Virus record (IMG/VR): IMGVR_UViG_3300010399_000002
Location: 50,733 to 114,732 of that record
Direction: 5' to 3' (one strand)
Origin: a virus
Length of the DNA stretch: 64,000 nt
Part shown: one piece after another, positions 1 to 64,000 of the stretch
How the letters are laid out: each line of letters opens with the position of its first letter
Position numbering within the stretch: position 1 is the first letter of the stretch
Program-made: the position numbers and the translations under genes
Notes under the pieces: model-generated
What the model was told of the DNA's origin: nothing
Database searches by the model: none
Seen by the model: the letters and a program-made list of their open reading frames with translations, nothing else

Positions 1-631
1 GCTGCTGATCAACCTCTAACGCTATATTGTAATCGTACAGATAAAAATCGACTATAAGACCTGCAAGCAGAACTTGAGAATGATACCTAGTCTTCAAATT
101 GTAACGAAGTATTCTACGCAGGCACTTCTCTGTTGGAGTAAGATTGCGTCTGTATGTAATTGCACGAGACTGCAAACGCCTTAACCTAACAGACTCATCC
201 TTCCAACTACTACGTAGACTTTTTGACTTGCGGGCCAACGTCTTAACGCCTCTACTGGCTTTGGCTTGATTGGTGCGATAAACAGGATTAGTCCAACGTC
301 TCTTTGCTGCTCTTGACTGTTTAATACGAACCGCAGGACTACTATTAGCTCGACTTAAAGCTGCGACCTGCGTTAGTCTGAACTGTGGATCTTGCCATAA
401 CTTTTTCATCTGAACTGATCTGTCTGCACGTACAATTGGATCTTTGTTTAACTCAATTGTTGCTTTAGCTTGCTTAGCTCTGTACTCTGGGCTCTGCCAA
501 CGCCTCTTAGCAGCACGATAGTTACTAATAGATCGCTTAGCTCGAACAACCGGATCTTTGTTGGCCTTCTGCTGCTTAGCTCTGTACTCAGGCCTTTTCC
601 ACTTTAGTCTCTGTGCTTCTGATCTGGTCAC
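1..631 (-). CDS. Partial homing-type endonuclease (NUMOD-like repeats + Vsr-fold nuclease), copy 1
   Basis: The gene runs off the left edge, so its C-terminus is missing; about 210 residues are visible. The GTG start is preceded by GGAG seven bases upstream. Residues about 10-130 are basic repeats with a core like W-x-x-P-x-[YF]-R (KRPEYRAKQ, QSPEYRAKQ, QDPQFRL, TNPVYRT), which resemble NUMOD-type DNA-binding repeats. The visible end (LIVDFYLYDYNIALEVD) is the start of a Vsr/DUF559-like PD-(D/E)XK nuclease domain. The VTRSEAQ start matches the start of the related gene at 26859-27497. It is one of three such genes here and is probably a free-standing selfish endonuclease. The family call is from motif recognition only. 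Confidence 0.75.
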   Translation of the reverse strand, partial: MTRSEAQRLKWKRPEYRAKQQKANKDPVVRAKRSISNYRAAKRRWQSPEYRAKQAKATIELNKDPIVRADRSVQMKKLWQDPQFRLTQVAALSRANSSPAVRIKQSRAAKRRWTNPVYRTNQAKASRGVKTLARKSKSLRSSWKDESVRLRRLQSRAITYRRNLTPTEKCLRRILRYNLKTRYHSQVLLAGLIVDFYLYDYNIALEVDQQ

Positions 632-685
632 TAGCAATCTCCAATCATACCGTCGACAAGAATGATGTCTTTCATCTAAGCCTCT

Positions 686-832
686 TCACCAAGCTCTGTC
701 TGCACCACGAAACAACTCCAATTTCCTTCGCTGCACCGCACTCTCTGCACGAACGACCATTCCGAGCGCTGTATGAATTATGCGCAACAGCACTCGATAG
801 ACCGTGATCTTGTCTTCCGTACTCAACGTCAC
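686..832 (-). CDS. Small hypothetical protein, 48 aa, GTG start
   Basis: A short open frame begins at a GTG one base after the stop of the ribbon-helix-helix gene and ends 55 bases before the endonuclease start. The predicted peptide starts VTLSTEDKITVYRVLLRII and ends with a basic stretch. The tight spacing fits the compact layout of this region. No family is recognised, and the function is unknown. It could still be a chance frame. Confidence 0.4.
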   Translation of the reverse strand: MTLSTEDKITVYRVLLRIIHTALGMVVRAESAVQRRKLELFRGADRAW

Positions 833-833
833 C

Positions 834-1052
834 TTAGTTCCTATCACCGTCGCCCAATACTAGATCTGCGTCTTCACTTCCGCAACCGGGAGAATCTGAT
901 TCTGCAACCGTGACCTTGTCGGTCTCGACGTACAACTGGTATAGTGCGATAGCCTTTCGTACCACTTGCCTCTGACTGATCTGTTGCTTCTCTGCCAACT
1001 TCTCAACCACCTTGGCGTCTTTGTTATTGAGCTGTACTGTGAATTGTGACAT
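834..1052 (-). CDS. Ribbon-helix-helix (CopG/Arc-like) DNA-binding protein
   Basis: This 72-residue protein begins with a short beta strand (SQFTVQL) followed by two helices (KDAKVVEKLAEKQQISQ, RQVVRKAIALYQLYVE), the layout of ribbon-helix-helix repressors or antitoxins. The acidic tail is rich in Asp and Glu. Such proteins bind operators as dimers, so it may regulate the early genes or its own operon. No toxin partner is recognised next to it. The target is unknown. Confidence 0.7.
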   Translation of the reverse strand: MSQFTVQLNNKDAKVVEKLAEKQQISQRQVVRKAIALYQLYVETDKVTVAESDSPGCGSEDADLVLGDGDRN

Positions 1053-1058
1053 GGGTCT

Positions 1059-1277
1059 CTACTCCTCGATGTAAGTTGCTGTTAGATTTTTGTACTCCAA
1101 ACTCGTCAAACGAAAACTAGTTCCTGGTACCGGCATAACCTTACCGCAATCACCCAAAAGCGTTGGAACATCCAAAACTGGTTGGGTGTACCTCGGCGGT
1201 GGAGGCCAGTCCAACTCGATAACCTCAGTATGTCCGTTCAACCTCAACAAATGAGCTGCGCACTTTTTCTCAGACAT
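1059..1277 (-). CDS. Hypothetical protein, 72 aa
   Basis: The ATG at 1277 is chosen because GGAGG lies five bases upstream; an upstream in-frame ATG at 1301 has no better site and would overlap the previous gene further. The protein starts MSEKKCAAHLLRLNG and has a proline-rich centre (DWPPPPRYTQP). It overlaps the end of the 55-residue gene upstream by eight bases. No family is recognised. Confidence 0.65.
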   Translation of the reverse strand: MSEKKCAAHLLRLNGHTEVIELDWPPPPRYTQPVLDVPTLLGDCGKVMPVPGTSFRLTSLEYKNLTATYIEE

Positions 1278-1437
1278 CTTCCCTCCATGCCCAATGCACA
1301 ATCATGAAATCGTACAAAGCCTTTTCATCACTGTCGTACGTGTAACCTTTTTGTGCTGCTGAAGCCTTTTGCCTGCGGATGGCCTCTTCCTCAGTAATCT
1401 TCACTGCTGGTTCTCCGCACTCGTTGTAGACTATCAT
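1270..1437 (-). CDS. Small conserved-type phage protein, 55 aa
   Basis: A 55-residue frame begins in an ATGA overlap with the stop of the zinc-ribbon gene upstream (1434-1437) and ends inside the start of the next gene. The peptide starts MIVYNECGEPAVKITEEEA, and its end (LYDFMIVHWAWREDV) resembles short phage proteins with a D-F-x-V-x-H-W-A motif. It fills what would otherwise be a 130-base gap. The function is unknown. Confidence 0.7.
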   Translation of the reverse strand: MIVYNECGEPAVKITEEEAIRRQKASAAQKGYTYDSDEKALYDFMIVHWAWREDV

Positions 1438-1613
1438 AAAGACTCCAATCTAGGAATATCAGTAACCCTTGGAGGATCTTCACCTTCAAACCACTCGATA
1501 ATCTCACCACAATCCGGTACTGGACATATCAGCTCTGCGTAGTCCGTATCTTCTGGCATGTCGTTTGCAAAAACTATTAGACCGCAACCATGGCACCGCT
1601 TCTCGATATACAT
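1434..1613 (-). CDS. Zinc-ribbon protein, 59 aa
   Basis: Two cysteine pairs (CHGC near residue 8 and CPVPDC near residue 31) suggest a zinc ribbon. The ATG at 1613 is preferred because AGGTG precedes it and it begins just after the primase stop; an in-frame ATG at 1631 would overlap primase. It lies directly downstream of primase, so a replication role is possible but not shown. Confidence 0.65.
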   Translation of the reverse strand: MYIEKRCHGCGLIVFANDMPEDTDYAELICPVPDCGEIIEWFEGEDPPRVTDIPRLESL

Positions 1614-1614
1614 A

Positions 1615-2568
1615 TCACACCTGAGCTGCATACGCTAACATGGTCATCCGCAAATGCCAACTGAATTTGACAACTCGTTGCAACACTGTGAGCAACGACT
1701 TATCTGAAAGTTCATCGGCCTGTTTACGACTCTTAGGTGGTGGCCAGCACACTAACACATTGTATCTCTTGTCCAACTGTTCTGCGGTTTGTACTGTGGC
1801 TTCGATCCCAACTCGATCCGGATCTGGATATAGGATGATTCTCTTGCACTCGACCTCGATCAATTGTGACAACATGGTCTCGGTCAACGTGTGACCCAAC
1901 ATGGCCAATGAACGAGTAGTTCTCCACGCCTCCGGCAATTCACTCATTGTGCGCTCAATGGCTAGAGCCTTGAAGATACCCTCAGCGATACAAACCGTAG
2001 GGGCTGTTGGAACGTTGTTTAGACCCCACAGGTACTTCTCGCCTGGAGAATTGAGGTATTTGATTGGGCTCCTACCGCTAAAGTCACGGCACACCAGACC
2101 TTTTAACTCGTCCTCGTAGAAGATTGGGAAGACTATCCTGTACGCATATCTGCCACTGAGAGACACGCCTACATGATGCTTTCTTAACAAGTCCTTACTT
2201 ACCCGACGAGCGTACATGTACTTCTGAGCTTTGCGTACCAACGGATCACTGTCTTCTCTATGCAGCAACTGAAAATCGATGGGCAGTTTAACTGGACCTT
2301 GTTTCTTGGCCTCTACGGTATCTTGTTCAAGACCACCACCTTGGATAGCTAATTCTCCTAGAACCAGTTTGGGTGCATCGCGCCCTACGCGCCAGTCACA
2401 GTTAAAACAGTGTCCCTGACCCGTAACGATATTGACACCCAAACGGAACTTGATGTCTTCACCTTCCCCACGCTCGGCACAGAACGGACAACACATCCAG
2501 ATCTCTTGAGGATCTCCAGTACGCTTGTACCTGATCCCACTGGCTATAAGTGTCTCAAGGAAAGTCAT
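1615..2568 (-). CDS. DNA primase (zinc finger + TOPRIM)
   Basis: This 317-residue protein has an N-terminal zinc-binding module (CCPFC near residue 26, CFNC near residue 54) followed by a TOPRIM-like half. In the latter, VCIAEGIFKALAI carries the catalytic Glu, and LYPDPDRVGIEATV carries the DxD-type acidic pair. This is the layout of DnaG-type primases that make RNA primers on the lagging strand. It is smaller than bacterial DnaG and lacks a helicase-binding domain. Its start overlaps the stop of the inserted endonuclease by four bases (ATGA), and the DnaB-like helicase lies beyond that, so the three genes are probably co-transcribed. The family call is firm; the gene symbol is left empty because the lineage is unknown. 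Confidence 0.88.
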   Translation of the reverse strand: MTFLETLIASGIRYKRTGDPQEIWMCCPFCAERGEGEDIKFRLGVNIVTGQGHCFNCDWRVGRDAPKLVLGELAIQGGGLEQDTVEAKKQGPVKLPIDFQLLHREDSDPLVRKAQKYMYARRVSKDLLRKHHVGVSLSGRYAYRIVFPIFYEDELKGLVCRDFSGRSPIKYLNSPGEKYLWGLNNVPTAPTVCIAEGIFKALAIERTMSELPEAWRTTRSLAMLGHTLTETMLSQLIEVECKRIILYPDPDRVGIEATVQTAEQLDKRYNVLVCWPPPKSRKQADELSDKSLLTVLQRVVKFSWHLRMTMLAYAAQV

Positions 2569-3443
2569 TGGCTACCACTTTTTGATAACTTTAGTAACTT
2601 ACGCAATCGTGCTTCTGACCTAGCTAAACCTCGAATCAACTGCTCACTTGTAAAACGAGCGACGCGATACTTGTACGCACGAAGAGTTAAATCTCGAAAC
2701 GCATCTCTACGCTGATTATCTGGGTGATTATGTCTCGGCCCGTCGCACTCAATGACCAATCGAGACAAAGGAACTAGAAAATCAACTATGCAATTATGTA
2801 GTACAACTTGACACTGATACTTAACGCCTAATCTGTTCAACAGATACGACATTATATCTTCTATACCCGTTGGACGCTTACGCATAGACCTGGCAAAGCA
2901 AGTCAGAAAATACTTACGCCAATCTGGATCGTTCCACTGTTCCTTGTGAGTGCGACTTTGATTTATTTTGACCTTCTCTTTGTAACCAGGTCTCTTCCAA
3001 CGAGCTGTAACTTCATGCCGAACTGCATCACTTATACGCTGACGATAAACTGGATCTCTCCAATTACGTTTACCGAGCTTGGACTTCTTATGCCTTGTTC
3101 TTGGATCTGCTAGAACCTTTCTCATCCTAACAGATTGTTCGGCCTTGCGTTCTGGTGTCCAGTACTTTTTAATGACCGCAGACTGCCTTAACTTGTAATC
3201 CGAAGTACGGGACTTTACTATAGCTGCTATCTGACTTTCACGCCAAACTGGATCTTTCCACAGAGCCTTCATGGCAGCTACATGACTCTTACGCCCTGAA
3301 ACTGAACTGAGCTTCGCCTTTGAAATAGCTGCACCTCGAGCGGCCTTCCAACTTGGATCTGCCCAAAGCAATTTCATCTTAGCAATCTGATTACGACGAC
3401 CTTGACGTGTCACCTCACCGGACTTACGTCTCTTCTTCTTCAT
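2565..3443 (-). CDS. Homing-type endonuclease (NUMOD-like repeats + Vsr-fold nuclease), copy 2
   Basis: This 292-residue protein has about eight basic repeats in residues 15-190, with cores such as WADPSWKAARG, WKDPVWRES, WRDPVYRQR and WNDPDWRKY. The C-terminal nuclease domain resembles Vsr/DUF559 proteins (CIVDFLVPLSRLVIECDG, then R-x-x-x-F-R-D-L-x-L). IVDF plus ECDG fit the PD-(D/E)XK core. The gene sits between DnaB-like helicase and primase, overlapping the former by 20 bases and the latter by four, so it is embedded without breaking either. The ATG at 3443 is chosen; frames further upstream lie inside helicase. It is probably a selfish gene that recuts unoccupied alleles, by analogy with other free-standing phage endonucleases. 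Confidence 0.78.
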   Translation of the reverse strand: MKKKRRKSGEVTRQGRRNQIAKMKLLWADPSWKAARGAAISKAKLSSVSGRKSHVAAMKALWKDPVWRESQIAAIVKSRTSDYKLRQSAVIKKYWTPERKAEQSVRMRKVLADPRTRHKKSKLGKRNWRDPVYRQRISDAVRHEVTARWKRPGYKEKVKINQSRTHKEQWNDPDWRKYFLTCFARSMRKRPTGIEDIMSYLLNRLGVKYQCQVVLHNCIVDFLVPLSRLVIECDGPRHNHPDNQRRDAFRDLTLRAYKYRVARFTSEQLIRGLARSEARLRKLLKLSKSGSQ

Positions 3444-4788
3444 AACTTCGAGAACTAACCTCCTCACGCATCTTTTTAATGGTAGCGTCTCTATCGTATA
3501 TAAGCATTCTCTCCTTATCACTCATAATGTTGCAACCCACATGCTGTTTGGTAAACTTAGACGCTGCTACCCACAAGTACAAACCGTTTTCGTCGTCCCA
3601 ATCGCCTTGCCCGAGCGATATGGCTAACGTTACCTTGCGGACCTTACTGATGTCTTCTGCAAGACGATCACCTGATAAGATCTTGAATGACTCCGTTCCG
3701 CGTTGTGTCTGAGCTGCTGTCCAGAGTATCACTTGCTTGCGGGCTGCGAATTGACGTAACTCACGGTACACGTCGGCAAACTCCATACGTCGATCGGCTT
3801 GCTTCTTCGATGGACGAATCTCATCATCGTAGTCGATAATCACAACATCGGCACTGAAGCCTTGACCGCGCTCTTTTTCCCATGCGGCTTCGATCATCGG
3901 CACACTGAATCCGGACTCCGTACCATCAATGATCTTCAAACGTCCTTTGAGCAGGCGCTTGTACAACATGAACCTGTATCTCAAAGTCTTCGTCATGGTC
4001 GTCAACTTCGAATACGGCAAATTGGCAACCGCGGCGTCGAACCTATCCTCAACATCGTCCTGAGGATCTTCGAGTGTAATAAATATGACATTCAGTCTCT
4101 GAAGAGTGTATGCCAAAGCCAACCAAAGCAAAGTGAGAGACTTCCCACGCTTGTATGGTGCTATGAAAAGACCAAGATGACCTGGACCTATGTTCCTGAT
4201 AAGAAGGTCTAGTGGATCTATCAGGAACAATGGATGCTTCCGATCTTTACTGCTATCTCGACGGGCGATGCGGACTTCCAACTCTTTGTTACTGAAGAAC
4301 TCCGTGGACCGATATGGATCTTTGGAAAAGACATCCACGGCCCCGCGACAGATATCTAACCATTTCTCATCGGATAGCTGACCTTTGGCTTGCAAATCTA
4401 CGATCTCTTCGATGGCTGCTGCCTTGGACTTCTCACGCTTGAACTGCACCACTTTGTCGAGCAGTGAATCTGCAGCCAGGATCTTCTTGCGACGCAGGCC
4501 TTGTCCGTACTCGGTTAACGAAGTCCTGAATGAATCTTTGGCTCGTGATGATCTGCAATAGTCGAGTATCTCCGTAGACAGGAGCTTTCCCAACGGGTGC
4601 TTGTACTTCTGGTAGTAGTCTAATGCTAACTGAACGAGTATCCACCTTTCCCGACCGTACTCATGGCCGTTTCTTGGACGGAAGTCTGCAGCAGTCAACA
4701 AATGACTGGATGCAATCAAGAACCTCTTGTCCTTGATCAGAAGAGCTGCAAGCAAATCCTGAAACTCGCTATTGTCGAAATATGTCAT
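3424..4788 (-). CDS. DnaB-like replicative helicase
   Basis: This 454-residue protein has a helical N-terminal part and a C-terminal RecA-like ATPase. The Walker A region reads LFIAPYKRGKSLTLL (around residue 208), so the usual Gly before the lysine loop is relaxed. The Walker B region is DVVIIDYDDEI (around 311), and RKQVILWTAAQTQRG resembles the DnaB sensor motif with the conserved Gln. It would unwind the fork as a ring and work with the primase encoded downstream. The length matches DnaB-family helicases (about 450). It heads a run of replication genes, with a zinc-ribbon gene seven bases upstream. Confidence 0.88.
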   Translation of the reverse strand: MTYFDNSEFQDLLAALLIKDKRFLIASSHLLTAADFRPRNGHEYGRERWILVQLALDYYQKYKHPLGKLLSTEILDYCRSSRAKDSFRTSLTEYGQGLRRKKILAADSLLDKVVQFKREKSKAAAIEEIVDLQAKGQLSDEKWLDICRGAVDVFSKDPYRSTEFFSNKELEVRIARRDSSKDRKHPLFLIDPLDLLIRNIGPGHLGLFIAPYKRGKSLTLLWLALAYTLQRLNVIFITLEDPQDDVEDRFDAAVANLPYSKLTTMTKTLRYRFMLYKRLLKGRLKIIDGTESGFSVPMIEAAWEKERGQGFSADVVIIDYDDEIRPSKKQADRRMEFADVYRELRQFAARKQVILWTAAQTQRGTESFKILSGDRLAEDISKVRKVTLAISLGQGDWDDENGLYLWVAASKFTKQHVGCNIMSDKERMLIYDRDATIKKMREEVSSRSYEEEET

Positions 4789-4794
4789 TCACCC

Positions 4795-5091
4795 TTACCA
4801 ACGAATCTTCATTGTACGAAGTTCTTCGTCCATGGCCATACGTTCTAAACCCGTTAACTTTGGCTCGGCTTCTTTGGCACATAACGAACGAACTGGTGGT
4901 AGCTGCAAAGTACTACTCAACTGGATCTTTTTGGAAATTATATGTTGGCCGCAGTCCAAACACGCTATCTCATCCATTCCCGCACCTGAACAAATTGCCT
5001 TTCCGTCAGAACCGTTCCTTTGGCACTTGAACACATTCGACGTATTCCTATGCCTGCAACCAAAGAAAAACTGAAATAGTTTATCTAGCAT
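4795..5091 (-). CDS. Cys-rich zinc-binding protein, 98 aa
   Basis: The protein starts MLDKLFQFFFGCRHRNTS and has further cysteines in FKC and ACLDCGQHI. This C-x-H...C-x-x-C-G layout matches a common family of very small phage and bacterial zinc proteins of unknown function. Here it has a longer charged tail (about 45 residues). The ATG at 5091 is chosen because AGGAG lies seven bases upstream; a longer frame would overlap the previous gene. Confidence 0.68.
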   Translation of the reverse strand: MLDKLFQFFFGCRHRNTSNVFKCQRNGSDGKAICSGAGMDEIACLDCGQHIISKKIQLSSTLQLPPVRSLCAKEAEPKLTGLERMAMDEELRTMKIRW

Positions 5092-5107
5092 CTCGCCACT
5101 CCTTTTC

Positions 5108-5341
5108 TCATTGTTGATCGTAGAAATGGTCACATTCCTGACAGAAGAAACTTTGTGGCAGTTTTTCGGACGGATGGTAGAAAGCCTCAACCTGATGACC
5201 GTCTGGACAGATTGCCACTAAACGAATTGTACGGAGCCTCATAACTGGATCTCGCGATGCCTCGTTAGTCTTATCGCCACGAAAGATCTGCATCTGAGCA
5301 CCGGCGGTACATTGGATGACTTCCGATGGTGTAGTACTCAC
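5108..5341 (-). CDS. Small zinc-ribbon protein, 77 aa
   Basis: The C-terminal half contains CPDGHQVEAFYHPSEK followed by FFCQECDHFYD, consistent with one zinc site. The N-terminal part (VIQCTAGAQMQIFRGDKT) has no recognised match. Its start overlaps the previous gene by four bases (ATGA). The function is unknown. Confidence 0.65.
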   Translation of the reverse strand: MSTTPSEVIQCTAGAQMQIFRGDKTNEASRDPVMRLRTIRLVAICPDGHQVEAFYHPSEKLPQSFFCQECDHFYDQQ

Positions 5342-5637
5342 AACGCCTCCCTGAGCATCTGACTGTCCACCAAAGCACGAATGGCCTCGCCTGGTGTAGT
5401 GCCGAACTTGTGGGCTTCACCGTTCTCCGCAAACGCTCGAATGATTGAAACCTCGGCAGCAACAGGTACTATCCACTGCGGTCGCGTAACTATGGCCAAC
5501 ACTGTGTTCTCCGGCAACTTGGACAGAGCCTTTTCCAACAGCAACCAATTTTCAGCTGCGTCCAGTAACTGTATGGTTACGTCTGCTGGTACGGCATTTG
5601 GATTCTCACGCCATAGAGCAATAGTATCGAGTGTCAT
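5338..5637 (-). CDS. Hypothetical protein, 99 aa
   Basis: The ATG at 5637 is chosen because it overlaps the previous stop as ATGA (5634-5637). The protein starts MTLDTIALWRENPNAVPADV and is predicted alpha/beta and soluble. No family is recognised. It is translationally linked to both neighbours by four-base overlaps. Confidence 0.68.
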   Translation of the reverse strand: MTLDTIALWRENPNAVPADVTIQLLDAAENWLLLEKALSKLPENTVLAIVTRPQWIVPVAAEVSIIRAFAENGEAHKFGTTPGEAIRALVDSQMLREAL

Positions 5638-6080
5638 TCCTCTTCCTCCATCTTGATTGGCTTGATATGCTTGAACTTGTACACACCTTTCCACGCGCGT
5701 TTGAATGTAGCAGCCTTGGCTTTGGACAACGTTGTCATTGCACGACGAACTGTTACCGGATGTACTTTTAGCATCTTGGCTAACTTGACTGGAACGATAT
5801 TGGACTGGGTATCTGTGGCTCTTTTGAATATTCCCAGCCAGTTTGGAATGGTGTACTCGCGAGTTGACTTGTTTGGAAAGTACTTTTTCATGGTGCCGGT
5901 GGCTGAAAGGACTTTGACCTTGCGACGACCATACTCGCGACGAGTAACATACTGTGTTGGCTTGACCGTGATGGCACTCTGACCGAGTATAGCGTACGCC
6001 TCGCGCAGAACAGCAGCCTCATGGTCTAATTGGACCAAGCGTTTCTTGATAGCTTCGAGAACTTCTGAAGTCGTTGTCAT
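5634..6080 (-). CDS. Putative helix-turn-helix DNA-binding protein, 148 aa
   Basis: The C-terminal half contains LAKMLKVHPVTVRRAMTTLS (about residues 103-122), a clear helix-turn-helix-like segment, followed by basic residues. The N-terminal region (TSEVLEAIKKRLVQLDHEAA) is a likely short coiled coil. GGAG lies seven bases before the ATG at 6080. It may be a transcription regulator of the early region. This is inference; no target site is known. Confidence 0.65.
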   Translation of the reverse strand: MTTTSEVLEAIKKRLVQLDHEAAVLREAYAILGQSAITVKPTQYVTRREYGRRKVKVLSATGTMKKYFPNKSTREYTIPNWLGIFKRATDTQSNIVPVKLAKMLKVHPVTVRRAMTTLSKAKAATFKRAWKGVYKFKHIKPIKMEEEE

Positions 6081-6160
6081 AATGTATCTCCAACATCTAC
6101 ACCGCAACTCTTCAAAGAAAGATTGATCATGCTGCCCTCCTTGACCATGACTCGTCTCAT
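6077..6160 (-). CDS. Tiny open frame, 27 aa, between PRPP-synthetase-like gene and HTH gene
   Basis: The frame starts in an ATGA overlap with the PRPP-synthetase-like stop (6157-6160) and ends in an ATGA overlap with the HTH gene (6077-6080). An AGGAG site precedes the ATG. The peptide starts MRRVMVKEGSMINLSLKSC. It may be a real micro-gene or a translational bridge between its neighbours. Confidence 0.4.
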   Translation of the reverse strand: MRRVMVKEGSMINLSLKSCGVDVGDTL

Positions 6161-7002
6161 TCGTACTCTCCTTTTTCAATCTTCTTTAAGCAAAAATCCC
6201 GCATGGAAAAAACCGTAACACAGTTGCTATAAGCTTGATAGTCTCGATCGTACACATTGCACGAATCAGTTGTGTACACATGGTCGAAGAACTGAAGCAA
6301 TTTGGTTAGTCCGTTTGAAAATATACCGTGCGTTACATATAGACCCAAACGACTAACTCCTTTAGCCTTCAACTGTTCTGCCAATCCGACAAACGTGCCG
6401 CCACCATCACAGATGTCGTCGATAATCAACGTGGGCTGTCCACCTAACTCTTCCTTACTCGGTGTCTCAAATCCGGACAACTTACCTGTAGCTGGATCCC
6501 GTATCTTGGAAGCCTGTAAAGGAACCCCACGGTAACGCTCTTTGGCGCCTGCATCTGGAACTAGGATGTTGACTGATTCTTTAACTTTAGTTGAAAATTG
6601 CTTTTGAGCTGCATCGACCAAACTTACCGGACTCAGATTTACCAAATTAGGTATGAACTGTTTGGCAAACCGAGAATGAACATCAACAGTGTAGACATGA
6701 TGAATACCAAGTGTGCTTAAGTACGAAGCAAACATGTCCAAACCGTGACAATCACCTGGCACGAAACGGCGATCCGCTCGACTGAACGGTAAATAAGGCA
6801 AGCACAGTGACACTCGTTGTTGAGGTCGTTTACGAGCTTGAATGGCGCTAATACACAGACCAATCTCCACGATATCTCGACTGGTAGTATATAGCAACAC
6901 TCGATCACTATTGTGGGTAATCGACTTGCAACGTACCTGTAGTTCACCGGCAGGGTACTTGAACATCTCAAAGTCTGATCGAAACAAAGTTAATAGCGGC
7001 AT
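6157..7002 (-). CDS. PRPP-synthetase-family enzyme (ribose-phosphate pyrophosphokinase or Adps-like)
   Basis: The protein has 281 residues, shorter than the usual 310-320 of bacterial Prs. Recognisable motifs are the ATP loop LPYLPFSRADRRF (68-80), VDVHSRF (107-112), a flexible-loop-like SKIRDPATGKLSGFE (165-179), and the PRPP loop TLIIDDICDGGGTF (191-204). The N-terminal motif reads FKYPAGELQV rather than RFxDGE. The classical reaction is ribose-5-phosphate + ATP to PRPP. The phage relatives called Adps instead pyrophosphorylate ADP-ribose. The start overlaps the end of the NAMPT-like gene by 13 bases, so the two are coupled. No NMN adenylyltransferase is nearby, which favours the NAD+-rebuilding reading, but the substrate cannot be told from sequence alone. 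Confidence 0.85.
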   Translation of the reverse strand: MPLLTLFRSDFEMFKYPAGELQVRCKSITHNSDRVLLYTTSRDIVEIGLCISAIQARKRPQQRVSLCLPYLPFSRADRRFVPGDCHGLDMFASYLSTLGIHHVYTVDVHSRFAKQFIPNLVNLSPVSLVDAAQKQFSTKVKESVNILVPDAGAKERYRGVPLQASKIRDPATGKLSGFETPSKEELGGQPTLIIDDICDGGGTFVGLAEQLKAKGVSRLGLYVTHGIFSNGLTKLLQFFDHVYTTDSCNVYDRDYQAYSNCVTVFSMRDFCLKKIEKGEYE

Positions 7003-8510
7003 CCTTGAATCACCCTTTCCCGAACAGTATCGAACGGAACATCTACCAGCAACTTCCCATCCTCGAACACCTTCTCCAACGCGCAGTGTTCTAAAGCATC
7101 TTCTGTAGACATGTCTCGAGCATAGTAGATGGGCTTGTCTGGTGTGGACCATTCCGTACGGTATACAACAGGTATTCCTTTAAGGGAGAACTTCGTTCCG
7201 TCATCCGTGACTGGCTTCTTGAAGATGGAAAGTATTTCACCTCCCCGACGAACGGCAGTAGCCTTCATGGCAAAGCCGTAAGTGTCCCGCGTGACGTAGC
7301 AATACGTGTACGAACCAATGCCCAACACAACATTGTACGGAGACAGATGCAACTTGTGAACGGTCTTACTCAGAATAGCATCGGCGCGTTCTGGAGTAAT
7401 ACTGTCACCATATATCAAACCGCCGTTCTTGATGAGTGGTAGACCTTGACGGTTTGAATCCGTACCCAATGCTGTAGCTAACAACTGAATAGCACCGTAG
7501 AAAGCGGGATGATCTCGATAGGTCTTGTAGCTGTGAGAATGTCCGGCCATGCTATCATCGCCGCACAAAATATCGACAGGGTCACCGGAATCTGGACGGA
7601 TTACCAACTTACCTTGACGAGCAAGTATCTTGCCCTTCAACCGTGGCACATAGTCGGTCAGCACCTTCCACAGATCCCAAGTGTCTGACACGATGGACAG
7701 AATACCAGTTGGATACACGTCAAACAGCAGACGCTCGAAGGTCTCAAACTCTGCTATATCCAATCCGGCTGACATCACACTGTGTTCTGTAGCTGGAACC
7801 GAGCCTCCAATGGTGAGCTTAGCTCCATAATACTGTTTAGCAGCTACGACTGCGGGCACCGTATCTGTACCGGAAAAACAGAACAAATGTCCCAGACCAG
7901 ACTGAATAGCATCCTCGATTCCGCCCATGCCGCGGCACGAAAAGTCGTGGCCTTGCCAATCGACAAAACCAAGATCTTCTTCACCGGCCTCTTTGGCGTA
8001 TTGCTCGAAGATCCGCCTGTACCTTTGTGCAGTTGTAGCAGATGTAGCAATACGCCACAATCCGGCGGACAAAAGCGTCTCGAGGTAATTTGGCAACCAG
8101 AATGCCTCTGGTCGCGTATTGGTGATGACTAAAGCTGGTACACCGAATGGTACACCGTGGCCTTCGGGCAGGGCATATACCTTGATGGGAAGATACCCGA
8201 GTCTGTGCAGCGCTTGGATGTGATCCACTCTTGGACTCTTTACGCCCAAACAGCTACTGACCACATCTTTGTACTCCGACAAGACCACACCTTCCGGAAC
8301 GTTGAAGAAACCTTGATTGAAGTCCTCGAGTAGATGCTTCTTGGCGAAATACGTAAAACCGACATTAGCTACTCGCGACAGACCGAGCACCCGCGACTTG
8401 CGCGGTGTCCAGTTACTCCACACCTGAGTAGTGTCTGATGGATACTGTTCGAAGTGACCGACCTTGTAGAAGTCGATGTTGAAAATCGGATTCGTCGGAT
8501 TCCGAATCAT
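6990..8510 (-). CDS. Nicotinamide phosphoribosyltransferase-family enzyme (NAMPT or Namat-like)
   Basis: The protein has 506 residues, close to NAMPT (about 490). Motifs that match human NAMPT are: F190/R193 in DFSCRGMGG, D216 in FSGTDTVPA (nicotinamide choice), H243 in VPATEHS (catalytic), VSDTWDLW, and R305/D307 in KLVIRPDSGDP. VTRDTYGFAMK (R408) and a basic SIFKKPVTDDGTKFSLKG tail also fit. LIYGDSIT has Ser where human NAMPT has Gly. NAMPT joins nicotinamide to PRPP to make NMN; phage Namat uses ADPR-pyrophosphate and makes NAD+ directly. The ATG at 8510 overlaps the previous stop (ATGA). Together with the Prs-like gene it forms an NAD+ salvage or reconstitution pair. The family is sure; the exact reaction is inferred. 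Confidence 0.9.
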   Translation of the reverse strand: MIRNPTNPIFNIDFYKVGHFEQYPSDTTQVWSNWTPRKSRVLGLSRVANVGFTYFAKKHLLEDFNQGFFNVPEGVVLSEYKDVVSSCLGVKSPRVDHIQALHRLGYLPIKVYALPEGHGVPFGVPALVITNTRPEAFWLPNYLETLLSAGLWRIATSATTAQRYRRIFEQYAKEAGEEDLGFVDWQGHDFSCRGMGGIEDAIQSGLGHLFCFSGTDTVPAVVAAKQYYGAKLTIGGSVPATEHSVMSAGLDIAEFETFERLLFDVYPTGILSIVSDTWDLWKVLTDYVPRLKGKILARQGKLVIRPDSGDPVDILCGDDSMAGHSHSYKTYRDHPAFYGAIQLLATALGTDSNRQGLPLIKNGGLIYGDSITPERADAILSKTVHKLHLSPYNVVLGIGSYTYCYVTRDTYGFAMKATAVRRGGEILSIFKKPVTDDGTKFSLKGIPVVYRTEWSTPDKPIYYARDMSTEDALEHCALEKVFEDGKLLVDVPFDTVRERVIQGCRY

Positions 8511-8767
8511 GACCGACCTCCTTCCACTGGTACGTAGGTCTCTGCAAAGATGTCCGGCTTGCATGGATACTTCTCACCTTTGACCCCGGTAATGATCCAA
8601 TCACCGGGAGTCACAACGTGAAAGTGGTCCTGCTTGCTCTCCAACGTAGTGATACAAAAACCGGTCTGTGACTCACGATTGATAGTGACCCCTTCTGGCC
8701 ATGGTATCTGATCGGGAAAAAACTGAGCTGCCTCGACGATAACTGGTCTTTTTCTGAACAACGGCAT
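8507..8767 (-). CDS. Conserved phage protein with PGDWIITGVKGE motif, 86 aa
   Basis: The protein contains RKRPVIVEAAQFF near the start and TPGDWIITGVKGEKYPCKP near the end, a signature shared by a widespread family of small phage proteins of unknown function. AAGGAG precedes the ATG at 8767, which follows an in-frame GTG. It is the gene directly upstream of the NAMPT-like gene and overlaps it by four bases. Confidence 0.75.
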   Translation of the reverse strand: MPLFRKRPVIVEAAQFFPDQIPWPEGVTINRESQTGFCITTLESKQDHFHVVTPGDWIITGVKGEKYPCKPDIFAETYVPVEGGRS

Positions 8768-8780
8768 CACACTCTCCTTT

Positions 8781-9470
8781 TCAAACTGCGTTCATCAACT
8801 GCTGGATATAATACCGGGCCTTCTCGTAGTTCCAAGCATGAATGAGCCTATCTATCTTCGTCGTATCTTCTCCTGGAAACAACTCGTCTGCGGTCTGGGT
8901 TAAAACCGAATCTCTCCAATCAATGGTGATGACTCTCTTGCGCCAACCGATCTTGATACGACCTTTGGCTGTTGTAACTATGTACCATGGTCGGTGCTCA
9001 CAACATATATCTGGACAGTATCCGTTGGGAATAGCCTCAACGAAGATTGGTTGCTCGAAACAAGACAAAAGCAACTCGCGTTCTAAAACAGTTGTCTTAT
9101 AGCGCTCAGAATCACTGCGATAGACTTCGGCAGTAAGCAACTTGTGAATCTCCTCTGTCTTTTGACTAACTATTCGTCCTTGGGCCTCAGTTACCACACC
9201 ACCTGGAACGCAAACCCTAACCTCAACTCCGATCTCACCTTCTCGGCCGATTGATTCATGTCGGCCTGCGTCAACATACGTCATCTGGATCTTCCTCCAT
9301 TTTGAATGTAAAATGTAATCGTTCAAATGAAGCATAGCACGAAATAGTATAACCCGCCCTTTGCGACTTTTGTTATCGACCATCAACTTGGCAATCAAAT
9401 GAACTGGACAAGTTGGCTGATCGTAGGACGCTTCCAACCTCTTTTGACTGGGTCTGCGTAGCCATTGCAT
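8781..9470 (-). CDS. Hypothetical protein, 229 aa (start uncertain)
   Basis: The ATG at 9470 lies three bases after the previous stop, with GAAGG upstream. An alternative ATG at 9284 has a stronger GGAGG and would give 167 residues starting MTYVDAGRHESIGREGEIG. The first 62 residues are basic and could be non-coding. The centre has CPDICCEHRPWYIVTTAKG, possibly metal-binding, and an MTYVDAGRHE motif common at the start of uncharacterised phage proteins. The function is unknown. Confidence 0.6.
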   Translation of the reverse strand: MQWLRRPSQKRLEASYDQPTCPVHLIAKLMVDNKSRKGRVILFRAMLHLNDYILHSKWRKIQMTYVDAGRHESIGREGEIGVEVRVCVPGGVVTEAQGRIVSQKTEEIHKLLTAEVYRSDSERYKTTVLERELLLSCFEQPIFVEAIPNGYCPDICCEHRPWYIVTTAKGRIKIGWRKRVITIDWRDSVLTQTADELFPGEDTTKIDRLIHAWNYEKARYYIQQLMNAV

Positions 9471-9473
9471 AAA

Positions 9474-9695
9474 CTATCCTTCGTCTAGATCTTGGACTTC
9501 CAACACTGCTATCAGCTGACCGTCGTTCCACTCATTGTGTTTCTTTGTACCAGGTGGATATGGATTCTCTTCGTGGCCGTGCAACTGGCTGCCCGGTAAT
9601 GCAGCTTGCATGTACACAACGTAGCCTTGCGCCTTGGGCTTGAGTCTTTTGCACTGTCTCAATGTTATGAGCTTTGGCTTTTTGACCGTGATCAT
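9474..9695 (-). CDS. Small protein with RMF-like NPYPPG motif, 73 aa
   Basis: The C-terminal half has ENPYPPGTKKHNEWNDG, resembling the ribosome-modulation-factor-like motif NPY-x-x-G...W-x-x-G found in several phage and bacterial small proteins. The N-terminus is basic. It overlaps the previous gene by four bases (9692-9695). The similarity is short, so any link to ribosomes is only a suggestion. Confidence 0.6.
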   Translation of the reverse strand: MITVKKPKLITLRQCKRLKPKAQGYVVYMQAALPGSQLHGHEENPYPPGTKKHNEWNDGQLIAVLEVQDLDEG

Positions 9696-9850
9696 AGCTT
9701 ATCCGCCTTCGCTAGCTTTTCGAGGTACTCTGTTAGAGCAACTACGAACTCGACCTCTTCTGGTTCTGGATCGGCAACGCAATTTGGACAGACGGCTGTG
9801 TGCAATGCAACTGAAAAAACCTTAGCTTCGCAATATGGACAAGTCTCCAT
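9692..9850 (-). CDS. Zinc-ribbon protein, 52 aa
   Basis: The sequence METCPYCEAKVF...AVCPNC gives a standard two-knuckle zinc ribbon, followed by an acidic helix (EEVEFVVALTEYLEK). GAGG lies six bases before the ATG at 9850; a longer frame from 9910 would overlap the previous gene. The function is unknown. Confidence 0.68.
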   Translation of the reverse strand: METCPYCEAKVFSVALHTAVCPNCVADPEPEEVEFVVALTEYLEKLAKADKL

Positions 9851-9851
9851 G

Positions 9852-10040
9852 TTATACCTCAATTGCTTCATCTGCGATTCGACGCAGTAACTCCCTCCAA
9901 CCTTTTCCACGCTTATGCCTCAAACTACTGACTGCAATCGTCTTCAACTGCGTTGGACTGGTAGTTACTTTTACTGCGCACTCGTATGAAGCCTCCTGTA
10001 CATCGTCCGCAGTAAGCCTGTGCACTGTAACTATCAACAT
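9852..10040 (-). CDS. Hypothetical protein, 62 aa
   Basis: The ATG at 10040 overlaps the previous stop by one base (TAATG) and has AGGAGG nine bases upstream. The protein starts MLIVTVHRLTADDVQEAS and ends with a basic helix (GKGWRELLRRIADEA). No family is recognised. Confidence 0.65.
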   Translation of the reverse strand: MLIVTVHRLTADDVQEASYECAVKVTTSPTQLKTIAVSSLRHKRGKGWRELLRRIADEAIEV

Positions 10041-10306
10041 TAGCACATACCTCCTGCTGCCCACAACTTCTTACGATACATCTTGGCGCACTTGGTGCAT
10101 GCCTGTCTTATACTACTCTCATTCACCTCGAAGGCTGTATCGTACACAACCGGTGCTCCGCACAAAGCCGGTGTATCTGCGCCGTGCAGATATTTGCGGC
10201 CTACAGCTGTCAATCTGCGAATGTGATAACTATCGCCTGCAACCCGTGTAGCACAAAAGCTGTACTGGTGGATCTGTTTTTCCGGTCTCTTGACTGTTGT
10301 GGGCAT
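10040..10306 (-). CDS. Hypothetical zinc-binding protein, 88 aa
   Basis: Cysteines in ALCGAPV and ACTKCAKMY suggest one zinc site, a layout seen in many small phage proteins starting with a His/Gly-rich strand (SYHIRRLTAVGRKYLHG). It is the first gene downstream of repeat copy A (15 bases). The function is unknown. Confidence 0.65.
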   Translation of the reverse strand: MPTTVKRPEKQIHQYSFCATRVAGDSYHIRRLTAVGRKYLHGADTPALCGAPVVYDTAFEVNESSIRQACTKCAKMYRKKLWAAGGMC

Positions 10307-10320
10307 AGATTTGGCACTCG

Positions 10321-10405
10321 TAGGAACTGTCAGGCACTGTTTCTAGACACCAAGTGGTGGTTGGATGGGGTTTTTGATTCCCAACTCGTTGTAGGGGCTA
10401 GAAAC
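10321..10405 (-). repeat. 85-bp dispersed element, copy A
   Basis: On the plus strand it starts TAGGAACTGTCAGGCACT, has GGTGGTTGG 35 bases later and GTTGTAG 32 bases after that. These are the same spacings as in five other copies (17855, 29393, 38498, 48849, 53441). It is the only copy that overlaps a gene deeply: the last roughly 25 codons of the upstream gene are read through it. Confidence 0.85.
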
Positions 10406-10920
10406 GGATTTTCACGAAACCTGCGTCTCGTAAACCTCTTTGATCCCAACCTCTTCTTTGTCTTCTCCAACTGGATGCGATACTCGTTTACGTACTTCAA
10501 TGGATCTTTGACTCGCAGCCTGGGAATGGACATTCCGAGCATCGCTACCTTGAAAGCGCTTCTAGCGGCTTTGATATTCTCGCCATTGGGATACAATCTC
10601 TGCATCTCCAACTCAACTGCTTGCCGAGAAACATTTCCACAGAATGTACTGAGTCTCGTACTGAATATCGAGCCTTTCACTGGAGATCGCCTTCGCCAGT
10701 AGTTAACTAAGAATCTCACTAACCAATCCGGACTGACCTTGTAGCGCTCGCACCAAACCTTCAGGTTCAGCAACCGCAAACGATCGTCGGGCTTCAGCCT
10801 CAATCTCACATTTGACTTGTGATAGTTGGACAGGATGGTCTCCACTTTTGATTGCCACTTGTTCAGCACATATTCGAGATGGGAACGGGGACTCATGAAC
10901 GTGTTCTCGTACGTAACCAC
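10330..10920 (-). CDS. Hypothetical protein, 196 aa, C-terminus encoded by repeat A
   Basis: The protein is basic, with SNYHKSNVRLRLKPDDRLRL and VSPDWLVRFLVNYWRRR, which may be a DNA-binding or nuclease-associated fold. The GTG at 10920 has AGGG seven bases upstream; an ATG at 10896 overlaps the stop of the preceding small gene (ATGA) and is an equally good start. The last roughly 25 residues (from about APTTSWESK) are translated from the 85-bp element, suggesting the original stop was lost. The function is unknown. Confidence 0.65.
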   Translation of the reverse strand: MVTYENTFMSPRSHLEYVLNKWQSKVETILSNYHKSNVRLRLKPDDRLRLLNLKVWCERYKVSPDWLVRFLVNYWRRRSPVKGSIFSTRLSTFCGNVSRQAVELEMQRLYPNGENIKAARSAFKVAMLGMSIPRLRVKDPLKYVNEYRIQLEKTKKRLGSKRFTRRRFRENPFLAPTTSWESKTPSNHHLVSRNSA

Positions 10921-11063
10921 TTTGGCACCCTAGGCTTTACACAGGTTCTATACCTTGATACAAAGCCTTGTAACATCTCAACACGTACTCTACGCATCCA
11001 ACGGAACCCCAACCACTTAGGGGCGCGCCCTTTTCTCGTAACCAAATTATTCCAGTAACTCAT
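10893..11063 (-). CDS. Small basic protein, 56 aa
   Basis: A frame starting MSYWNNLVTRKGRAPKWLG has an AGAGG site eight bases before the ATG and ends in an ATGA overlap with the alternative start of the next gene. It is very rich in Arg, Lys and Trp, so it may bind nucleic acid. It fills a gap of about 160 bases that otherwise holds no gene. Codon content alone does not prove it is real. Confidence 0.5.
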   Translation of the reverse strand: MSYWNNLVTRKGRAPKWLGFRWMRRVRVEMLQGFVSRYRTCVKPRVPKWLRTRTRS

Positions 11064-11083
11064 TTTTCACGCCTCTACTCGAT

Positions 11084-11269
11084 TCACTTGTGCTTCTCCT
11101 TCCACCAAGACACGAATGCGGACAGTACAACAGCAACCATCGGGCCGACCTGCACACCCATCGGTGGATCTTTCTGCTTAACCAATAGCGCCTGCGTTAG
11201 ACTATCTACAAACCAAAACGCCAAGGCCGGAATAACGAAATTTTCTATGAATGAGACTAGTATACTCAT
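11084..11269 (-). CDS. Small membrane protein, holin-like, 61 aa
   Basis: Two hydrophobic segments (residues about 5-25, IENFVIPALAFWFVDSL, and 40-56, VGPMVAVVLSAFVSWW) are separated by a charged turn (KQKDPP), and the tail is basic (KEKHK). This is the shape of a small class II holin. No endolysin is adjacent, so the lysis role is only possible. The start overlaps the previous stop by four bases. Confidence 0.6.
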   Translation of the reverse strand: MSILVSFIENFVIPALAFWFVDSLTQALLVKQKDPPMGVQVGPMVAVVLSAFVSWWKEKHK

Positions 11270-11934
11270 TTCACCTCCTCGCCCTTCTCCGGGGCGGCAA
11301 GTTCCTGTTTGTGCCCGTATATCTCGCAGCCGAGCATGACTTGCACCGTCGTCGCTTCGATTCCTTCGAGCATGTCCCGCGCTTGCTGCTTGCCCTCGAT
11401 CCGCCCCCGCAGCCGCTCCCGCGCTCCGTGGCGCTCCAACTCTGCGTACCTCTCCTCGGCGGCTAGCGCTCGACCTTCCATGCTGTCATACAGGTTGAAG
11501 GCGTCGTTGAGACTTCGGCACCCCTTGAAGCGACTCCCTACAAGGTTCTCGTACTCAAGTAGACGAAACTCCATTCCTTCATTCGCGGTAATAAGCTGGC
11601 CGTTTCTCTCTCGTTCGGCGTTAAGTTCTCCGATGACGGACTGATACTCACCGATGCGACCTTTAGCGTTCATGGCCTTCCATGTCTGGCAAATGGGTAG
11701 CTCCTCATCTCGGTCACCAAAGTGGGCGGCGGCTTCCGAAAACTCAGAAGTCTCGAACTCACAGTGGAAGCACTTCCAAACTGCCCGCGCTCCATGGCGC
11801 TGGGCGAAGGCGACGAGGGCGTCGGCAAGCAAACCAACAGCCTGCTTACGGCTAGACAATACAGACATGTGCCCGTAAGTATCTAGCGCCACCTTCTCCG
11901 CCTCTTCCCGCAGCGCGCTCTCGGTGGGGGTCAT
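11266..11934 (-). CDS. Zinc-finger and coiled-coil protein, Ea22-like
   Basis: The protein has 222 residues. The N-terminal helix is followed by WKCFHCEFETSEFSEAAAHF and ICQTW, a zinc-finger layout seen in Ea22-like accessory phage proteins, and then a long Glu/Arg-rich coiled coil (about residues 95-205). Its codons are clearly more GC-rich than those of genes on either side, as are those of the next two genes, suggesting recent arrival. The function is unknown. Confidence 0.65.
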   Translation of the reverse strand: MTPTESALREEAEKVALDTYGHMSVLSSRKQAVGLLADALVAFAQRHGARAVWKCFHCEFETSEFSEAAAHFGDRDEELPICQTWKAMNAKGRIGEYQSVIGELNAERERNGQLITANEGMEFRLLEYENLVGSRFKGCRSLNDAFNLYDSMEGRALAAEERYAELERHGARERLRGRIEGKQQARDMLEGIEATTVQVMLGCEIYGHKQELAAPEKGEEVK

Positions 11935-12173
11935 CGAGAGAATCCTTGTGCATCCATATATGAAGATGCTTGCAAAAAGGTAGAGTCTGGAAACAGCAAT
12001 GACCAGAGCTTCATAACTTTTTCGGGATCTAGCTTTCCGGACCTGTCAAAGGATTCCAACTCCGCTATTGGAATCAGAGAGTCCTTGCTCAGGTGCGCAA
12101 GGCTCTTAGGCCCTACGTTCTTGACGAACCTGTGAACTAACTCAATGTACACTGACGAAATGCCGACGATCAT
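11931..12173 (-). CDS. Hypothetical protein, 80 aa
   Basis: The ATG at 12173 overlaps the previous stop as ATGA. The protein starts MIVGISSVYIELVHRFVKNV and looks helical. It lies within the GC-rich block. No family is recognised. Confidence 0.6.
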   Translation of the reverse strand: MIVGISSVYIELVHRFVKNVGPKSLAHLSKDSLIPIAELESFDRSGKLDPEKVMKLWSLLFPDSTFLQASSYMDAQGFSR

Positions 12174-12553
12174 GTCCTCTCTCCTTGCGCCCGCGCCCAC
12201 TCTAGGCAGGCGGAGCAGATGGCGTCCTGTATTGTCTGTCCTTCGCCGTGAAATCGTGCTACTCGGCCAGATACCCAAATGTCACACACGTATGGGATGC
12301 GCTTCTCTAAATCGAACCACTCGCATCTGTCCAGCACCTCCATGGCGTCGGCTATGGAGACGTAGGGGTCCCAATCGTCAAGATGCCCTTCTGGCGGACA
12401 CGGCCCCAGCGGGCTCTTTTCCCAATCAAGCACTGACCGCGAACAGATCCGGCATATCCAGAACTTTCCGCGCTCTTCCCATTCGTGTAACGGCCAGCCC
12501 ATCACCACGCGGGCCAGCAGCGCCACGTTCGCGGCTTTCTGTTCTAAAGTCAC
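12170..12553 (-). CDS. Phage ABA-sandwich-domain-like protein, 127 aa
   Basis: The N-terminal helix with VVMGWPLHEW, two Cys pairs (ICRICSR and the region around GPCPPEGH), then DDWDPYVSIADAMEVLDR and a final DAICSACLEWARAQG helix. This pattern (W-x-P...I-x-x-A-W/M-E-V and a terminal A-I-C-x-A helix) matches the Phage_ABA_S family of small accessory proteins. The function of the family is not known. It is GC-rich like its neighbours. Confidence 0.72.
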   Translation of the reverse strand: MTLEQKAANVALLARVVMGWPLHEWEERGKFWICRICSRSVLDWEKSPLGPCPPEGHLDDWDPYVSIADAMEVLDRCEWFDLEKRIPYVCDIWVSGRVARFHGEGQTIQDAICSACLEWARAQGERT

Positions 12554-13245
12554 TTGGCACTCTCCAAAGCAACCAATAACTTTTGCACATCAACCGCGAT
12601 CTCTCTTTTGTGTCCTCGATCAGTACCGTTCTTAACGATGATCTTCTCTTGCGCCAAATCCGAAAACGTACTTGTCATCAACTCTCGTGACGTACGGCAA
12701 TACCGGGCTAACGTCTCGTGTGACAAGATTGGCAAAGTCTGGATACCGCGTATATCTTTCAATGGGCCGGGGAAACACGACTTGACTAACGAAGCCAACA
12801 TATACAGAACCATATCTTGCAACAACCAACTCTCTGCGCCCAGACGTTCCAACAACACATCCCTCTGGGCCGCGATAGCTTCATACATGACCCCAAACTT
12901 GACCTCGTCCAATGGATGGAAAAATAACTTAACTGGAGTAAGAGCTTCGAGAGCATCACCTGGCCGACTGAGCAGGACGGACGGATCTGTTGAGCTGTGA
13001 AACGAGACGATCATGGAGTACCTTAACTGTTCTTCGCCGCTGCGAAAATCTCGTCTGTGAGGCTTACAGTAATTCGTCTTACCGGCAAACGGCCGCGTAT
13101 AGGCAACCAGTCCACTACCGACTACCATATACAAACCGTAGTCCTTACTGCTGTCTTCTGCGACTCTGCGGTTTCTGTCGTCTCGCTGACGGGGATTTTC
13201 GACGAAACCTCGAATGTCCCCTTTCTGAAGATCGATTACGCTCAT
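12550..13245 (-). CDS. Putative transcription regulator with Crp-like helix-turn-helix
   Basis: The protein has 231 residues. The C-terminal part (LPILSHETLARYCRTSRELM, about residues 173-192, then STFSDLAQEKIIVKNG) is a winged helix-turn-helix of Crp/Fnr type. The N-terminal part has no visible cyclic-nucleotide motif. It probably controls phage or host transcription. It is linked to neighbours by four-base overlaps and is back to the average base composition of the window. Confidence 0.65.
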   Translation of the reverse strand: MSVIDLQKGDIRGFVENPRQRDDRNRRVAEDSSKDYGLYMVVGSGLVAYTRPFAGKTNYCKPHRRDFRSGEEQLRYSMIVSFHSSTDPSVLLSRPGDALEALTPVKLFFHPLDEVKFGVMYEAIAAQRDVLLERLGAESWLLQDMVLYMLASLVKSCFPGPLKDIRGIQTLPILSHETLARYCRTSRELMTSTFSDLAQEKIIVKNGTDRGHKREIAVDVQKLLVALESAK

Positions 13246-13544
13246 GACGGCTTCCTTTCTTCAAATACGGTCTTGTAGCCTACACCGCCCTTGGCGTTCT
13301 CGATCTCAGCTCGGCGCTTCATACATTTTTCCAACACATCGTCGGCACTTGTTTTGATCTGAGAAATCAGACTTGACCATTCTTCGTAAACCGCGATGGG
13401 AACCAAAACCGCAACGTCTACTCTCGGTCGGTGTGGTTTGCCGACGGTGATAACAACTGTCTCTTTCAACTGCTGAAGATCTGAGATCGACAACATTCGA
13501 AAGTCGTGCAAGCTGATCCTTCTCAACTTGGTTACGTCCGACAT
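13242..13544 (-). CDS. Phd/YefM-like antitoxin-type protein, 100 aa
   Basis: The segment LQQLKETVVITVGKPHRPRVDVAVLVPIAVYEEW resembles the Phd/YefM core, in which a strand, a turn with Gly-Lys-Pro and an A-V-L-V-P strand precede a helix. The rest is helical. No toxin is recognised beside it, so it may act as a stand-alone regulator or as an antitoxin against host toxins. The similarity is modest. Confidence 0.5.
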   Translation of the reverse strand: MSDVTKLRRISLHDFRMLSISDLQQLKETVVITVGKPHRPRVDVAVLVPIAVYEEWSSLISQIKTSADDVLEKCMKRRAEIENAKGGVGYKTVFEERKPS

Positions 13545-13930
13545 AAGACATTCTCCTTTACAACGTACTCGATCTGCTTGGAAAAGAAATTAACGTGCAG
13601 TGTCGTCCACTGCATGGGAAACTCTCCAATCCAGTCCTCGATGAAAACCCCATCTCCGTTTCGCATAGCTGTCTCATTTTGGTAATGAATTCCGGCTTTA
13701 CATGCTAGAGACAGGAAACTTATGAACATATCGTACAGCGATTGGGCCTGAAAAACGATTTCTTTACTTATGGTCTGAACCTGGTAATGGTCTAGGCTCT
13801 CTGCGAAGTGTACGTACAAGACGTAACTGTGTCCCCAACTCTCAACCAACTTAAGCCAGAGGTAACCATATTCGGGATGGGGAACCAAGCGGCCACTCCT
13901 GAATCTGTTGATGAACTCGTAGACGGTCAT
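13532..13930 (-). CDS. Hypothetical protein, 132 aa
   Basis: The ATG at 13930 is chosen because it follows the previous stop by two bases; the longer frame would start with TTG. The protein starts MTVYEFINRFRSGRLVPHPE and is rich in aromatics. It overlaps the next gene by 13 bases. No family is recognised. Confidence 0.6.
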   Translation of the reverse strand: MTVYEFINRFRSGRLVPHPEYGYLWLKLVESWGHSYVLYVHFAESLDHYQVQTISKEIVFQAQSLYDMFISFLSLACKAGIHYQNETAMRNGDGVFIEDWIGEFPMQWTTLHVNFFSKQIEYVVKENVLCRT

Positions 13931-13932
13931 AC

Positions 13933-14301
13933 TCAAGCCTTGTACTCACTGTTCTTAGTCAACTTGGCCTTGATGGCTGTAGTCGGAACGTAGTTACAGT
14001 TGTCGAACCGTTCGATCATATCTTGTAACTCAAGAGGCAGTAAGTACCGGACAAATGGTGAACCTGGAATTGGGACTCCAGTCTTGCGCTCGAATGAAAT
14101 GTGAAGCGATGTGGGATGTACGCGCACTTGAACTGTGTGTAGATCTTTCGTGATCTTTTTGACTGCACGCAAACTAGCTCGAGCTACTGGGCACAACTTA
14201 CATGAATTGGGAACACCCAACTCGATGTCCTTAACCGTAACATGTAACTCCAGCTCTAGCGGGAACTTGGGCCAGATGATCTTGTGGGTGACTAACGGCA
14301 T
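13933..14301 (-). CDS. Hypothetical protein with GVPNSCKLCPVARA motif, paralog 1
   Basis: The segment IELGVPNSCKLCPVARASLR and the order of strands match the neighbouring gene at 14312-14662, so the two are tandem paralogs. Phage families with a similar G-x(4-8)-C-P-[VI]-A-x-A core are common but unstudied. The protein has 122 residues. Confidence 0.65.
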   Translation of the reverse strand: MPLVTHKIIWPKFPLELELHVTVKDIELGVPNSCKLCPVARASLRAVKKITKDLHTVQVRVHPTSLHISFERKTGVPIPGSPFVRYLLPLELQDMIERFDNCNYVPTTAIKAKLTKNSEYKA

Positions 14302-14311
14302 CTTACTCTCC

Positions 14312-14662
14312 TTACAGATTCATCTTACGGATGATAGCCTTGACTGGACTGATACCTGAAGCTAGATACAGTGTCCGACGCCAGCCGTGTCTGTCCACCT
14401 CTCTGATCAAGGCGATTAACTCGGGTGGCGTCGTATACGTTACTTGTTCTTCGCGTGACGAACCAAATGACGGGTACACCGTGATACATAAGGGCGTCAC
14501 TCCGACTGTAGGATATTTTAGTCCTAGTTTCTTGAGTGCATCGATAACCGCTAGAGCCACGGGGCAATCGTGGGCAGAACAAGGCACACCGAACTCCAAA
14601 TGTATGCGCTCGACGCTAATCTCTAACTCATCTGGTAACTGTATCTGTATCTCATGACTCAT
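14312..14662 (-). CDS. Hypothetical protein with GVPCSAHDCPVALA motif, paralog 2
   Basis: The segment HLEFGVPCSAHDCPVALAVI parallels that of the next gene, ten bases away. Both have an N-terminal strand pair and a final helix with an alternating strand before it. It is likely a duplicate that has diverged. It has 116 residues; the function is unknown. Confidence 0.65.
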   Translation of the reverse strand: MSHEIQIQLPDELEISVERIHLEFGVPCSAHDCPVALAVIDALKKLGLKYPTVGVTPLCITVYPSFGSSREEQVTYTTPPELIALIREVDRHGWRRTLYLASGISPVKAIIRKMNL

Positions 14663-14665
14663 AAC

Positions 14666-14767
14666 TTAATCTCCACCTAAGAGCTTTCCTAATACGTAGG
14701 CAACACAAATCGCAACCACAATGGTTGTGACTGTCTCACAGATAATCTTAATACTTTCCGGACTCAT
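14666..14767 (-). CDS. Very small membrane protein, 33 aa
   Basis: A 33-residue frame with one membrane segment (TTIVVAICVAYVLGKLLGG) starts in an ATGA overlap with the previous gene (14764-14767). It ends three bases before the next start. Such single-span micro-proteins are common in phage early regions and may target the host membrane. The function is unknown. Confidence 0.62.
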   Translation of the reverse strand: MSPESIKIICETVTTIVVAICVAYVLGKLLGGD

Positions 14768-15303
14768 GACTTCTCCTTCTCTTCCGCAACTGTAACCTTA
14801 CTCAAGACGGGATTGCGTTCGAGACGCCAGATCTTTCTGTTCTTTGAACTGATGATAAGCAGACCCGACCATGGACGGCCACCGTCGTGGGCTAGGAACT
14901 TTTGCACGGAGTCCGCATTTGCTATGACTCGCGAGTCAAGATGAATAGGCTGGCCGAAACTTATCAATTGATCGTATTCCAGACCTTCTTCGTTGGCCAG
15001 GATATTCGGACCGCACGCCCAATACAGATCGTCAACGAGATCTCGACCAAGACTCAACGAACTATGGGTGGCGTACAGAATGTATCTCTCCGACGTGTTC
15101 TGATTAGGTATCTGCCACTCACCCGGACGATAATTACCAAAATACACACCATCGATGACCGTTTTCAGACTGGCCGGATTGCACCAGACCTGTCCGCGAT
15201 GAATCATACAGATCAAACCATATCTCAGACGGAGAACCATATCCGTATCCGAAACCGTATCTGAAGACGATAATGATGGAATACTAAAACAAGATTTGAT
15301 CAT
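14764..15303 (-). CDS. Hypothetical protein, 179 aa
   Basis: The protein has a Ser/Asp-rich N-terminus (SLSSSDTVSDTD) and a mixed alpha/beta body (YGLICMIHRGQVWCNPASL, ending with basic and Glu/Lys-rich residues). No catalytic motif is recognised. It overlaps the next micro-gene by four bases. Confidence 0.6.
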   Translation of the reverse strand: MIKSCFSIPSLSSSDTVSDTDMVLRLRYGLICMIHRGQVWCNPASLKTVIDGVYFGNYRPGEWQIPNQNTSERYILYATHSSLSLGRDLVDDLYWACGPNILANEEGLEYDQLISFGQPIHLDSRVIANADSVQKFLAHDGGRPWSGLLIISSKNRKIWRLERNPVLSKVTVAEEKEKS

Positions 15304-15309
15304 AGTATC

Positions 15310-15375
15310 TCAGTTATCTGTTGTTAGGGTATATAAGTAACCCATCTGAAAACCTGAAAGCAACTCTAACCTCAT
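15310..15375 (-). CDS. Possible micro-gene, 21 aa
   Basis: A short frame (MRLELLSGFQMGYLYTLTTD) begins in an ATGA overlap with another short frame (15372-15455). It lies in a 148-base stretch between two credible genes. It may be real given the overlap chain, or chance. Confidence 0.25.
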   Translation of the reverse strand: MRLELLSGFQMGYLYTLTTDN

Positions 15376-15455
15376 CTGATAGCCGTAGATCGTAGCTCAT
15401 AACTCATAACCATATCCGCCTGAACCGTGCTTTTGCAAACCGGAACGTATCTCAT
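15372..15455 (-). CDS. Possible micro-gene, 27 aa
   Basis: The frame starts in an ATGA overlap with the previous gene (15452-15455) and ends in an ATGA overlap with the 21-residue frame. The peptide starts MRYVPVCKSTVQADMVMS. The double overlap is the only support. Confidence 0.28.
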   Translation of the reverse strand: MRYVPVCKSTVQADMVMSYELRSTAIR

Positions 15456-15688
15456 ACCTGCACCTGAGACTCGGTCTCGTCTAGGTACGCATCGATACCG
15501 GACTCATCGAGACTGTTGAGAATCATTCCTGCTGTACGCGGCGCCCAATCCGGAACCTCGATGATACCTTTAGCCCTGGCTGTGTCTGTAGCTGCAACGA
15601 ACTTGACCTCCAACCTGTGTTGCGCTGCGTAGTGCCGCAACTTCGCCGACTCGTAGTCACCTGGCTCGATAACGAAAATGATCATCAT
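15452..15688 (-). CDS. Hypothetical protein, 78 aa
   Basis: The protein begins MMIIFVIEPGDYESAKLRHY and appears to be a small alpha/beta fold with an acidic tail (DETESQVQV). It overlaps the previous stop as ATGA. No family is recognised. Confidence 0.62.
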   Translation of the reverse strand: MMIIFVIEPGDYESAKLRHYAAQHRLEVKFVAATDTARAKGIIEVPDWAPRTAGMILNSLDESGIDAYLDETESQVQV

Positions 15689-16035
15689 GCTGTGTACCTC
15701 TCATTCAATTCCTTTTCGTATAGCACTGTGGACGCCTCACGCACTTTCTTTGACCATATCTTCATGGTGTCTTGACCGCGCGGTATTTGCTTCTTCACCT
15801 TGGCACAGCACTCACCAAACAACCTGGTCTTGTCCTTACGACTCAATGGTGCAATGAGCTGATAGTTATGCTCTGAAAGGATTTTTCGCAGGACCTTTAG
15901 CGGCATGAAGCTGAGTCGACTGGCGACTTCCCAACAATTATTGCAAACCTTGTCGTGGAATCGTTCCGGTAAACCCAAACCGCAATACTGACAATGGTAA
16001 ACAACTGGTTCGGATGACTGCGTCCAATCACTCAT
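15685..16035 (-). CDS. Zinc-ribbon protein with CNNCWEV motif, 116 aa
   Basis: The N-terminal part has HCQYCGLGLPERFHDKVCNN followed by CWEVASRL. Many phages carry small proteins with C-x-x-C...C-N-N-C-W-E-V-E-x-R-L and unknown function. The C-terminal half is basic and helical. Confidence 0.7.
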   Translation of the reverse strand: MSDWTQSSEPVVYHCQYCGLGLPERFHDKVCNNCWEVASRLSFMPLKVLRKILSEHNYQLIAPLSRKDKTRLFGECCAKVKKQIPRGQDTMKIWSKKVREASTVLYEKELNERYTA

Positions 16036-16037
16036 AA

Positions 16038-16244
16038 CTAGATCCTCGACATCCGCGCCTCACGCTTCACTACTTTAACGCGACCTGTTGACGTAAGCAC
16101 TGTTGGAATAGTGCGCTTTAGCCAGGCTACACCGTTGTCGACCGCCACGAGCTCCCAACCTTCTTCACCTTTGTCGTTCAGTATAGCCGCCAAATGTGCT
16201 GGCATCCCGGATGATACAAATTCGTAATCGTACTCGAACTTCAT
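16038..16244 (-). CDS. DUF4177-like small protein, 68 aa
   Basis: The pattern YDYEFV...ILNDKGEEGWELVAVDNG followed by WLKR matches the DUF4177-type fold (L-N-x-x-G-x-E-G-W-E-L-V). The family is widespread and has no agreed function. The gene overlaps the helicase stop by four bases. Confidence 0.7.
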   Translation of the reverse strand: MKFEYDYEFVSSGMPAHLAAILNDKGEEGWELVAVDNGVAWLKRTIPTVLTSTGRVKVVKREARMSRI

Positions 16245-17734
16245 GCTGCTGCCTCCTTCTTCAACGTAGACTCCAACTTCTTTTGGGCGAACTCGAACAA
16301 GTCCTTAACATCGCCCGTCCATCGGTACTTGAAAACAGGAATACCCGCTTTCCTGAAAGCTCCTCGACGATATTTGGTAGCCTTGGTAAACGGACTCAAA
16401 CCACTATCACCTACATCGTAATAGATCAGCCCTCGTTTCCCGACGCAAAGACGCACACCTCGGCCGAACTTTTGCATAGCGTCTTCGCGGGAACGATACG
16501 ACGCGCCATCGATCATGGTATCGACCTTTTTGATGTCCACACCTTTCTTGAAAACGCGATTGGCGATCAGCAATCGAATGCGACTCGCATCGAATGACTT
16601 TTTGGCCTGTCGTCTGAAACTGCGGGACTTAGCTCCGTACACAACTCGATGGGGAACATCCGACACTCGCCTTGACAGAAACTTAAGATGCCTGATGCGT
16701 TCCACTAGCGCAATAGTATGGTAACCGAGTTCGTGCGCTTCTCGAATGATGGCCTCAATCAGATTGTTGCGCCTCTTACTGCGCACAACAAACCGATCGT
16801 AAGCCTCACTGTGTGTTCCGCTCTCGGTGTTGCCCACACTCCGATCCAGATCTACCGCAATCACAATTCCTGAAGTAAGGTGCTTTTCTTCAACTCCGCG
16901 CCGATAGGGATACTCGTATAAGACTGGTCCGGTCAAAGCAAACGCACGAAGACGGATGGGAGCCTTTTGAAGACTCAATGTAGCTGTCAGACCTAACACG
17001 ACCGGTGGATTGATGGACTGAACAGTAGACAAATTTCGCTTGTTCAGAGCAAGATGGACTTCGTCGATGAACAAAACCTGCAGCCCGCGCATCCAGAGCT
17101 TGAACTCCTTATCGTGCCTATGACGATGGAGTGTCTGAACGGTGGCTACGGTTATACGCCTCGGACTGAAACGTCCTGCGCCAATGATGCCGACCGACTC
17201 ACCTATTACTTCGGATAGCGCCTTGCGCGCCTGGTCCAATAGAGTGAGCTCGTCTACAACGAAACAACCTGAACCGCGGAGAGCCTTAAAGTATAGTCCG
17301 GCAATCCTTGTCTTCCCGCTTCCCGTGGCATTGAGAATCAACCCGCCATGGTTGCGGGCCTTCAGCATCTTGGCAAGGCACTCGTTCTGAAACGCCCAAG
17401 AGCTGTTTGTTAATGGATTGAACGAAACGGACTGTCGCTGATCATCGACTGATAGATCGAATTGCTCGACAAGACGTTCACGCTGAGCAAGGAACAGTCC
17501 GGAAGGAACTCGACTGCGCTTGAAGAAACGAACGTAGCCATCCCAAGGCTTGTCGTTTCCCCAACGACGCCTTTGGAACTTAAACGCCCAGAACGCAGAC
17601 GGATGCTTGTAACGAAAGAATGGGTCTATCGCCTCGTAGCTGTAAGGCGAATGAAACACAGCCCACCGGTTGGTGAGTGTGACGTCAAGTGGTTGACGGC
17701 TACCGCGTGTAGGGATCTTCCCCGACTCTAGCAT
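16241..17734 (-). CDS. SF2 DNA/RNA helicase (UvsW/type III restriction-like)
   Basis: The protein has 497 residues. Motif I is LNATGSGKTRI (about residue 134), motif II LFIDEVH (about 221), motif III GLTATLS (about 249), and motif VI lies in FGRGVRLCVGKRG (about 429). An extended N-terminal part resembles UvsW-type helicases, which remodel branched DNA and are used in late recombination-dependent replication. It is the first gene after the promoter-like site at 17763-17792, so it probably heads the early operon. Confidence 0.85.
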   Translation of the reverse strand: MLESGKIPTRGSRQPLDVTLTNRWAVFHSPYSYEAIDPFFRYKHPSAFWAFKFQRRRWGNDKPWDGYVRFFKRSRVPSGLFLAQRERLVEQFDLSVDDQRQSVSFNPLTNSSWAFQNECLAKMLKARNHGGLILNATGSGKTRIAGLYFKALRGSGCFVVDELTLLDQARKALSEVIGESVGIIGAGRFSPRRITVATVQTLHRHRHDKEFKLWMRGLQVLFIDEVHLALNKRNLSTVQSINPPVVLGLTATLSLQKAPIRLRAFALTGPVLYEYPYRRGVEEKHLTSGIVIAVDLDRSVGNTESGTHSEAYDRFVVRSKRRNNLIEAIIREAHELGYHTIALVERIRHLKFLSRRVSDVPHRVVYGAKSRSFRRQAKKSFDASRIRLLIANRVFKKGVDIKKVDTMIDGASYRSREDAMQKFGRGVRLCVGKRGLIYYDVGDSGLSPFTKATKYRRGAFRKAGIPVFKYRWTGDVKDLFEFAQKKLESTLKKEAAA

Positions 17735-17762
17735 TGCCTGGTCGTTTTCGTGACCGAGGCTT

Positions 17763-17792
17763 ATTGTATAATATCATCCACCTAATCTGCAA
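17763..17792 (-). promoter_or_regulatory. Putative sigma70-type promoter
   Basis: On the minus strand, TTGCAG and TACAAT are separated by 18 bases; a shifted reading TATACA with 16 bases is also possible. It lies about 30 bases upstream of the SF2 helicase start and downstream of repeat copy B, at the border between tail and early genes. The -35 box is weak. Confidence 0.45.
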
Positions 17793-17854
17793 GGATTATT
17801 TTTGGCACTCTAAATCGGCTTGTCGGGCACTTCTGGCACTCAAAATAACCTGGC

Positions 17855-17939
17855 TAGGAACTGACAGGCACTGTTGATTGACCGAAGATGGTAGTTGGGA
17901 TAGGGTTTTCCCACTGAACTTGTTGGAGGAGCTCAGATG
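17855..17939 (-). repeat. 85-bp dispersed element, copy B
   Basis: It starts TAGGAACTGACAGGCACT on the plus strand, with GGTAGTTGG and GTTGGAG at the same offsets as the other copies. It overlaps the stop codon of the beta-propeller tail gene by seven bases. Next to it (17803-17874) are four GGCACT or GGGCACT motifs, which no other copy has in this number. Confidence 0.87.
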
Positions 17940-19252
17940 CAAACATTTCCTTGGCCTCCATCTACACCGTTGCCTGACGATAGCACTGGGTCTTGCCAAT
18001 AGTACGGCCAATACGCATGAACCTTGGTCGTGGAATTGTAGGCACCACCACCGCGAGCAAAGAAGATTCCTATACCGCCACCTTGGGCTGGCCCACCGGT
18101 GCACTGTAGAATATGATCGCCTGAACCGGTGGCATCCACAATAACCGCGGGAGTACCCCAAGCTGCGGCACTGTACTTACTGTAAGAAATCTCTAACGCC
18201 TTAACTCCGGCACCTTGTGTACGATTCTGTCCCCAAATCACATAAGGGTTTCCTGCGTCATCGGTATCTGCCTCTGTGTTGCGAACTCCATTCGCTACTG
18301 TATTGACGACAGTAGCAACTGTCTGGGTTGTCCATGTAGGAACATCTGCTGACGTTGCACGCAAGACCTTGACGTAGTCAGTCTTGAACGGAGACGGATT
18401 GCCAGCAATGAGTCCGTACGGATAGAAAATCTCGGTTCCAACCATTTTGGGTCTGCCTTCAGCTGCAAAACCCAAACCGTCAAGCCCTAACTGTGTCTCG
18501 TCTAAAATCAATTGTGCTGTCTGAAGTACATCGCTGCTGTCCAGCGTTCGATGCAACACACCACTGTGGCCTGCTGCTGTTAACTTGCCATCGAATGTAA
18601 AATGTGTACGTCCACTTGCACCGGCCAAAGCGAATCCGGTATTAAAGTCTATTGCCAACCCTGTACCGTACACATGAGCGCCAGTACCCCACGTACCACC
18701 ATCCGTACACGATACCCAAGACACCCGATTACGTGGAACTGCAGAAACGACTTCATCTGCGGACTGATAGATAACGATGAACTTGCTATCTGCTGCCCTC
18801 CATGCCATATCGAAACTAAGTAAAAAATTGGTGGACAGTGCTGCCCCGATGGTGGTGTAGTCTGGACCGTTAGGACGGTTCGTTGACCACGCCTCTGCGA
18901 GCATATCGAACGTTGTAATCGTCAACCTCTTGTTTGAAGCAACATACAAAACGCCAATCTCATCGCCATTGGCTGCACACGCGATAGAGGACCAACCAAA
19001 TGAAGCTGAAGCGTCACCGGAGGCGTAGACTGTTGGATGACCGGCAGAATCTACCTCGGCCCACGTAACTCCAAAATCTGTACTCTTCCAACACTCTACG
19101 GTGTTGCCAACTGGATCTACGAAAAAAGCGAAATAGTTTAAGCCTTTGCGGAAAAAGTAGTACCCGGGATTGTACGTAGCAAACGAACTGTTGCTGTGCC
19201 CATCTCCTATACGGATAACCTGCGCCGGATCTACAATGTAAGGATATGCCAT
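17933..19252 (-). CDS. Tail beta-propeller protein (sialidase/BNR-like fold)
   Basis: The protein has 439 residues with repeated strands and an Asp-box-like ECWKSTDFGVTWAEVD near residue 53. It is the last structural gene, directly downstream of the tail hub, which is where receptor-binding or tail-tip proteins usually lie. It may bind or cleave host glycans. No catalytic triad is claimed. The Gly-rich end (VLSSGNGVDGGQGN) stops at repeat B. Confidence 0.7.
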   Translation of the reverse strand: MAYPYIVDPAQVIRIGDGHSNSSFATYNPGYYFFRKGLNYFAFFVDPVGNTVECWKSTDFGVTWAEVDSAGHPTVYASGDASASFGWSSIACAANGDEIGVLYVASNKRLTITTFDMLAEAWSTNRPNGPDYTTIGAALSTNFLLSFDMAWRAADSKFIVIYQSADEVVSAVPRNRVSWVSCTDGGTWGTGAHVYGTGLAIDFNTGFALAGASGRTHFTFDGKLTAAGHSGVLHRTLDSSDVLQTAQLILDETQLGLDGLGFAAEGRPKMVGTEIFYPYGLIAGNPSPFKTDYVKVLRATSADVPTWTTQTVATVVNTVANGVRNTEADTDDAGNPYVIWGQNRTQGAGVKALEISYSKYSAAAWGTPAVIVDATGSGDHILQCTGGPAQGGGIGIFFARGGGAYNSTTKVHAYWPYYWQDPVLSSGNGVDGGQGNVCI

Positions 19253-19254
19253 AA

Positions 19255-21012
19255 CTACCTATACTTCACAGTGATCTGCACGTTGGAAGCTCCACCTGGT
19301 TCGATGACATCCAACTCGAGGAAATCTCGCTTCTCAAAGAACGGCGTCGGACTCGGATAGGATGGATCGTTGCTGCGCTGTTCTCCGGCTGGAATAACAA
19401 GAGCCTGCGATGGTGAAGCATCAACAAAAATGTAATCACCTGGCTCGGCTGGTGAAGATCCGGTCTGTTTAATAAGCCGCACCTGAATGATGCAATCCGT
19501 TATTGGCTCGCCGTCTCTTGTACTGGCAAACGCCTCGAACGGTATGCCGTCTCGCAAAACCTCATGGTGGTTCGTAGCATTGTCACCTGCGACCAACGCA
19601 CCACGAATGTGCCAAACGGCTTTTTCGTAGTCGGTAGTGTTGGCGTCGTCTTCACCTGTACCAGCCTCTCCATCTGGTGGACCTATACGGGCCATCTCGA
19701 TGAGGCGCTCGATCAGACCTGATGGTTGACCGAAAGGCTCTACTGACGTGCAACGTACGGATTGTTCAAAGTAGCCCGCTGTACCTGGCTCTCCTTTTTT
19801 CCAATCGTAGTCTACACCTTCGATTGAAAAATTGCCGTTGAGATTATGAATAGGACGTACGATGGAAACACTCTGTCCTGGTTCTGCGGTCGCGTTCTTA
19901 AGTTTGAACCGAATACGGGCTGCGTTGTTTCCAAATTGACGCAAGCGTCCAATGGCTAAAGCCAATAAAGCTGCTGGACTACCGACGTTACGTTGCTCTT
20001 CGATTGCTTCAACTATTCCGGACCCACCGGAAAGTATAGCTCGTGCAGCCTGTTCCACATAATCGTTTGCCGTAACTACAGACTGCGAAAACACTCCGCG
20101 ATACTGGATCTCTTCTACGTCGTTTACAACCGGTGTGTAGTCTAATGCAAAAACACCTTGCCCGCCCGGAAAGTAGTAGAAGTCGTAACCTGATGTTGGA
20201 ATGGTTGAACCGTCGTACGGATTCACAGCAATGAACGTTCTCGGACTCCCGTTGATCTTGACATAGATGAGTTCTTGAATCGTGGCTTCGGATGGAACGG
20301 TAGTATCTGTTACCTCATCTAGTACATACGACTCCGTGAGCTTTCTATTGATACCGCCTTCTGTGCGCTCGTGCTGACGATTACGGTAATCTTCATCACT
20401 GTACTCAACTTCGAAGTCTGACCAATTGTCTGACGTGTTTGTTATCTCAAACGTTGCTGGCTCTGATGTGAACTGACCAAAGTGGAAATCTCGATAGAAA
20501 TCTATACTGAAGAAAAATCCGGTAATGGTGGCAAGACGCCTAAACACGCTGTCCGCAGTCTCATAATAGAAACGCAACGGTTCTGAAATGATTGGTCCGG
20601 GATTCGTAACATGGTTGAGTGTAATGTTCTCGCCCGCCAGAAACTGCGACACGATGGTACTGACGATAGCGTAAAGAGACAATCCCGCCTGTATGTCTGT
20701 CGTGACCATCCGATCAGACAGAATATGATTGTAGTCCCCGGCCTCAATCCCAAACTGAAGCACTGAACTGCGAGGATAGGATCGAGCTATGACTCGGCGA
20801 ATGTGACCGGCAAACAGTCTTATAACTGGACTGCTGCCGTCATCGAGCTCGATTACTAAGGTAGAACCCTTAGCCGGCGTGTAGCCGCGGCCTTGATCTT
20901 CAAGAGTTCCGGTAAACCTGGCAGGACCGTTAACCGCACGACTGATTCGACCGCTGTCGATCTTTAGCCATTCTGTCCGATCAACACCGGCAATAGTTAA
21001 AGTAATAGGCAC
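19255..21012 (-). CDS. Tail hub / tail-tip protein
   Basis: The protein has 585 residues. The segment IAGVDRTEWLKIDSGRISRA and later FGIEAGDYNHILSDRMV resemble baseplate-hub/tail-tip proteins of the gp27/Tal type. The second half contains a Ser/Thr-rich linker and a beta-rich C-terminal domain. It lies between tape measure and propeller, overlapping neither. It probably closes the tail tube and anchors the fibre. Confidence 0.75.
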   Translation of the reverse strand: MPITLTIAGVDRTEWLKIDSGRISRAVNGPARFTGTLEDQGRGYTPAKGSTLVIELDDGSSPVIRLFAGHIRRVIARSYPRSSVLQFGIEAGDYNHILSDRMVTTDIQAGLSLYAIVSTIVSQFLAGENITLNHVTNPGPIISEPLRFYYETADSVFRRLATITGFFFSIDFYRDFHFGQFTSEPATFEITNTSDNWSDFEVEYSDEDYRNRQHERTEGGINRKLTESYVLDEVTDTTVPSEATIQELIYVKINGSPRTFIAVNPYDGSTIPTSGYDFYYFPGGQGVFALDYTPVVNDVEEIQYRGVFSQSVVTANDYVEQAARAILSGGSGIVEAIEEQRNVGSPAALLALAIGRLRQFGNNAARIRFKLKNATAEPGQSVSIVRPIHNLNGNFSIEGVDYDWKKGEPGTAGYFEQSVRCTSVEPFGQPSGLIERLIEMARIGPPDGEAGTGEDDANTTDYEKAVWHIRGALVAGDNATNHHEVLRDGIPFEAFASTRDGEPITDCIIQVRLIKQTGSSPAEPGDYIFVDASPSQALVIPAGEQRSNDPSYPSPTPFFEKRDFLELDVIEPGGASNVQITVKYR

Positions 21013-24000
21013 TCAGAAGACCTTCCCACCTTTTTCTTTGATCTGACGAATAAAGTCCGCTAGAAGTGTCTTGGCAAACTCGGCATCCCTGGTCGTCATG
21101 TTCTGGAAGATAAATGGACCGAGTGGGCGGTCGGCAGCTGAATCGACGGACTCGTGGATACCGCGCAACTCTGTAGTCATTGTTGTGATGCCTACTACAA
21201 GTGGATCGAGAAGAACTTTTTGTGAAGACGTATACGCTTCGGCTAAGGCCTCTGGATCGATATGCGGACGCAGCCCAGAAAAAATCTCATAGAAGCCGCG
21301 TAGGGTATTGCTACCCTGCATTCCTCCACCGAGATCTTCATCTGGAAATGGTCCTGGTCTTGATCTGAATGGCAAAGGTCTCGATGGTAGTAAATCACCA
21401 CCGCCACGAGAGCGACTTGGTGGATTAAACAAGAGCTGTGGCAGACTGGATGGTACCAAAACCGCGCCTGCTGCTGCGGACGGAACCTGTGAACCTGTTC
21501 CTACAAGCGAACCGCGCAATGCGTCAATGTGATCAAACAAGATCTCCATCTTCGATGTAAAGTAGTTGATCAAAATATCGAACTTCTCCACTATACCCGT
21601 TCGTACGTAGTCCAACTTGTCGAACAACAACTCGAACTTTCCCCACAGCGTATTTTGTACACTATCGGTCTTCTCCATCGTCATCAGAAATCTGGCCCAC
21701 TCATCGGTACGCAGATTGAACAGTTCTGCAAAAGTCTCGCGACTGGTCACCTCCATGCGGGCCAGATCTTTGCCCATACTGCGCATCTGAAAATTACCGA
21801 TGATGCCAGACACAGCGGACACAGCGGAGCCTATAGCTCCAATGGTACCCATTATGCCTGCACTAGCAATTCCACCTGCGACACCGGCACCTCCACCCAT
21901 ACCGGGCATACCACCGGGTATACTCGTACCCCATGGAGGCATCGGAATTGCACCTCCGACTGTACTTGCAGCGCTCCCACCTAAACCACTAAGCGCTCCC
22001 CGAATTGCATCTGAAATAGGCTTGAATGCATCCTTCGCCCAATCGATAATCATCTTGGCAAGTGGCTTGAACGCCTCTTCCAACATGATTCGCAGTATGC
22101 CGGTAGCCAAAGCTTCAAAAGCAGCCTTGCCTGCATCGACAACCCGATCCCACATGTTCTTGTGCTCGTCCTCAAGCTCCTTCATCTTCTTTTCGTTGTC
22201 CGCGACGTACTTATCGTAAGCGGCCAACTTATCTGCAAGAGCCTTTTGAAGATCCGCGAGTTCTTTTTCCTGTTGAGCTTTGTGCTTGGCTGTAATATCC
22301 TCCAACTTCTTTTCAGCTTCTGCACGATAGCGCTCCAAATCCTCAGTACGCTGTGTTAAACTGCGCTTGAGATCTTCTTCTTGCCTCCTTTGTGTCTCAG
22401 CATTAGACGTAATAGCTTCTTGCTCACGACGATGAATATCGGCTTGGTACTCGGCAAAGTCTGCTGCACGGCGTCCTAATTCAGTATTGATGTCTGCAGT
22501 CTGTCGTTCTGCGTTCTGGCGAGCATTAGCTGCAGCCTCGTCTGCATCTTCTTGAATACGTTGCAAAGCGGTCTGATGGGCTGCGATGCGTTGCTCCAAC
22601 TCACTCCGAAGACCGCGTGTCTCTTCTTCGTAGTCCTCTTGTATACGCCGAGTCGCCGTAGCATGGTCTTGCGTACGTTGTTGAAGCTGCGTACGGATCT
22701 CCGCTGCTCGTACAACATCGTGACGAGACTCTGCTTGACGCAACTCTTCACTTAGCCTTTGTCGGTCTCGAGTGTAATCCGTATTCGCATTGGCCAGCGC
22801 TCGAAGCCTCTTTTGCTCTGCCGACTGCATCTTCTCTTCATTGCTCTTTTTGTCCCGGGCGTAATCTGTATCTTCATCCGATCTGCGGCGATTAGCATTA
22901 CGAGTCTGATCCGCCAGTGTCTCCGATAGATCTTCGCCTATACGTGCAAGCCTGGTATTCGCATCTTGCACGTACTCGCTATAGGCTTCAGCCCGATCTT
23001 CCAAACTACGACGCAGATCCTCTAGTTCTCCTGCCAGCTTTTCCGCACTGGTAGTACGGAGCTCGTCTAAACGGCGACCAATATCTTCAACGTAGCTGTC
23101 GTAGTCATGTACGCGTTCGGCAAAACTTGCACGTACATTGGCTTGCTCTTCTTCGACCGCTGCGGCATGGGTGGCTGTGATCTCTTCTATACGTGCAGAT
23201 GCCTCAGTAGCATACTCTTCCCAAGCACGAGTCTGTTCTTCGAGTGAACGGCGCAAATCTTCAACCTGTTTATCAAGACCGGCATTGTTGTTCTTAAAAA
23301 TACTGATGAAAGCCTCAGCTACATTCTTGGCGAAGTCGCTAACAATGGTCGAAACCTGCTGACTCATCTTCTTGAAACTGTCCCCCCAAAAACCTGTAGA
23401 CGTTGTGACCTTCTGTATCTTTTCATCTACCTTTTCAAGCTGGCCGTTGATTACCTTCAACTCTTCGAATTGATTTTTGAACTCAGGACCTTTGGTCTGG
23501 CCGAGCTGTATCATGATACTAAGATTGTCTTTTAAGATCCTCTGTCGCATACGCAACATATCGATCTCTTGAAGCTGACTACCGGTATGAAACCTGGATT
23601 CGATGGCTGCGGCGTAGGCCTTTTCCAACTCGATGAGCTTCGTCTGCTGTTCTATAATTGTAGACAAACCAAATGCTGCCGCCGCCCTGGAACCTTGGTT
23701 CATCAAATCTGAATAGGCATTCTTAGCTGCGCCAAAATCTGAAATCAACGCCTTTACAGTTATGGCCATACCCGTGAAAGGATCATTGAAAGTGAATGGA
23801 ACTCCGAGCGATTGCCTCAAACCGTCTGTTGCTGCACGCAGAGTCTCTACATCGTTCAACATGGGTACTTCATCACGTGAGCTGTAAAACTCATCGAGCA
23901 TATCGACTATGCCGCGACGTACTTCTTGCATGGTCTTGTTGAGTGGCGCTACGTTTGCTAGAACCCCCAAGCGAATTATCTCCCCTGCATCCTGCATGGC

Positions 24001-26040
24001 CTTAGCCAAATCTGCAACACTGACCTGAGACTCCTTTAACTGCTTAGTGAACTCTTCCGTCTTCAACTTCTTCATCTCTTCTTCGAACTTCTGAACATCG
24101 TTGGTCAGCTTCTTCCAATCAGATGATAACTGTTTGTTGACAGCCAGAGTTCTCTCAACACCTTCCTTGTTACTGTTCATCACATTGACGAGATTCTGCA
24201 AACGAGTAGCGTACTCTTGTAGGTTCTCGTTTGCTCCTTGTTCGAGTAGCTCTGGTAGAACCCCTCGATTCGCCAATACAGCCTGGAGCATGTCCACTTT
24301 TTCAAGTAGTGCCTCGACAGACTCCTTGGCGGAACCTACGCCGTCTGCCATGGCCTTCCAAGACTGAGCTGCGCCTAATTCGGCTACGGCCTTAGCCATC
24401 TTTTCTAACTCGGCTTTTGTCAACTCTGTTGGGCGAAGCAACGAAACTACTGCATCCTTCGCACCTACTGTAGCCTGAGTGGCCTTCGACAAAGCTAAAC
24501 CGGCCTCCTTACCTAAATTCTGCCAAGGCAGCACTCCTTCTGCGGCACGCTTCTTTAACTCTTCCATTGCTGCCCGCTGTTGTGTCAACTGAGCCTGCAT
24601 TTGTGCATTTGCGGCCTTACTAGCCTGTGCTATGGTTCCTAAAGTATCGTAATAAGCGGCTGCGTCTTTTTGTGCTTGCTTGATAGCTTCTGGATCGACG
24701 CTCGGAACCAGTATTGATCCTCCTTTCTGGTCCTTAGCCAGCGACAACTTTACCTTGTTGAACAGTTCTGCTGTATCGGAAGCCTCAGCTTCGAACTCGG
24801 CCAAACGCTTAATGTAATCCGGCCAAGACTCGTCTGCGCCGATGCGTAACTGATCATTCAGATCTTTGATCCCAGACTTCAATTCAATAGAAGCTGTAAT
24901 AGCTTGTGCAGCATCGAACTGAGCCACGGTGGCTTCAAATTCTTGCTGCTGTTGCCATGCTGACTGTATGGCTGTAGCTAAACCAACAAGTCCTACTACA
25001 GCCAAACCAACTGGTCCATTCATAGCTGCTAATGCTGGCCCGAAGCTGCTTACAACGCTAACGAGCTTACCTACACCTAACGCTACTGGACCGGCAGCGA
25101 CGGCTACCAAACCAAAAGAAGTAGCAAGAGACTTCACGTGGTCTGGCAACTCAGAGAATGACTTTACTAACTCGCCTAGACCAGTACCGATCTTCATCAC
25201 CTGTTCCAACCACTTGTTAACAGTTGGAGTAAGTGCTGTCCCCAAATCGGTCAGAATGAACGTCATCTTGTCCTGGAAGTTGGACCAGACACCTAACAAG
25301 GTCTCGGACTGTCTACCCATCAGTTGTCCGAAATCCCTATCCATGGCTGCGACAAGAACATTCACGGCACCAACACCGTCGACCATTCCTTTAGAAGCAA
25401 TCTTCATGGCTTCACCGGTTGTTACAATCTTACCGGTAGCCTGACCGATTGCGTCGGCAAGGTATTTCCATGCAGGAATGCCGGCCTCGGCTAACTGCAT
25501 CATCTCCTCAGCAGAGACTTTGCCTTTAGCACGCATTTGACCCAAGGCCAGAGTGATTCGATCAATACCTTCTTGACCCCGACCTAGAGCTGCAGCAGCA
25601 CCACCGACAGCCTGAAGTGTTGGTATGATCTCCTTTGCAGCGAAACCTAAAGCGAGCAACCGCTGCGCGGAACTTACAAGACCGGGGAACTCGAAGGGAG
25701 TCTTGGCTGCAAAGTCCCGCAACTCTCCGATAAAGTCTTTAGCGGCTTCGGCAGAGTGCAGCATTGTCTCGAAGCCGATCATAGCCTGTTGGAGCTTGCC
25801 GGCAGTAGTCATAGCCGCAGCACCCAATGCTAAAAGCGGAGCACTGAATGCAACGGACATTGTACCGCCGACAGAGGCAAACGACGAACCCAACTTGGCA
25901 ACTTTATCGTCTAGCTGTTTGACGGCCTGATCTGTTTGACCGACACTCTTATTCAGACCGGCCAGAGCCCTCTCAACGTCTCCGGCATTTAAGCCGCGAG
26001 CGTCTAACTCCAACATCAACGTGAGAGTATCTAGAGTCAT
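21013..26040 (-). CDS. Tape measure protein
   Basis: At 1675 residues it is the longest gene in the window, and it follows the tail chaperones. Residues about 60-260 form the tape-measure N-terminal domain (FAAKTPFEFPGLVSSAQRLL, LAEAGIPAWKYLADAIG). Residues about 290-360 are hydrophobic. About residues 910-1300 form a long coiled coil built from repeats of the type LRRSLEERxxAY.xY. The C-terminal part has a Gly/Ala-rich hydrophobic stretch (about 1345-1420). It sets tail length and would imply a tail of roughly 250 nm at the usual 0.15 nm per residue; this is an estimate. The gene begins two bases before the tail chaperone stop. Confidence 0.93.
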   Translation of the reverse strand: MTLDTLTLMLELDARGLNAGDVERALAGLNKSVGQTDQAVKQLDDKVAKLGSSFASVGGTMSVAFSAPLLALGAAAMTTAGKLQQAMIGFETMLHSAEAAKDFIGELRDFAAKTPFEFPGLVSSAQRLLALGFAAKEIIPTLQAVGGAAAALGRGQEGIDRITLALGQMRAKGKVSAEEMMQLAEAGIPAWKYLADAIGQATGKIVTTGEAMKIASKGMVDGVGAVNVLVAAMDRDFGQLMGRQSETLLGVWSNFQDKMTFILTDLGTALTPTVNKWLEQVMKIGTGLGELVKSFSELPDHVKSLATSFGLVAVAAGPVALGVGKLVSVVSSFGPALAAMNGPVGLAVVGLVGLATAIQSAWQQQQEFEATVAQFDAAQAITASIELKSGIKDLNDQLRIGADESWPDYIKRLAEFEAEASDTAELFNKVKLSLAKDQKGGSILVPSVDPEAIKQAQKDAAAYYDTLGTIAQASKAANAQMQAQLTQQRAAMEELKKRAAEGVLPWQNLGKEAGLALSKATQATVGAKDAVVSLLRPTELTKAELEKMAKAVAELGAAQSWKAMADGVGSAKESVEALLEKVDMLQAVLANRGVLPELLEQGANENLQEYATRLQNLVNVMNSNKEGVERTLAVNKQLSSDWKKLTNDVQKFEEEMKKLKTEEFTKQLKESQVSVADLAKAMQDAGEIIRLGVLANVAPLNKTMQEVRRGIVDMLDEFYSSRDEVPMLNDVETLRAATDGLRQSLGVPFTFNDPFTGMAITVKALISDFGAAKNAYSDLMNQGSRAAAAFGLSTIIEQQTKLIELEKAYAAAIESRFHTGSQLQEIDMLRMRQRILKDNLSIMIQLGQTKGPEFKNQFEELKVINGQLEKVDEKIQKVTTSTGFWGDSFKKMSQQVSTIVSDFAKNVAEAFISIFKNNNAGLDKQVEDLRRSLEEQTRAWEEYATEASARIEEITATHAAAVEEEQANVRASFAERVHDYDSYVEDIGRRLDELRTTSAEKLAGELEDLRRSLEDRAEAYSEYVQDANTRLARIGEDLSETLADQTRNANRRRSDEDTDYARDKKSNEEKMQSAEQKRLRALANANTDYTRDRQRLSEELRQAESRHDVVRAAEIRTQLQQRTQDHATATRRIQEDYEEETRGLRSELEQRIAAHQTALQRIQEDADEAAANARQNAERQTADINTELGRRAADFAEYQADIHRREQEAITSNAETQRRQEEDLKRSLTQRTEDLERYRAEAEKKLEDITAKHKAQQEKELADLQKALADKLAAYDKYVADNEKKMKELEDEHKNMWDRVVDAGKAAFEALATGILRIMLEEAFKPLAKMIIDWAKDAFKPISDAIRGALSGLGGSAASTVGGAIPMPPWGTSIPGGMPGMGGGAGVAGGIASAGIMGTIGAIGSAVSAVSGIIGNFQMRSMGKDLARMEVTSRETFAELFNLRTDEWARFLMTMEKTDSVQNTLWGKFELLFDKLDYVRTGIVEKFDILINYFTSKMEILFDHIDALRGSLVGTGSQVPSAAAGAVLVPSSLPQLLFNPPSRSRGGGDLLPSRPLPFRSRPGPFPDEDLGGGMQGSNTLRGFYEIFSGLRPHIDPEALAEAYTSSQKVLLDPLVVGITTMTTELRGIHESVDSAADRPLGPFIFQNMTTRDAEFAKTLLADFIRQIKEKGGKVF

Positions 26041-26358
26041 CTAGTGGGCTCCGAGCATTGCACTCGTAACAGCGAACGAACGTCCTGGATCTATTTCTTC
26101 TTCAGATTGCTCTACCTTCAACGTGGGATACACCTGATCTAGTGCTAACTGCGCACCTTTTTTCATGTGTGGAACAAGTAACCAGCGTACCGCCGTCGCA
26201 AACCTCTGATCCTGACTCAAACCAGATTCCTTGTAACGACGGAGCAACCAGGCCACCTTGCGGAGTGTCAGACGACGGAAATCGTCTTCGGCAAGGCCGT
26301 TAGAAGCACACAGCGACCAAATACTCAGGCACCAGGAAGCTCGACTAGCACGGGCCCC
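26041..26358 (-). CDS. Tail assembly chaperone, frameshift extension (gpT-like)
   Basis: A reading frame in the -1 phase relative to the upstream chaperone continues past its stop. It reads SIWSLCASNGLAEDDFRRLT then KVAWLLRRYKESG, protein-like in full. No good start codon lies in it apart from a GTG at 26256, so it is probably made as a -1 frameshift fusion, as with lambda gpGT. The end abuts the tape measure start. The shift must occur between about 26393 (frame stop) and 26325. Confidence 0.7.
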   Translation of the reverse strand, partial: GARASRASWCLSIWSLCASNGLAEDDFRRLTLRKVAWLLRRYKESGLSQDQRFATAVRWLLVPHMKKGAQLALDQVYPTLKVEQSEEEIDPGRSFAVTSAMLGAH

Positions 26359-26834
26359 TGGTCCTGCACTGTAGGGTCCGCTACGGACTCACCGCCTTTA
26401 GAGCCAATAGCATCGACCTCATCGGTAGTAGGTGCATCTTCTGACTGGACACCGGCCAGTGCCATCATAAACGGCCACATGGTTTCGAGATCCAGCAACC
26501 TGCCGACCTGTTTGAGATCCAACTCGGGATGGTGATCGGACAAGGTTGAAAAAACCAGCGCTCTGAACTCGCGCATGGGTATTTCTTTCAGAACGTTGAA
26601 AACCCGTTCCGCAAGAAGCTTCTTCTTCTCGTCGGGCTCCAACTTTGTTTCGTCGATGTCTTCCTTACGAGCACGACGAAACGCGTCGAGGAGCCTGTAC
26701 AGAGAATCGTAGAAGCTCCCCCCTTTCATTACTTCTTCATACGTCGCCCACGCATTGCCGTTGATGGCCAAAACGTAGGTACACCCGTTAACGATTACTT
26801 CTCTGGACGGGCGTAGTATATCTGATCGCGGCAC
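26325..26834 (-). CDS. Tail assembly chaperone (gpG-like)
   Basis: The protein has 169 residues and lies between tail tube and tape measure. Its N-terminus (REVIVNGCTYVLAINGNAWATYEEVM) and helical centre (AERVFNVLKEIPMREFRALV) match tail chaperones that bind the tape measure during assembly. A disordered acidic end precedes the putative slip site. A -1 shift would fuse it to the frame at 26041-26358. Confidence 0.78.
   Translation of the reverse strand: MPRSDILRPSREVIVNGCTYVLAINGNAWATYEEVMKGGSFYDSLYRLLDAFRRARKEDIDETKLEPDEKKKLLAERVFNVLKEIPMREFRALVFSTLSDHHPELDLKQVGRLLDLETMWPFMMALAGVQSEDAPTTDEVDAIGSKGGESVADPTVQDQGPVLVELPGA
26352..26358 (-). promoter_or_regulatory. Candidate -1 frameshift slip site GGGGCCC
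   Basis: In the coding direction the codons are CAG GGG CCC. Gly tRNA at GGG can re-pair perfectly after a -1 slip, but the CCC site only partly (GCC), so this is not a perfect X-XXY-YYZ heptamer. It is the best slippery run in the allowed interval (26325-26393). Confidence 0.35.
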
Positions 26835-26858
26835 AATATCCCCTTTCTTTTTTGGATC

Positions 26859-27497
26859 CTAATGATAAAACTTAGCCCTGCAAACCACTCTCGCGATCTC
26901 CAAAGCTACTTGATCTGAATGGTGCTTGACCATATGGTTGGAAACACGAAGCAACTTGTAACCGGCGTCCTTGAGCCTCTTGGTACGAAGCACGTTGCGA
27001 TCTGTCCCTACGCAATCGTCAACCTCCAACGCAACTTTGTACTCGTACAAATAAAAATCGACGATCACTCCAACAAGTGGCACTTGAAACCTGTATCTTA
27101 TATGCAACTCTTGGAGGATCTCTTTTGTCAGAGACTCTGATAGCGTTGGATTGCGTCTGTAAAATTTTGCTTGGGACCTGTCTAATCTAGCTTGGTGTTC
27201 TCTACTCTTTACCTTACCGCGATGCGCTGCACTCATCTTACGCTTAGACGCCGATGAATGCTTCTTACCCAAATGCGCTGCACGCATCTTTTGTATGGAT
27301 ACAGCACTGTGTCTCTTGCCGAAAATGGCTTCGCTTAGCTTTTTCCTGGTAGCAGCTGAAACCACTTTTCCACGATGAGTCTCACTAATAGCTTTGCGAT
27401 GCTCAACAGAAATCAACTTACCGCGATGCACTTCACTCATCTTGGCACGGTACTCGGGATTCTCCCAACGCTTCTTTAACTCTCCGGATCTGTTCAC
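26859..27497 (-). CDS. Homing-type endonuclease (NUMOD3-like repeats + Vsr-fold nuclease), copy 3
   Basis: The protein has 212 residues. Residues 1-110 consist of about five NUMOD3-like repeats with cores such as SVEHRKAISETHRGK, SAATRKKLSEAIFGK and SASKRKMSAAHRGK. The C-terminal domain has GVIVDFYLYEYKVALEVDD (nuclease core) followed by GYKLLRVSN, a Vsr/DUF559-like layout. The GTG start (27497) has no SD but a perfect TATAAT lies five bases upstream, so it may be leaderless. It is inserted between tail tube and tail chaperone genes. Confidence 0.8.
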   Translation of the reverse strand: MNRSGELKKRWENPEYRAKMSEVHRGKLISVEHRKAISETHRGKVVSAATRKKLSEAIFGKRHSAVSIQKMRAAHLGKKHSSASKRKMSAAHRGKVKSREHQARLDRSQAKFYRRNPTLSESLTKEILQELHIRYRFQVPLVGVIVDFYLYEYKVALEVDDCVGTDRNVLRTKRLKDAGYKLLRVSNHMVKHHSDQVALEIARVVCRAKFYH

Positions 27498-27502
27498 ATT
27501 GG

Positions 27503-27508
27503 ATTATA
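27503..27508 (-). promoter_or_regulatory. TATAAT -10 box upstream of endonuclease copy 3
   Basis: On the minus strand TATAAT lies five bases before the GTG start of the endonuclease gene. No good -35 is seen at 17 bases (GTAGAA). Placement implies transcription starting at or next to the start codon. Confidence 0.4.
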
Positions 27509-27535
27509 CCGCATCTTTAGCCCCTTTCTACTACA

Positions 27536-27970
27536 TCATCCACCGTTTACGGCTGCAATGCTGTTGAAAATGCTGATTCCGACATTGACGCCTAAAACGT
27601 TATCGACAGGCGCGTCAAATTCGTGGCGCATCACTTGGCCTTCGAAAGTCAGGTTGCCTGCGGCACTCGGAAACAGTACCTGCATATCCCTGGTCAGAAG
27701 GTTGACCATCAGATACCACAACCCGGTAGCGAACGCGTGCAGAGCGTCGGCTGGATCATAGTTCATGGGGAACGTGATTTCACCTGGATCGATCAGGACG
27801 GCCAGCTTCTTTCTCCAGTACCCCAAAACCGAGTGCGTAGTAATGTCTACGATCTCGGCAGTGGTTGATGGTCCGGAAATTGACCTCACTTCACCGACCG
27901 TGCTGTAAACTGGCGGGCTGGCCGTGCTCCCGATGCGGAACAGAGTGTTCTTTGCAGAAAAAATCGCCAT
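27536..27970 (-). CDS. Major tail (tube) protein
   Basis: The 144-residue protein has SAKNTLFRIGSTASPPVYST, VGEVRSISGPSTTAEIVDIT and DPGEITFPMNYDPAD, the features of phage tail-tube proteins of the lambda gpV/TP901-1 class. It would polymerise into the tail tube around the tape measure. The usual C-terminal Ig-like domain is absent. It lies downstream of the 160-residue gene and upstream of the inserted endonuclease and the chaperones. Confidence 0.83.
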   Translation of the reverse strand: MAIFSAKNTLFRIGSTASPPVYSTVGEVRSISGPSTTAEIVDITTHSVLGYWRKKLAVLIDPGEITFPMNYDPADALHAFATGLWYLMVNLLTRDMQVLFPSAAGNLTFEGQVMRHEFDAPVDNVLGVNVGISIFNSIAAVNGG

Positions 27971-27972
27971 GG

Positions 27973-28455
27973 TTAAGCTCCTCTCTGAATGACTGGTAGT
28001 GGCTCCTTGTATCTGGGTAGCCGATTGTGAATGTTGGCTAGATTCACCAACACCTGAAAAATGCGCTTGGCACGCTTACATAAAGCGGCCTCCTGCACTC
28101 GTGAAATCTCGTGGTTCAACAGCAGTCCATATGGATTGACCGCGCGCACTTCTTCTTGGATCTCATGTAGAAGCCTCGTAGCCTCGATCAGTGGCTGCGG
28201 AACTGCGTGCATAGAACTACAAACATCGATGAGGATCGCAATCCTTTCGGGTGATGGATCGAAGCCTGCACGCTTCGAACTCATTTCATAGTTTTCGAGT
28301 AGTATCCTGGCTGCGTGCAGCGACGCGGCTGTTGGACGATAGCCGATTTGCTTGAGCTTGTGTATCCCGGAAGCCCACATGGAGCCTCCAAGACGCAACT
28401 CGTTGGCTATATGATTGTGCAGTTGATCTGCTTCTTTTAGAAGCTTGTTCTCCAC
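27973..28455 (-). CDS. Hypothetical helical protein near tail genes, 160 aa
   Basis: The protein is mostly helical (LLKEADQLHNHIANELRLGG, LIEATRLLHEIQEEVRAV) with few acidic clusters. It lies two bases upstream of the tail tube gene. It may be a tail completion or chaperone protein, but no family is recognised. Confidence 0.6.
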   Translation of the reverse strand: MENKLLKEADQLHNHIANELRLGGSMWASGIHKLKQIGYRPTAASLHAARILLENYEMSSKRAGFDPSPERIAILIDVCSSMHAVPQPLIEATRLLHEIQEEVRAVNPYGLLLNHEISRVQEAALCKRAKRIFQVLVNLANIHNRLPRYKEPLPVIQRGA

Positions 28456-28465
28456 AAAAACCTCA

Positions 28466-28732
28466 CTAGTCGAATTTGATTGGTTGATTCAGATGGTTAA
28501 ATAGCACATTCACTGGTGGAGCTCCCGTTACTCCGGTCTGTCCCATCCGACTGTGCATGGCCTCATGTCTGGTGATCTCGTGGATGTTGTAGGTATCGAA
28601 GCCACAACCAACACGACACTGATACCTGGGTTGACCTTCCCACAGAAAATCCGGTTCCCGCCCGGTAGTATTCTCCGGAACTGCTTTGGCGTCAACTGGG
28701 GAAGGCTGAACGTTTCTTTCTGCTTCACTCAT
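28466..28732 (-). CDS. C2H2 zinc-finger protein, 88 aa
   Basis: The segment YQCRVGCGFDTYNIHEITRH, followed by EAMH, forms a single C2H2-like finger. Flanking regions are disordered (N-terminal Pro-rich, C-terminal Gly-rich). The ATG at 28732 overlaps the GT8-like stop by four bases. It is small and of unknown role. Confidence 0.6.
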   Translation of the reverse strand: MSEAERNVQPSPVDAKAVPENTTGREPDFLWEGQPRYQCRVGCGFDTYNIHEITRHEAMHSRMGQTGVTGAPPVNVLFNHLNQPIKFD

Positions 28733-29349
28733 TGCCACTTCTCCTTTATCCAAGACTCGTAACACTCGTTGGGCTTTGGTTTGCCGTGAAAGCACACTAC
28801 CTTGGCGTCATTTGGTGGACGACCTTCTTTACGGCAGTGTGTCTTGTAGCTGGCAATCCAACCTGCTGGCCAGAACGACAACTGATCTGGCGCTACAACC
28901 TTTGTCATCCATTCCTGATCTCCCCAGAATTTCTTTGGGACCTCGGCTGTGAAACTTGTCCACACCTGAGGTAATGATCCGGTCTCCAAAAGATAGCATG
29001 CACTATTGAGATACTGCGGCCTTAGCCAATCGTAGGTCAGTACCAACGGTCCTGAGCTCTCGAACAGATGATCTAATGGTCCGGTTATAACAACATCTAG
29101 ATCAAGAACTAGAACTCGCCTCGCTAGCGAAGTAGCCTCGGGCTTGAATACTGCTAACTTGTTCCACCAACCTGAAAGACCCGGTTGTAACGGAAGATAT
29201 GAACACTGTAATCCGTATGGATCGTCGGTTAGACAGATGAAAGAATAAGGCAATGACAGATTCCGACGAACCATGGACGCAAGACGGTTAGCATACTCGA
29301 ATCCGTACTTTGGTCCCCACTTGATACAAACGACTGCTAGGTCACTCAA
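28729..29349 (-). CDS. Glycosyltransferase, GT8-like
   Basis: The 206-residue protein has AVVCIKWGPKYGFEYANRL at its start, the metal-binding motif VLVLDLDVVITGPL (about residues 88-101), GDQEW and FHGKPKP. These fit GT-A sugar transferases of the GT8 type. A TTG start at 29349 with GAGGAG eight bases upstream is preferred over a GTG at 29376 that has no spacing. It is the leftmost gene of the cassette of sugar-modifying enzymes, next to repeat C. Confidence 0.7.
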   Translation of the reverse strand: MSDLAVVCIKWGPKYGFEYANRLASMVRRNLSLPYSFICLTDDPYGLQCSYLPLQPGLSGWWNKLAVFKPEATSLARRVLVLDLDVVITGPLDHLFESSGPLVLTYDWLRPQYLNSACYLLETGSLPQVWTSFTAEVPKKFWGDQEWMTKVVAPDQLSFWPAGWIASYKTHCRKEGRPPNDAKVVCFHGKPKPNECYESWIKEKWQ

Positions 29350-29392
29350 AACAGCATTCTCCTCATGCAATAGCACCCTCTAAGAACCTGTC

Positions 29393-29477
29393 TAGGAACT
29401 CGCAGGCACTATCGACAGATACCAAATGGTAGTTGAATAGGGTTTTTGTTACTCAGGACGTTGTAGAGGCTGCTACA
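29393..29477 (-). repeat. 85-bp dispersed element, copy C
   Basis: It starts TAGGAACTCGCAGGCACT on the plus strand; GGTAGTTGA and GTTGTAGAGGCTGCTAC lie at the shared offsets. It ends three bases before the stop codon of the GT2-like gene. It has the GTAG...CTAC palindrome at its end (GTAGAGGCTGCTAC). Confidence 0.88.
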
Positions 29478-29480
29478 CTT

Positions 29481-30344
29481 CTACACTACGCCATATAAAT
29501 TCAAACCGATAAAGTGACCTGGCCCGTACGCATCCATCAAGCGCTTGCATTCTTGTTCTTGCCATACTGGGCGATCTCCGATGTCTATGTACTTCATGAG
29601 ATCTTCGTAACCGGTCCACCAAGTCGGATGCACCGAAGATACTGCGACGTTTGTTTCGTCTATAGCCTGATGGTACTTTCGATCTACGGCATCGACTGTC
29701 TCACGATCGGGCCACCTCACACGTTCTGTCATCTTATACAAAGCGTGCTTGGCCTTCAGACGCCGGCGATTGACAAACTGCAAGTGCATCACACCGCCTG
29801 AATTACTGAATGGTCTGTGTTGTGCAATAGTAGAACCAAATGGATGGCGATGATGGAAGTCGTACCCGGCCCTGGTCTCCCATCTCAACGTAGGATGATC
29901 TTTAAATACTGTTGACAACCAAACACGAGACCAAACTGATCTGTCTGACCGATAGAACTCGAGACTCTTCCAACAAGCTGGCATCCACGCCTCGAGAACC
30001 AAACCTGGTGTCAGCTTTTCGGAAGCATCTCGAATCACTGGTAGAAGATTGTTAGTCAGAACCTCGTCTGCATCCACGATAGCAAAATGCGTTCCACCTG
30101 CAGCTCGACCCGCGTCTAGCATCCGTTGGCGGTATTGCATCTCGAACCAGACAGCGTTGTCTTCTCGGATGCGAATAAGCTTACCTGGATATTCGGATTC
30201 GATCTCAGATAGGATCTCGGAAGTACGATCACTGGAAGCATGGTCGAAGACTACTAACTTGTCGCACCACTTCAAAGCTACACGAGCAGTAAGACCTACA
30301 ACCCAGTCTTCGTTACGGCACAGCATCAAACCGACTAGAAACAC
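29481..30344 (-). CDS. Glycosyltransferase family 2-like
   Basis: The 287-residue protein starts with MFLVGLMLCRNEDWVVGLTA and VVFDHASSDRTSEIL, typical for GT2 enzymes. The metal-binding motif is FAIVDADEVL (about residues 88-97). Its centre has GYDFHHRHPFG and the C-terminal part is Trp/Tyr-rich. It is one of about five glycosyltransferases in this block. The sugar and acceptor are unknown. Confidence 0.78.
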   Translation of the reverse strand: MFLVGLMLCRNEDWVVGLTARVALKWCDKLVVFDHASSDRTSEILSEIESEYPGKLIRIREDNAVWFEMQYRQRMLDAGRAAGGTHFAIVDADEVLTNNLLPVIRDASEKLTPGLVLEAWMPACWKSLEFYRSDRSVWSRVWLSTVFKDHPTLRWETRAGYDFHHRHPFGSTIAQHRPFSNSGGVMHLQFVNRRRLKAKHALYKMTERVRWPDRETVDAVDRKYHQAIDETNVAVSSVHPTWWTGYEDLMKYIDIGDRPVWQEQECKRLMDAYGPGHFIGLNLYGVV

Positions 30345-30354
30345 AAATGCTCCT

Positions 30355-31026
30355 TTACATCCCTTGAGTAACGATCACTGTCTCCGGATCTGGAACTGGT
30401 GTGCAGTAACTAAAGAACTTCGGACAGTACGTGGACTTCATTCCCAACTTGTAACTGATGATAGATGCGGCGGGTTGGTCGTGCCTGTGCCCGAGCACTC
30501 GCGGATCTTCGGATACGAGTCTGTTCTTGTTTGTCCATTGGCCTACAAACGTTCCTCGATCAGCGGCTTCTTTCCACAACCTCAAGAACTTCAAGCTACG
30601 TTCGTCTTTGAGGTACAAGCAAACACATCCACCTATCACCAACGAGATCTTGAAAGCCTCTTCTCGACTGGTACCAAGAATCCTCAACGCATGGTCGGTA
30701 CACCACTGCCCAACGCTCCAACCGCAAGTAAACAACAGATACCCGCTGCGTTCTACTTCTTCGATCATTGACTCCAATGGTCGGATAGCCCAACAGGAAG
30801 CATCGAGCCATATAACCAAATCGTGACCTTGTCTAACGGCTTCATACAACGCATAGACTTTGAACGCATACGGATTCTGTTGGTGGGATAAGCACCCGAC
30901 GGGATACTGATTCAGGCCTAGAAACGCTCCTTGGTAACCTTGCGCTTTCAAACTGGATCGCAACCGTTCCTGTCCGCGCAGATACCAGCCCCGACTAGTA
31001 GCGAAACTGACTACACATGGACTCAC
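30355..31026 (-). CDS. Glycosyltransferase-like protein (WLDAS type), 223 aa
   Basis: The motif LVIWLDASCWAIRPL (about residues 70-84) corresponds to the DxD site, and LGHRHDQPAASII with RLVSEDPRVL matches glycosyltransferases that act on capsule or LPS. It starts MSPCVVSFATSRGWYLRGQE. Annotation is by motif only; the acceptor is unknown. Confidence 0.68.
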   Translation of the reverse strand: MSPCVVSFATSRGWYLRGQERLRSSLKAQGYQGAFLGLNQYPVGCLSHQQNPYAFKVYALYEAVRQGHDLVIWLDASCWAIRPLESMIEEVERSGYLLFTCGWSVGQWCTDHALRILGTSREEAFKISLVIGGCVCLYLKDERSLKFLRLWKEAADRGTFVGQWTNKNRLVSEDPRVLGHRHDQPAASIISYKLGMKSTYCPKFFSYCTPVPDPETVIVTQGM

Positions 31027-31027
31027 T

Positions 31028-31471
31028 TTACTTTACTGCATTACGCAATATAGAACCCAACCTCCTGGCCTCAGAAACTGTACCTGGCAACTTTCCTTCC
31101 GACACTGTACCGCCGTGCTTGTCTTTCAGTTCCCAAAAATTCTCTTCACGACCTGGTCCTGTGGATAAGCGTAACTTATGACCGGAGCTGTGCTCAAAGT
31201 TTGCTATTGACTGCGTAGCTGTACCAGAACCTTGTTCTTGAGTTGCCTTATGCCTAAAACCTGCATCTTTCGCTTCCCTACGAACTTCCATTGCACGACC
31301 ACGATGACCTCCAGCTATTTCACCGCCAATTTTCCCTGCACCACTACCTCCTCGTACTCCAAAACTTGCTCCACCTCCGCCACCAGATGAAAACTGACCT
31401 TGAGTGTCGTGATGGGGATTGAACTTGGCAACACGCTGTTGGAGGCTTTTGATGCGTTCTGATGTAGTCAT
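31028..31471 (-). CDS. Tagged protein with FNPHHD..GQFSSGGGGG leader, 147 aa
   Basis: The first 30 residues (helical RIKSLQQRVA then KFNPHHDTQGQFSSGGGGG) repeat almost unchanged in the protein at 32257-32559. The remaining part (HRGRAMEVRREAKDAGFRHK, and later SSGHKLRLSTGPGREENFW) is a small alpha/beta domain of unknown fold. Similar NPxHDxxxGxF leaders occur in other genes here (48929, 52638). The leader may serve as a virion-packaging tag; this is inference. Confidence 0.6.
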   Translation of the reverse strand: MTTSERIKSLQQRVAKFNPHHDTQGQFSSGGGGGASFGVRGGSGAGKIGGEIAGGHRGRAMEVRREAKDAGFRHKATQEQGSGTATQSIANFEHSSGHKLRLSTGPGREENFWELKDKHGGTVSEGKLPGTVSEARRLGSILRNAVK

Positions 31472-32253
31472 AGGCCCTCCTGATCTCGGTCTGGAACGTT
31501 TCGATATGCACTACCGATGGTTGGATCTTTTACGCCACCTGGCGTTCCTATCTGTTCGAACAGTTGCGGATACAAATCCTGGTCTTGCGGCTGGTCTCTT
31601 CCGTACTGGCACGCTTCTCGATACAATCTGTACCCATACCGATGTGCAAGATTCGTCAAGATGGCTTGCTCGCACCGATGCTCGTGCAACTCGGGATGCT
31701 CTGGAAGTATGAGACTCGGATCAAAAGTAGTAGCTGATGGATTGACGCAGTACGTCAACCACTCCATGAGAAATTGCTGCGGCTTCCATCGACCTTTTTG
31801 GAACACAAAGAATCTGGCGACAGCGTGCTGGACATCTCGATACCGCGGCTCGTCTTGACCCATCACGATAAAGCAATCACGCTTGCACCAGCAATTATTC
31901 CAACAGCCTACGGCATTAAACAACATGATGCCGTCTTTTTTGACTTCTTCAAACAGCACAGAGAAGTCTGCGATAGGATGCGTGTCTCCATCGGTAAACA
32001 GAATGATGTCTCCGTCTTGCACACGTGACAGAGCGTCCATCATCACATACGGCTTCCAAGCGAACCAACCTACACCGCGGGACGCATGGTGATCCCACAA
32101 CCAAGTATTGTGTCTGCGGAACTCCGTCTTACTGAGCCACAAGTCGTCGTAGACCCAAACCTCATCGGCACCCAACTTCGGAGCGTCACGAACGGTTTGA
32201 CCTATAACCTCGTTATATGACGACCCGCCGAACGTGATGTAGATTTTTCTCAT
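31468..32253 (-). CDS. Glycosyltransferase-like protein (DGD type), 261 aa
   Basis: The motif GDIILFTDGDTHPIADF (about residues 80-96) provides the DxD site, and HEHRCEQAILTNLAHRYGY matches the C-terminal conserved part of this glycosyltransferase-like family. The N-terminus MRKIYITFGGSSYNEVIGQT is typical for the group. It overlaps the previous tagged-protein start by four bases. Confidence 0.68.
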   Translation of the reverse strand: MRKIYITFGGSSYNEVIGQTVRDAPKLGADEVWVYDDLWLSKTEFRRHNTWLWDHHASRGVGWFAWKPYVMMDALSRVQDGDIILFTDGDTHPIADFSVLFEEVKKDGIMLFNAVGCWNNCWCKRDCFIVMGQDEPRYRDVQHAVARFFVFQKGRWKPQQFLMEWLTYCVNPSATTFDPSLILPEHPELHEHRCEQAILTNLAHRYGYRLYREACQYGRDQPQDQDLYPQLFEQIGTPGGVKDPTIGSAYRNVPDRDQEGL

Positions 32254-32256
32254 GTA

Positions 32257-32559
32257 CTAAGCTGTTGTGCGCTGCAAGTCGGAAGACTGATAATTGCCCG
32301 AAGTACCGTCTTTGAATCTGACTATATGGAACTCACCGGATGGAGCTGAAGTAACAATCTTGCCGTGTTTACCTTTACCTTTAACTGGACCTTTAACCTT
32401 AACCGAATCCCCTTCGGTCAACTTACTCCCGAACATGCGAGCGCTGCCTCCACCACCGCCACTAGAACTAAACTGTCCCTGCGCATCATGATGGGGATTG
32501 AACTTGGTTAGCAGAGACTCAACTCGATCGTTGAGCTGTACAATACGCTCACTTGTCAT
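32257..32559 (-). CDS. Tagged protein with FNPHHD..GQFSSSGGGGG leader and SH3/KOW-like domain, 100 aa
   Basis: The leader (RIVQLNDRVESLLTKFNPHH then DAQGQFSSSGGGGG) is shared with 31028-31471. The C-terminal half (TEGDSVKVKGPVKGKGKHGK then IVRFKDGTSGNYQSSDL) reads like an SH3/KOW-type fold. The ATG at 32559 is chosen because GGAG lies seven bases upstream and it overlaps the previous stop as ATGA. Confidence 0.62.
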   Translation of the reverse strand: MTSERIVQLNDRVESLLTKFNPHHDAQGQFSSSGGGGGSARMFGSKLTEGDSVKVKGPVKGKGKHGKIVTSAPSGEFHIVRFKDGTSGNYQSSDLQRTTA

Positions 32560-33305
32560 TTGCACACTCCAAAGTCAAAATTCATACTCGCACGTCTAGC
32601 AGCAAATGCCTCTTTGTGCGCTGGATCTGATACATGGTCTGGGGGCTGGAAATCGCCTCGCCAACAGACCGCTACCATTTGTGGTGTATCGTAAATACGA
32701 CAGTGCATCCCACCTGTACCGTGGTCTTGCAAAAGATACTTGACCGCCTCTAACACCGGACCGCCGAAGTCGTGAAACGCAATCACACCACGTGGTCTCA
32801 ATCTCGATAACGCGAACTGGGCATCCAACTGTGGTACCGGAGAATCGTGGTCACCGTCAATAAAAACCCCGTCGAAGAAATCCTGATCCCCGATAACGGA
32901 ATACTGATCTGATCGAAGAGCGACAGGGTGAAGTATAGCAGTGTCTGCCTTAGCATTGGGGGCATCGTACTGACGCACGTTATCCATGTTCTCCAACCAC
33001 CGCTCAAAGAACGCACGCTCTCTCAATCTTGGCTCAAGCATCAATACACTACGCACACCGGTCAGGTGGGCGATGTGCGCACCGCTCCAACCAGTTTGAC
33101 TTCCGATCTCGAGCCAGTCGCCTTTAATCCTGTGAGCGATCTCCCAAAGTATAGCAGCCTCGTCGGCACTGATCCAACCGGGCACTGGTGGAAAGTCCGG
33201 ATCACAGAGGATCTCATGATCGTAGCCTACTACGATTGGTTGTGCATGTACGAAACAGGACCTAAGATCTGGTCCGTGGATAAGATTAGAACGATAGTTA
33301 TACAT
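32556..33305 (-). CDS. Class I SAM-dependent methyltransferase
   Basis: The protein has 249 residues. The SAM-binding motif is GDWLEIGSQTGWSGAHIA (about residues 62-79), followed by VLMLEPRL and FFDGVFIDGDHD (about 137), then GVIAFHDF. It is like Methyltransf_24 enzymes that modify sugars. It belongs to the cassette and is probably coupled to the tagged gene downstream by ATGA. Confidence 0.78.
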   Translation of the reverse strand: MYNYRSNLIHGPDLRSCFVHAQPIVVGYDHEILCDPDFPPVPGWISADEAAILWEIAHRIKGDWLEIGSQTGWSGAHIAHLTGVRSVLMLEPRLRERAFFERWLENMDNVRQYDAPNAKADTAILHPVALRSDQYSVIGDQDFFDGVFIDGDHDSPVPQLDAQFALSRLRPRGVIAFHDFGGPVLEAVKYLLQDHGTGGMHCRIYDTPQMVAVCWRGDFQPPDHVSDPAHKEAFAARRASMNFDFGVCK

Positions 33306-33308
33306 GTC

Positions 33309-33926
33309 TCACTCGGCAAACCAACAATCATTACACGGCAGCGGTACTGTTGGAAGTATGGTCTTCCAATCGATCTGTGGCTCTAACGGTGTAGCAGTTG
33401 GAATCCCCGGGCCTACGCAACAGCCGAAGAACTTCCCGTCGGCATAGGCGCACCCGTCAGAAATGAAACACGCTCTCGAACACGGCTTACCTTCTGCCCG
33501 ACGGATACGCGGTACAAAATTTGCTCCGTTTGGTCCGGCATTGTACATACCGACCTTCACGCCTCGACCTAACAGTGCGTTCAACGCCTGGTGGTTATCG
33601 CCGTAGTCACTAAAGTCTACCCAGGTAAAATGTTCGACAATGGTATCCAAATGCGCTATCACCCGATAACCGTTCGTGTTCATGGTCAGCGTCGTACAAC
33701 CGAACAACTCTCTGAACCTCGGTACGAACTCAGCGAACTTCGGATGTGCTGTTGGTTCTCCACCTGTTAAATTGATGCGTTCGATGCCTTGCAACCATTT
33801 GGCAGCAGTCTCAAAGTACGACCAATCATGGTGGCCTAGCACTCGATTGATGCCTACACCCGCGCAGCAATCGGGACAACGCTTGTTACAATGCGTCGTC
33901 AGATCGAGATTGACTGTATGGATCAC
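33309..33926 (-). CDS. Radical SAM enzyme
   Basis: The N-terminal motif TTHCNKRCPDCCAG (CxxxCxxC, about residues 12-20) binds the SAM [4Fe-4S] cluster, and NLTGGEPTAHPKF is the classic GGEP strand. Additional cysteines at ACFISDGCAY, FFGCCVG and CNDCW could bind a second cluster (SPASM-like). The protein has 205 residues, smaller than most, and is rare in phages. It may modify a sugar or peptide in the cassette. The product is unknown. Confidence 0.82.
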   Translation of the reverse strand: MIHTVNLDLTTHCNKRCPDCCAGVGINRVLGHHDWSYFETAAKWLQGIERINLTGGEPTAHPKFAEFVPRFRELFGCTTLTMNTNGYRVIAHLDTIVEHFTWVDFSDYGDNHQALNALLGRGVKVGMYNAGPNGANFVPRIRRAEGKPCSRACFISDGCAYADGKFFGCCVGPGIPTATPLEPQIDWKTILPTVPLPCNDCWFAE

Positions 33927-34507
33927 GGCATGGCCAGAATCAGATTGTTACCGTCGTAGTACGGACAGATGTAACCTAACCCGGTAGCAATCTGTAAGAT
34001 CTCACCTTCATGGTGATCGTGCTCAACGCATATGCACTTCGGTCTCATAGCTGCCAACGGAAAGCGCTTGAACAATTCAGTTGACGTGCCCTCTGTATCA
34101 ATACTGATGAAATCGAAACCGCCGAACTGATTGAGAATCTGCTCGACAGTAATCTGCGGTACCCAGAACCGACCGGTAAAGTCTGCATGAGCTTTCCACT
34201 TCTCGTAGTTCTCGTCCTGAGTAGTAGATATGGCATCGGGACTGTTATAGAACTGGATTAGACTCTGATCTAAACCCACGGCTGCCATGATCAGCGACAA
34301 CTTATCGTTGCCTCGATGTCTATCCGACAGTGCCATGAACGCATTGGGAGACGGTTCGATGAGAACTCCACCCCAACCTCGCTCGACCAATGCTAATGTA
34401 TTGGAAAAGGTCTTACCATCGAACGCTCCGATATCGAGAAACCTCCCGACATGGTCTCCGAAAATTTCCAGGATAACCTTCTCTTCACCTTTTTGGGAAT
34501 ATGGCAT
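33923..34507 (-). CDS. FkbM-family methyltransferase
   Basis: The segment YSQKGEEKVILEIFG and VGRFLDIGAFDGKTFSNTL, with GGVLIEPSPNAF, and DFISIDTEGT (about residue 130) are the FkbM-like methyltransferase signature. FkbM enzymes O-methylate sugars. The ATG at 34507 is taken rather than the upstream TTG frame, which overlaps the neighbour. It pairs with a second FkbM-like gene. Confidence 0.76.
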   Translation of the reverse strand: MPYSQKGEEKVILEIFGDHVGRFLDIGAFDGKTFSNTLALVERGWGGVLIEPSPNAFMALSDRHRGNDKLSLIMAAVGLDQSLIQFYNSPDAISTTQDENYEKWKAHADFTGRFWVPQITVEQILNQFGGFDFISIDTEGTSTELFKRFPLAAMRPKCICVEHDHHEGEILQIATGLGYICPYYDGNNLILAMP

Positions 34508-34511
34508 TTTC

Positions 34512-35186
34512 TTATGCACTGTAGTTACTGTTCCGTAACAGCAGATTATAGTCAAACTCCTTTACGATCTCCCAACCTGGAAGCATAGCCAACAACTCCG
34601 CACGGTTGGCCTGTCCTTCGTACATCTCATGGTCGTCGGCTTCGATGAACAAGTAACGCGTTCTGCTTAGAGCCTCTCGGCCACCTTCAATCACATCTCG
34701 TTCGGCACCTTGCACATCCACCCAAAGCAACTCTACCTTTTCGAGTTTCTCGGTCTCATACAGATTGTCCAACGTAACGCATTGCACCTCAACGGTCTTC
34801 GGAAACGTACACCAGGGAAAGAACTCGAGATGCTTCTTCGGCTTCCGAATTGAACTGCTAGCTGTTCCATAACCGATCTCGTTCTCACACAGGTGTAATT
34901 CAATTGTACCTGAATGAGCTGCAACAGCAGCCTCGTAGAAGTTTGTAATACCGTTGAAACCGTTCTCGCGAATATAATCGGCGTTACGCGGATCGGGCTC
35001 TAGAGCGATGTATCTTCTGGCGTGAGGACTCATCCAAGCTGCGTCTTCGGCATGGAAGGTTCCTAACTCCACAACAGTTGGCTTGTCTGCGGCCTTCAGA
35101 ATCTCAATGATAGCTTGCTGTATGTCGGACACCAGCTGCTGCTCGAGAGTAACCTCTGCAACTTGATCTACAATTTCCTCTTGCAC
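34512..35186 (-). CDS. FkbM-like methyltransferase, second copy
   Basis: The protein has 224 residues: PTVVELGTFHAEDAAWMSP, YIALEPDPRNADYI, VELLWVDVQGAERDVIEGG and the terminal half give a class I methyltransferase with an FkbM-like end. It has a GTG start with AGGTG five bases upstream. Its 5' end faces the only plus-strand gene in the window. Confidence 0.73.
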   Translation of the reverse strand: MQEEIVDQVAEVTLEQQLVSDIQQAIIEILKAADKPTVVELGTFHAEDAAWMSPHARRYIALEPDPRNADYIRENGFNGITNFYEAAVAAHSGTIELHLCENEIGYGTASSSIRKPKKHLEFFPWCTFPKTVEVQCVTLDNLYETEKLEKVELLWVDVQGAERDVIEGGREALSRTRYLFIEADDHEMYEGQANRAELLAMLPGWEIVKEFDYNLLLRNSNYSA

Positions 35187-35208
35187 CGTTTCACCTATGT
35201 GTTATGAT
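35181..35208 (+). promoter_or_regulatory. Putative promoter of the plus-strand HNH-like gene
   Basis: TTGCAC and TATGAT are spaced by 16 bases. The -10 box ends six bases before an ATG at 35215, so transcription would begin at the start codon and the mRNA would be leaderless. It lies inside the first codons of the divergent methyltransferase. Confidence 0.5.
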
Positions 35209-35214
35209 TCGATT

Positions 35215-35748
35215 ATGATCTACAAAAAAGTGAGACCTAAATTCGACTTGACCGGGCAACGCTTTGGACGTTTAGTTGCTCTTGGAGCTGTTGGACGGAG
35301 ACCTAACGGGATCGTTTGGAAATGTAAATGTGATTGTGGCAAAACAACTTCTGTTCCGGCCTGCAATCTTAGGTGTGGCGGAACTAGAAGTTGTGGATGC
35401 TTGAAACACGAACTGCTAGTCTCTGCAAATCCTAATAGGTCTCACGGCCTCAAATGGGAAATTGCCTCTAACAAACGACTGCGACAAGTATACCACGCAT
35501 GGGTTAGTATGAAACAACGTTGTCACAATCCAAAAAATGCAAACTACAAACAGTACGGCGCACGAGGCATTTACGTCTGTAAAAAGTGGCGACATGACTT
35601 CGTTGCGTTTCTAAAAGATATAGGACTCCCGCCCAAACGCAAATTGACTATCGACCGTTTAGACAACGATGGTCCTTATGAACCTGGCAACTGTTCTTGG
35701 GCTACACCGTTTGCTCAAGGTCAAAACCGGCGGACAAAACAGACTTAA
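35215..35748 (+). CDS. HNH-like mobile endonuclease-type protein (only plus-strand gene)
   Basis: Of 177 residues, the N-terminal zinc-ribbon part (FDLTGQRFGRLVALG, WKCKCDCGKTT, SCGCLKHE) is followed by HAWVSMKQRCHNPKN, YKQYGARGIYVCKKW and IDRLDNDGPYEPGNC then SWATP. This is a recognisable family of phage HNH/AP2-type mobile genes that move as free-standing elements. Another ATG lies at 35197, upstream of the predicted transcription start. Its 3' end overlaps the neighbouring glycosyltransferase-like gene by 47 bases. It has a lower GC content than its surroundings. Confidence 0.75.
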   Translation: MIYKKVRPKFDLTGQRFGRLVALGAVGRRPNGIVWKCKCDCGKTTSVPACNLRCGGTRSCGCLKHELLVSANPNRSHGLKWEIASNKRLRQVYHAWVSMKQRCHNPKNANYKQYGARGIYVCKKWRHDFVAFLKDIGLPPKRKLTIDRLDNDGPYEPGNCSWATPFAQGQNRRTKQT

Positions 35749-36424
35749 GTAATGGCTCATGCCCTGGAAATCCTGCTGCTGCGCGTTGTTCGAATAGTGC
35801 TCTAGCTGACGACCAATCCAATCTAGCCTCACTCAAATGAGGAGGCCTCTTCCCACCTTCGCGCATCCAATGATGGTGATATTGGCAAATATCCTTAGCG
35901 TGTCTTAGCACTCCGAGCTTCAACGCAACCTCATGAAGTTCTTGATCGACAAAAAAATGCAACCAACCTGGCCACAGAGGACCTTGGCCTCCATACATAC
36001 GCTCGCAGAACTCACGACCGATCCATGGTGAAGAACACACCCGCTCTTCGGATGACTTGCCGTTCTCAATCATCCAACGATCACCTGTCGGTTGCATGAC
36101 CCCGAATGTACCGTTGAAGTTCTTGAAGAACTTCGCCTCCAACTCTTTTGGATCACGCCTTGGATCTGGATCGATGTCGTCCCCGCCTGTTACGATGATA
36201 CTTATGGATGGATCTTTGAGAACGATCTTACACAACCAATTGACTGACTCGGCGTAACCTGTATATGGACGATACAGAACGAGATCTGCATCTACCTCCG
36301 GTTCTCCAACCTTTTCGGGATCTCGATGGACTGCTACACCGTAGCCTAGTTCTCGCCATTTGTGCAAACACACATTAGCTTCGGCAACTGGTCTAGCTGA
36401 AGGTATGCAATACCAAACACTCAC
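35702..36424 (-). CDS. Glycosyltransferase-like protein, 240 aa
   Basis: The N-terminus WYCIPSARPVAEANVCLHKW and central IIVTGGDDIDPDPRRDP, QPTGDRWMIENGKS, PWIGREFCERMYGG resemble phage glycosyltransferase-like proteins. DDIDPDP is a candidate metal site. The 3' end overlaps the plus-strand HNH-like gene. Function by context only. Confidence 0.55.
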   Translation of the reverse strand: MSVWYCIPSARPVAEANVCLHKWRELGYGVAVHRDPEKVGEPEVDADLVLYRPYTGYAESVNWLCKIVLKDPSISIIVTGGDDIDPDPRRDPKELEAKFFKNFNGTFGVMQPTGDRWMIENGKSSEERVCSSPWIGREFCERMYGGQGPLWPGWLHFFVDQELHEVALKLGVLRHAKDICQYHHHWMREGGKRPPHLSEARLDWSSARALFEQRAAAGFPGHEPLLKSVLSAGFDLEQTV

Positions 36425-37047
36425 AACGCCTCCCTAAGCACACTCGTTAGTGATTTGTACGGCCACAACTTAAGAGCTGATTCCTTCGAAGTGTTTATAA
36501 CCTCGACTCCGGCTTCTTTCAACGGCGCAACAGCGTTCTGAAAAAGTGGGAGCATGGTGTGCTCAAACACATTGGCATATCCAGCCTGCGTCTGTCTCAC
36601 GTGCTGGTGCCCGGGGTGCCAATGTGTTCTGCCGTCGACCACTCGCATGTCTACACCTAACAGCACGATGCGCTTGACACCGAAATGAAACGCTACCTGC
36701 ATGGACTGGTACGTTCCGTTGGCTCCGGTATACAATGCACCTGGATCGTTGCTCCAGCCGATCTGTCCGGCGTTTCTCAAACGCTTAACTGCACCATCGA
36801 CCTCCACCGTTGTTACGATGTATCGTCCTTCGAATGACTCCATCACTCGCTGTTTATGGTACATGTACCATTTGGAATCTGCGAAATACAACACATCGGC
36901 GTGTGGAAAGATCTGATAACTGTTGTTGATGGCAATGACTCGACGACCAAATAGTGGACGAAGATCTTCTCGAGCTAATGAAGGACCTCCACCTAGTATG
37001 AATGCTGTCTCACCGGACCACTCTGGCGGAACCACCCAATAGGACAT
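36421..37047 (-). CDS. GGGPSL-type protein (MptE/DUF115-like), copy 1
   Basis: The N-terminus FILGGGPSLAREDLRPL, central ADVLYFADSKW, and VKRIVLLGVDMRV match a family of phage proteins related to DUF115/MptE-like enzymes that act on nucleotides or sugars. It is a tandem duplicate of the next gene (same start MSYWVVPPEW). The function is unknown. Confidence 0.68.
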   Translation of the reverse strand: MSYWVVPPEWSGETAFILGGGPSLAREDLRPLFGRRVIAINNSYQIFPHADVLYFADSKWYMYHKQRVMESFEGRYIVTTVEVDGAVKRLRNAGQIGWSNDPGALYTGANGTYQSMQVAFHFGVKRIVLLGVDMRVVDGRTHWHPGHQHVRQTQAGYANVFEHTMLPLFQNAVAPLKEAGVEVINTSKESALKLWPYKSLTSVLREAL

Positions 37048-37680
37048 TTAGACTAAAACAATCTCTTCCTTGACCAGTGCTTCTTTCAAATTACAACTCG
37101 GCCAAAAAGTAAGTGCTGAACCTTCTGTGGCGTTTATTACCTCTACGCCTCGATCACGTAACGGCCCTACCAGACTTTTGAACTTCGGCAGGAAAGTACT
37201 CGACAAAACAGCTTGATATGACTTGGCTGGTTTTCCGTGTCCTTCATGCCAATGAGTAGATTGTCCTGAAACACGCATGTCGTAGCCTAACAAAATAATT
37301 CGCTTGGCTCCGAAGTGCGCTGCAAGATGAATAGCCTGATAGCCGCTGTTGGAACCCGTTCGCAATGCTCCTGGATCTGGATCGAAGCCTGGAACACCTG
37401 TGATGCGAAGTTGCTTGACGAACTCCGGCACTCGACGAGCTACTGTAACGATGTACCTACCTCGAAAAGTCTCCGTTATGTCTCCGCACTTCTTTCGCCA
37501 CCATGACTCGTCTGCAAAGTACAACACATCGGCGTATGGACACAAACGGTAACTGTCGTTTATCACTATCACACGACAACCCTGCAAGCAACTCGCATCG
37601 AAACCGCGTAGCGATGGTCCACCTGCTAGAATCACACAGGTCTCACCGAACCATTCTGGAGGCACAACCCAATAGGACAT
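37048..37680 (-). CDS. GGGPSL-type protein (MptE/DUF115-like), copy 2
   Basis: Both proteins start MSYWVVPPEW and share ADVLYFAD, RYIVT, PGAL-TG-N, AKRIILLGYDMRV and EVINAT. The two copies are joined directly (stop-start without gap). A third member lies at 45253-45855 near the capsid. The copies have diverged strongly, which suggests retained but distinct roles. Confidence 0.68.
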   Translation of the reverse strand: MSYWVVPPEWFGETCVILAGGPSLRGFDASCLQGCRVIVINDSYRLCPYADVLYFADESWWRKKCGDITETFRGRYIVTVARRVPEFVKQLRITGVPGFDPDPGALRTGSNSGYQAIHLAAHFGAKRIILLGYDMRVSGQSTHWHEGHGKPAKSYQAVLSSTFLPKFKSLVGPLRDRGVEVINATEGSALTFWPSCNLKEALVKEEIVLV

Positions 37681-38075
37681 TATCTTCGCATCATGACTCG
37701 GAACTCACAAGTCAGATTCGGCCGCTGCTTAACATCATACCAACCGATGGGTGCATCGTTAGTTGCCATCGTGTAGATGTAAGCCCTTCCACCTAAAGTA
37801 AATGAAGCGTTGTGTAATGCTGTCCAACACTCTTGCCACTTTTCGCGTGCAATCTCGTACTCAAGTGCGCTGGCCCTGATACGCACCTGGAATTGCATCT
37901 GCGCATTGTTTGGTCCGTAAGTATCTGGAGCTGGGCCTAAGAACGGAGTCTCGTTAATTACAATTACCTGATCTGGTGTATCTGGAACTCGCGCTTTGTA
38001 CAAAAGCCAACCGGTCTCCACTAAACCTGGAATCCCCAACAGGAAGGCTTCGATGTCGTTGAGTGGCTGCCCCAT
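37680..38075 (-). CDS. Tail terminator-like protein, 131 aa
   Basis: The order neck - terminator - tail tube and the sequence (NDIEAFLLGIPGLVETGWLL, PNNAQMQFQVRIRAS, terminal KQRPNLTCEFRVMMRR) fit a minor capsid/tail-terminator type protein that ends the tail tube. Sequence similarity within this class is low, so the call rests partly on position. Confidence 0.65.
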   Translation of the reverse strand: MGQPLNDIEAFLLGIPGLVETGWLLYKARVPDTPDQVIVINETPFLGPAPDTYGPNNAQMQFQVRIRASALEYEIAREKWQECWTALHNASFTLGGRAYIYTMATNDAPIGWYDVKQRPNLTCEFRVMMRR

Positions 38076-38078
38076 AAC

Positions 38079-38474
38079 TTATTTACTGCGGTTTGCTCTG
38101 TTCACTGCTGCCACGATACGACGAGGAATGTTTGAAATAGCCTTAGCCAGCGGCTTAGACAAATACTTCGCTTGGCCAACTGGATGATGTGCGTTGAGGT
38201 TCTCGTGGACGATGATGGCGTAACTTACACTCGGACCGCCGTACGTTAGATCGACTTTGAAATTGGTAGGAGTGTTCTCTTTCACTGCGACTTGTCCTGT
38301 AGATCTCAAAGCGCCGGTATCCACTGGAACAAAGTCTTCTTTGGAACTTGCCATTACCTCTTCTGCGATTTGATACAACTCGCGACGTGCTACCTGACTT
38401 GACAGATCTGCTGCGGACATGACCTTTCGCAGAACACGATCTACATTTTTCAAACTTGCGCCGGCCTTAGCCAT
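38079..38474 (-). CDS. HK97 gp10-like neck/tail completion protein
   Basis: The motif DFVPVDTGALRSTGQVAV and SYAIIVHENLNAHHPVGQAK then YLSKPL are the signature of HK97-gp10-like proteins, which join head and tail. At 131 residues the length is typical. The start lies 24 bases from repeat copy D. Confidence 0.85.
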   Translation of the reverse strand: MAKAGASLKNVDRVLRKVMSAADLSSQVARRELYQIAEEVMASSKEDFVPVDTGALRSTGQVAVKENTPTNFKVDLTYGGPSVSYAIIVHENLNAHHPVGQAKYLSKPLAKAISNIPRRIVAAVNRANRSK

Positions 38475-38497
38475 TGTAGCACTCGTTTGGCCCTATC

Positions 38498-38582
38498 TGG
38501 GACCTGTCGGGCACTCATCTTGGTTATTGGATGGTAGTTGGAGATGGTTTTCGTTACTGTAACCGCTGGAGAGGCTGCTACG
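38498..38582 (-). repeat. 85-bp dispersed element, copy D
   Basis: It starts TGGGACCTGTCGGGCACT on the plus strand, with GGTAGTTGG and GCTGGAGAGGCTGCTAC at the common offsets. It overlaps the stop codon of the neck gene at 38578 by five bases. It is the most divergent copy in the left arm. Confidence 0.85.
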
Positions 38583-38910
38583 CTGCTCCTAAATACACTT
38601 TTACATGGTGGTCTCCGCTCTGATCCGTCGGACGCTCCCAGTTGACTATGATTCCTAATGATTCTCCGTTCTGACTGAACTTATCGTCGAGATCAACAAT
38701 AGTTGGCAAACCTAGAACCCAGATGACTGTACTAGCAAACGTGTCTGTACCTGGTTGACGAGCATTGGCTACGCGCACAGTCTTCTTAACTACGCGACAA
38801 CGATACGATACGATCTCATCGTAAATAGGCTTCGTGTACTGATCTCGATCCAGAACCTTCTGGTAATCGACAGTGGCAGGACACAGAACCAACCAATCAC
38901 TGGCAGCCAT
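38578..38910 (-). CDS. Putative head closure/neck protein, 110 aa
   Basis: The segments WLVLCPATVDYQKVLDRDQY and VIWVLGLPTIVDLDDKF suggest a beta-rich neck protein of the head-closure class. Position between adaptor and gp10-like protein supports this. No motif is decisive. Confidence 0.6.
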   Translation of the reverse strand: MAASDWLVLCPATVDYQKVLDRDQYTKPIYDEIVSYRCRVVKKTVRVANARQPGTDTFASTVIWVLGLPTIVDLDDKFSQNGESLGIIVNWERPTDQSGDHHVKVYLGAA

Positions 38911-38913
38911 ATT

Positions 38914-39336
38914 CTACTCGCCTTGATTGTTGTGCATTCCAACAGTGAACGCGGGCTTGACCCGGTCGGTATCTGTCTCGTCAATCTCTTTATCCGACCT
39001 GCGAATGCCCCCTGCATAAGGAGTGGCTAGACCGAGCCCGCCTTTGGTGGTAGCCTGCATCCTTAGCTTGACCGCTAAATCGGTGTAAGCCTTTTGGCGC
39101 TGACTGTAACTTATACTCAAATCACCAATGGACTGATCTACTAGCCGCCCATACTTCGCTGCAAGCTGTTGGGCCCCTTGAGCCGCGGCATAGTAGACTG
39201 AACTTGAGTTCTCAGATAGCAACCAAGCTATCTCCGCATCGAGCAACTGCTTGTCCTTTGAATCTGTATCGCCCAACAGAAAACGAACAGAGTCTGTTGG
39301 ACTCGCTGCGGGATTACCGGAATAGGTCCAAGACAT
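38914..39336 (-). CDS. Head-tail connector (adaptor) protein
   Basis: The segment WTYSGNPAASPTDSVRFLLG followed by DTDSKDKQLLDAEIAWLLSE is typical for phage head-tail connector proteins (gp6-like adaptors). The 140-residue frame from the ATG at 39336 has GAGG five bases upstream; the longer frame overlaps the neighbour. It should bind the portal ring. Confidence 0.8.
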   Translation of the reverse strand: MSWTYSGNPAASPTDSVRFLLGDTDSKDKQLLDAEIAWLLSENSSSVYYAAAQGAQQLAAKYGRLVDQSIGDLSISYSQRQKAYTDLAVKLRMQATTKGGLGLATPYAGGIRRSDKEIDETDTDRVKPAFTVGMHNNQGE

Positions 39337-39343
39337 GATGGCC

Positions 39344-39895
39344 TCAAACTGGTCGAATAGCAAATTCTAGTATGCGTGGATCTTCCATACCGGACACAGT
39401 TACTACAAGCAGACTAACTGAATACACTTGGCTAGAAGTGCCGCCAGAAACTGTAACTGAAACTGTAACACCGAAAAAAGACTCTGTGACCTTGGTTAGT
39501 CCGGATGGAAACGTCCATGTAGCACTGACTATTGGATCGACCATCCAAAGATACGCACCGCCTGCAACGAAAGCGCCGTTACCTGCAATCGGACTGGATA
39601 GTGCTGCGTCTGCGTATAGTTCGTACGTGGTAGGACTCACGTACTTAACATATCTGAATCCGTTGGGTGACGTGTTACCCAACGACCCGGCAATGAACAC
39701 CGGAGTACCGTTTGGTAAAGACGTCGGAAAGCCCTGCTTGATTGTAACAACCACTGGACTGGCATTGGAAGCGGCTGTTATGAGAACCTTTTCTCGGCCT
39801 TGAATACGAAGGAACTCAGAATAGTCGATCGTGTACGTTTTTCTGGCCCCTGCGGCCTTTTCGATGGTCGTGATGGAATCCAACAGAATAGACAT
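39344..39895 (-). CDS. Structural protein with FCCH-like beta domain, 183 aa
   Basis: The stretch VVVTIKQGFPTSLPNGTPVF followed by GFRYVKYVSPTTYELYAD resembles short beta domains found in phage structural proteins. The end is Thr/Ser/Val-rich. The gene lies between neck and decoration-like genes. Exact role unknown. Confidence 0.55.
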   Translation of the reverse strand: MSILLDSITTIEKAAGARKTYTIDYSEFLRIQGREKVLITAASNASPVVVTIKQGFPTSLPNGTPVFIAGSLGNTSPNGFRYVKYVSPTTYELYADAALSSPIAGNGAFVAGGAYLWMVDPIVSATWTFPSGLTKVTESFFGVTVSVTVSGGTSSQVYSVSLLVVTVSGMEDPRILEFAIRPV

Positions 39896-39900
39896 AAGCG

Positions 39901-40119
39901 CTATGCCTTAAACTCGCGATCCTCGAATGGAACCTGTATGTTGATTGGTTCCTCTACGACAACATCAAATATACGATCCTCAAATTGGGACACTAGTACA
40001 CGATCCTCGAACGCTGCTAGCAACACCCGATCCTCAAATGGAACTTGCAGTATAGCATCGGGAACTATTATGCCCCATTCTTGAGTGTAGGCAAAAATTC
40101 TTAGTGCTGCACCCGGCAT
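39901..40119 (-). CDS. Small protein with FEDR nonapeptide repeats, 72 aa
   Basis: The protein has four FEDR-centred repeats (FEDRVLLAA, FEDRVLVSQ, FEDRIFDVV, and FEDREFKA after a spacer VEEPINIQV), giving 9-residue periodicity. N-terminus: MPGAALRIFAYTQEWG. Such regular short repeats suggest a beta-solenoid or beta-prism-like structural piece. No known family is recognised. Confidence 0.6.
   Translation of the reverse strand: MPGAALRIFAYTQEWGIIVPDAILQVPFEDRVLLAAFEDRVLVSQFEDRIFDVVVEEPINIQVPFEDREFKA
39917..40041. repeat. Tandem 27-bp repeat CGATCCTCRAA
   Basis: The sequence CGATCCTC followed by GAA or AAA recurs at 39917, 39974, 40001 and 40028; the last three are 27 bases apart and the first is 57 away. 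It encodes the FEDR repeats of the small gene above. Confidence 0.75.
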
Positions 40120-41418
40120 CTAGTTCCACTTGTCTAATTTTTTACGTTTGTTGAAACCGCCACCGGCTGCAACAGCTGTACTGCCTAGCGACCCGATCCA
40201 CATGAAGGTAATCGATCCACTGGTGTTTGGTGTTACAACCTTATAATTGATCTCATCTGTGCCCGAAGTGATCGTGTCCGTGTGGACTGAATCGTTCTTT
40301 AATCCCGTCTGGGCTGCGGCGTAGCTAAAAGTCTGGGTACCGTCCGCTGTGTTGTCGCGAAATGTCACAACGGTGTCACTGGTCGCGATGGTATTGGCGG
40401 AAACGTAGGCCCCAAATTCTTTCGCCGTAAACGTGAATCGTGGCAGATACTGGGCGTTTATCTCGGTGGCGTTCTGGCTGGAAAATAGGTCGCCGCTTGG
40501 AGCATAATACCTAGTTGTGTTGAAGGATTGCGCTGTACCTGGCTGCGCATCGCTGGACTCAAGAAAAAAGGTTGAGTTAGTAGCGACAAGAGAACTAGAC
40601 ACGATCCGGGCGGTGATAGTGCCCGTCCCGGTGAGGGTGCGGATGAAGTAGTTATAATCGTCCCCCGCCGCCAGGGTGTCGGTATGGGTCGTGTCCTCCT
40701 TTGTGCCCGTCTGGGTGGACGTGTAGGTCACGAGCTGCGCCCCGTCCGCTCCGTTCTTGCGCGTTCCGAAAACGGTGTCAGTGGTGCGGGCGTTGGCCGA
40801 TACCACCACGTTGAAATCTTGAGCTACGACGGCTGCTCTTATACGGTATTTCGTGTTTGCTTCTGTCGTAGTTACTGCTTGGCCTCCGTTCGGCGCAATG
40901 AATGTCGTAGTACTGGCTGTCGAAAAAGATAAGTTCGCACCGGCAAAAAATGTCACACAGTCTGTCGTGGTGGTCGGCGTGAACTGCGCCCCGATCTCTT
41001 TAATGATGATGTTGGTGGAGCCTGCACTGGAGCCTGTGACGATCTGCCAATCGGCCTCGTCGGTGTTGGCATAGGAGACGGAATTGGCGGTGTCTTCCTT
41101 GATCCCGGTTTGGGTCGAGGTATAGCTCACCGTCAGGGCGGTGGCTGCGCGGCTCTTGCGGAGCGTGATGGTGGTTGTCGCTGCGACCGTGTTGGTCGGG
41201 ACATAGACGTACATTTTGCTGAACGTCCCAGCGTCCCGCACCGGCTGTTCCATATTGGCTTCGGTCGTATTCTGAACCAGCGCCCCGGTCAGTGGCGTAT
41301 AGGTAGTGACCGGCTCCAACACCGTCACGGAACCGGCAGCCACCGCTAGAGACACGTCTGCCCAAGAGAGGGCAGCGTAAAGTAGCCCGACACCGAGAAT
41401 ATAGAAACAGCGATTCAT
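40120..41418 (-). CDS. Exported repeat protein with N-terminal signal peptide, 432 aa
   Basis: The ATG at 41418 gives MNRCFYILGVGLLYAALSWA, a signal-peptide-like start. The body has three repeats of about 110 residues, recognised by SYTSTQTGIKEDTANSVSYA, TYTSTQTGTKEDTTHTDTL and SYAAAQTGLKNDSVHTDTI. Each starts with a Thr-rich strand containing T-L-R/T-R-K-x-x-A. These look like beta-sandwich repeats. The end is basic (KRKKLDKWN). Phage virion proteins do not normally have Sec signals, so it may act outside the cytoplasm. Function unknown. Confidence 0.68.
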   Translation of the reverse strand: MNRCFYILGVGLLYAALSWADVSLAVAAGSVTVLEPVTTYTPLTGALVQNTTEANMEQPVRDAGTFSKMYVYVPTNTVAATTTITLRKSRAATALTVSYTSTQTGIKEDTANSVSYANTDEADWQIVTGSSAGSTNIIIKEIGAQFTPTTTTDCVTFFAGANLSFSTASTTTFIAPNGGQAVTTTEANTKYRIRAAVVAQDFNVVVSANARTTDTVFGTRKNGADGAQLVTYTSTQTGTKEDTTHTDTLAAGDDYNYFIRTLTGTGTITARIVSSSLVATNSTFFLESSDAQPGTAQSFNTTRYYAPSGDLFSSQNATEINAQYLPRFTFTAKEFGAYVSANTIATSDTVVTFRDNTADGTQTFSYAAAQTGLKNDSVHTDTITSGTDEINYKVVTPNTSGSITFMWIGSLGSTAVAAGGGFNKRKKLDKWN

Positions 41419-41457
41419 TATGTTAGTACCACGATGATACAAGAACCTGTGTGACCA

Positions 41458-41934
41458 TCAGTTCACAACCACCTTGCCTACACCAAAATTTGTATCGCAG
41501 TACGTGCGGACCTGGTTCTTCTGAGCTGTGGTCAGCGTAACCCCCACCACGCTGATCTCCAGCACGCGGCTCTCACCACTGCCAGTGAATTGCCACGAAA
41601 AGACAATCCCTGGCTTGAACTCCACAGTTCCGCTTGGACCTAACTGGGTCAAACCGAAAGAGCCTGTCTCCTTCAGCAGTTTTTCCACTAGGTTCTTCCG
41701 CTTGCCCTCGCTATTGGTGTTTGCTTGGATCACTCCATAAAGTGCATTGTCTGCCACGGCTGCGTGAGCGGGACACTTGGATACTGGTACGCCGCTCCAG
41801 GTCTGCGCTACATCGTCATGGGTCTCGATGATGATGCACGCACACGTATCTGGACGCCAGCGGTATGTCCGAACGGCGGCGAAGAGAGTGAGTGAGAAAG
41901 CTAGAGCTAAGAAAAATCGTCTGGTTATTTGCAT
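41458..41934 (-). CDS. Exported protein with signal peptide, 158 aa
   Basis: N-terminal MQITRRFFLALAFSLTLFAA is a clear signal or anchor sequence. The mature part has Cys residues in DTCACIIIE and KCPAH that could form disulfides, then a beta-rich domain. It is the second of three consecutive exported proteins. No family is recognised. Confidence 0.65.
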   Translation of the reverse strand: MQITRRFFLALAFSLTLFAAVRTYRWRPDTCACIIIETHDDVAQTWSGVPVSKCPAHAAVADNALYGVIQANTNSEGKRKNLVEKLLKETGSFGLTQLGPSGTVEFKPGIVFSWQFTGSGESRVLEISVVGVTLTTAQKNQVRTYCDTNFGVGKVVVN

Positions 41935-41940
41935 AATTCC

Positions 41941-43296
41941 TTAAAGTCCTGTTGTCTCGATCCACTGATAGTTAATGTCGCAACTCCCACCCGTGAGAGT
42001 TACGCTGTTCAAATTGATTGCAAGCTGTTGAGCTGTACCGCGTAAAGTCACGGACTGACCCATAGCTGGACGCCAGATATAAATGTCGTTCGGAGTAGCA
42101 GTTCCGGCCGCCATAACTCCGATCTTGTGGGCATCGATGTTTCGGACTGTACCGTCATTTATGGTAGGATTGGCTGTGTAAGCCAAAACAGAACTCACTG
42201 CGGCAGCGTTGTTTGTATCCAACGGCCGTCCTGTAATTGTAGTAGACGTTCCGCCGGAATCTGCAGTAGTACGCATCAGCAGCAGAATATCTATAATGCC
42301 TGCGGTAGTAGCCGTACAACTCATCGACACCCACGTGACGATGACTGTATTCGTAGCGTTGCCTGAAAGAACCGCGATGTCGGTTGGAGTAGCGGCTGGA
42401 GCTAATCCTTGCTTACTAGCTGCGTACGTTGTAATGTTCAATGGGAACTGTCCGGCATACAACGTACGATACAGATCTGTAGCCAACGGAGTATTTTTCC
42501 CGGCTAGTCCTGCTGCGGGCACTTGAGCCTGCATCACTGCATCCGTAACAGCCCCTCCAACAGGAACAATCACCGGTCTGAACGATACAATAGCCGCGGC
42601 CCATGGTTCGGAAGTGATTGTAGCTGTAGCTGTAACCGAATCAAGATCTCCTAAAAAACGCGACGCAGCTGCGAAAGAAAATAAACCAGACGGAGTAGTT
42701 GGATTCTGTTGCCCGGAGTCATTGGTGAAACTAGCACCAACGGTAATCGTCTGCGCTGCTGTACCTACACCAAACACTGCAAAGGCATACTCACCTGGAG
42801 CTATGGGTGCAATTGCACCGGTAGATAGAGCCGTACCGGTACCCGTACCAGAATTTGTTTGACTTGAAATCTCTGAACTGAATCTAACTGTGCCTGCAAT
42901 CTCGTAGATCTGAATTGCGATGGATGTAGCTGAACCGCCGTTGTTGCAAGTAACCGTATTAGCTCCGGCAGTAGTGGGCGTGGTCGAAAAGATAGCCACA
43001 TTGAATGCACTGCCGTTGGCAACTTGAACGGCAGAAGTGTACGTGTTACTGCGAGTGTCTGAAATGGTAGGTGCAGTTCCGTTGCCGACGCCGCACGCAA
43101 CGATGATAGTATTACCCGCCCCGTTGTTACTGGTAAAAGCCTTGGCTAGACTGGCGACGTTACCGGAACTCTTGTCCGCGGCTTTTTGGATGATTCGAAC
43201 GGTATCCCAACGATTCACTCTTACCGGTGGAGCATCTTGAGCAGACAGGCCCATTGCAAACAAAACTGCTACTAAAACCTTGTATGTCGTGTTCAT
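41941..43296 (-). CDS. Exported beta-rich protein with signal peptide, 451 aa
   Basis: The N-terminus MNTTYKVLVAVLFAMGLSAQ then DAPP looks like a signal peptide with an AQ cleavage site, as found in some soil bacteria. The body is Thr/Ala/Gly-rich with many beta strands and Cys-containing strands (VTCNNGG, WVSMSCTATTAG, GSCDIN). It could be a surface or fibre-like protein. Role unknown. Confidence 0.66.
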   Translation of the reverse strand: MNTTYKVLVAVLFAMGLSAQDAPPVRVNRWDTVRIIQKAADKSSGNVASLAKAFTSNNGAGNTIIVACGVGNGTAPTISDTRSNTYTSAVQVANGSAFNVAIFSTTPTTAGANTVTCNNGGSATSIAIQIYEIAGTVRFSSEISSQTNSGTGTGTALSTGAIAPIAPGEYAFAVFGVGTAAQTITVGASFTNDSGQQNPTTPSGLFSFAAASRFLGDLDSVTATATITSEPWAAAIVSFRPVIVPVGGAVTDAVMQAQVPAAGLAGKNTPLATDLYRTLYAGQFPLNITTYAASKQGLAPAATPTDIAVLSGNATNTVIVTWVSMSCTATTAGIIDILLLMRTTADSGGTSTTITGRPLDTNNAAAVSSVLAYTANPTINDGTVRNIDAHKIGVMAAGTATPNDIYIWRPAMGQSVTLRGTAQQLAINLNSVTLTGGSCDINYQWIETTGL

Positions 43297-43337
43297 AATG
43301 GGCCTATTGACTTTGATTCTACCACTGAAGCCTCGAA

Positions 43338-44258
43338 CTAATTGGCTGCGGTGTTGAAGACTGCATGTGCATCTGCTGCGTTCTCCTGATCCAAGTTGAC
43401 GATCTCAACACGAAAGCCATCAACCCCACCCGAAGACGTTACAGCTGCAAAATCTCGATGAGGTGGCTTAAACAGCCATGGTTGAGCGGCTTGTCCGCCA
43501 CCGACACCGATTGCTTCCGAACTCTCAACACCGTTGGCGATAAGAAATACTCGAGCACGATAAGTAGTCGAACACCAAACTGTCACTTGCCAGAGCTTCT
43601 GAGTCCCTAGATCCGCGGTATCGAGATTCGCCTCGGCGCCGGCTGCTAGGGCTGACGACACAACGTAATCTGAAACTGGTGTAGTAGGCGTATCCGAACC
43701 GCCACCAGTAATAACGTCAACCTGAAGCCGCCCGGTGTTGGCCGTACGAACACGGTCCCAGGTAGTTCCGTTGTAGCCCATCATGAATCCGCCGACTCCG
43801 GGAACAGTGGGATTGGCTGTAGCATCGGCGAGTACTGCGGCGGCAGGCAACTCGGTGTCCGCTGTAATGGAACCGGATGTAACAGTCACATCGTTATTGG
43901 CTCCTAGATTAACAAGCAAACCGTCAACGGCTGTACCTGGAGCGCGGTCCCATGTGGCGCTATCCCAAACCATCAGAAATGCGCCTACTGCTGGACAAGT
44001 TGGATTGGCAAAGTTGTCCGTCAAAGCTGCGGCGGCAGGCAACTCGGTATCGACAGTAACAGTGCCGGTAATCGTTACGTCATTGTTGGCTCCGAGATTG
44101 ACGAGTGCTCCATCTGCTGTATTACCCGGAGCTCGATCCCAATTTGTGCCGTCAAACAGGAACGGAAAATTTCCGACGATCTGGACGTCGTTGGCTGGAG
44201 CGGGTAGATTGTCTCCACCGAGTGAAGCTCCCCAAATGTAAGATCTCAAATCCGCCAT
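43338..44258 (-). CDS. Structural protein with tandem NGTTWDR-type repeats, 306 aa
   Basis: Two repeats of about 57 residues share TELPAAAALTDNFANPTCPA or its near-identical partner, VWDSATWDRAPGTAVDG and NLGANNDVTVT. The preceding GNFPFLFDGTNWDRAPG is a third, shorter copy. The C-terminal domain (QPWLFKPPHRDFAAV...FRVEIVNLDQENAADAHA) resembles the C-terminal half of the gene at 44759, so both may be decoration or fibre proteins. Confidence 0.68.
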   Translation of the reverse strand: MADLRSYIWGASLGGDNLPAPANDVQIVGNFPFLFDGTNWDRAPGNTADGALVNLGANNDVTITGTVTVDTELPAAAALTDNFANPTCPAVGAFLMVWDSATWDRAPGTAVDGLLVNLGANNDVTVTSGSITADTELPAAAVLADATANPTVPGVGGFMMGYNGTTWDRVRTANTGRLQVDVITGGGSDTPTTPVSDYVVSSALAAGAEANLDTADLGTQKLWQVTVWCSTTYRARVFLIANGVESSEAIGVGGGQAAQPWLFKPPHRDFAAVTSSGGVDGFRVEIVNLDQENAADAHAVFNTAAN

Positions 44259-44260
44259 TG

Positions 44261-44482
44261 TTAGGTCTCCTTGGACATACCTGCTGTCCTAATCTTCTGG
44301 TCTAGCACAATAATCTGCCCCTCGGTTTGTTCAATACGTTCCTTCTCCGCAGCAATCTTATCGTGCAGTTCTTCGACGTGTAACTTTGCCTGCTCCACCG
44401 CAACCTCGTACTGCATACGTTGGATCTGCATCCGTCGCAACTCCAACTGACGTGAACGTTCCATCCCATTTGACTCAGCCAT
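44261..44482 (-). CDS. Coiled-coil protein, 73 aa
   Basis: The ATG at 44482 is preferred: it lies just inside the end of the previous gene. From about residue 10 to 65 the sequence is a continuous charged helix (RMQYEVAVEQAKLHVEELHD, KERIEQTEGQIIVLDQK), so a coiled coil is likely. It could be a chaperone or trimerisation factor. No family recognised. Confidence 0.6.
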   Translation of the reverse strand: MAESNGMERSRQLELRRMQIQRMQYEVAVEQAKLHVEELHDKIAAEKERIEQTEGQIIVLDQKIRTAGMSKET

Positions 44483-44762
44483 CTTTCTTCTCCGCCACCT
44501 CAACCGGCTGACTTGCTACCATCTCCCCTGTTTGTGGATTGATATTGTATCTGCCTGACAGTCCATACTTCGACAACGTCTTGATGATCCAAGACTGGTA
44601 AGCTTCTTGAACCATAAGCAGATTGTGTGAAGCGGCCTGCATAGCTGCTGAACGCAAACGGAACTCAACCAGATCTCCGGGACCCATCTTCGGATGAACA
44701 ACCGGAGCAGGAACCGAAATTGGAGTTGCCTTAGACTTCTTTGCCTTGATCTTATGTCTCAC
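44475..44762 (-). CDS. Hypothetical structural-region protein, 95 aa
   Basis: The N-terminus is basic and Pro-rich (KAKKSKATPISVPAPVV); the rest is helical (AMQAASHNLLMVQEAYQSW) and ends with a short NPQTGEM segment. It overlaps the previous gene by four bases. Function unknown. Confidence 0.6.
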   Translation of the reverse strand: MRHKIKAKKSKATPISVPAPVVHPKMGPGDLVEFRLRSAAMQAASHNLLMVQEAYQSWIIKTLSKYGLSGRYNINPQTGEMVASQPVEVAEKKDG

Positions 44763-45244
44763 GAATCAACCTCATCCCACCATATGGTGGCATATACGTT
44801 AGCCGGATTCTCCGGATCGAGATTTGTTACCGTTACACGGAAGTTCTCATCTACGCCGTTACCAACCAACTTACAGAAGTTCTTATCTGGTGGTCTGAAA
44901 TAGTCGTTGGGATCTTTACTTAGGCCTCCCGTAAACCTCGTACCAAACTCCAACTCAATGGCTCCGTCCCGTGACTTGAAAACCCACTTACAAGCAACTG
45001 AAGATGAAAAGTCTGCGCCGATCAACTTTCCTGTCTTGCTAGCAGCGATGGTTGTACCGTCTAAATCGACTGAGCTTCCAGCTGCAAGATTGTCTGAAGA
45101 TAGAACATCTCGTACCGGATACGCCGCGACTAATGGTGTAAAACGTTCACGGTGTCTTTCCTGACCGTCATACAGAACAACTTCTGTATCGGTCTGTTTA
45201 CCCGAACCTTCCGGGCTGGGCATTCCGATGAAGCCGTCGGCCAT
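44759..45244 (-). CDS. Decoration-like protein, 161 aa
   Basis: The C-terminal half (YFRPPDKNFCKLVGNGVDE then FRVTVTNLDPENPANVYATI) matches the end of 43338-44258 in spacing and motifs. The N-terminal half (SVDLDGTTIAASKTGKLIGA) is beta-rich. It may be a capsid-surface protein. The similarity between the two is visible by eye only. Confidence 0.6.
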   Translation of the reverse strand: MADGFIGMPSPEGSGKQTDTEVVLYDGQERHRERFTPLVAAYPVRDVLSSDNLAAGSSVDLDGTTIAASKTGKLIGADFSSSVACKWVFKSRDGAIELEFGTRFTGGLSKDPNDYFRPPDKNFCKLVGNGVDENFRVTVTNLDPENPANVYATIWWDEVDS

Positions 45245-45252
45245 AGCATCCT

Positions 45253-45855
45253 TTACGCGTACGCTGGCAAGTACTGACTACGAATCTGATCGAGAGTCGC
45301 CTTAGGAAACGCTGCAATTCGACTATCCGGACTGGCGTTCACAACAAAAGCGTGATTTGCTGCTAATGACATTACAGTTGTATTGAAATTCCTAGCCCAC
45401 TCTTCGTGCTCGGACTGACCTCGGCCTCTGGATGACCAAGAATAGTCTGGATACCAGCGATCCGTACCGCTGTAATCAAAACCTAACAGAATGATCTGCT
45501 TGGCACCTTTGAGAGCCGCAAGGTTAAGAGCAGCATAACCACTCGTACCGCCAAAATGTACACTACCTTGAACTTCACTCAGACCCAACAACCGAAGACG
45601 AGTAAGATACTGCACACCACGAAACTCGCCGCGTTGATCTGGTGGTATGGCCAAATACCTTTCACCGCCGAACGATTGGATATGTTCCTTGCGATTGGCC
45701 ATCCACATAACGTCTGCTGAAAACAGAGCAGTTGCCCAGGGCAGGTATCGACTGGCGTCGTTGATGGTTACCACCACCTGCCCCCGCAACAACTCGAAGT
45801 CAAAGCTGCGCAGAGACGGGCCTCCTCCTACGAGGAAAACCTTATCCCAGGGCAT
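45253..45855 (-). CDS. GGGPSL-type protein (MptE/DUF115-like), copy 3
   Basis: N-terminus VFLVGGGPSLRSFDFELLR, then DASRYLPWATALFSADVMW and AKQIILLGFDYSG. It follows the same plan as the tandem pair at 36421-37680 but sits in the capsid block, beside the SAP-domain gene, overlapping it by 14 bases. Function unknown. Confidence 0.65.
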   Translation of the reverse strand: MPWDKVFLVGGGPSLRSFDFELLRGQVVVTINDASRYLPWATALFSADVMWMANRKEHIQSFGGERYLAIPPDQRGEFRGVQYLTRLRLLGLSEVQGSVHFGGTSGYAALNLAALKGAKQIILLGFDYSGTDRWYPDYSWSSRGRGQSEHEEWARNFNTTVMSLAANHAFVVNASPDSRIAAFPKATLDQIRSQYLPAYA

Positions 45856-46240
45856 TCTCCAACCTCTTTTGCATATCCCGCTTACTGCCTGTAGTATCGA
45901 GCTTCAGCGACTTGCACTTGGCTCGAAGCTGGTTCATGGACATCGAAGCCAGATCCAAAACCTTTTCTTCCTTTGGTTCTGCTTCTTTGACCTGTTGGGC
46001 CGCCTTGCGGACCGGTTGCACGGTCTGCGTGGCTGGCACTACATGAAGGTAACCGGTCCGACACATCTGCAAAGCTATCTGCCTTGCTTGCGAACCGTCC
46101 GATGCCAAATCTCCGAGAGTAATTACATCGCCTGGTTGCTTCTCGACTCCGCTGATCGTAAGTTGTCGAGCTGCTTTGAAGGCAATACTCGGATCATCGA
46201 CATTGATAGACGACACGGCTGGTTGCACCAGCGCTGGCAT
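45842..46240 (-). CDS. SAP-domain protein in the capsid block, 132 aa
   Basis: The last 40 residues (SMSMNQLRAKCKSLKLDTTG then SKRDMQKRLENAL) match a SAP helix-linker-helix DNA-binding motif. The N-terminal half has beta strands (VEKQPGDVITLGDLASDGSQ). It lies just downstream of the major capsid gene. SAP-type ends occur in some phage head-associated proteins; a DNA-contact role is inferred. Confidence 0.7.
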   Translation of the reverse strand: MPALVQPAVSSINVDDPSIAFKAARQLTISGVEKQPGDVITLGDLASDGSQARQIALQMCRTGYLHVVPATQTVQPVRKAAQQVKEAEPKEEKVLDLASMSMNQLRAKCKSLKLDTTGSKRDMQKRLENALG

Positions 46241-46255
46241 AGGTACTCCTTTCCT

Positions 46256-47245
46256 TTACGCGACGATGCTGTCGAAGAAATAGCCTAGATCGGCTGAGAT
46301 CTTCTTTTGATCGAACGCCATCTCGATCTCCACCCGATCCGATGCCAGTGCCTCCATACGGAAGCGCTTGATGCGGTTCCCTTGAGCACCGGCGCCGAGA
46401 TGACCTGTCCAGCTGAACGTGTAGCCTGAAGCTGGGGTCATCAACCCGGGTGATGGAGGTGAATAAAAGAGCCCTACCTTTTTCCCACCGATGAAAGAAT
46501 GGGTGGCGGTAGCTGCTCCTTCTTTCGCCGTGTTCTCGATTGACTTCATGATGAACACGCGATCAACCTTGAACAGTGCTGCGATCTCCGTCAGGTCGAC
46601 CATAGCTGGACCGTTGGGAGTCTGCCCGTACTTGACCCGATCGACGAACTGCGGATGGTTGACCAAGTACTTCAGGACCGAGTAACCCATCACGAGCGTG
46701 TTGGGCTCGAAACCGGTAGACTGAAGAACAACTTCCTTACCGGCCCAAATGTTCTCAATGGGCGTGGCGTTGGCATTGTTCCACTGAAGCACCTGACCGG
46801 AGCCCGGAGCTGAAGCGACGCCGGTGATATCCGTAGTCCAGATACCAGTACCGAAGAACTTCGACACGAACAACTTCTCTCTCTTGATCAGAGCCTTCAG
46901 CGTTACAAAGGCTGTTGCTTCCTGATCGAGATTGATAGGTACGTCGGCGTTCGAACGGACCTGATCGGGAATATCCTGGTGGAAAGCGTACAGATGGGCA
47001 AAGTACGTATCGGTACCGGGCTTGTAACCGGAACCGACCGACTCTGTGCTCACCGCACGAACCTCCATCTCGTCCCGGTTCCAGTAAGCGTGGTCGTACG
47101 TGTAATAGCTGTCCGACTGCTTCTGAACGGGAATGTTGGGAAAGACATCGGCCGCAATGAAATTTTTCTGGTCCTGGATATAAGCGACCGAGAAATTCGT
47201 TAGCGGACGGTTGACATGGACATCGCCTGGAGTTGGCAGAGGCAT
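46256..47245 (-). CDS. Major capsid protein
   Basis: The 329-residue protein has the E-loop-like start (DVHVNRPLTNFSVAYIQDQK), FIAADVFPNIPVQKQSDSYY, and the capsid-type VVLQSTGFEPNTLVMGYSVL and LFYSPPSPGLMTPASGYTFSW. These match the HK97-fold major capsid proteins of the group with the motif A-x-x-x-F-P-x-[IV]-x-V. A strong AAAGGAG site precedes the ATG. It forms the capsid shell and follows scaffold and decoration genes. Confidence 0.87.
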   Translation of the reverse strand: MPLPTPGDVHVNRPLTNFSVAYIQDQKNFIAADVFPNIPVQKQSDSYYTYDHAYWNRDEMEVRAVSTESVGSGYKPGTDTYFAHLYAFHQDIPDQVRSNADVPINLDQEATAFVTLKALIKREKLFVSKFFGTGIWTTDITGVASAPGSGQVLQWNNANATPIENIWAGKEVVLQSTGFEPNTLVMGYSVLKYLVNHPQFVDRVKYGQTPNGPAMVDLTEIAALFKVDRVFIMKSIENTAKEGAATATHSFIGGKKVGLFYSPPSPGLMTPASGYTFSWTGHLGAGAQGNRIKRFRMEALASDRVEIEMAFDQKKISADLGYFFDSIVA

Positions 47246-47288
47246 TTATTTTTTCTCCTTTCGTTTTTGAAACTGAACTGCCGACTCC

Positions 47289-47666
47289 TTATGGAGCGAC
47301 TGAACCCCTCTTGTTAAACACCATGGAAACGATCTGTCCAGCTGCGGTAGCTGCTTCCCTGGCACGACCGAGAACGTAATCCCCGGTAGCTGCGGCGATG
47401 GCTCGACCGACTGAATCGGAACCGAGATTGGCGTTCGCGGAGAACGCTGCACCGGCCTCGATCTTTGTCAAACCATCGCCTACCATGACGCAGGCTGCAC
47501 GATCAATTGCTGCTGGATCGTCCTGCAAGACACCGATGGCGTTGGCACCGTCACCAGCGACATCCACGCGGCCGTTGCTGTCCTGATTTACGAATCGATA
47601 CTGCTTGGCTGACAGATCACCGGCGGCGGGGAACGTTAGTGTTTTACCCAGATTCTCTACTGCCAT
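47289..47666 (-). CDS. Capsid decoration/stabilisation protein (DUF2190-like)
   Basis: The 125-residue protein is Gly/Ala-rich with beta strands (AIGVLQDDPAAIDRAACVMV, VGRAIAAATGDYVLG). This pattern and its place between scaffold and major capsid are typical of DUF2190-type proteins that stabilise the shell. Exact binding is not shown. Confidence 0.78.
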   Translation of the reverse strand: MAVENLGKTLTFPAAGDLSAKQYRFVNQDSNGRVDVAGDGANAIGVLQDDPAAIDRAACVMVGDGLTKIEAGAAFSANANLGSDSVGRAIAAATGDYVLGRAREAATAAGQIVSMVFNKRGSVAP

Positions 47667-47695
47667 AAGCGGTTACTCCTTTCTTTGTGATTTGG

Positions 47696-48421
47696 TTACT
47701 GCCTGGTGCTTCCCACTGCTTCGGCAGCCAATTCGGGATTGCGCTCCATGGCCAACGTGTAACCTTTGGCCAAAGTCACCTTCTCGTCCTGGCTGATTTT
47801 CTTGCCGATGGCTTCCAACTTGGCGTGTGGCGTGTTGCCGTTCCCTTCGCCTGGCTGGTCGCTACCTACGGCCTTGGTTAGCTTGCCAAGAGCCGCGTCG
47901 CCGGCCTTCATAAAAGTCACGACCTTCTCGGCTTCGGCTTCTCCGAGCTTGTCGTACAGCGACTTCATGATGAGACCTTTTTCTTCCGGCTTCCCGGGAG
48001 TATTGGGCAACTCGGTCTCGGCCCGCTTCGTGAACTCGATGACCTTCCGGGCATCCGCTTCGCGCTTGGCGATCTCGTTGGCTTCCTTGGCCGAAGTCTC
48101 GGCATCGGTTGCGCGCTTTTCGAGAGCTTCCATGCGCTTCTGGATCTCGGTCGGCACCTTGTTGGCCTTCTCGATAGCTTCGGTCATCTGGTTCTTGCGA
48201 ACCTCCGACGTGGCTTCCAAGAACGCGTCCTGCCCTTCCTCGTTGAGCTTGCTGAAGTACTCCTTCTCAGCGTCGTTCAACTTGGAAATGGCCTCGAATC
48301 GAACAGCAGCGGCCTTGGCGACTTCGAGCTCTTCTCCGATGGTCTCCAACTTCTCGACCTTGGACTCGAGTTCTTCCAAGTGCTTGTCGATCTCTTCGGG
48401 TGTCATATCTTTTGCTGGCAT
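47696..48421 (-). CDS. Scaffold / head assembly protein
   Basis: The 241-residue protein is highly charged and mostly helical (EIDKHLEELESKVEKLETIG, EIQKRMEALEKRATDAETSA). Position upstream of capsid genes and the coiled-coil composition fit a scaffold that is removed or cleaved during head maturation. An NNTPHAK-like stretch lies near the end. No enzymatic motif is present. Confidence 0.78.
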   Translation of the reverse strand: MPAKDMTPEEIDKHLEELESKVEKLETIGEELEVAKAAAVRFEAISKLNDAEKEYFSKLNEEGQDAFLEATSEVRKNQMTEAIEKANKVPTEIQKRMEALEKRATDAETSAKEANEIAKREADARKVIEFTKRAETELPNTPGKPEEKGLIMKSLYDKLGEAEAEKVVTFMKAGDAALGKLTKAVGSDQPGEGNGNTPHAKLEAIGKKISQDEKVTLAKGYTLAMERNPELAAEAVGSTRQ

Positions 48422-48496
48422 CTGTACTCCTTTCTTTGTTTATCGGATAACTGAAAGAGAACCGGATCTCCGACGGAACCCGATTCGATCTTGGTC

Positions 48497-48805
48497 TTAC
48501 CGACTTGGGTATCTCAAATGGTGGGGCTTGAACCTGGCCTGCAAAGACGAAACACGCTTACTCAATGTCTCGAGTCTCTTCTTGGCCATGTCCTTTTTCT
48601 CGTCCCACGGCACCTCGAGCTTCTCACCTTTGGGCTTCTTCTTTTTCTTGTCTTCTTCCAACTCAGCGGGCTTGGGAGGACCTTCTTTTCCGTAACGCTT
48701 GAACAGAACCACTGGTGCATGTTGGTTGGCTCCGCGGTCGACGAACGAAACCTCGTCCATATCCAACTCGGTGATCTTGTGGACCTTAATCTGCGTGGTA
48801 GCCAT
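48497..48805 (-). CDS. Protein with VDRGANQHA motif (protease-leader-like), 102 aa
   Basis: The segment LDMDEVSFVDRGANQHAPVV then LFKR is the known leader of XkdF-like phage proteases (S-x-V-D-R-G-A-N). Here it is detached from a protease body: a Lys/Glu-rich middle and an end RVSSLQARFKPHHLRYPSR, which resembles the FNPHHD tags. It may be a scaffold or a split-off piece. It lies just left of copy E. Confidence 0.62.
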   Translation of the reverse strand: MATTQIKVHKITELDMDEVSFVDRGANQHAPVVLFKRYGKEGPPKPAELEEDKKKKKPKGEKLEVPWDEKKDMAKKRLETLSKRVSSLQARFKPHHLRYPSR

Positions 48806-48848
48806 AATCCTCCATCTCAGCCCGTTATTACACTCATGTAACCCCGCC

Positions 48849-48933
48849 TAGGGCCTCACAGGCACTCGTCTCGGATGTTGAATGGTAGTTGGTAAGGGGT
48901 CTGAACCCCCGACTCGTTGTAGAGGCTGCTACT
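48849..48933 (-). repeat. 85-bp dispersed element, copy E
   Basis: It starts TAGGGCCTCACAGGCACT on the plus strand; GGTAGTTGG and GTTGTAGAGGCTGCTAC are at the common offsets. It also holds a short palindrome GGGGTCTGAACCCC (minus strand reads GGGGTTCAGACCCC). It overlaps the stop codon of the tagged gene at 48929 by five bases. Confidence 0.88.
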
Positions 48934-49423
48934 TAGTCTTGAAATTGGGTGCGTTCCTACCTGTATGGAACTTTCGTGGACCGCCCTCTACGAACTCAAA
49001 CATACCTTGCGCTCGATCTGTCCCCTGAGTATTAACGTAGAAACGACGATCTTGGTACTCGATAGTAAACTCGTTGCCTTTGGTCTTGTCTTTGAAAGCC
49101 TCATTGGACGTACGCGGAGTAATAGGAACTCCTAACCCGGTTGAGTATGGAACCTTAACAACTGGCTTGGTCTGCAAAGCACTCCACTCTTCATCTGTGA
49201 ACGATGACTGCTTAAATCTTTTTGTATCTTGCCAACCCTGTACACGATCTTCTGTCGGCTTGGTTTTATCTGCAAAAAGACTGGTAGTGTCTTTACTCGC
49301 TCCGATGCCGACTCCACCTGACCCGCCACCCGTTGAACAGAACTGACCTCCGCTATCGTGACAAGTATTCATCTTTTCGATGCGATCATACAACCTCGCA
49401 ATGTGAATACTTGCACTGGCCAC
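48929..49423 (-). CDS. Tagged protein with MNTCHDSGGQFCSTGGG leader, 164 aa
   Basis: The leader (HIARLYDRIEKMNTCHDSGG then QFCSTGGGSGG) is a variant of FNPHHDxxGQFSS-GGG found in other genes here. The C-terminal domain (DEEWSALQTKPVVKVPYSTG, EFTIEYQDRRFYVNTQGTD) is alpha/beta and unknown. Position among head genes supports a virion role. Confidence 0.6.
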   Translation of the reverse strand: MASASIHIARLYDRIEKMNTCHDSGGQFCSTGGGSGGVGIGASKDTTSLFADKTKPTEDRVQGWQDTKRFKQSSFTDEEWSALQTKPVVKVPYSTGLGVPITPRTSNEAFKDKTKGNEFTIEYQDRRFYVNTQGTDRAQGMFEFVEGGPRKFHTGRNAPNFKTK

Positions 49424-51061
49424 TTACACCGTCTCCTCAACTGGAGTAAGAAGCCCGTACCCGTGAATCGAGAACTCTTTCAAGATGCCCTTCTTCACCT
49501 GATCCCATGTCCCGTGATCCGTTACCTGCCAACCAACCCACCAACCTACGCGCCCGAGATCGATCCCTAACGCCTCTTGCTTGGCCTTGGTGAAGACTAT
49601 ACTCTCGATCAGATCTCCAACCCCGACCTTCTGGTGCATGTTGCCGGCCTTGCGAACGTTTTTGACAAACCTATATGCGGCCTTCTCGAGCTCGTCCTCG
49701 GACATTTGGTGCTTCTGAAGATCAGTAACGATCTGCCCGTCTTTCTCGATGGTAGATGCCCAACCAAAGGCTTGCATCTTGTCATTGTCGATCTTACTGA
49801 TAGGAGTCGTTATACTGATCTTCGATAGAGCCTTGCGCTGAACCTTGAGTGACCATGATCTCCCGGCGTTGCCGCCCATTCCAAACCAGTTCTGGTAATC
49901 TGGGCCGTTGTTGGCCCAAGCATCGCCTTGGCCTTTACTCATCGTCCCGAAGAACCTGACCATGTTCTGAATTTCATCTGGGTCGATAGCCGTACCGTTG
50001 GCGAGCTTCGAGGCTAGAGCATACATCCCGTTACCCAAACCTCGCTGCCCTTCTTCTTTGTTCTTGAAAACCTCGAGTGCCTTCTTGGCCTTCGTCTGAA
50101 CTGCAACCGGAGGCACGTGCTTTTCGAGCTTCGCTTCCAAAGGCTCCCAACTATTGCAAACGTACCGTGTGTTGTAGTTGAACGAGTACAGATCGCAATA
50201 TCCATCTCCACCGTGAATGCAACTCGAACAAGTCTCTCCCCGATCTTCTGCCTGCCTGTAGTTGGGAGCATCCTTCATGGCCTTCTCGACCGGCTCTTCG
50301 TCCGTAGTCTCGAGATTGAACTCCTTACCGATGGGACCGACCTGAAAAATAATGTCTTCGAGTGTTATCTCGGCGTGCTGCACCCGCGGCGTGGGCGTAG
50401 CTGCTGACTGATCGATGTATGCCAACGTGATATGCGGCGTATAGCTCTCAAAGTTCTCGGAGAACTCTACACCCTTGGCTTTTAGAGCTGTAGCCAACTC
50501 ATCTCGAAACTTCAGCAGATCTGCAGACATAACCGGAACGTAAGCCACGTCTTTGAAGTCGGAATGTTCTGTAGCTGGAAAGCGTCCTACACCGCCAATA
50601 GAAGCCTTGACTGGACCTCGATCTGCGGTAAATGAATCGAGAACCTCTTCTGCGGCAGCTAGTTGAGACAGAGACACGTCTTCGAACTTGCCGAGATAAA
50701 ACAACGTGATATGCATCTCATCGGGCGGCATCGGACGAGTACTCGTTGTATCGATGTATTGCCCGTACCCTAGAGCTAGTGCCTTGGTGAGACCTTCGTC
50801 CAACTTGAACGCGATCATGACCCCGTGATGCAGATCTCCATTCATATGTGGGCACTTCGAGATCTTCGTATACTTTCCATCTTCACCTCGTTTGTAACCG
50901 GCGTTCTTCAATGCACCGTAGGCCATTGCAAAAGCTCGGGCTTCACTCTTGCCGCTACCCAGGATGCTGTTGAATGCACTCCTGAAGATAGTTTGGGCGT
51001 GGTCGTCGGGAACGATGCTCTTGATCTTACTCGGTAATGCGTCATTGGATGAATACGGCAT
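49424..51061 (-). CDS. Multi-domain protein: ChaB + 2H phosphoesterase + cysteine module + XkdF-like prohead protease
   Basis: The 545-residue protein has a ChaB-like domain (1-65, NDALPSKIKSIVPDDHAQTI), then a 2H phosphoesterase (about 78-245) with the two required motifs MHITLFYLG (H117, T119) and PHITLAYI (H210, T212). A cysteine cluster follows (C278, C281, C289, C302). A middle region contains GNAGRSW. The XkdF-like serine protease lies in 428-540 (AFGWASTIEKDGQIVTDLQK, GVGDLIESIVFT, IKEFSIHGYG-like end). XkdF-type enzymes trim the prohead; the 2H fold hydrolyses cyclic phosphates or 2',3'/2',5' bonds. The fusion is unusual; the 2H role is inferred. Confidence 0.78.
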   Translation of the reverse strand: MPYSSNDALPSKIKSIVPDDHAQTIFRSAFNSILGSGKSEARAFAMAYGALKNAGYKRGEDGKYTKISKCPHMNGDLHHGVMIAFKLDEGLTKALALGYGQYIDTTSTRPMPPDEMHITLFYLGKFEDVSLSQLAAAEEVLDSFTADRGPVKASIGGVGRFPATEHSDFKDVAYVPVMSADLLKFRDELATALKAKGVEFSENFESYTPHITLAYIDQSAATPTPRVQHAEITLEDIIFQVGPIGKEFNLETTDEEPVEKAMKDAPNYRQAEDRGETCSSCIHGGDGYCDLYSFNYNTRYVCNSWEPLEAKLEKHVPPVAVQTKAKKALEVFKNKEEGQRGLGNGMYALASKLANGTAIDPDEIQNMVRFFGTMSKGQGDAWANNGPDYQNWFGMGGNAGRSWSLKVQRKALSKISITTPISKIDNDKMQAFGWASTIEKDGQIVTDLQKHQMSEDELEKAAYRFVKNVRKAGNMHQKVGVGDLIESIVFTKAKQEALGIDLGRVGWWVGWQVTDHGTWDQVKKGILKEFSIHGYGLLTPVEETV

Positions 51062-51130
51062 AGCACCTCCCGAAAGCAGAGATCTCCACCGCAGCCCCGT
51101 TCGGCTGCTTAACTACATTCTTGAACTAGA

Positions 51131-52252
51131 TCAGTTGAACTTCAGAACTGTTGTACAGCGACAGCTCGGATGCACTGGAGGATACTCGTACGGACCGTTT
51201 GGTGTAACAAACTGTTCTCCAAGTGGAACACCTTGCGGATTCATTTTTGGAATAGGTCCGCACACTGCACACGTTCTTCCGTCTCGCGTTACAACCCACT
51301 TCTTTCTGGTAATCGCCTCGTCCAGCAGATCTTGATTGATTGCTTGTCTCCAAACCTCTTGCTGACCGGCGTTTGCAGCACGAAGACTTTCCGTTCTCGC
51401 GATCGTCATGGCCCGGTATTGCAGGAACCGTTCCTCATAGCGCTCCACCATTGTATCGATGGTAGCGGCTGACATCGTTCGACGACCTTCTACCTCGGCT
51501 AGGATACTGCGGTCGAATCTTCCATCTCGCAATGCGCGACCCAACGTGTTGATTAGCTGGGTCTCGTCTCCCGACTCCAATGCGCTGCGGTAATTCCTGA
51601 CTGCTTTGGCTTGACTCTTCGTTAGACCGATAATGCCTTTCAGCTCTCGCGCCATCGTAGCTGGAGTCTTGCCTGCTTGATAGCCTTCTACTAGAACGTC
51701 TTGGATAGCTTCGAGTGTAGAATCCGTTACCTCTCGGATTAGAGTGAAATCGTAGTCTCTGAGAAACTGGACGGCCTCTTCGGCTATGTAGTCGAAGATC
51801 AACTCGACTCCGACCTTGGGACGAGCTGCTTTCTCAACGGGAACCTTGACGCTACCTAAAGCTGTGATCTCGTAATCGGCGCCGGCATTGAAAGCTGCTC
51901 GCAACGCTTCTGAAAAAGATAATGACTGGGGATCGGCTCCTTTACCTCTAGACGCCGCTAGAAACCTGTTACGAAGATCTAGACTCGTTAATACCGAACT
52001 CGGTCCCGCGGCTATGGCTTCTTCGAGAGCCCTCAACGAGAACTTGTCTTTGACAACGTGAACTGCATCCACAAACGCCTTGGCGATCTTTAGCTCTTGC
52101 TTCTCGGCGGTCTCGAGTATGTCTGCGCCTATGGCTTTTGAGACTACAGCCTTCTTCTCTACCTTCGGAAGATTGGCTGATATAGCCTGAGACCAAGCAC
52201 GGATGTCTTGGTCTAGACTAGCCTCGAACTCTTCTATGACTTCGGCGGTCAT
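51131..52252 (-). CDS. MuF-type minor head protein
   Basis: The 373-residue protein starts at an ATG (52252) overlapping the previous stop as ATGA. Its end (RDGRTCAVCGPIPKMNPQGV then YPPVHPSCRCTTVLKFN) is the MuF/SPP1 gp7 head-morphogenesis signature. It may be injected or required for stable DNA packaging. A long helical body leads to it. It lies just upstream of the ChaB/2H/XkdF gene. Confidence 0.82.
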   Translation of the reverse strand: MTAEVIEEFEASLDQDIRAWSQAISANLPKVEKKAVVSKAIGADILETAEKQELKIAKAFVDAVHVVKDKFSLRALEEAIAAGPSSVLTSLDLRNRFLAASRGKGADPQSLSFSEALRAAFNAGADYEITALGSVKVPVEKAARPKVGVELIFDYIAEEAVQFLRDYDFTLIREVTDSTLEAIQDVLVEGYQAGKTPATMARELKGIIGLTKSQAKAVRNYRSALESGDETQLINTLGRALRDGRFDRSILAEVEGRRTMSAATIDTMVERYEERFLQYRAMTIARTESLRAANAGQQEVWRQAINQDLLDEAITRKKWVVTRDGRTCAVCGPIPKMNPQGVPLGEQFVTPNGPYEYPPVHPSCRCTTVLKFN

Positions 52253-52641
52253 TGCACGGCGTCCAAGAACTCGTAAGTCACAACCCCGTACCGGTAACAA
52301 TACGGGACATAAGCGCAATCCCGAAACAAGAACAGATCGGTTAATGGCACATGATGGGGATACAAAGGCAACCAGAATCTCGGATCGTTTCCCGCACGTC
52401 TGCACTGAGTCTGCAAATTCTCGTATGTCAGTATATGCGGTTGCGGATGATAGTGAGCATACAACTGACCTTTGTCGTTGAGAATCTGCAACTTGACCCG
52501 GCCGGCAACTGTATCTGCGGCTACGCACCTGGATGATACATCCTCGCCGTCGATGAACACACGGGCTCGGGCGTTCTTAACGATGTCTTCCATCTCGGGA
52601 GGCTCGTAGATTCCTTTGGTCAGATCGACACGGATGTTCAT
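52249..52641 (-). CDS. Hypothetical protein in head gene block, 130 aa
   Basis: The ATG at 52641 overlaps the previous stop as ATGA. The protein has beta-rich MEDIVKNARARVFIDGEDVS and DTVAGRVKLQILNDKGQLYA, followed by a Cys/His/Tyr-rich end (YPHHVPLTDLFLFRDCAYVP). It is linked by overlap to MuF and the tagged nuclease-like gene. Function unknown. Confidence 0.6.
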   Translation of the reverse strand: MNIRVDLTKGIYEPPEMEDIVKNARARVFIDGEDVSSRCVAADTVAGRVKLQILNDKGQLYAHYHPQPHILTYENLQTQCRRAGNDPRFWLPLYPHHVPLTDLFLFRDCAYVPYCYRYGVVTYEFLDAVQ

Positions 52642-53429
52642 GCAACCTCGTACTTCTCGATTAGCTCGGCCCACGCCTTCGAGATGGAACTGTACTTAAA
52701 TGTTCCTACGTACGCAGCCTTGACTGCTGGATTCGTCCAACCTGTCCGCAACTTGAAACCGCGAAACACGAACACATCGGCGGTCTTCTTGTCTGGATTG
52801 ATAATGCTCGTTACTGTGAGAGTCTCAATCTTGCAACGGCATTGCTTGGCTAACGCTTGTACCGCGGCTTCCTTGCGTTCCAGGATGCGCTTTTGCTTGC
52901 GCTCGTTCCAAGCCTTCTTCTTCTCCGGACTAGCCTTCGCTAACCAAGCGCTTTCCTTTACACCCGGCTGTCCGATAGTAGCTCGCCACTGTTGCGCTGA
53001 TTTACCGTTACTGACTAGACCCGCCTTGACCTCGATGACCCGATTACCAGCCATCATGTCCACAGCGAAGTTATTGACCTTGACGTTCAGCGTCTTGGCC
53101 TTTTGCTTTTGCGTCGTGTTGATATACGCAGCAGCAATCTGCTCACCAAGATACCCAACCTCTAACTTGCTGAGCTTGTTCTTAACCGGAACCTCTTCAC
53201 CAGAAAAGACCCGACCGGATACGCGACTGATAGCGACAGCGCCTGTTGGCCCGATCTTCGAACTCTTACTGCCACCTGTGGCACAGAACTGACCGCCCTT
53301 CGAGCCAGAAGATACATGGCACGGATTAGCCTTGCCTATCGAACCCAGAGCCTTACTGAAAAGCGCTGGACCCGACGGCCAGGACCCCAAGGGGTTTAGT
53401 ATGGCGGTAAAGTTAGCTGTGGCACTCAT
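52638..53429 (-). CDS. Tagged protein with PD-(D/E)XK-like nuclease domain, 263 aa
   Basis: Residues 34-50 give a tag NPCHVSSGSKGGQFCATGG, related to the FNPHHD..GQFSS tags. The centre (GYLGEQIAAAYINTTQKQKA, then NFAVDMMAGNRVIEVKAG) contains D...ExK spacing of a PD-(D/E)XK nuclease (Asp about 120, ExK about 130). Basic Lys/Arg-rich helix follows (EKKKAWNERKQKRILERKEA). Such a protein could be a virion-packaged nuclease. Nuclease activity is not shown. Confidence 0.62.
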   Translation of the reverse strand: MSATANFTAILNPLGSWPSGPALFSKALGSIGKANPCHVSSGSKGGQFCATGGSKSSKIGPTGAVAISRVSGRVFSGEEVPVKNKLSKLEVGYLGEQIAAAYINTTQKQKAKTLNVKVNNFAVDMMAGNRVIEVKAGLVSNGKSAQQWRATIGQPGVKESAWLAKASPEKKKAWNERKQKRILERKEAAVQALAKQCRCKIETLTVTSIINPDKKTADVFVFRGFKLRTGWTNPAVKAAYVGTFKYSSISKAWAELIEKYEVA

Positions 53430-53440
53430 AGAGTAGCGTC

Positions 53441-53525
53441 TAGGGCCTGCCAGGCACTCATGGTAGGCCCTAAGTGGTAGTTGGTGAGGGGTCTAAGTTC
53501 TCAGGACGTTGTAGGAGCTGATACA
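53441..53525 (-). repeat. 85-bp dispersed element, copy F
   Basis: It starts TAGGGCCTGCCAGGCACT on the plus strand, with GGTAGTTGG and GTTGTAGGAGCTGATAC at the common offsets. It ends two bases before the stop codon of the gene at 53527. The palindrome GCCTGCCAGGC at its start is the most regular of all copies. Confidence 0.88.
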
Positions 53526-53526
53526 C

Positions 53527-53790
53527 TCACAACACAAGATCTACTGTCTCGAACAAGACGACTGAAGACCCGCTCTTCCTGACTTTGTCAAAACGACCCG
53601 CGGCCTTGATGGCCAAACCACGATGCTGATCGTATTGACCTGTACTTGAATGGACATTCTGAATCTGGTCCAGAAGGATCTTATCCAACTCCGGACTGTC
53701 CGTAAACGATTGACGCAGCGCATCGAGCTTGTCGATGACTTTCACGGCTACGAGAGCCGGCGTTCCTTGATACTTCACGTACCACTGCAT
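53527..53790 (-). CDS. Hypothetical protein next to repeat F, 87 aa
   Basis: The protein has MQWYVKYQGTPALVAVKVID and LDKILLDQIQNVHSSTGQYD and no known motif. It ends at repeat copy F. It precedes the tagged nuclease-like gene and follows the glycosyltransferase gene in transcription order. Function unknown. Confidence 0.6.
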   Translation of the reverse strand: MQWYVKYQGTPALVAVKVIDKLDALRQSFTDSPELDKILLDQIQNVHSSTGQYDQHRGLAIKAAGRFDKVRKSGSSVVLFETVDLVL

Positions 53791-53814
53791 ATCGTGTCCT
53801 CGATTTTCCTTTCG

Positions 53815-54885
53815 TTAAAGTGAAATGTCGTCTTCGTTTCTTGATGCGATGTATTGCCTGATAGCATCGCGGAACTCAATCTCGTCTTCGTTCAGCTGCC
53901 AGAGCCCTTGATTGTCCCTAACCAAATGGTGATCGGGATCGAACTGAGCTGCTAACGGGATTCTCCACCGGTCACCGTAGTACCTCGTCTTCTTCGCACC
54001 ATGGAAATAGTGGTACATCAGGCCTGGCATGTAGCCGACGTCTTTCTTGAGGTGCTTCAACGCCAACTTTTGCCATCTCATACACTTGAACAAATAACGA
54101 CTGCCTGATGTACCTTTTCCTTTGAGTGTCTCTTCCACCAACCCGATCAGAGCTGCGGCCATGCGCCAATCGCCTGAACCGAGTATCTCCCAATCGATCA
54201 GACCGCCAACATAGTCGATAGCCTCTCGCCGCCACGCCCAAGCTCCACCGGGACAACCCCATGCTCCGCCGTACGGATAACCTGTTGGATTGCAGATGCG
54301 ACACTTTTTCTTCGGACGCCCGTGCTTGCACTTCATGTGAGCTGGCAGATGCAGATGCGTCAAGCTGTTTATGTACTCGTACATGTAGCTCGTATGCATC
54401 TCGCCAATCGGTTCTTGACTGGGGCCGAGATCTTGCAAATGACTGAACATTTGCAGAACCATATAGTGCTCGAGCAACTGCAAAGTCTCTTGTGCCCAAT
54501 CCGGTCGAGCGAACTTCATGTCTGCGTCTATGAACGCGACTTTCCGCCAATTCCTTGGCAGCAACCTCATGACAGCCAAATTCATGAGATTCTCTTTGTA
54601 CCAGAGTATGTGCCATGTTCGTAACTGAAGATGCCGGGGATTGTCGGCTTCCGTTACTTCGAACTCGCGTTCACCGAGAGCTAACTCGACGGTATAGAGA
54701 ATTGCGCCGGAATCCTCAACGTGTTTCTCGAACGTGTGGTAGTGTTTGTAGCGTGACAAATACCGCATGGGGTTGAATACACACGTTACCACATGAAGTC
54801 TGTCTTGAAATGGTTCTATTCCTGCGTGCGGGTGCATCGCCCGCGACGGATGGTCCACAAACGGACCGGACGGAAATTTGGGCAC
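53815..54885 (-). CDS. Glycosyltransferase-like protein with GT-A DxD motif, 356 aa
   Basis: The N-terminal part (RLHVVTCVFNPMRYLSRYKH) and the motif KVAFIDADMKFARPDW (about residues 114-129) are typical of GT-A glycosyltransferases. A cysteine-rich insertion (CKHGRPKKKCRICNPTG, about 189-205) and GYPYGGAWGCPGGAWAWR look like a zinc-binding loop. It is separated from the cassette at 28.7-37.7 kb. Acceptor unknown. Confidence 0.74.
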   Translation of the reverse strand: MPKFPSGPFVDHPSRAMHPHAGIEPFQDRLHVVTCVFNPMRYLSRYKHYHTFEKHVEDSGAILYTVELALGEREFEVTEADNPRHLQLRTWHILWYKENLMNLAVMRLLPRNWRKVAFIDADMKFARPDWAQETLQLLEHYMVLQMFSHLQDLGPSQEPIGEMHTSYMYEYINSLTHLHLPAHMKCKHGRPKKKCRICNPTGYPYGGAWGCPGGAWAWRREAIDYVGGLIDWEILGSGDWRMAAALIGLVEETLKGKGTSGSRYLFKCMRWQKLALKHLKKDVGYMPGLMYHYFHGAKKTRYYGDRWRIPLAAQFDPDHHLVRDNQGLWQLNEDEIEFRDAIRQYIASRNEDDISL

Positions 54886-54899
54886 GATAATCCTCTATA

Positions 54900-55229
54900 C
54901 TAACTCTGAGAAGTCTTCCTAACCTCCAGTTGAGTGCAGATGTCCATTAGGTGACGCGCCAACGCAGCGCGCTGTTGATTGACTGGCTTGTTGGCAAATG
55001 GACCTGTAGTCAGAACCTCACCTCTAAAATCTTGAGGCTCGAAACTCCACGAGTACCTGCCGATACGAACAGTGAACATGCCGACTGTGAATGTCCTCCA
55101 ACCGTTAACTGGTTCTACTTCGATTGGAGTGTGACTCAATTGCCAAGTGATCTTGGGCAACGCAACGTACATCGACAACAACGGCCAGTTGCAGATGAAT
55201 CCAAATGCGTCCCGACGAGATAGAAACAT
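54900..55229 (-). CDS. Hypothetical protein, 109 aa
   Basis: The protein is beta-rich with many aromatics (GFICNWPLLSMYVALPKITW, TVRIGRYSWSFEPQDFRGEV) and ends with a helix. AAGG lies nine bases before the ATG. No family is recognised. Confidence 0.6.
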   Translation of the reverse strand: MFLSRRDAFGFICNWPLLSMYVALPKITWQLSHTPIEVEPVNGWRTFTVGMFTVRIGRYSWSFEPQDFRGEVLTTGPFANKPVNQQRAALARHLMDICTQLEVRKTSQS

Positions 55230-55247
55230 TTGACTTGACCTTCGGAC

Positions 55248-55622
55248 CTACGAACTGAGACGGGCTAGAACGATAGCGTCATCGAGTGCTTGCATGACTT
55301 GCTTCCACGTGCGACCCACTGCATCGTTCCAATTGACGATAGACTGGCCACCTACAACGTGTAACAAAAAACCGTAAGCCTTAGCTGAACCCTCAGCATA
55401 TGGATCAACAACGGTGAATGTACCCCCCAAACAATAGCATGTTGCATCTGGATTGGGCTTACCGTTAACAACTGGCCTAACTACAAATCCGTTTGCTGCA
55501 CGAGCACTCGCACCTTGCGTCCATTTGTCTGGACTGGATAGAAGATCTCGAACACGTTCTAGAACTTCAACTGCACTTTGCGAACTAGACTTCGTAGCTG
55601 ACACTTTCGCGCTCTCCCTCAT
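55248..55622 (-). CDS. Hypothetical protein next to structured RNA, 124 aa
   Basis: The ATG at 55622 is directly adjacent to the structured element. A GTG 18 bases later (55604) with GGGAG nine bases upstream may be the true start, placing its SD inside the first codons. The protein has VLERVRDLLSSPDKWTQGAS and NPDATCYCLGGTFTVVDPYA, typical of a small phage family with a conserved Cys-x-x-G, and ends with a helix. Function unknown. Confidence 0.62.
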   Translation of the reverse strand: MRESAKVSATKSSSQSAVEVLERVRDLLSSPDKWTQGASARAANGFVVRPVVNGKPNPDATCYCLGGTFTVVDPYAEGSAKAYGFLLHVVGGQSIVNWNDAVGRTWKQVMQALDDAIVLARLSS

Positions 55623-55711
55623 GCCGCTGGATTGTAGGGCCGCGACCTAACCCGAACCGGAAGCGCTTGGCGCCTCGAATGCCCGAACCAGGAACCTTAC
55701 AATCCAACGGC
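55623..55711 (-). ncRNA. Candidate structured RNA with a long terminal stem
   Basis: On the minus strand the ends GCCGTTGGATTGTA and TACAATCCAGCGGC pair over 14 positions, one of them a G-U wobble. The same pair on the plus strand would be C-A, so the RNA is likely in the gene direction. Between them are a repeated GGTTCGGG and the palindromes GGCGCC and AAGCGCTT. The stem ends exactly at the ATG of the next gene. It could be a 5' leader regulator or a stable small RNA. No known family is recognised. Confidence 0.55.
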
Positions 55712-55713
55712 TA

Positions 55714-55735
55714 AGGCAGGGCACGAACCCTGCCT
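55714..55735. other. Perfect 8-bp hairpin AGGCAGGG / CCCTGCCT
   Basis: An inverted repeat of eight bases surrounds a six-base loop (CACGAA). No U-run follows on either strand, so it is not a classic intrinsic terminator. It is next to the long-stem RNA candidate and could be part of it. Confidence 0.55.
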
Positions 55736-55807
55736 AATCATCGGACTTTATCAATTTGAATGTTGAGATGGCCGTTGTCTGGTCTTATGCGCCTTTGTCG
55801 TTACCGG

Positions 55808-55867
55808 TTACTGGGACCGGCACGGGCGGCTCATAGGCGTATCCTCCTTTTTGTTTTTGGACTGCAT
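55808..55867 (-). CDS. Possible micro-gene, 19 aa
   Basis: A short frame (MQSKNKKEDTPMSRPCRSQ) follows a strong GAAGGAG site six bases before the ATG; a second strong AAGGAGG lies inside it before another ATG. It is in the 265-base interval that also holds the structured RNA. It may be chance. Confidence 0.28.
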   Translation of the reverse strand: MQSKNKKEDTPMSRPCRSQ

Positions 55868-55888
55868 AAGCAGCTCCTTCGTAAGAAC

Positions 55889-56353
55889 CTACTCTTCCGG
55901 CTTGGCCAGATTGATTAACTCGCCGGCTGTGGGATAGGCTCCGTGACTGTCGATCAGATCGGCATCGACTGCAATGATGCGCCTTGTCTGCGGATACTTG
56001 AACCCGATCTGGATCTGGTCGTGGACTCCGACCGTTACCTTCTTGCCAGAACCGTCCGTACCGGTTCGAAAGTCGCCGGAGATGACCGCAACCACGATCT
56101 CGAAGTCGGAAAGCCTGACGTTCTTGGGATTCAAACCCCAATCTGATCTCAGAACCAGACCATCACGAATCTTGTTGAGTGCACCGGTTGGCCACATGGG
56201 CTCCGGCAGTAGTTTGTGATTCGACGTAAACAAATCTTTCAATTCTTCTTCACTCATTCCATCTGGTAGTTGCTCCTTTTTGGGATTGTGGGCGGCACTA
56301 TCTCCATTCGGTCTTCCGCCGCCCAGATGGAGTGTCTTGTAAGGAGACTCCAT
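55889..56353 (-). CDS. Hypothetical protein, 154 aa
   Basis: The N-terminal half is Pro/Glu-rich (LPDGMSEEELKDLFTSNHKL), and the C-terminal part is beta-rich (LSDFEIVVAVISGDFRTGTD, KVTVGVHDQIQIGFKYPQTR). No motif is recognised. It lies upstream of the micro-gene and structured RNA. Confidence 0.62.
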   Translation of the reverse strand: MESPYKTLHLGGGRPNGDSAAHNPKKEQLPDGMSEEELKDLFTSNHKLLPEPMWPTGALNKIRDGLVLRSDWGLNPKNVRLSDFEIVVAVISGDFRTGTDGSGKKVTVGVHDQIQIGFKYPQTRRIIAVDADLIDSHGAYPTAGELINLAKPEE

Positions 56354-56364
56354 CTTGATTGTAC

Positions 56365-56601
56365 CTAATTGATATGAGCATCGAGCTTATTCTCGGCTTC
56401 GGTCTTCATCTGGTTGATACGGGCTTGCACCAACGCGTCCAACTTCTTTTCTTTCTTCTTCTCTTCGTCGTGTATCTGTACCCCTACGGCCAGAATGAAC
56501 AGACACAATCCACCAACGACCCACCCCAAAGCATGACTATACTGATAAGCACCGTAAGTTACGAACACAAACGCAATTGAGCACAACACGCCGGGTGTCA
56601 C
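56365..56601 (-). CDS. Membrane protein with two TM segments, 78 aa
   Basis: Two hydrophobic segments (VLCSIAFVFVTYGAYQY and LGWVVGGLCLFILAVGVQI) are followed by a Lys/Glu-rich helix (DEEKKKEKKLDALVQARINQ). It could be a holin-like protein or a superinfection-exclusion protein. It is in a group of small membrane proteins. Confidence 0.62.
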   Translation of the reverse strand: MTPGVLCSIAFVFVTYGAYQYSHALGWVVGGLCLFILAVGVQIHDEEKKKEKKLDALVQARINQMKTEAENKLDAHIN

Positions 56602-56780
56602 AATGACCTCGCCTTCATGCTCTGTTTGCGTATGTGTCTCTCGTCTTCAAGAAATCTCTCGAACATGTTGGCTCGGTTCTTCTCTTGCCAGTAACGCCGA
56701 TACGCAACCGGTCGGAAACCCCACAACCAATTCAGCCTCGCACGCAACCAATAGAACTTGAACTTGTAATGCCATCTCAT
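56598..56780 (-). CDS. Small basic protein, 60 aa
   Basis: The ATG at 56780 has GAGGAG seven bases upstream. The protein is rich in Trp, Arg and Tyr (MRWHYKFKFYWLRARLNWLW) and could be membrane-active or DNA-binding. It overlaps the previous gene's neighbour by four bases. Confidence 0.58.
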   Translation of the reverse strand: MRWHYKFKFYWLRARLNWLWGFRPVAYRRYWQEKNRANMFERFLEDERHIRKQSMKARSL

Positions 56781-56784
56781 CACG

Positions 56785-56964
56785 TCACTCCTCGGAGCCG
56801 CTTGACTCTCTGTCTGCTGTAGAGGAAACCTTGAGCCGGTAACAAACCCAGCACATGAGATCGCTCCAAGCGGCCCTCCCAAGTATTTTACCTGAATGAT
56901 CTTTTTGAGAGTGACTGCGCTTCTTAACTGATGGATCTACAGACTTGCAAACGCTACAACTCAT
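56785..56964 (-). CDS. Small zinc-ribbon protein, 59 aa
   Basis: A 59-residue frame (MSCSVCKSVDPSVKKRSHSQ at its start, then MCWVCYRLK) has two C-x-x-C pairs, consistent with a zinc ribbon. It ends four bases before the next ATG (56780), and starts 18 bases after the previous gene. It fills a gap of 200 bases. Confidence 0.65.
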   Translation of the reverse strand: MSCSVCKSVDPSVKKRSHSQKDHSGKILGRAAWSDLMCWVCYRLKVSSTADRESSGSEE

Positions 56965-56982
56965 GACTTAATCTCTTCTGGC

Positions 56983-57417
56983 TTAGGGCACCTGATCGGC
57001 TTTAACTTGTTGACCTTCGTGTACTCGACTGGCGTTTTCAGCTGCGTTGGCTACGACATTATCTTCCGGCAAACCGGTGAGCTTGGCGTGGGCTCGAGCT
57101 AACAACGCATGTGCCGCTAAAATCTTACCCAAATCTGAATTGACCAGCTTCTCGGTCTTCTCACCTGTAACTTGAATCTTGTTGAGCTGTTCTGTATGGG
57201 CGGTGGTAGTCTCGTCTAATTTCTGTGCTACATGATCCGCCTTGTCTGCTACCTTGGCTACGAGCTCTGCCTGCGTGGCTCTGTCACTCGCCTCTTGGGC
57301 TCTGGCCTTGTCTGCTCTTTGGTTTGCACGGTAACTTTGGTAGATCTGAAACAGATTGGCTATAACTAAGCTGCCCAGTGCTGTAAATGTGGTCCAACCG
57401 GCGTCTGGTATTGTCAT
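56983..57417 (-). CDS. Membrane-anchored coiled-coil protein, 144 aa
   Basis: An N-terminal TM-like segment (WTTFTALGSLVIANLFQIYQ) is followed by a long Ala/Lys/Glu-rich helix (NQRADKARAQEASDRATQAE). This layout occurs in i-spanin-like or holin-accessory proteins. It lies beside another TM-coiled coil protein; a lysis or envelope role is possible. Confidence 0.6.
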   Translation of the reverse strand: MTIPDAGWTTFTALGSLVIANLFQIYQSYRANQRADKARAQEASDRATQAELVAKVADKADHVAQKLDETTTAHTEQLNKIQVTGEKTEKLVNSDLGKILAAHALLARAHAKLTGLPEDNVVANAAENASRVHEGQQVKADQVP

Positions 57418-57432
57418 AGGCTGAACTCCAAC

Positions 57433-57852
57433 CTAAGGCGTCTTGTGATTCTGGTCCATGGCCCGGCGCCAACGCTCGGCAGCCTCTTCCATAGTCGGAA
57501 CCATATCGGTTAGAGCGTCTAACTTACCAATGATGCTTTGACCTTGAACGCGCAATTGCTCGAAGCCGGTATGGAAAGTAACTGTCAGATCTCGCACTGT
57601 CTGAAAGAACTCTTTGGCTAGACTATCGACGCGGTTCTGATTGATGCCCACCTGTTCGTGCAGAAACAACTCGCGCTTGTCGAGCCGGTCTTCTTCTCGC
57701 CGCAACCGTTCTTTCTTGTCCGGCCAGTACTCGTAACGCAACCAGTAACCCAAACCGATTATGAATGCGACTATGACGGTTTGGACCAGACCCCAGTTCT
57801 TTACTGATCTCTCGAACCACGAAATTACGCTTGTCGGATCTTGTTGGAGCAT
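57433..57852 (-). CDS. Membrane-anchored coiled-coil protein, 139 aa
   Basis: A TM segment (LVQTVIVAFIIGLGYWLRY) is followed by a charged helix (KKERLRREEDRLDKRELFLH). It overlaps the previous gene by 28 bases. Together with its neighbour it resembles a pair of inner-membrane proteins; a spanin pair is possible but unproven. Confidence 0.6.
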   Translation of the reverse strand: MLQQDPTSVISWFERSVKNWGLVQTVIVAFIIGLGYWLRYEYWPDKKERLRREEDRLDKRELFLHEQVGINQNRVDSLAKEFFQTVRDLTVTFHTGFEQLRVQGQSIIGKLDALTDMVPTMEEAAERWRRAMDQNHKTP

Positions 57853-58094
57853 AGAGCCTCAATTTGTATCTCGGTCTTGGTCTGCAAATTCCGCAATCTG
57901 TGTACTGCAAACTGTATACCGTCTCCAAGATCCTTCCAAGAACTATTTAACCTTTCAAGCTTCTTGAGTCTCCACGCCCGCATACGAAGCTCGTACCACC
58001 ACAATACTAAACCGATGAGATACCCTGTAAGTATCCCGGCACAGAACGCGAGAGGAACCAGCAGATAGATGAACGCGACGATGATAACCTGCAT
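57825..58094 (-). CDS. Small membrane protein, 89 aa
   Basis: A long hydrophobic N-terminus (VIIVAFIYLLVPLAFCAGIL then TGYLIGLVLWW) gives two TM segments with a basic C-terminal half (RMRAWRLKKLERLNSS). It is the first of three overlapping membrane genes. Function unknown. Confidence 0.58.
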   Translation of the reverse strand: MQVIIVAFIYLLVPLAFCAGILTGYLIGLVLWWYELRMRAWRLKKLERLNSSWKDLGDGIQFAVHRLRNLQTKTEIQIEALCSNKIRQA

Positions 58095-58139
58095 TACACA
58101 TGATGTTCCCTTCGCCTCTTGGGCCCAGATGGTTGGATG

Positions 58140-58472
58140 TTACGCTGCTTGACCTTCACGCCGGAACCACGCGCCGATCTCGGCATTGTGGTGTACACCT
58201 AACTTCCGACGCATGATGACTGTGAATCCATCGACGGTCTTGTACGAAATGCCTAGTGCCTTTCCAATCTCCTTCGAAGTCTTGTACTGAGCGATAAGCG
58301 AAGCGATCTGAATCTCCCTGGGAGATAACCTTGCGCCATTGCCTCCGGCGAGAACCTTTGCGACCTCGACAATGCGTCTACTGCACCAATCACGAATGAC
58401 TGCCAGCTCTGCTATTTCTTGTTCTGGTTGTTCTGGCAGCACTCGACGGAGAGCATCAAGAGCTGTGACCAT
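58140..58472 (-). CDS. LuxR-type helix-turn-helix regulator, 110 aa
   Basis: The C-terminal half (LSPREIQIASLIAQYKTSKE then IGKALGISYKTVDGFTVIM then RRKLGV) is a typical LuxR/GerE DNA-binding domain. The N-terminal 45 residues do not form a receiver domain. It would regulate transcription, possibly of late or host genes. A transfer from a bacterial genome is possible. Confidence 0.78.
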   Translation of the reverse strand: MVTALDALRRVLPEQPEQEIAELAVIRDWCSRRIVEVAKVLAGGNGARLSPREIQIASLIAQYKTSKEIGKALGISYKTVDGFTVIMRRKLGVHHNAEIGAWFRREGQAA

Positions 58473-58473
58473 T

Positions 58474-58734
58474 TCAATGTCTTACCTCTGTTTCAATCTG
58501 CTTCTTTGGACTGAATGCGATACCGGGCTCGATGCGATCCGCCAAACAAACTACCTCATCATCAACAACACACCAATCCACCTCGCCGTGACAGTGTGCT
58601 GTAAACACTGTAGTACAACGGACTGGATCGTACTGCACTTCCAAAGCCTCGACTGGCCTCTTGCACTTAAAACAAATGATCTGATAGAACTTCGCTACAG
58701 CATCACCCAAACCGTAGCCTAGAAAAGCACTCAC
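58474..58734 (-). CDS. Small zinc-binding protein, 86 aa
   Basis: The segments ICFKCKRPVEALEVQYDPV and FTAHCHGEVDWC are consistent with one zinc site and are seen in a phage family with F-x-x-x-C-H-G-E. It lies one base upstream of the LuxR-type gene. Function unknown. Confidence 0.65.
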   Translation of the reverse strand: MSAFLGYGLGDAVAKFYQIICFKCKRPVEALEVQYDPVRCTTVFTAHCHGEVDWCVVDDEVVCLADRIEPGIAFSPKKQIETEVRH

Positions 58735-59372
58735 TGTATGACCTCAACAAATACGGCCTCGCCGGTAGTAGTCTTACTCCACATCGTAACCTCAACACAA
58801 CCTCCAGCTGGAACTGCGAGTGTAGCTGGTAGCGTTGGTATCGGCTCGGGCTTCGGTCTTTCACGGTCAATCATTACTGTAGCCAATCGCAAACCTCCGG
58901 CTATAGCTGGAGCAAGGGCTCGCCACTTATCTGCGATCTTAACCGCTTGACTGGCTTGTGCTGCGGTTACCGCCCAGGCTAGACCTTCGATAATCAACAA
59001 CGCGATGCGAGCAGGTGATCTGCGATCTTGCAACCTGACCTTCCTTTGAACGGCCTTGGCAGTTAGAGGCGCGAAGTGAGTAGCTGCTGCACGATAGAGC
59101 TGGCCCGAACTGATGTTGCGAGCTTCGGGGGCGCAAACCTCTACTGCCCATTCGGTAACGCCCTTGATAGACACATTGTCTTGTGGAGCAAACAGAACTG
59201 TAGTTGGTGGCAGAGACGCAAACAGGTGACCGGATAATAGAATAACTAATAGAACTAGAAGGGTCTGTCTGTTGTACGTCTTTTCGGGACTAACAGAGGC
59301 GGCGGTTACTAGGACGCAAGGCGTCTGCGCTACCGTTGCACCCGGAGGTGACTTAGTACTTTTGCGCTTCAC
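58731..59372 (-). CDS. Membrane-anchored hypothetical protein, 213 aa
   Basis: A GTG start at 59372 with AGGG nine bases upstream is preferred; the longer frame overlaps the previous gene by 38 bases. A hydrophobic segment (LLVLLVILLSGHLFASL, about residues 36-52) suggests a membrane anchor or signal, followed by Cys-containing beta domains (VTEWAVEVCAPEARNISSGQ, PAGGCVEVTMW). Likely periplasmic or outer-face protein. Role unknown. Confidence 0.6.
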   Translation of the reverse strand: MKRKSTKSPPGATVAQTPCVLVTAASVSPEKTYNRQTLLVLLVILLSGHLFASLPPTTVLFAPQDNVSIKGVTEWAVEVCAPEARNISSGQLYRAAATHFAPLTAKAVQRKVRLQDRRSPARIALLIIEGLAWAVTAAQASQAVKIADKWRALAPAIAGGLRLATVMIDRERPKPEPIPTLPATLAVPAGGCVEVTMWSKTTTGEAVFVEVIQ

Positions 59373-59376
59373 CGTT

Positions 59377-59610
59377 TCAGACCCTAACCCGCACGACTTG
59401 AACCTTTGGTACATTGATGATCTCGAACTTCTGGCCGTAAGCTAAACAATGCCTGGATGCACACTCGACAATCTTGTGATTTTCCGAATGGCATAAGACC
59501 CAACCACACAGAGGGCATACAGGTTCTGTTTGTGTAGGCAGTTCCGTAACTGGAGCTGGGTTCGCGGCCGAAGCCCCGATAATAGTCTTGAAGAACTCGG
59601 CTCGTGTCAT
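59377..59610 (-). CDS. Zinc-ribbon-like protein, 77 aa
   Basis: The ATG at 59610 overlaps the stop of the 44-residue membrane gene as ATGA. VCPLCGWVLCHSENHKIVEC and ASRHC provide cysteine and histidine residues for zinc. Beta-rich end. Function unknown. Confidence 0.63.
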   Translation of the reverse strand: MTRAEFFKTIIGASAANPAPVTELPTQTEPVCPLCGWVLCHSENHKIVECASRHCLAYGQKFEIINVPKVQVVRVRV

Positions 59611-59741
59611 CGACGCCATCTCCCACCGGGACTGTTTATGCGACGCGCTACCCGGGATAAAGCCCCTTCTACTACAAGGCCCACAGCAGCACAGATCAAA
59701 ATCCAAAACACCAAATCCGTATAACCCCAATCATCACTCAT
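59607..59741 (-). CDS. Very small membrane protein, 44 aa
   Basis: A frame of 44 residues (MSDDWGYTDLVFWILICAAV, then GLVVEGALSRVARR) has one TM segment and a basic tail. It overlaps the previous stop (59738-59741) and the next start (59607-59610), both as ATGA. Its two-sided overlap makes it likely real. Function unknown. Confidence 0.65.
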   Translation of the reverse strand: MSDDWGYTDLVFWILICAAVGLVVEGALSRVARRINSPGGRWRR

Positions 59742-59992
59742 GACTTACCTCGATCCGTAGCTGAGCATCTGTAGCACAGCACGCGCCTGGGCAGCTTGTT
59801 GTCTACACTGAACTGAATGTTGGTTTGCTTCAACAGCGTCTTGTCGATCAACCCTAGAGCTACGGCACATACCCAACACTCTAACCTCACGAACTCCGGA
59901 ACAGGAACATCCTTCAGCGCTTCTTTCCACTGCGCTTCCTCGATGTCTCGCAGCCGCTTTGCTGCTCTGGTCTTCCAGGCTGGCACTTGCAC
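59738..59992 (-). CDS. Zinc-binding hypothetical protein, 84 aa (start uncertain)
   Basis: A GTG at 59992 lies 13 bases after the previous stop, and an in-frame TTG at 60040 would overlap the neighbour by 35 bases. CWVC and CYRC give a two-pair zinc site. The N-terminal half is basic (KTRAAKRLRDIEEAQWK). Function unknown. Confidence 0.6.
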   Translation of the reverse strand: MQVPAWKTRAAKRLRDIEEAQWKEALKDVPVPEFVRLECWVCAVALGLIDKTLLKQTNIQFSVDNKLPRRVLCYRCSATDRGKS

Positions 59993-60005
59993 TAAAAGAT
60001 TATAC

Positions 60006-60314
60006 CTAATCGACGAAGTGTCCCATACTTTCACATACAACTACATAGGACGCGACCGTAACGCTACTTCGTCTGTACTCCTGAAACCTGCGCAGCTCTT
60101 CGACACTGATTGGATGTAAGACTAGTTCTTGTTTACCGCAACCGCATTTGCAACTCGAGTGCTTGACCCACACCGTTAACGGCAACAAAGCTAACATGTA
60201 GTCTTTGGGCTCGGGCGTGCAGAACTTGCACGGTCTCTCCACCTCGAATTGCTTCCACTCCTGAGCCTCTTCTGGAGGCAAGACCAGAGGCGATGCCCAA
60301 TTCGTAGCTGTCAC
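60006..60314 (-). CDS. Zinc-ribbon-like hypothetical protein, 102 aa
   Basis: A GTG at 60314 overlaps the previous stop as GTGA. PCKFCTPEPKDYMLALLPLT and SCKCGCGKQE form two cysteine pairs. A longer frame from 60383 would overlap the previous gene by 73 bases. Function unknown. Confidence 0.6.
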   Translation of the reverse strand: MTATNWASPLVLPPEEAQEWKQFEVERPCKFCTPEPKDYMLALLPLTVWVKHSSCKCGCGKQELVLHPISVEELRRFQEYRRSSVTVASYVVVCESMGHFVD

Positions 60315-61762
60315 TGAGTGATCACTTTCTTTACGATCATAGCCACCCACTGGTCCATAGGAATTTTCTTTTCGTCTGGCCAATCGTTAGGCTTGTATGA
60401 AGATGGACTCGGCACTTGCCACCCTGGTACTGTTCTCTGAGCAAACTCTGTCCACTTAGCCAACGTGTGCTTGTGGGTACCTGCTGGGCTTTGACTTAGT
60501 ATTGCACGAATAGCATCAACTAAAGGCATATCATCACCTGATGGTGGAGGCGGTGGCGGACTTGGTGGTTGTGGAGGCTGCGGCGGTGGAGGCGGTTGGG
60601 GAGGCTGTGGTGGCGACGGGGGCGGGGGACTAGGTGGTGGATCGCCTCGATTGATCAGATACACGTCTCCGTAGTTGTCGGCTGGTTCGCCCCAATTGGA
60701 ACGGAACACGATCTGCTTACCGTCCCGCCGGATGGAAGCCAGTGGCATACCCATATAGTCACTGGTATTCGATCTGTGCTTACAAAGTGGAATTACACCC
60801 GAACCGTCGGCTGCGACTAACAACAACTCATTGGCGTGTGGAACAGTTAACGACAGATCACCGTAAGTCTCAACTAGAACTACATCTTCGATGTTGCCTG
60901 GACCCGGAGCGGAGACATGAACTGCTAAACCCCAATCGAGTGGAAGCAGACACGTCCTTCGACCATCGGCTAACCTTACCTTCTCAATACCATTTGGACA
61001 ATTGGGCAATCCTGGAACATCGTTGGAATTTGTACGATACAGGACTTCGTCTCCGGATCTGTCCCGACCCACGTCCATATGGGAACCGGAGACAGCTAAT
61101 TGCCTGAGCCTGGTCCCGTTCCAATCGAATAGGTCTATCGAACCACGACCGTCTTTCCAGGTGATCGTTAACTTCTTTCCGTCTGGTGTGATGTACGTAC
61201 TGTCGACTGGGCGATTGTTGACTTGAACTGGTGCGCTGCGCTGTTCTGAAACTGCATCGTAGATAAAGATCTCGCGTGGGACGATCTGCCCATCGGCATT
61301 TACATCTCCGCCGCAAAGCGCCATGCGATCATACAGATCCTGACAAAGGTCTCCTTCACCCAAACCGGAGATTTTCTGGTACTCGGGAAAAGCCCGAACT
61401 GGAAATGGTGCTGCGGCACTATCGACGTTTGTAGCCATCAGTACGTTACCATTCAAAAAATACAGAATGGTCGGCAACTTGCGGGACCAACGCGGCTCGC
61501 TACTGGACGAAATTACAAACGGCAGATCCTTCAGATACAAACCGGTAACCGCATCGTACAGCGCACTGTAGCTCTGATGGATCAGGAAGAACTGTTTGTT
61601 GTCTAGACGCCAATTGCTGACTGTAGCGTAGTCGGGAGTGCACCAAGCCAAGAAACCAGAACCATCGGCATTGTTAGGCATACGCCGGCAGTCCGTAATA
61701 CGCTTGAGTGGCGTAAGGTACGTTGGATCGTTAAACAATTGGCCTAGTGCGGGCGGCGTCAT
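60311..61762 (-). CDS. Beta-propeller protein with polyproline linker, 483 aa
   Basis: Residues about 1-375 form a TolB/WD40-like propeller (YITPDGKKLTITWKDGRGS, RDRSGDEVLYRTNS, IRRDGKQIVFRSNWG). A proline-rich linker of about 40 residues (mostly PP with S and Q, near 376-415) follows. The C-terminal domain (LVDAIRAILSQSPAGTHKHT) of about 75 residues is alpha-rich. Such a layout is more like a bacterial surface or secreted protein than a phage one. Function unknown. Confidence 0.66.
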   Translation of the reverse strand: MTPPALGQLFNDPTYLTPLKRITDCRRMPNNADGSGFLAWCTPDYATVSNWRLDNKQFFLIHQSYSALYDAVTGLYLKDLPFVISSSSEPRWSRKLPTILYFLNGNVLMATNVDSAAAPFPVRAFPEYQKISGLGEGDLCQDLYDRMALCGGDVNADGQIVPREIFIYDAVSEQRSAPVQVNNRPVDSTYITPDGKKLTITWKDGRGSIDLFDWNGTRLRQLAVSGSHMDVGRDRSGDEVLYRTNSNDVPGLPNCPNGIEKVRLADGRRTCLLPLDWGLAVHVSAPGPGNIEDVVLVETYGDLSLTVPHANELLLVAADGSGVIPLCKHRSNTSDYMGMPLASIRRDGKQIVFRSNWGEPADNYGDVYLINRGDPPPSPPPPSPPQPPQPPPPPQPPQPPSPPPPPPSGDDMPLVDAIRAILSQSPAGTHKHTLAKWTEFAQRTVPGWQVPSPSSYKPNDWPDEKKIPMDQWVAMIVKKVITQ

Positions 61763-61958
61763 AAGCCTTCTCCACGATCTTTTTGGCTTCGGACAACTTC
61801 TGTGCTTGGCCTTTTATTGGAATCAACTCACCGGCCTTGTTGAGCAGGTACATGCGGTACCGGCCATCGATAAACTGAACCGTGCCGATTACACCTGCCT
61901 TGGCTGCATGAAGCCAGTAACGAGAACCTTGACTGGCTCGGCTGCGTTGCCAAGTCAC
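61731..61958 (-). CDS. Hypothetical protein, 75 aa
   Basis: The protein starts with GTG overlapping the stop of the small membrane gene (61955-61958). The centre (GVIGTVQFIDGRYRMYLLNK) is beta-rich, followed by a Lys-rich helix. It overlaps the propeller gene start by 32 bases. Function unknown. Confidence 0.6.
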   Translation of the reverse strand: MTWQRSRASQGSRYWLHAAKAGVIGTVQFIDGRYRMYLLNKAGELIPIKGQAQKLSEAKKIVEKAYDAARTRPIV

Positions 61959-62110
61959 TTGAAATACGGTAGGTTACCTGCCTGGAAGCACACGGCGAGT
62001 AGACCGCAAGCGAACATGTACTCCCCGGCACGTTTGACCAGCGCATTGCTGGCAAGTGCCCACAACAACAAACCTGCTAGAGAAATTGCTAAAGCTGGTG
62101 CTATAAGCAT
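61955..62110 (-). CDS. Small two-span membrane protein, 51 aa
   Basis: A frame (MLIAPALAISLAGLLLWALA then ALVKRAGEYMFACGLLAVCF) has two TM segments and resembles a common type of small phage membrane protein that ends with a G-R-x-x-F-x-C-G-L-L segment. It shares one base with the previous stop (TAATG) and overlaps the next start as GTGA. Confidence 0.65.
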   Translation of the reverse strand: MLIAPALAISLAGLLLWALASNALVKRAGEYMFACGLLAVCFQAGNLPYFK

Positions 62111-62346
62111 TATGTCTTCTCCTTTGACCTTCTTAGTCTCGATGTTAGACGAAACAACTTACCTTGAAAGAAATAGGCCTGAAAGTAACGGGTCTTCGAT
62201 GACCAACTATGAACATACGCTGTCTTACCTGAATAGTGCTTGTAACGGTAAACGCGAACACCGTCGACTGTACCAATTAGTTCTGGACGAAATCTAATCT
62301 TCGTTGTCGACTTCTTCGTCTGGGATGTCTTCGTCGTCTGTTTCAT
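62110..62346 (-). CDS. Hypothetical basic protein, 78 aa
   Basis: The protein has a Lys/Thr-rich N-terminus (KQTTKTSQTKKSTTKI) and a central GVRVYRYKHYSGKTAYVHSW. The start overlaps the portal gene by 53 bases, so the true start may be downstream, but no better start codon is seen. Function unknown. Confidence 0.55.
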   Translation of the reverse strand: MKQTTKTSQTKKSTTKIRFRPELIGTVDGVRVYRYKHYSGKTAYVHSWSSKTRYFQAYFFQGKLFRLTSRLRRSKEKT

Positions 62347-63742
62347 CTGGAGCTTCGAATTGCTTTTGCTCGTTCTCGAACTTGCGGTCGTCGCGTTGAC
62401 GCTGGACCTGTTGCAACGCGGCCAAGTCTTTTGACTTCTCTGGCCACTTCTGCAATTGCCTGATCCAGTTCTCTAGATTGTCGTCTGGGAACAGGGGCAT
62501 GCCTGACCCGGACAGGTTCTTAATCAGGTTCCCTAACTCGTTCAAGTCGGGTGTCTCGATATCGCTAGGCACCAGCTGCGGCATGTTCTCTTTCTTGAAC
62601 GTGGGATTCATCCGCCACAAACCGGGAATAGCGTATCGATTGACGACCGAGGCTATTGACTTGTTGATGGAATTAAGAGCAAGACCGAATACGTCCGTCT
62701 TGCTGGATGATAACGCCCAGCTGCCTACGGCTTGCTGGCCTAGAAACAGAAAGTCTGCAACTACGGTCGTAGCCATCAACCGATTGATTCGATCGATGAT
62801 CTTGCCGACGTCGTGTTGTCTTGATCCCGCGCTGGATAACAACTCGATCCAGCATAACTTGTTGCCTTTTTCGTCGAAGACTGCGGGCATGATGAGACCT
62901 TCCTGCTCATCGCGCCTTACGTTACGCAGGATCTTCTTGAACTCGTCCATGTACGTCGTACCGTTCGGCAACCTCGAAGCTGCGACTTCACCCGACGTGT
63001 AGATAACAGGAATGCCGGCGAGATCTCGTTCTACACCTATAGCCTCGATCTCTTCGAACCTGCGCTTGAAATACCAGAGACGGTAGACGTTCCTTAACAG
63101 CGACCAGCCTTCCGGACTGCCCTTGTATTGCCGTGTTCTGAAAAGCAACCCGCGACTGATTGGAATTGGGGTCGTAATGTACTTCGGCGGACCTAGCTGC
63201 ACAAAAGCCTGCGTCCCGCCTTCTTCATCGAACTCCCACTCGAATAACGTATCTTGTGAACGAATCGGGAACTTGCGCCAACCTATTTGCCCGTCATCGA
63301 ACTTCGAGTTCTTTCTGGGGTCATTAGACTCACCCATGCGACGTTTGTAGATAACTTCGTGGAAGCTGTAACCGAACGGCAACATGCTCAGAACTTCACT
63401 CAGGAATTCCTCCCAAGTATGAGACATATCTGCAACGCAGCCTTCCACGAACTCCACGCTCTGTTTGTCTGTACCGTCGACCCGCCAAGTCGTGTTCCGC
63501 AACACCATCTCGATCACATACTGGATTGCGCCTATGACCGAATCGTTCCAGAGCATCTCCTGGAAGATCTTGGCTGCTCTCTCGCCGCGTAGATCGGTTA
63601 AGAACTCTTCATAGATCTGAGACTTCAGTCCGTAACGCTTGAGACCCGTAACTCCTAGTTCCTTCAGATCCTGGCCGCGGTCCAGTTTTTCGACTGGACT
63701 ATAGGCTAGAGCTGGAATAGGCAGAGCTGATCTCTTTGCCAT
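62294..63742 (-). CDS. Portal protein (DUF935 / Mu gp29-like)
   Basis: The 482-residue protein has LWNDSVIGAIQYVIEMVLRN, LSMLPFGYSFHEVIYKRRMG and RGLLFRTRQYKGSPEGWSLL, all characteristic of DUF935-type portals. The ATG at 63742 is taken rather than an upstream TTG. The acidic end (ETDDEDIPDEEVDNED) is common in portals. It forms the dodecameric ring for DNA packaging and docks to the terminase, which should be encoded just beyond the right edge. Confidence 0.88.
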   Translation of the reverse strand: MAKRSALPIPALAYSPVEKLDRGQDLKELGVTGLKRYGLKSQIYEEFLTDLRGERAAKIFQEMLWNDSVIGAIQYVIEMVLRNTTWRVDGTDKQSVEFVEGCVADMSHTWEEFLSEVLSMLPFGYSFHEVIYKRRMGESNDPRKNSKFDDGQIGWRKFPIRSQDTLFEWEFDEEGGTQAFVQLGPPKYITTPIPISRGLLFRTRQYKGSPEGWSLLRNVYRLWYFKRRFEEIEAIGVERDLAGIPVIYTSGEVAASRLPNGTTYMDEFKKILRNVRRDEQEGLIMPAVFDEKGNKLCWIELLSSAGSRQHDVGKIIDRINRLMATTVVADFLFLGQQAVGSWALSSSKTDVFGLALNSINKSIASVVNRYAIPGLWRMNPTFKKENMPQLVPSDIETPDLNELGNLIKNLSGSGMPLFPDDNLENWIRQLQKWPEKSKDLAALQQVQRQRDDRKFENEQKQFEAPDETDDEDIPDEEVDNED

Positions 63743-63743
63743 G

Positions 63744-64000
63744 TTATTGGATTGCAACTCCGCCGATCTTGTCTACGCCTGTTACGGGAATCATGACTTC
63801 AGAAAAGGTCTTCGGATGACAATTGGGAGATCTGCGCTCGTGATCTCGAACTAGAGCTGGTGTGGCAATCTTTTCCAACCACGTAACTGCGTCTTCGGCC
63901 GGATCATCGCTGCGAGCTGGAACTTCCACCTCAACTCGATGCAAGCCGCACTCGACACATGAGTACTTGCAAGTGATCGTCGAAACGGGTACGAAAGCCA
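63744..64000 (-). CDS. Partial zinc-binding protein upstream of portal
   Basis: The open frame continues to the right edge and has no internal start needed: it reads VSTITCKYSCVECGLHRVEV then VPARSDDPAEDAVTWLEKIA and DHERRSPNCHPKTFSEVMIP. This Cys-rich phage family with R-S-P-x-C and I-P-V is often found near head genes. It ends two bases before the portal start. N-terminus missing. Confidence 0.68.
   Translation of the reverse strand, partial: AFVPVSTITCKYSCVECGLHRVEVEVPARSDDPAEDAVTWLEKIATPALVRDHERRSPNCHPKTFSEVMIPVTGVDKIGGVAIQ

Follow-up and report, generated by a model that had tools for sequence, protein, structure and literature searches.

Dispersed 86-bp intergenic elements with a helically phased hexamer array as candidate promoter/operator modules of a 114.6-kb phage

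T4 late promoters carry a short TATAAATA box that is read by the minimal phage sigma factor gp55, and stoperators are short single sites. In the halovirus HF2 (Haloferacalesvirus), the class I and class II intergenic repeats are proven promoters (PMC8707807). The element described here resembled those repeats in being dispersed and intergenic, with conserved blocks split by variable positions; the HF2 repeats measure 56–58 or 29 bp and lie at transcript 5′ ends. It differed from them in that HF2 is archaeal and its repeats, of unrelated sequence, contain an AT-rich TATA box and a BRE (PMC8707807); they are not known to carry a helically phased array. No AT-rich block of the HF2 TATA-like type was found in our element. 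The SAS and ESAS of cluster K mycobacteriophages are likewise intergenic, mostly in one orientation and beside start codons, with a regulatory role inferred (PMC3203893, PMC12699233). However, SAS is a 13-bp GGGATAGGAGCCC and ESAS a 17-bp imperfect inverted repeat with a variable spacer (PMC3203893, PMC12699233), whereas the present element spans at least 86 bp with fixed spacing and direct repeats; its consensus differed, and neither GGGATAGGAGCCC nor the 17-bp inverted repeat was found in it. The 17-bp repeats of cluster O (Corndog) and the cluster A stoperators also occur as many dispersed copies and are presumed protein sites, but the Corndog sites are palindromic and about one third lie inside genes (PMC4351075), while the present element is multi-block and intergenic only. 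With T4 late promoters it may share a logic, in which a phage sigma-region-2 protein steers host RNA polymerase to phage-specific sites; unlike them, it is long, multi-block and non-AT-rich. Phage intergenic regulatory repeats are already known as a kind. The present layout was absent from the collections searched, in agreement with the sequence-only reading, which knew of no described family with it; its analogues (HF2, SAS/ESAS) are of other sequence.

The virus record (IMG/VR IMGVR_UViG_3300010399_000002) comprised 114,732 bp and looked complete because its ends shared an exact 123-bp overlap; all genes ran leftward, giving an apparently complete, one-directional genome of a 114.6-kb phage. 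The window, that is, the whole 64,000-nt stretch that was analyzed (record positions 50,733 to 114,732), contained six copies of the element, each of 86 bp. All six had been reported by the sequence-only reading as gapless and in one orientation, and both properties held over the full 86 bp. An independent repeat search of the window returned the same six copies as the top family. When a position weight matrix (PWM) was built from five copies, the one left out scored +58 to +87 bits, and the next-best site anywhere in the window scored about −17 bits or lower. The proposed profile search of the rest of the genome added four copies (record positions 149, 13263, 34087 and 43167), bringing the count to ten per genome; the sole indel among them was a 1-nt deletion between blocks A and B in the copy at 34087. 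Mean pairwise identity of the nine gapless copies was 63%, beyond the expectation from random pairs (25%, maximum 44% in 20,000 draws), and 28 of 86 columns were invariant, compared with 9.9 expected under uniform decay (P = 2e-7).

All ten copies were intergenic and co-oriented with the genes; a called ORF (10330–10920, minus strand) overlapped the copy at 10321 and spanned the element. Start codons lay 11–43 nt beyond the element end in nine of the ten copies. The distance to the following gene, earlier put at 12–121 bases, measured 11–120 nt from the element end, and the upstream end indeed coincided with a stop codon in five of the six window copies (stop at element position −4 to +6). Element-bounded units jointly held nearly all genes of the genome.

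The bounding of functional modules (head, tail, polymerase, helicase) by elements could mean that they are homologous boundary sequences retained for recombinational exchange of gene modules, and deletions between intergenic repeats have occurred in Cluster O mycobacteriophages (PMC4351075). We consider this very unlikely, as 63% identity, the columns between the invariant ones being saturated, makes a poor substrate for homologous recombination but is typical of protein sites, and the collections searched yielded no relative with the element. The repeated, dispersed copies of uniform length might also recall a decayed gene, a small ORF or a MITE-like mobile remnant. Such an origin was hardly credible given the excess of invariant columns, the single indel and the exclusively intergenic location; conservation was non-uniform, every reading frame contained stops in some copy, and neither terminal inverted repeats nor target duplications were seen in the aligned copies with their flanks. 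A coding remnant was rejected accordingly, and the earlier view that the copies are not mobile, not CRISPR and without a U-tract was supported. Rfam gave no match and the collections searched only chance matches to a known element.

Read in the gene direction (minus strand), the element consisted of blocks A (AGCCTCTACAACG), B (CCAACTACCA) and C (AGTGCCTGNCAG), in that order. The spacing CCAACTACCA-N16-AGTGCC was 16 nt in all ten copies, including the one with the A–B deletion, with the divergent block B of the copy at 13263 taken by position; the gap reads as 16–18 nt depending on the hexamer counted. Blocks A and B shared a CWACWAC core at a lag of 31 bp, about three helix turns. When the three blocks were searched singly or paired, no paired-block partial element scoring near the full copies was found elsewhere in the genome. 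From block C to the next start codon, extending the element by about 25 bp, AGTGCC-like hexamers (AGTNCC) repeated with peaks at 0, 10, 20/21, 31/32 and 41 and a best period of 10.2–10.6 bp, which is one turn of B-DNA. None of 5000 shuffles or rotations matched the observed array score, and no similar array occurred elsewhere in the genome. The sequence-only reading had missed this array.

Table 1. Coordinates of the element copies, their arrays and blocks, and a candidate regulator in the window.
Feature	Position in window	Strand	Description
Element copy 1	10321..10406 (record 61053)	-	Ahead of gene starting ~10306 and unit with NAMPT, DnaB-type helicase and primase
Element copy 2	17855..17940	-	Ahead of helicase gene 16241-17734; start ~120 nt beyond element
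Element copy 3	29393..29478	-	Ahead of gene 28729-29376 and tape-measure unit
Element copy 4	38498..38583	-	Ahead of gene 38079-38474
Element copy 5	48849..48934	-	Ahead of gene 48497-48805 and major capsid protein unit
Element copy 6	53441..53526	-	Ahead of gene 52638-53429 and head-morphogenesis unit
Array, copy 1	10313..10338	-	AGTGCC, AGTTCC, AGTGCC at 0, +10, +20
Array, copy 2	17826..17872	-	Phased AGTNCC, additional AGTGCC at +41
Array, copy 3	29373..29410	-	Phased AGTNCC
Array, copy 4	38478..38515	-	AGTGCC, AGGTCC, AGGGCC, AGTGCT
Array, copy 5	48829..48866	-	Phased AGTNCC
Array, copy 6	53421..53458	-	Hexamer at 0, +10, (+21), +32 from block C; last overlaps ATGAGTGCC at start codon
Block A, copy 6	53507..53519	-	Consensus AGCCTCTACAACG, element positions 8-20; start+66 to start+78 in every copy
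Block B, copy 6	53475..53484	-	CCAACTACCA, element positions 43-52; proposed -35-like block
Block C, copy 6	53441..53458	-	AGTGCCTGNCAGNYCCYA, element positions 69-86; proposed -10-like block, first array unit
LuxR/GerE-type helix-turn-helix protein, 110 aa	58140..58472	-	Pfam GerE 45.3 bits; phrog_3282 'sigma factor' E 4e-9

Our main reading, to which we assign a probability of about 0.5, is that the element works as a control module in double-stranded DNA, a phage-specific promoter with a built-in operator, at the start of each transcription unit. Because the copies precede gene blocks and the repeats lie one helix turn apart, the virus probably uses the element as a switch of its own to start those blocks. 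Blocks B and C (AGTGCC) would play the parts that the −35 and −10 blocks have in promoters dependent on a sigma factor. Block A, which precedes B by three helix turns, would provide an activator or upstream contact site. The array, which keeps its phase from C as far as the start codon, would form a row of sites on one face of the helix for an oligomeric regulator. We infer that transcription would begin just downstream of C, yielding a 5′ leader of about 15–45 nt with the ribosome-binding site, and that the phage's divergent sigma-region-2 protein (record 48118–48681) may be the reader.

The presence of two conserved blocks, a fixed distance apart and tens of nucleotides before start codons, counted in favor of a promoter, as did the HF2 repeats, being proven promoters. 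So did the location and orientation of the ten copies, the phased array, the core shared by blocks A and B, the lack of RNA covariation, and the sigma region 2 and LuxR-type proteins that the phage encodes. Against it, block C together with the 10 nt that follow had an AT content of 37–40% compared with a genome average of 50%, so that the start region was not AT-rich; to our knowledge, no −10 hexamer resembles AGTGCC, and no early host-polymerase promoter to begin the cascade was identified. On the other side, in support of a phage-specific promoter, sigma-70-like promoters did not exceed chance anywhere and were absent from the elements. The window held no TTGAC...TATAAT match, its 44–64 kb region had fewer sigma-70-like sites than shuffles, and the best sigma-70 scores near most elements were 3–6.6 bits, with one of 8.8, below the top of the shuffled sequences.

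Both the rigid spacing and the helical phasing are signs of sequence-specific DNA binding, in line with the earlier suggestion of DNA-binding or regulatory sites, which the behavior of the element as a conserved intergenic sequence supported. They would also fit sites, not primarily for transcription, at which a phage protein of partition, replication, condensation or recombination organizes the DNA, and the copies were indeed distributed round the whole genome, spread every 5–21 kb. This explanation seemed unlikely: all ten copies precede gene starts and run in the same direction as the genes, an arrangement not required of partition or replication sites, and the families listed for the proteins scanned included no ParB-type or Rep-type protein.

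The sense strand of the elements was C-rich and G-poor, with an excess of C over G of 9–23 per 78 nt, within the top few percent of the genome (median −4 to −5, 99th percentile 10–11), and positions −30 to −21 contained no G in ten copies. This bias, together with the upstream stop codon that marks the beginning of most copies, would suit terminators of transcription units, at which the ribosome leaves at the stop, Rho (or a factor of the phage) is loaded by the C-rich, G-poor A/B transcript, transcription ends, and start signals lie elsewhere. The two elements within the scanned 44–64 kb lacked an intrinsic terminator (GC hairpin with U-run), a result also compatible with that idea. Rho loading, however, needs neither conserved blocks at fixed spacing nor a phased DNA array reaching the start codon, and we hold this explanation to be improbable.

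An element acting in RNA, as a 5′ leader or 3′ end, could be a processing site or could bind a translational regulator through the repeated hexamers of the message, since it sits between stop and start codons and the array overlaps ribosome-binding sites. We regard this as quite improbable. RNAalifold returned 0 consensus pairs and no covariation in the ten copies, most copies had fold z-scores close to 0 whichever strand was folded, and Rfam gave no match above the gathering score; we also know of no ring-type RNA binder with a period of 10.2–10.6. The structured-RNA or processing option of the sequence-only reading was thus not supported. The CCTG-N-CAGG and GTAG...CTAC dyads that it had pointed out were present, but only in some copies, and the covariation it had proposed to look for was absent.

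Among the genome's own proteins, the sigma region 2 match at record 48118–48681 was marginal (Pfam 25.1 bits against a cut-off of 24), with no recognized region 4 and no relatives in the viral contig collection. A single-sequence AlphaFold2 model of this protein was discarded (pLDDT 43); like the marginal score and the lack of a recognized region 4, it weighed against the promoter reading. The LuxR/GerE-type protein is one candidate DNA-binding regulator, judged by its domain matches. No OmpR-type regulator was found, nor a phage RNA polymerase beta subunit (positive control detected); a T7-type RNA polymerase gave no match in a search whose positive control was not detected either.

When the search was carried to other phage and viral contigs, IMG/VR, GTDB genomes, phages and plasmids gave chance matches only: pattern scans returned such matches in viral contigs and none in genome contigs, phages or plasmids. 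The PWM found no element in 86 capsid-related loci (1.16 Mb), and blastn against 20 records gave one 17-nt chance match. Long intergenic repeats of an analogous kind were absent from the capsid relatives, with the window as positive control. In two of these relatives, Pseudomonas phage KPP23 and Rhizobium phage RHph_TM3_3_9, intergenic repeats appeared sigma-70-promoter-like by eye; they were counted as support for the promoter reading.

For most phages outside model systems, the transcription programme is not known. Here, the apparent start of each of the ten transcription units in this 114.6-kb genome could be marked from sequence alone. A promoter/operator that is long, built of several blocks and not rich in AT, that occurs once for each transcription unit with a phased array reaching from the start site into the start codon, and that is recognized by a minimal, divergent sigma factor of the phage together with an oligomerizing DNA-binding protein would be a new kind of phage transcription signal, a proposal that we put forward as possible yet doubtful. 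If the element is a promoter, exact RNA 5′ ends are predicted, the divergent phage sigma factor gains a substrate on which it can be tested, and the phage would use a kind of promoter that goes wholly unseen by host-promoter predictors. Its helically phased array offers a concrete handle for finding the protein that binds there.

Six gapless 86-bp copies of the element were found in the window where the sequence-only reading had placed them, and a repeat finder returned the same six as the window's top repeat family. As a check, a PWM built from five copies recovered the sixth at 58-87 bits, with the next window site below -17. Mean identity among nine gapless copies was 0.63 (0.25 for random pairs), and 28 columns were invariant versus 9.9 expected under uniform decay; a chance origin of the similarity is excluded. 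The profile search of the remaining record proposed in that reading yielded four more copies in the same orientation. With ten copies in all, the genome is split into ten units, each 4.6-21 kb long, among whose genes are those for portal, head-morphogenesis, capsid, tail, helicase, NAMPT/DnaB, polymerase, and terminase. The described placement between genes was also borne out: the upstream end lay near a stop codon in 8/10 copies, that is, wherever an upstream stop was called (copy 149 begins 17 nt past a tRNA gene), and a start codon followed 11-43 nt after the element in nine copies and 120 nt after it in the tenth.

The virus record is 114,732 bp long, and the window covers its positions 50733-114732. 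The record starts and ends with the same 123 bases, so the genome looks complete and circular at ~114.6 kb, although it is classed as linear. The virus is a tailed phage with essentially all called genes on the minus strand, including capsid (phrog_1005), portal, tape measure, terminase, NAMPT, RecA, clamp-loader subunit, and SbcCD-like genes and an unusual polymerase fusion. The nearest capsid relatives showed 66-69% identity. JAESPQ010000022.1, a 219-kb contig of an Alteromonadaceae MAG, gave three identical-scoring capsid matches spaced 65,078 and 65,075 bp; the probable explanation is a circular phage genome repeated about three times in the assembly. Five DUF559 proteins resembled free-standing homing endonucleases, one carrying NUMOD3 motifs. 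Among the small proteins, two of 6-pyruvoyl-tetrahydropterin synthase type and a GTP cyclohydrolase I are pieces of a 7-deazaguanine DNA-modification pathway.

Positions of the repeats and selected genes (r, record; w, window; L006-L008, stretches of the same record)
Feature	Position	Strand	Remark
Element, window copies (starts)	w 10321, 17855, 29393, 38498, 48849, 53441	minus
Element, other copies	r 149, 13263, 34087, 43167	minus	scan of rest of record
Hairpin repeat, 55-62 nt	r 15492-15547, 16297-16352	minus	L006
Hairpin repeat, 55-62 nt	r 19448-19502, 22311-22365, 23937-23998	minus	L007
Terminal direct repeat, exact	r 1-123, 114610-114732 (w 63878-64000)
Family A DNA polymerase	r 40463-43138 (L008:6663-9338)		N-terminal uracil-DNA-glycosylase-type domain
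Sigma-like protein, 187 aa	r 48118-48681 (L008:14318-14881)	minus
DUF559 proteins	w 2565-3521; r 4571-5164, 25708-26595, 45708-46487, 48891-49598
545-aa protein	w 49424-51061		RNA-ligase-like N-terminal, DNA-methyltransferase/prohead-protease-like C-terminal part; just upstream of capsid unit

On the gene strand, the element comprised block A (AGCCTCTACAACG), block B (CCAACTACCA), and block C (AGTGCCTGNCAG..CCYA). The B-C distance was the same in 10/10 copies, one copy lacked one base between A and B, and a CWACWAC core was common to A and B at a distance of 31 bp. On the start-codon side of C, degenerate AGTGCC repeats occurred at +10, +20/21, +31/32, and +41, averaging 4.5, 3.1/2.6, 2.4/3.7, and 2.6 matches out of 6 (expected 1.5). 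Their best period was 10.2-10.6 bp, the phasing score was reached by 0/5000 shuffles or rotations, and no comparable hexamer array was found elsewhere on either strand of the genome. With this spacing all units would lie on one face of B-DNA, and the phasing indicates that a protein, or an oligomer of one, binds the double-stranded DNA. A structured-RNA reading did not hold, as neither RNA structure nor an Rfam match was found in the element. It likewise showed neither a coding frame nor a decay pattern, which rejected a gene or decayed gene.

Five hairpins upstream of and close to gene starts (GGTTACAATCCTTC..stem..GGATGGAGTAAC) form a second, distinct intergenic repeat with 24 consensus pairs and compensatory changes in six. 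This repeat matched no Rfam family and makes a good candidate for a new structured RNA.

Only chance matches to the element occurred in IMG/VR (three patterns), GTDB genomes, phage and plasmid records, and 20 whole records, and it was not found beyond chance in 86 related loci; among what was searched, it is confined to this genome. Comparably long intergenic repeats were absent from related phages. Dispersed intergenic repeats are already known in viruses, as cluster K SAS/ESAS (PMC3203893, PMC12699233), cluster O repeats (PMC4351075), and the HF2 intergenic repeats, which are proven promoters (PMC8707807), show; the element is set apart from all three, as described, by its sequence and length, its fixed arrangement of several blocks, and its phased array.

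Taken together, the element's position and orientation, its constant B-C distance, and the leader length are as expected of a promoter. No sigma-70 promoter was found at the element, and sigma-70-like sites in window 44001-64000 were rarer than in shuffled sequence (5 vs 14.7, sd 3.8). The region is not AT-rich and AGTGCC is, to our knowledge, no known -10 box, which makes it unlikely that ordinary host polymerase reads the element. Candidate readers may instead be phage-encoded: the divergent 187-aa protein, with a sigma-70 region 2 match above the Pfam cut-off (TIGR02937 E 0.005) and no recognisable region 4, a 110-aa LuxR-type helix-turn-helix protein, or both. Intrinsic terminators left no trace at the elements scanned, in agreement with the earlier view that these are not classic terminators. 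Rho-type termination after the upstream stop codon is the main rival to a promoter, because directly past that codon the sense strand is unusually rich in C and poor in G. Promoter and Rho-type terminator may coexist, in which case the element would be a boundary that ends one unit and starts the next.

Follow-up and report, generated by a model that had tools for sequence, protein, structure and literature searches.

Gene content of the locus

The gene considered here lies on the minus strand of a 64,000-nucleotide stretch of viral DNA (the window), which is part of a 114,732-base virus record. Its ATG is at position 51061, and GGGAGG is found shortly 5' of the ATG. The sequence-only reading had described a single gene with ChaB, 2H phosphoesterase, cysteine-cluster and XkdF modules, and Pfam scores confirm the ChaB, 2H and XkdF parts. 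All the modules that it named are present, however, it missed a further, unnamed module at residues 308-409. The features are listed below.

49424..51061, minus strand: whole gene, 545 aa, in the order ChaB, 2H, Cys cluster, unnamed module, XkdF protease (ORF and Pfam)
50873..51037, minus strand: ChaB domain, residues 9-63 (PF06150, 32.1 bits, cut-off 27)
50312..50824, minus strand: 2H phosphoesterase domain, about residues 80-250 (PF13563 and PF02834 over cut-off; structural model)
50705..50713, minus strand: catalytic motif 1, His117-Ile-Thr119, conserved in the phage lineage
50426..50434, minus strand: catalytic motif 2, His210-Ile-Thr212, conserved in the phage lineage
50147..50230, minus strand: four-cysteine cluster, residues 278-305, C-x2-C-x7-C-x12-C-x2-W; clusters of the same type occur in L123 and L151, both 2H proteins
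49835..50140, minus strand: unnamed module, residues 308-409, resembling S-CBS4 gp019 and Vibrio phage proteins
49457..49801, minus strand: XkdF-type head maturation protease, residues 421-535 (PF14550, Peptidase_S78_2, 65.3 bits, cut-off 24)
51131..52528 (longest ORF), minus strand: MuF-type head morphogenesis gene, directly upstream (PF04233, 43.7 bits; phrog_3517)
47696..48421, minus strand: scaffold-like protein, named from position and composition; its matches are PHROGs of unknown function only
46256..47245, minus strand: major capsid protein gene, downstream (phrog_1005, E 1e-86)
31028-31471, 32257-32565, 48929-49423 and 52638-53429, all minus strand: small proteins with a shared N-terminal tag

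The order on the minus strand is MuF, the 2H-XkdF gene, genes for a 164-aa and a 102-aa protein, the scaffold-like protein, a 125-aa protein and the major capsid protein. The coding part of the MuF gene probably starts near 52252 rather than at the end of the longest ORF. The major capsid protein is nearest to those of the Pseudomonas phages RSP/KPP23 (55% identity to the KPP23 protein), and the Roseobacter RDJL phages follow at 52-53%. No tRNA genes were found within the 64-kb window.

In the protease domain H476 and D447 are conserved in 32/32 sequences and S531 in 31/32. Judged from the Pfam score and the conserved His and Ser, the sequence of residues 421-535 is that of an XkdF head maturation protease (PF14550). 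The unnamed module matches a free-standing gene, gp019, which Synechococcus phage S-CBS4 has close to its head genes. When the Cys cluster and residues 308-409 were used together as the query 9 records were matched, and the ChaB segment gave just 2 matches among phage records. The whole 545-aa protein matched 5 stretches of the viral contigs, with no relative among them, and relatives were recovered only after the contigs were queried with the 2H domain alone.

Several small proteins in the window deserve mention in their own right. Four that are otherwise unlike each other share an N-terminal tag of the NPxHDxxGQFxSxGGG or CHxxGGQFCxTGG type. At the DNA level the first of these two patterns is found 2 times in the window, where 0 are expected. 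The tag is possibly one for head targeting or cleavage. The product of 52638-53429 appears nuclease-like by eye (D...ExK) and has no family match. Two of the tagged genes are interleaved with glycosyltransferase- and methyltransferase-like genes (by eye) at 28729-34555. Elsewhere, a 794-aa S78 prohead protease (L154:11065-13449) has three copies of a tag of this kind along its N-terminal half and resembles a polyprotein in which tagged segments precede a protease. In Gordonia phage ChisanaKitsune the VIP2-like and HNH proteins beside the 2H gene (gp22, gp23; L003:6801-10798) have in common an N-terminal stretch like VRDxEYWGxPYGTPITPG, which is perhaps another cargo tag. The 102-aa ORF (48497-48805) is separate, has a weak S78 match under the cut-off and starts with VDRGAN-type residues, which we take to be usual at the C-terminal side of prohead proteases.

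Fold and catalytic residues of the 2H domain

Two Pfam families match the 2H domain above their cut-offs, 2_5_RNA_ligase2 on residues 113-222 (PF13563, 44.4 bits, cut-off 27) and LigT_PEase (PF02834, 31.5 bits, cut-off 23.3). The AlphaFold model of the domain, made with 32 sequences, has a pLDDT of 90.4 and a pTM of 0.86, and the model of the full-length protein (pLDDT 56.1) is unusable beyond the 2H part. The motifs H117-x-T119 and H210-x-T212 lie where the sequence-only reading had located them and are near-invariant in the phage lineage, with H117, T119 and H210 in 110/110 members and T212 in 109/110. The 2H and protease motifs are not due to chance, since their catalytic residues are near-invariant across relatives. 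The model keeps both motifs and its top structural matches are 2H enzymes; on this model the domain at about residues 80-250 belongs to the 2H fold with paired His-x-Thr, as had been proposed.

The best solved-structure matches to the model are LigT-type RNA phosphodiesterases (Z 17.0-15.5), namely 5h7e (Z 17.0, rmsd 3.3, 167 aligned), 1iuh (Z 16.5) and E. coli LigT 5ldm (Z 15.5). Usb1 (Z 14.6), AKAP18 (14.3), rotavirus VP3 (13.8), MHV ns2 (13.7) and the plant Appr>p phosphodiesterase 1jh6 (12.3) come lower. Acb1, to which the sequence-only reading had likened the domain, is lower still (Z 10.9 and 10.1), next to the poxvirus cGAMP PDE (Z 10.8), and many 2H enzymes exceed Z 10. The structural rank against Acb1 cannot decide function, because both have the 2H fold and Acb1 is the shorter protein.

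Residues on the substrate side

Beyond the HxT motifs, LigT contacts the phosphates and ribose of its ligand with Arg6, Phe8 and Arg130 (PMC5283653). These positions, matched to the lineage columns by hand from their distance to the HxT motifs, are Gly (94/110), Met (90/110) and Tyr (104/110) in the phage lineage, and Arg (15/16), Phe (16/16) and Arg (13/16) in the cellular set. The position of Arg130 (E. coli numbering) is Tyr215 in the present protein. The LigT/ThpR equivalog TIGR02258 (NCBIfam) gives 45.4 bits, under its cut-off of 65.7.

Kinship with Acb1 stands as a distant relation and fails as membership of the Acb1 type proper. An hhalign comparison of T4 Acb1 with the 2H domain gave a probability of 93.8 and an E-value of 1.7e-7 over 104 columns. 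In it Gly10, Tyr12, Phe107 and Tyr118 of Acb1 face Gly80, Met82, Phe204 and Tyr215 (matched by eye), and the alignment stops before the region of Acb1 Glu141 and the lid Trp147. Tyr12 is the base-stacking residue of Acb1 in the source for its mechanism (PMC9117128). In seven free Acb1 proteins Gly10, Tyr12 and Glu141 are found in 7/7 and Tyr118 in 6/7. The Pfam Acb1 family (PF23474) gives 23.4 bits on the 2H domain, under the cut-off of 27, against 202.7 for T4 Acb1. A tree of 7 Acb1, 16 cellular and 69 head rows has three groups with support of 99, 92 and 72; it is a quick tree with long branches, in which the 7/7 Acb1 rows form one clade (SH-aLRT 99) without head rows. The head rows, 69 of 110, comprise all those with named partners other than portals and random samples of 16/37 portal and 16/36 other rows. 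The Acb1 assignment proper is ruled out by the PF23474 score, the separate clade and Met82 in place of Tyr12.

Read from these residues, the lineage differs from LigT on the substrate side, and at two of the three changed positions, that of Tyr12 excepted, it has the residue of Acb1. The three separate tree groups and the residue pattern argue that it is best seen as a third group, neither LigT nor Acb1. The substrate of the head-fused 2H lineage cannot be read from sequence.

Head-protein partners of the phage lineage

A tblastn search of 50,697 phage records with the 2H domain matched 45 records, 44 of them from actinobacteria phages. Eleven contexts of these matches were inspected; in nine a portal gene is annotated no more than three genes upstream, one lacks functional names and one lacks annotation. 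The non-redundant set of 128 2H domains comes from the phage records and from three scans, with 35 viral, 24 genome and 80 viral loci. A head domain is present in the same ORF for 73/128; the 55/128 in which our own models found no partner are an upper bound, because these HMMs were built from few seeds. Pfam on 27 of the 55 found a Mu-like protease in 3, Phage_capsid in 2, Portal_Mu in 2, ADP-ribosyltransferase in 2 and Zeta toxin in 1.

The 73 partners are portal (37), XkdF (25), MuF without portal or XkdF (6), capsid (3), S78 (1) and DUF2213 (1). Portal fusions divide into portal-2H (25) and portal-2H-MuF (12). The XkdF fusions comprise 22 of 2H-XkdF and one each with MuF before, with MuF after and with an S78-overlapping hit; the 2H domain precedes XkdF in 25/25 non-redundant cases, with 8-409 residues between the domains. 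The other architectures are 2H-MuF (4), MuF-2H (2), 2H-capsid (3), DUF2213-2H (1) and S78-2H (1). Pfam confirmed partners in examples of each kind: portal (L009), Mu portal (L137), capsid (L015, L027), S78 (L036), DUF2213 (L041), MuF (L045) and XkdF (L008, L054, L111, L139, L151).

With the same models a head gene was found in the same locus for 93/110 members of the phage lineage and 0/16 cellular relatives, although the queries used to gather the lineage were head-located and may bias it towards head contexts. The 16 cellular rows are weaker genome-scan matches that received their labels by locus number ahead of tree building, and they fall in one clade apart from the phage lineage (SH-aLRT 99). 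The tie to head proteins that had been proposed from the one gene is therefore strong and recurrent.

The 2H tree has 126 rows, as 2 of the 128, under about 120 residues, were left out. On this quick tree with many open forks the XkdF label needs 13 changes (gains and losses together), at least 4 of them forced by well-supported branches, and some rows counted as other are cut by contig ends. It follows that the 2H domain has repeatedly joined or left head proteins. The nearest 2H protein in the tree (L151:5841-8963) has 1040 aa, with a weak ChaB domain, a histidine phosphatase, a Cys cluster, 2H and XkdF.

Acb1 on phage portals

Gene product 70 of Pseudomonas phage psageK9 (NC_074661 41321-43123; L165:5322-7124) is a portal protein (PF06381, residues 38-385, E 5.3e-89) with a C-terminal Acb1 domain (PF23474, residues 457-598, 148.1 bits, cut-off 27). 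Among the best 80 of 114 loci from viral contigs (L166-L245), the Acb1 tail is present in 68/80 related portals, with 56 distinct tail sequences, and absent from 12/80, which stop behind the portal domain (in one case at a contig end); the ratio of 68 to 12 is biased towards the tail because the query held both domains. One tail-less portal in this set (L199) is 97% identical across residues 1-431. The tail looks dispensable for the portal. In the 56 tails from these loci Tyr12, His44, Thr46 and His113 are each present in 56/56, Thr115 in 55/56 and Glu141 in 52/56; Gly10 is replaced in 56/56, and the Trp74 position is aromatic in 0/56.

The portal is an obligate part of the virion. An anti-CBASS enzyme carried by the virion therefore has its cleanest candidate in the portal-Acb1 fusion, and nearly identical portals that differ in having the tail are a natural pair for testing virion carriage. 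No report of this fusion was found in the literature searched, supplements and most subscription papers lying outside its scope, and the words portal, fused and virion are absent from the main text of the Acb1 paper (PMC9117128).

Proposed role and alternatives

Both enzyme domains retain the residues needed for catalysis, the gene lies between those for MuF and the major capsid protein, and the 2H lineage occurs on several unrelated head proteins. We propose that the gene product is an XkdF-type head maturation protease with a 2H domain on its N-terminal side, which is almost certainly active as predicted. The protease would very probably draw the 2H domain into the prohead. After maturation the domain, cut free or not, may well stay in the head and enter the cell with the DNA, a step whose chance is somewhat better than even. 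Before phage gene expression it would then cleave a phosphodiester in a host nucleotide signal; candidates are the oligonucleotides, cyclic or 2'-5'-linked, of CBASS-like systems or of type III CRISPR systems. Once the domain is delivered, an immune nucleotide rather than RNA would be a reasonably likely substrate. The gradings of these steps are our rough judgement, and the steps are correlated. Taken whole, an XkdF protease with an N-terminal 2H domain that is virion-borne and degrades a host immune nucleotide signal is a real possibility that falls a little short of an even chance, and the idea put forward from the sequence is partly supported.

The replaced LigT contact residues, two of them Acb1-like, and the precedent of a genuine Acb1 on a phage portal favour this proposal; Met82 at the position of Acb1 Tyr12 and the LigT-type RNA enzymes as nearest solved folds speak against it. 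The latter agree with a 2H domain that is injected as an RNA enzyme, either a Usb1-like nuclease or an opener of 2',3'-cyclic ends left by host defence RNases. LigT/ThpR and Usb1 are the closest folds, RNase action is one of two readings in Iyer et al. 2017, the other being degradation of the nucleotides of counter-invader systems (PMC5512222), and genes for an RNase or nuclease occur in related head modules (Edmundo gp19, gp22). However, Arg6, Phe8 and Arg130 of LigT are replaced across the lineage, TIGR02258 stays below its cut-off, and no RNA ligase of PF09414, the one family searched for, was found in the 114,732-base record, which may be a fragment. An RNA enzyme is accordingly judged rather unlikely, though it deserves serious weight. 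ADP-ribose 1'',2''-cyclic phosphate or a modified NAD derivative of an ADP-ribosylation network is a much less probable substrate. The match to the plant Appr>p phosphodiesterase, the ADP-ribosyltransferase domains in 2/27 scanned 2H proteins and a virus NAD/ADP-ribose network that includes 2H (PMC9503650) would agree with it, but the present protein has no ADP-ribosyltransferase and the match reflects the general fold only.

The mature virion may also lack the domain, which would act in the producing cell or in assembly (as a chaperone, in clearing RNA from the prohead or in late removal of a signal) and be lost when the protease exits the head. Once freed by prohead proteases, propeptides would generally be expected to exit the head (PMC10052503), and a fusion to the protease therefore promises virion carriage less strongly than one to the portal. 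Signal degradation by a late-expressed enzyme would presumably protect assembly too. The same domain is, however, also found on portals and capsid proteins, which remain in virions, and we regard its absence from the virion as unlikely. A gene-calling artefact, or the joining of two genes by a sequencing error, has next to no credibility. No second genome was found with exactly the present module order, but the constant order of 2H before XkdF, on many contigs and in isolated phages, refutes such an artefact by independent fusions.

More broadly, and as a doubtful extension of the virion-borne proposal, phages may load signal-degrading 2H enzymes by two routes, optional Acb1 tails on portals and a LigT-derived hopping lineage. 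This lineage would, equally tentatively, move among XkdF, portal, MuF and capsid proteins and include the present gene. If so, CBASS-like or CRISPR nucleotide signals would be stripped from the first minute, before phage genes are read. Counter-defence enzymes against CBASS are usually pictured as produced after infection, and an enzyme carried by the particle would act earlier. That one enzyme domain has been captured by several unrelated families of head proteins argues that the head matters and not the partner.

Comparison with known systems

The general idea is not new, because two earlier papers, of 2017 and 2022, put forward virion-borne signal degradation by 2H-MuF and 2H-portal fusions. 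The first reported such fusions (Iyer et al. 2017, PMC5512222). The second, a survey, restated the idea and added packaging and injection; the domain that it reports on a capsid-processing serine peptidase is Nudix and not 2H (PMC9503650). LigT-like PDEs have been presented as pan-viral anti-immune enzymes (PMC11410667). The proteins of 2017 and 2022 resemble the present one in having 2H on head proteins and in their proposed delivery with the phage, but the partners given in those sources are MuF and portal, whereas here 2H is joined to an XkdF protease and accompanied by ChaB and Cys modules. In having an effector domain on a head protein within a block of late genes, the present gene agrees with the polyvalent or virion-delivered effector proteins. 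A 2H-XkdF fusion as such was not found reported in the literature searched, again with supplements and most subscription papers outside its scope.

The LigT/ThpR RNA 2',3'-cyclic phosphodiesterases provide the top solved-structure matches (5h7e, 1iuh, 5ldm) but differ in that the cellular set is a clade of its own and Arg6, Phe8 and Arg130 are replaced in the present lineage. Acb1 of phage T4 (57B) has in common with the present domain the 2H fold, the HxT/HxT tetrad and Gly10 and Tyr118, which match Gly80 and Tyr215. It differs in being a free 152-aa protein with Tyr12, while the present domain has Met82, a separate clade and a score below the cut-off.

The closest arrangement, 2H followed by XkdF, is found in gp18 of the Arthrobacter phages Laroye and Edmundo and in gp7 of Microbacterium phage ValentiniPuff (phrog_14859). 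These genes sit after those for portal and MuF, and that of Edmundo precedes the major capsid gene. Their products have 370-390 aa, without the ChaB, Cys or 308-409 module, and the overall identity to the present protein is 28% for Edmundo and 22% for ValentiniPuff. GenBank gives the actinophage fusions the names aldolase, RNA ligase or capsid maturation protease. For Laroye gene 18 the name aldolase also appears in print (PMC5513430), and phrog_14859 proteins are annotated for just one half, as 'RNA ligase' or 'capsid maturation protease'. The aldolase and 'RNA ligase' labels are rejected, as Pfam shows 2H plus XkdF, and the latter label conceals a head protease. The XkdF fusion is a variant of the known head-fused 2H proteins that is also present, unremarked, in actinophages.
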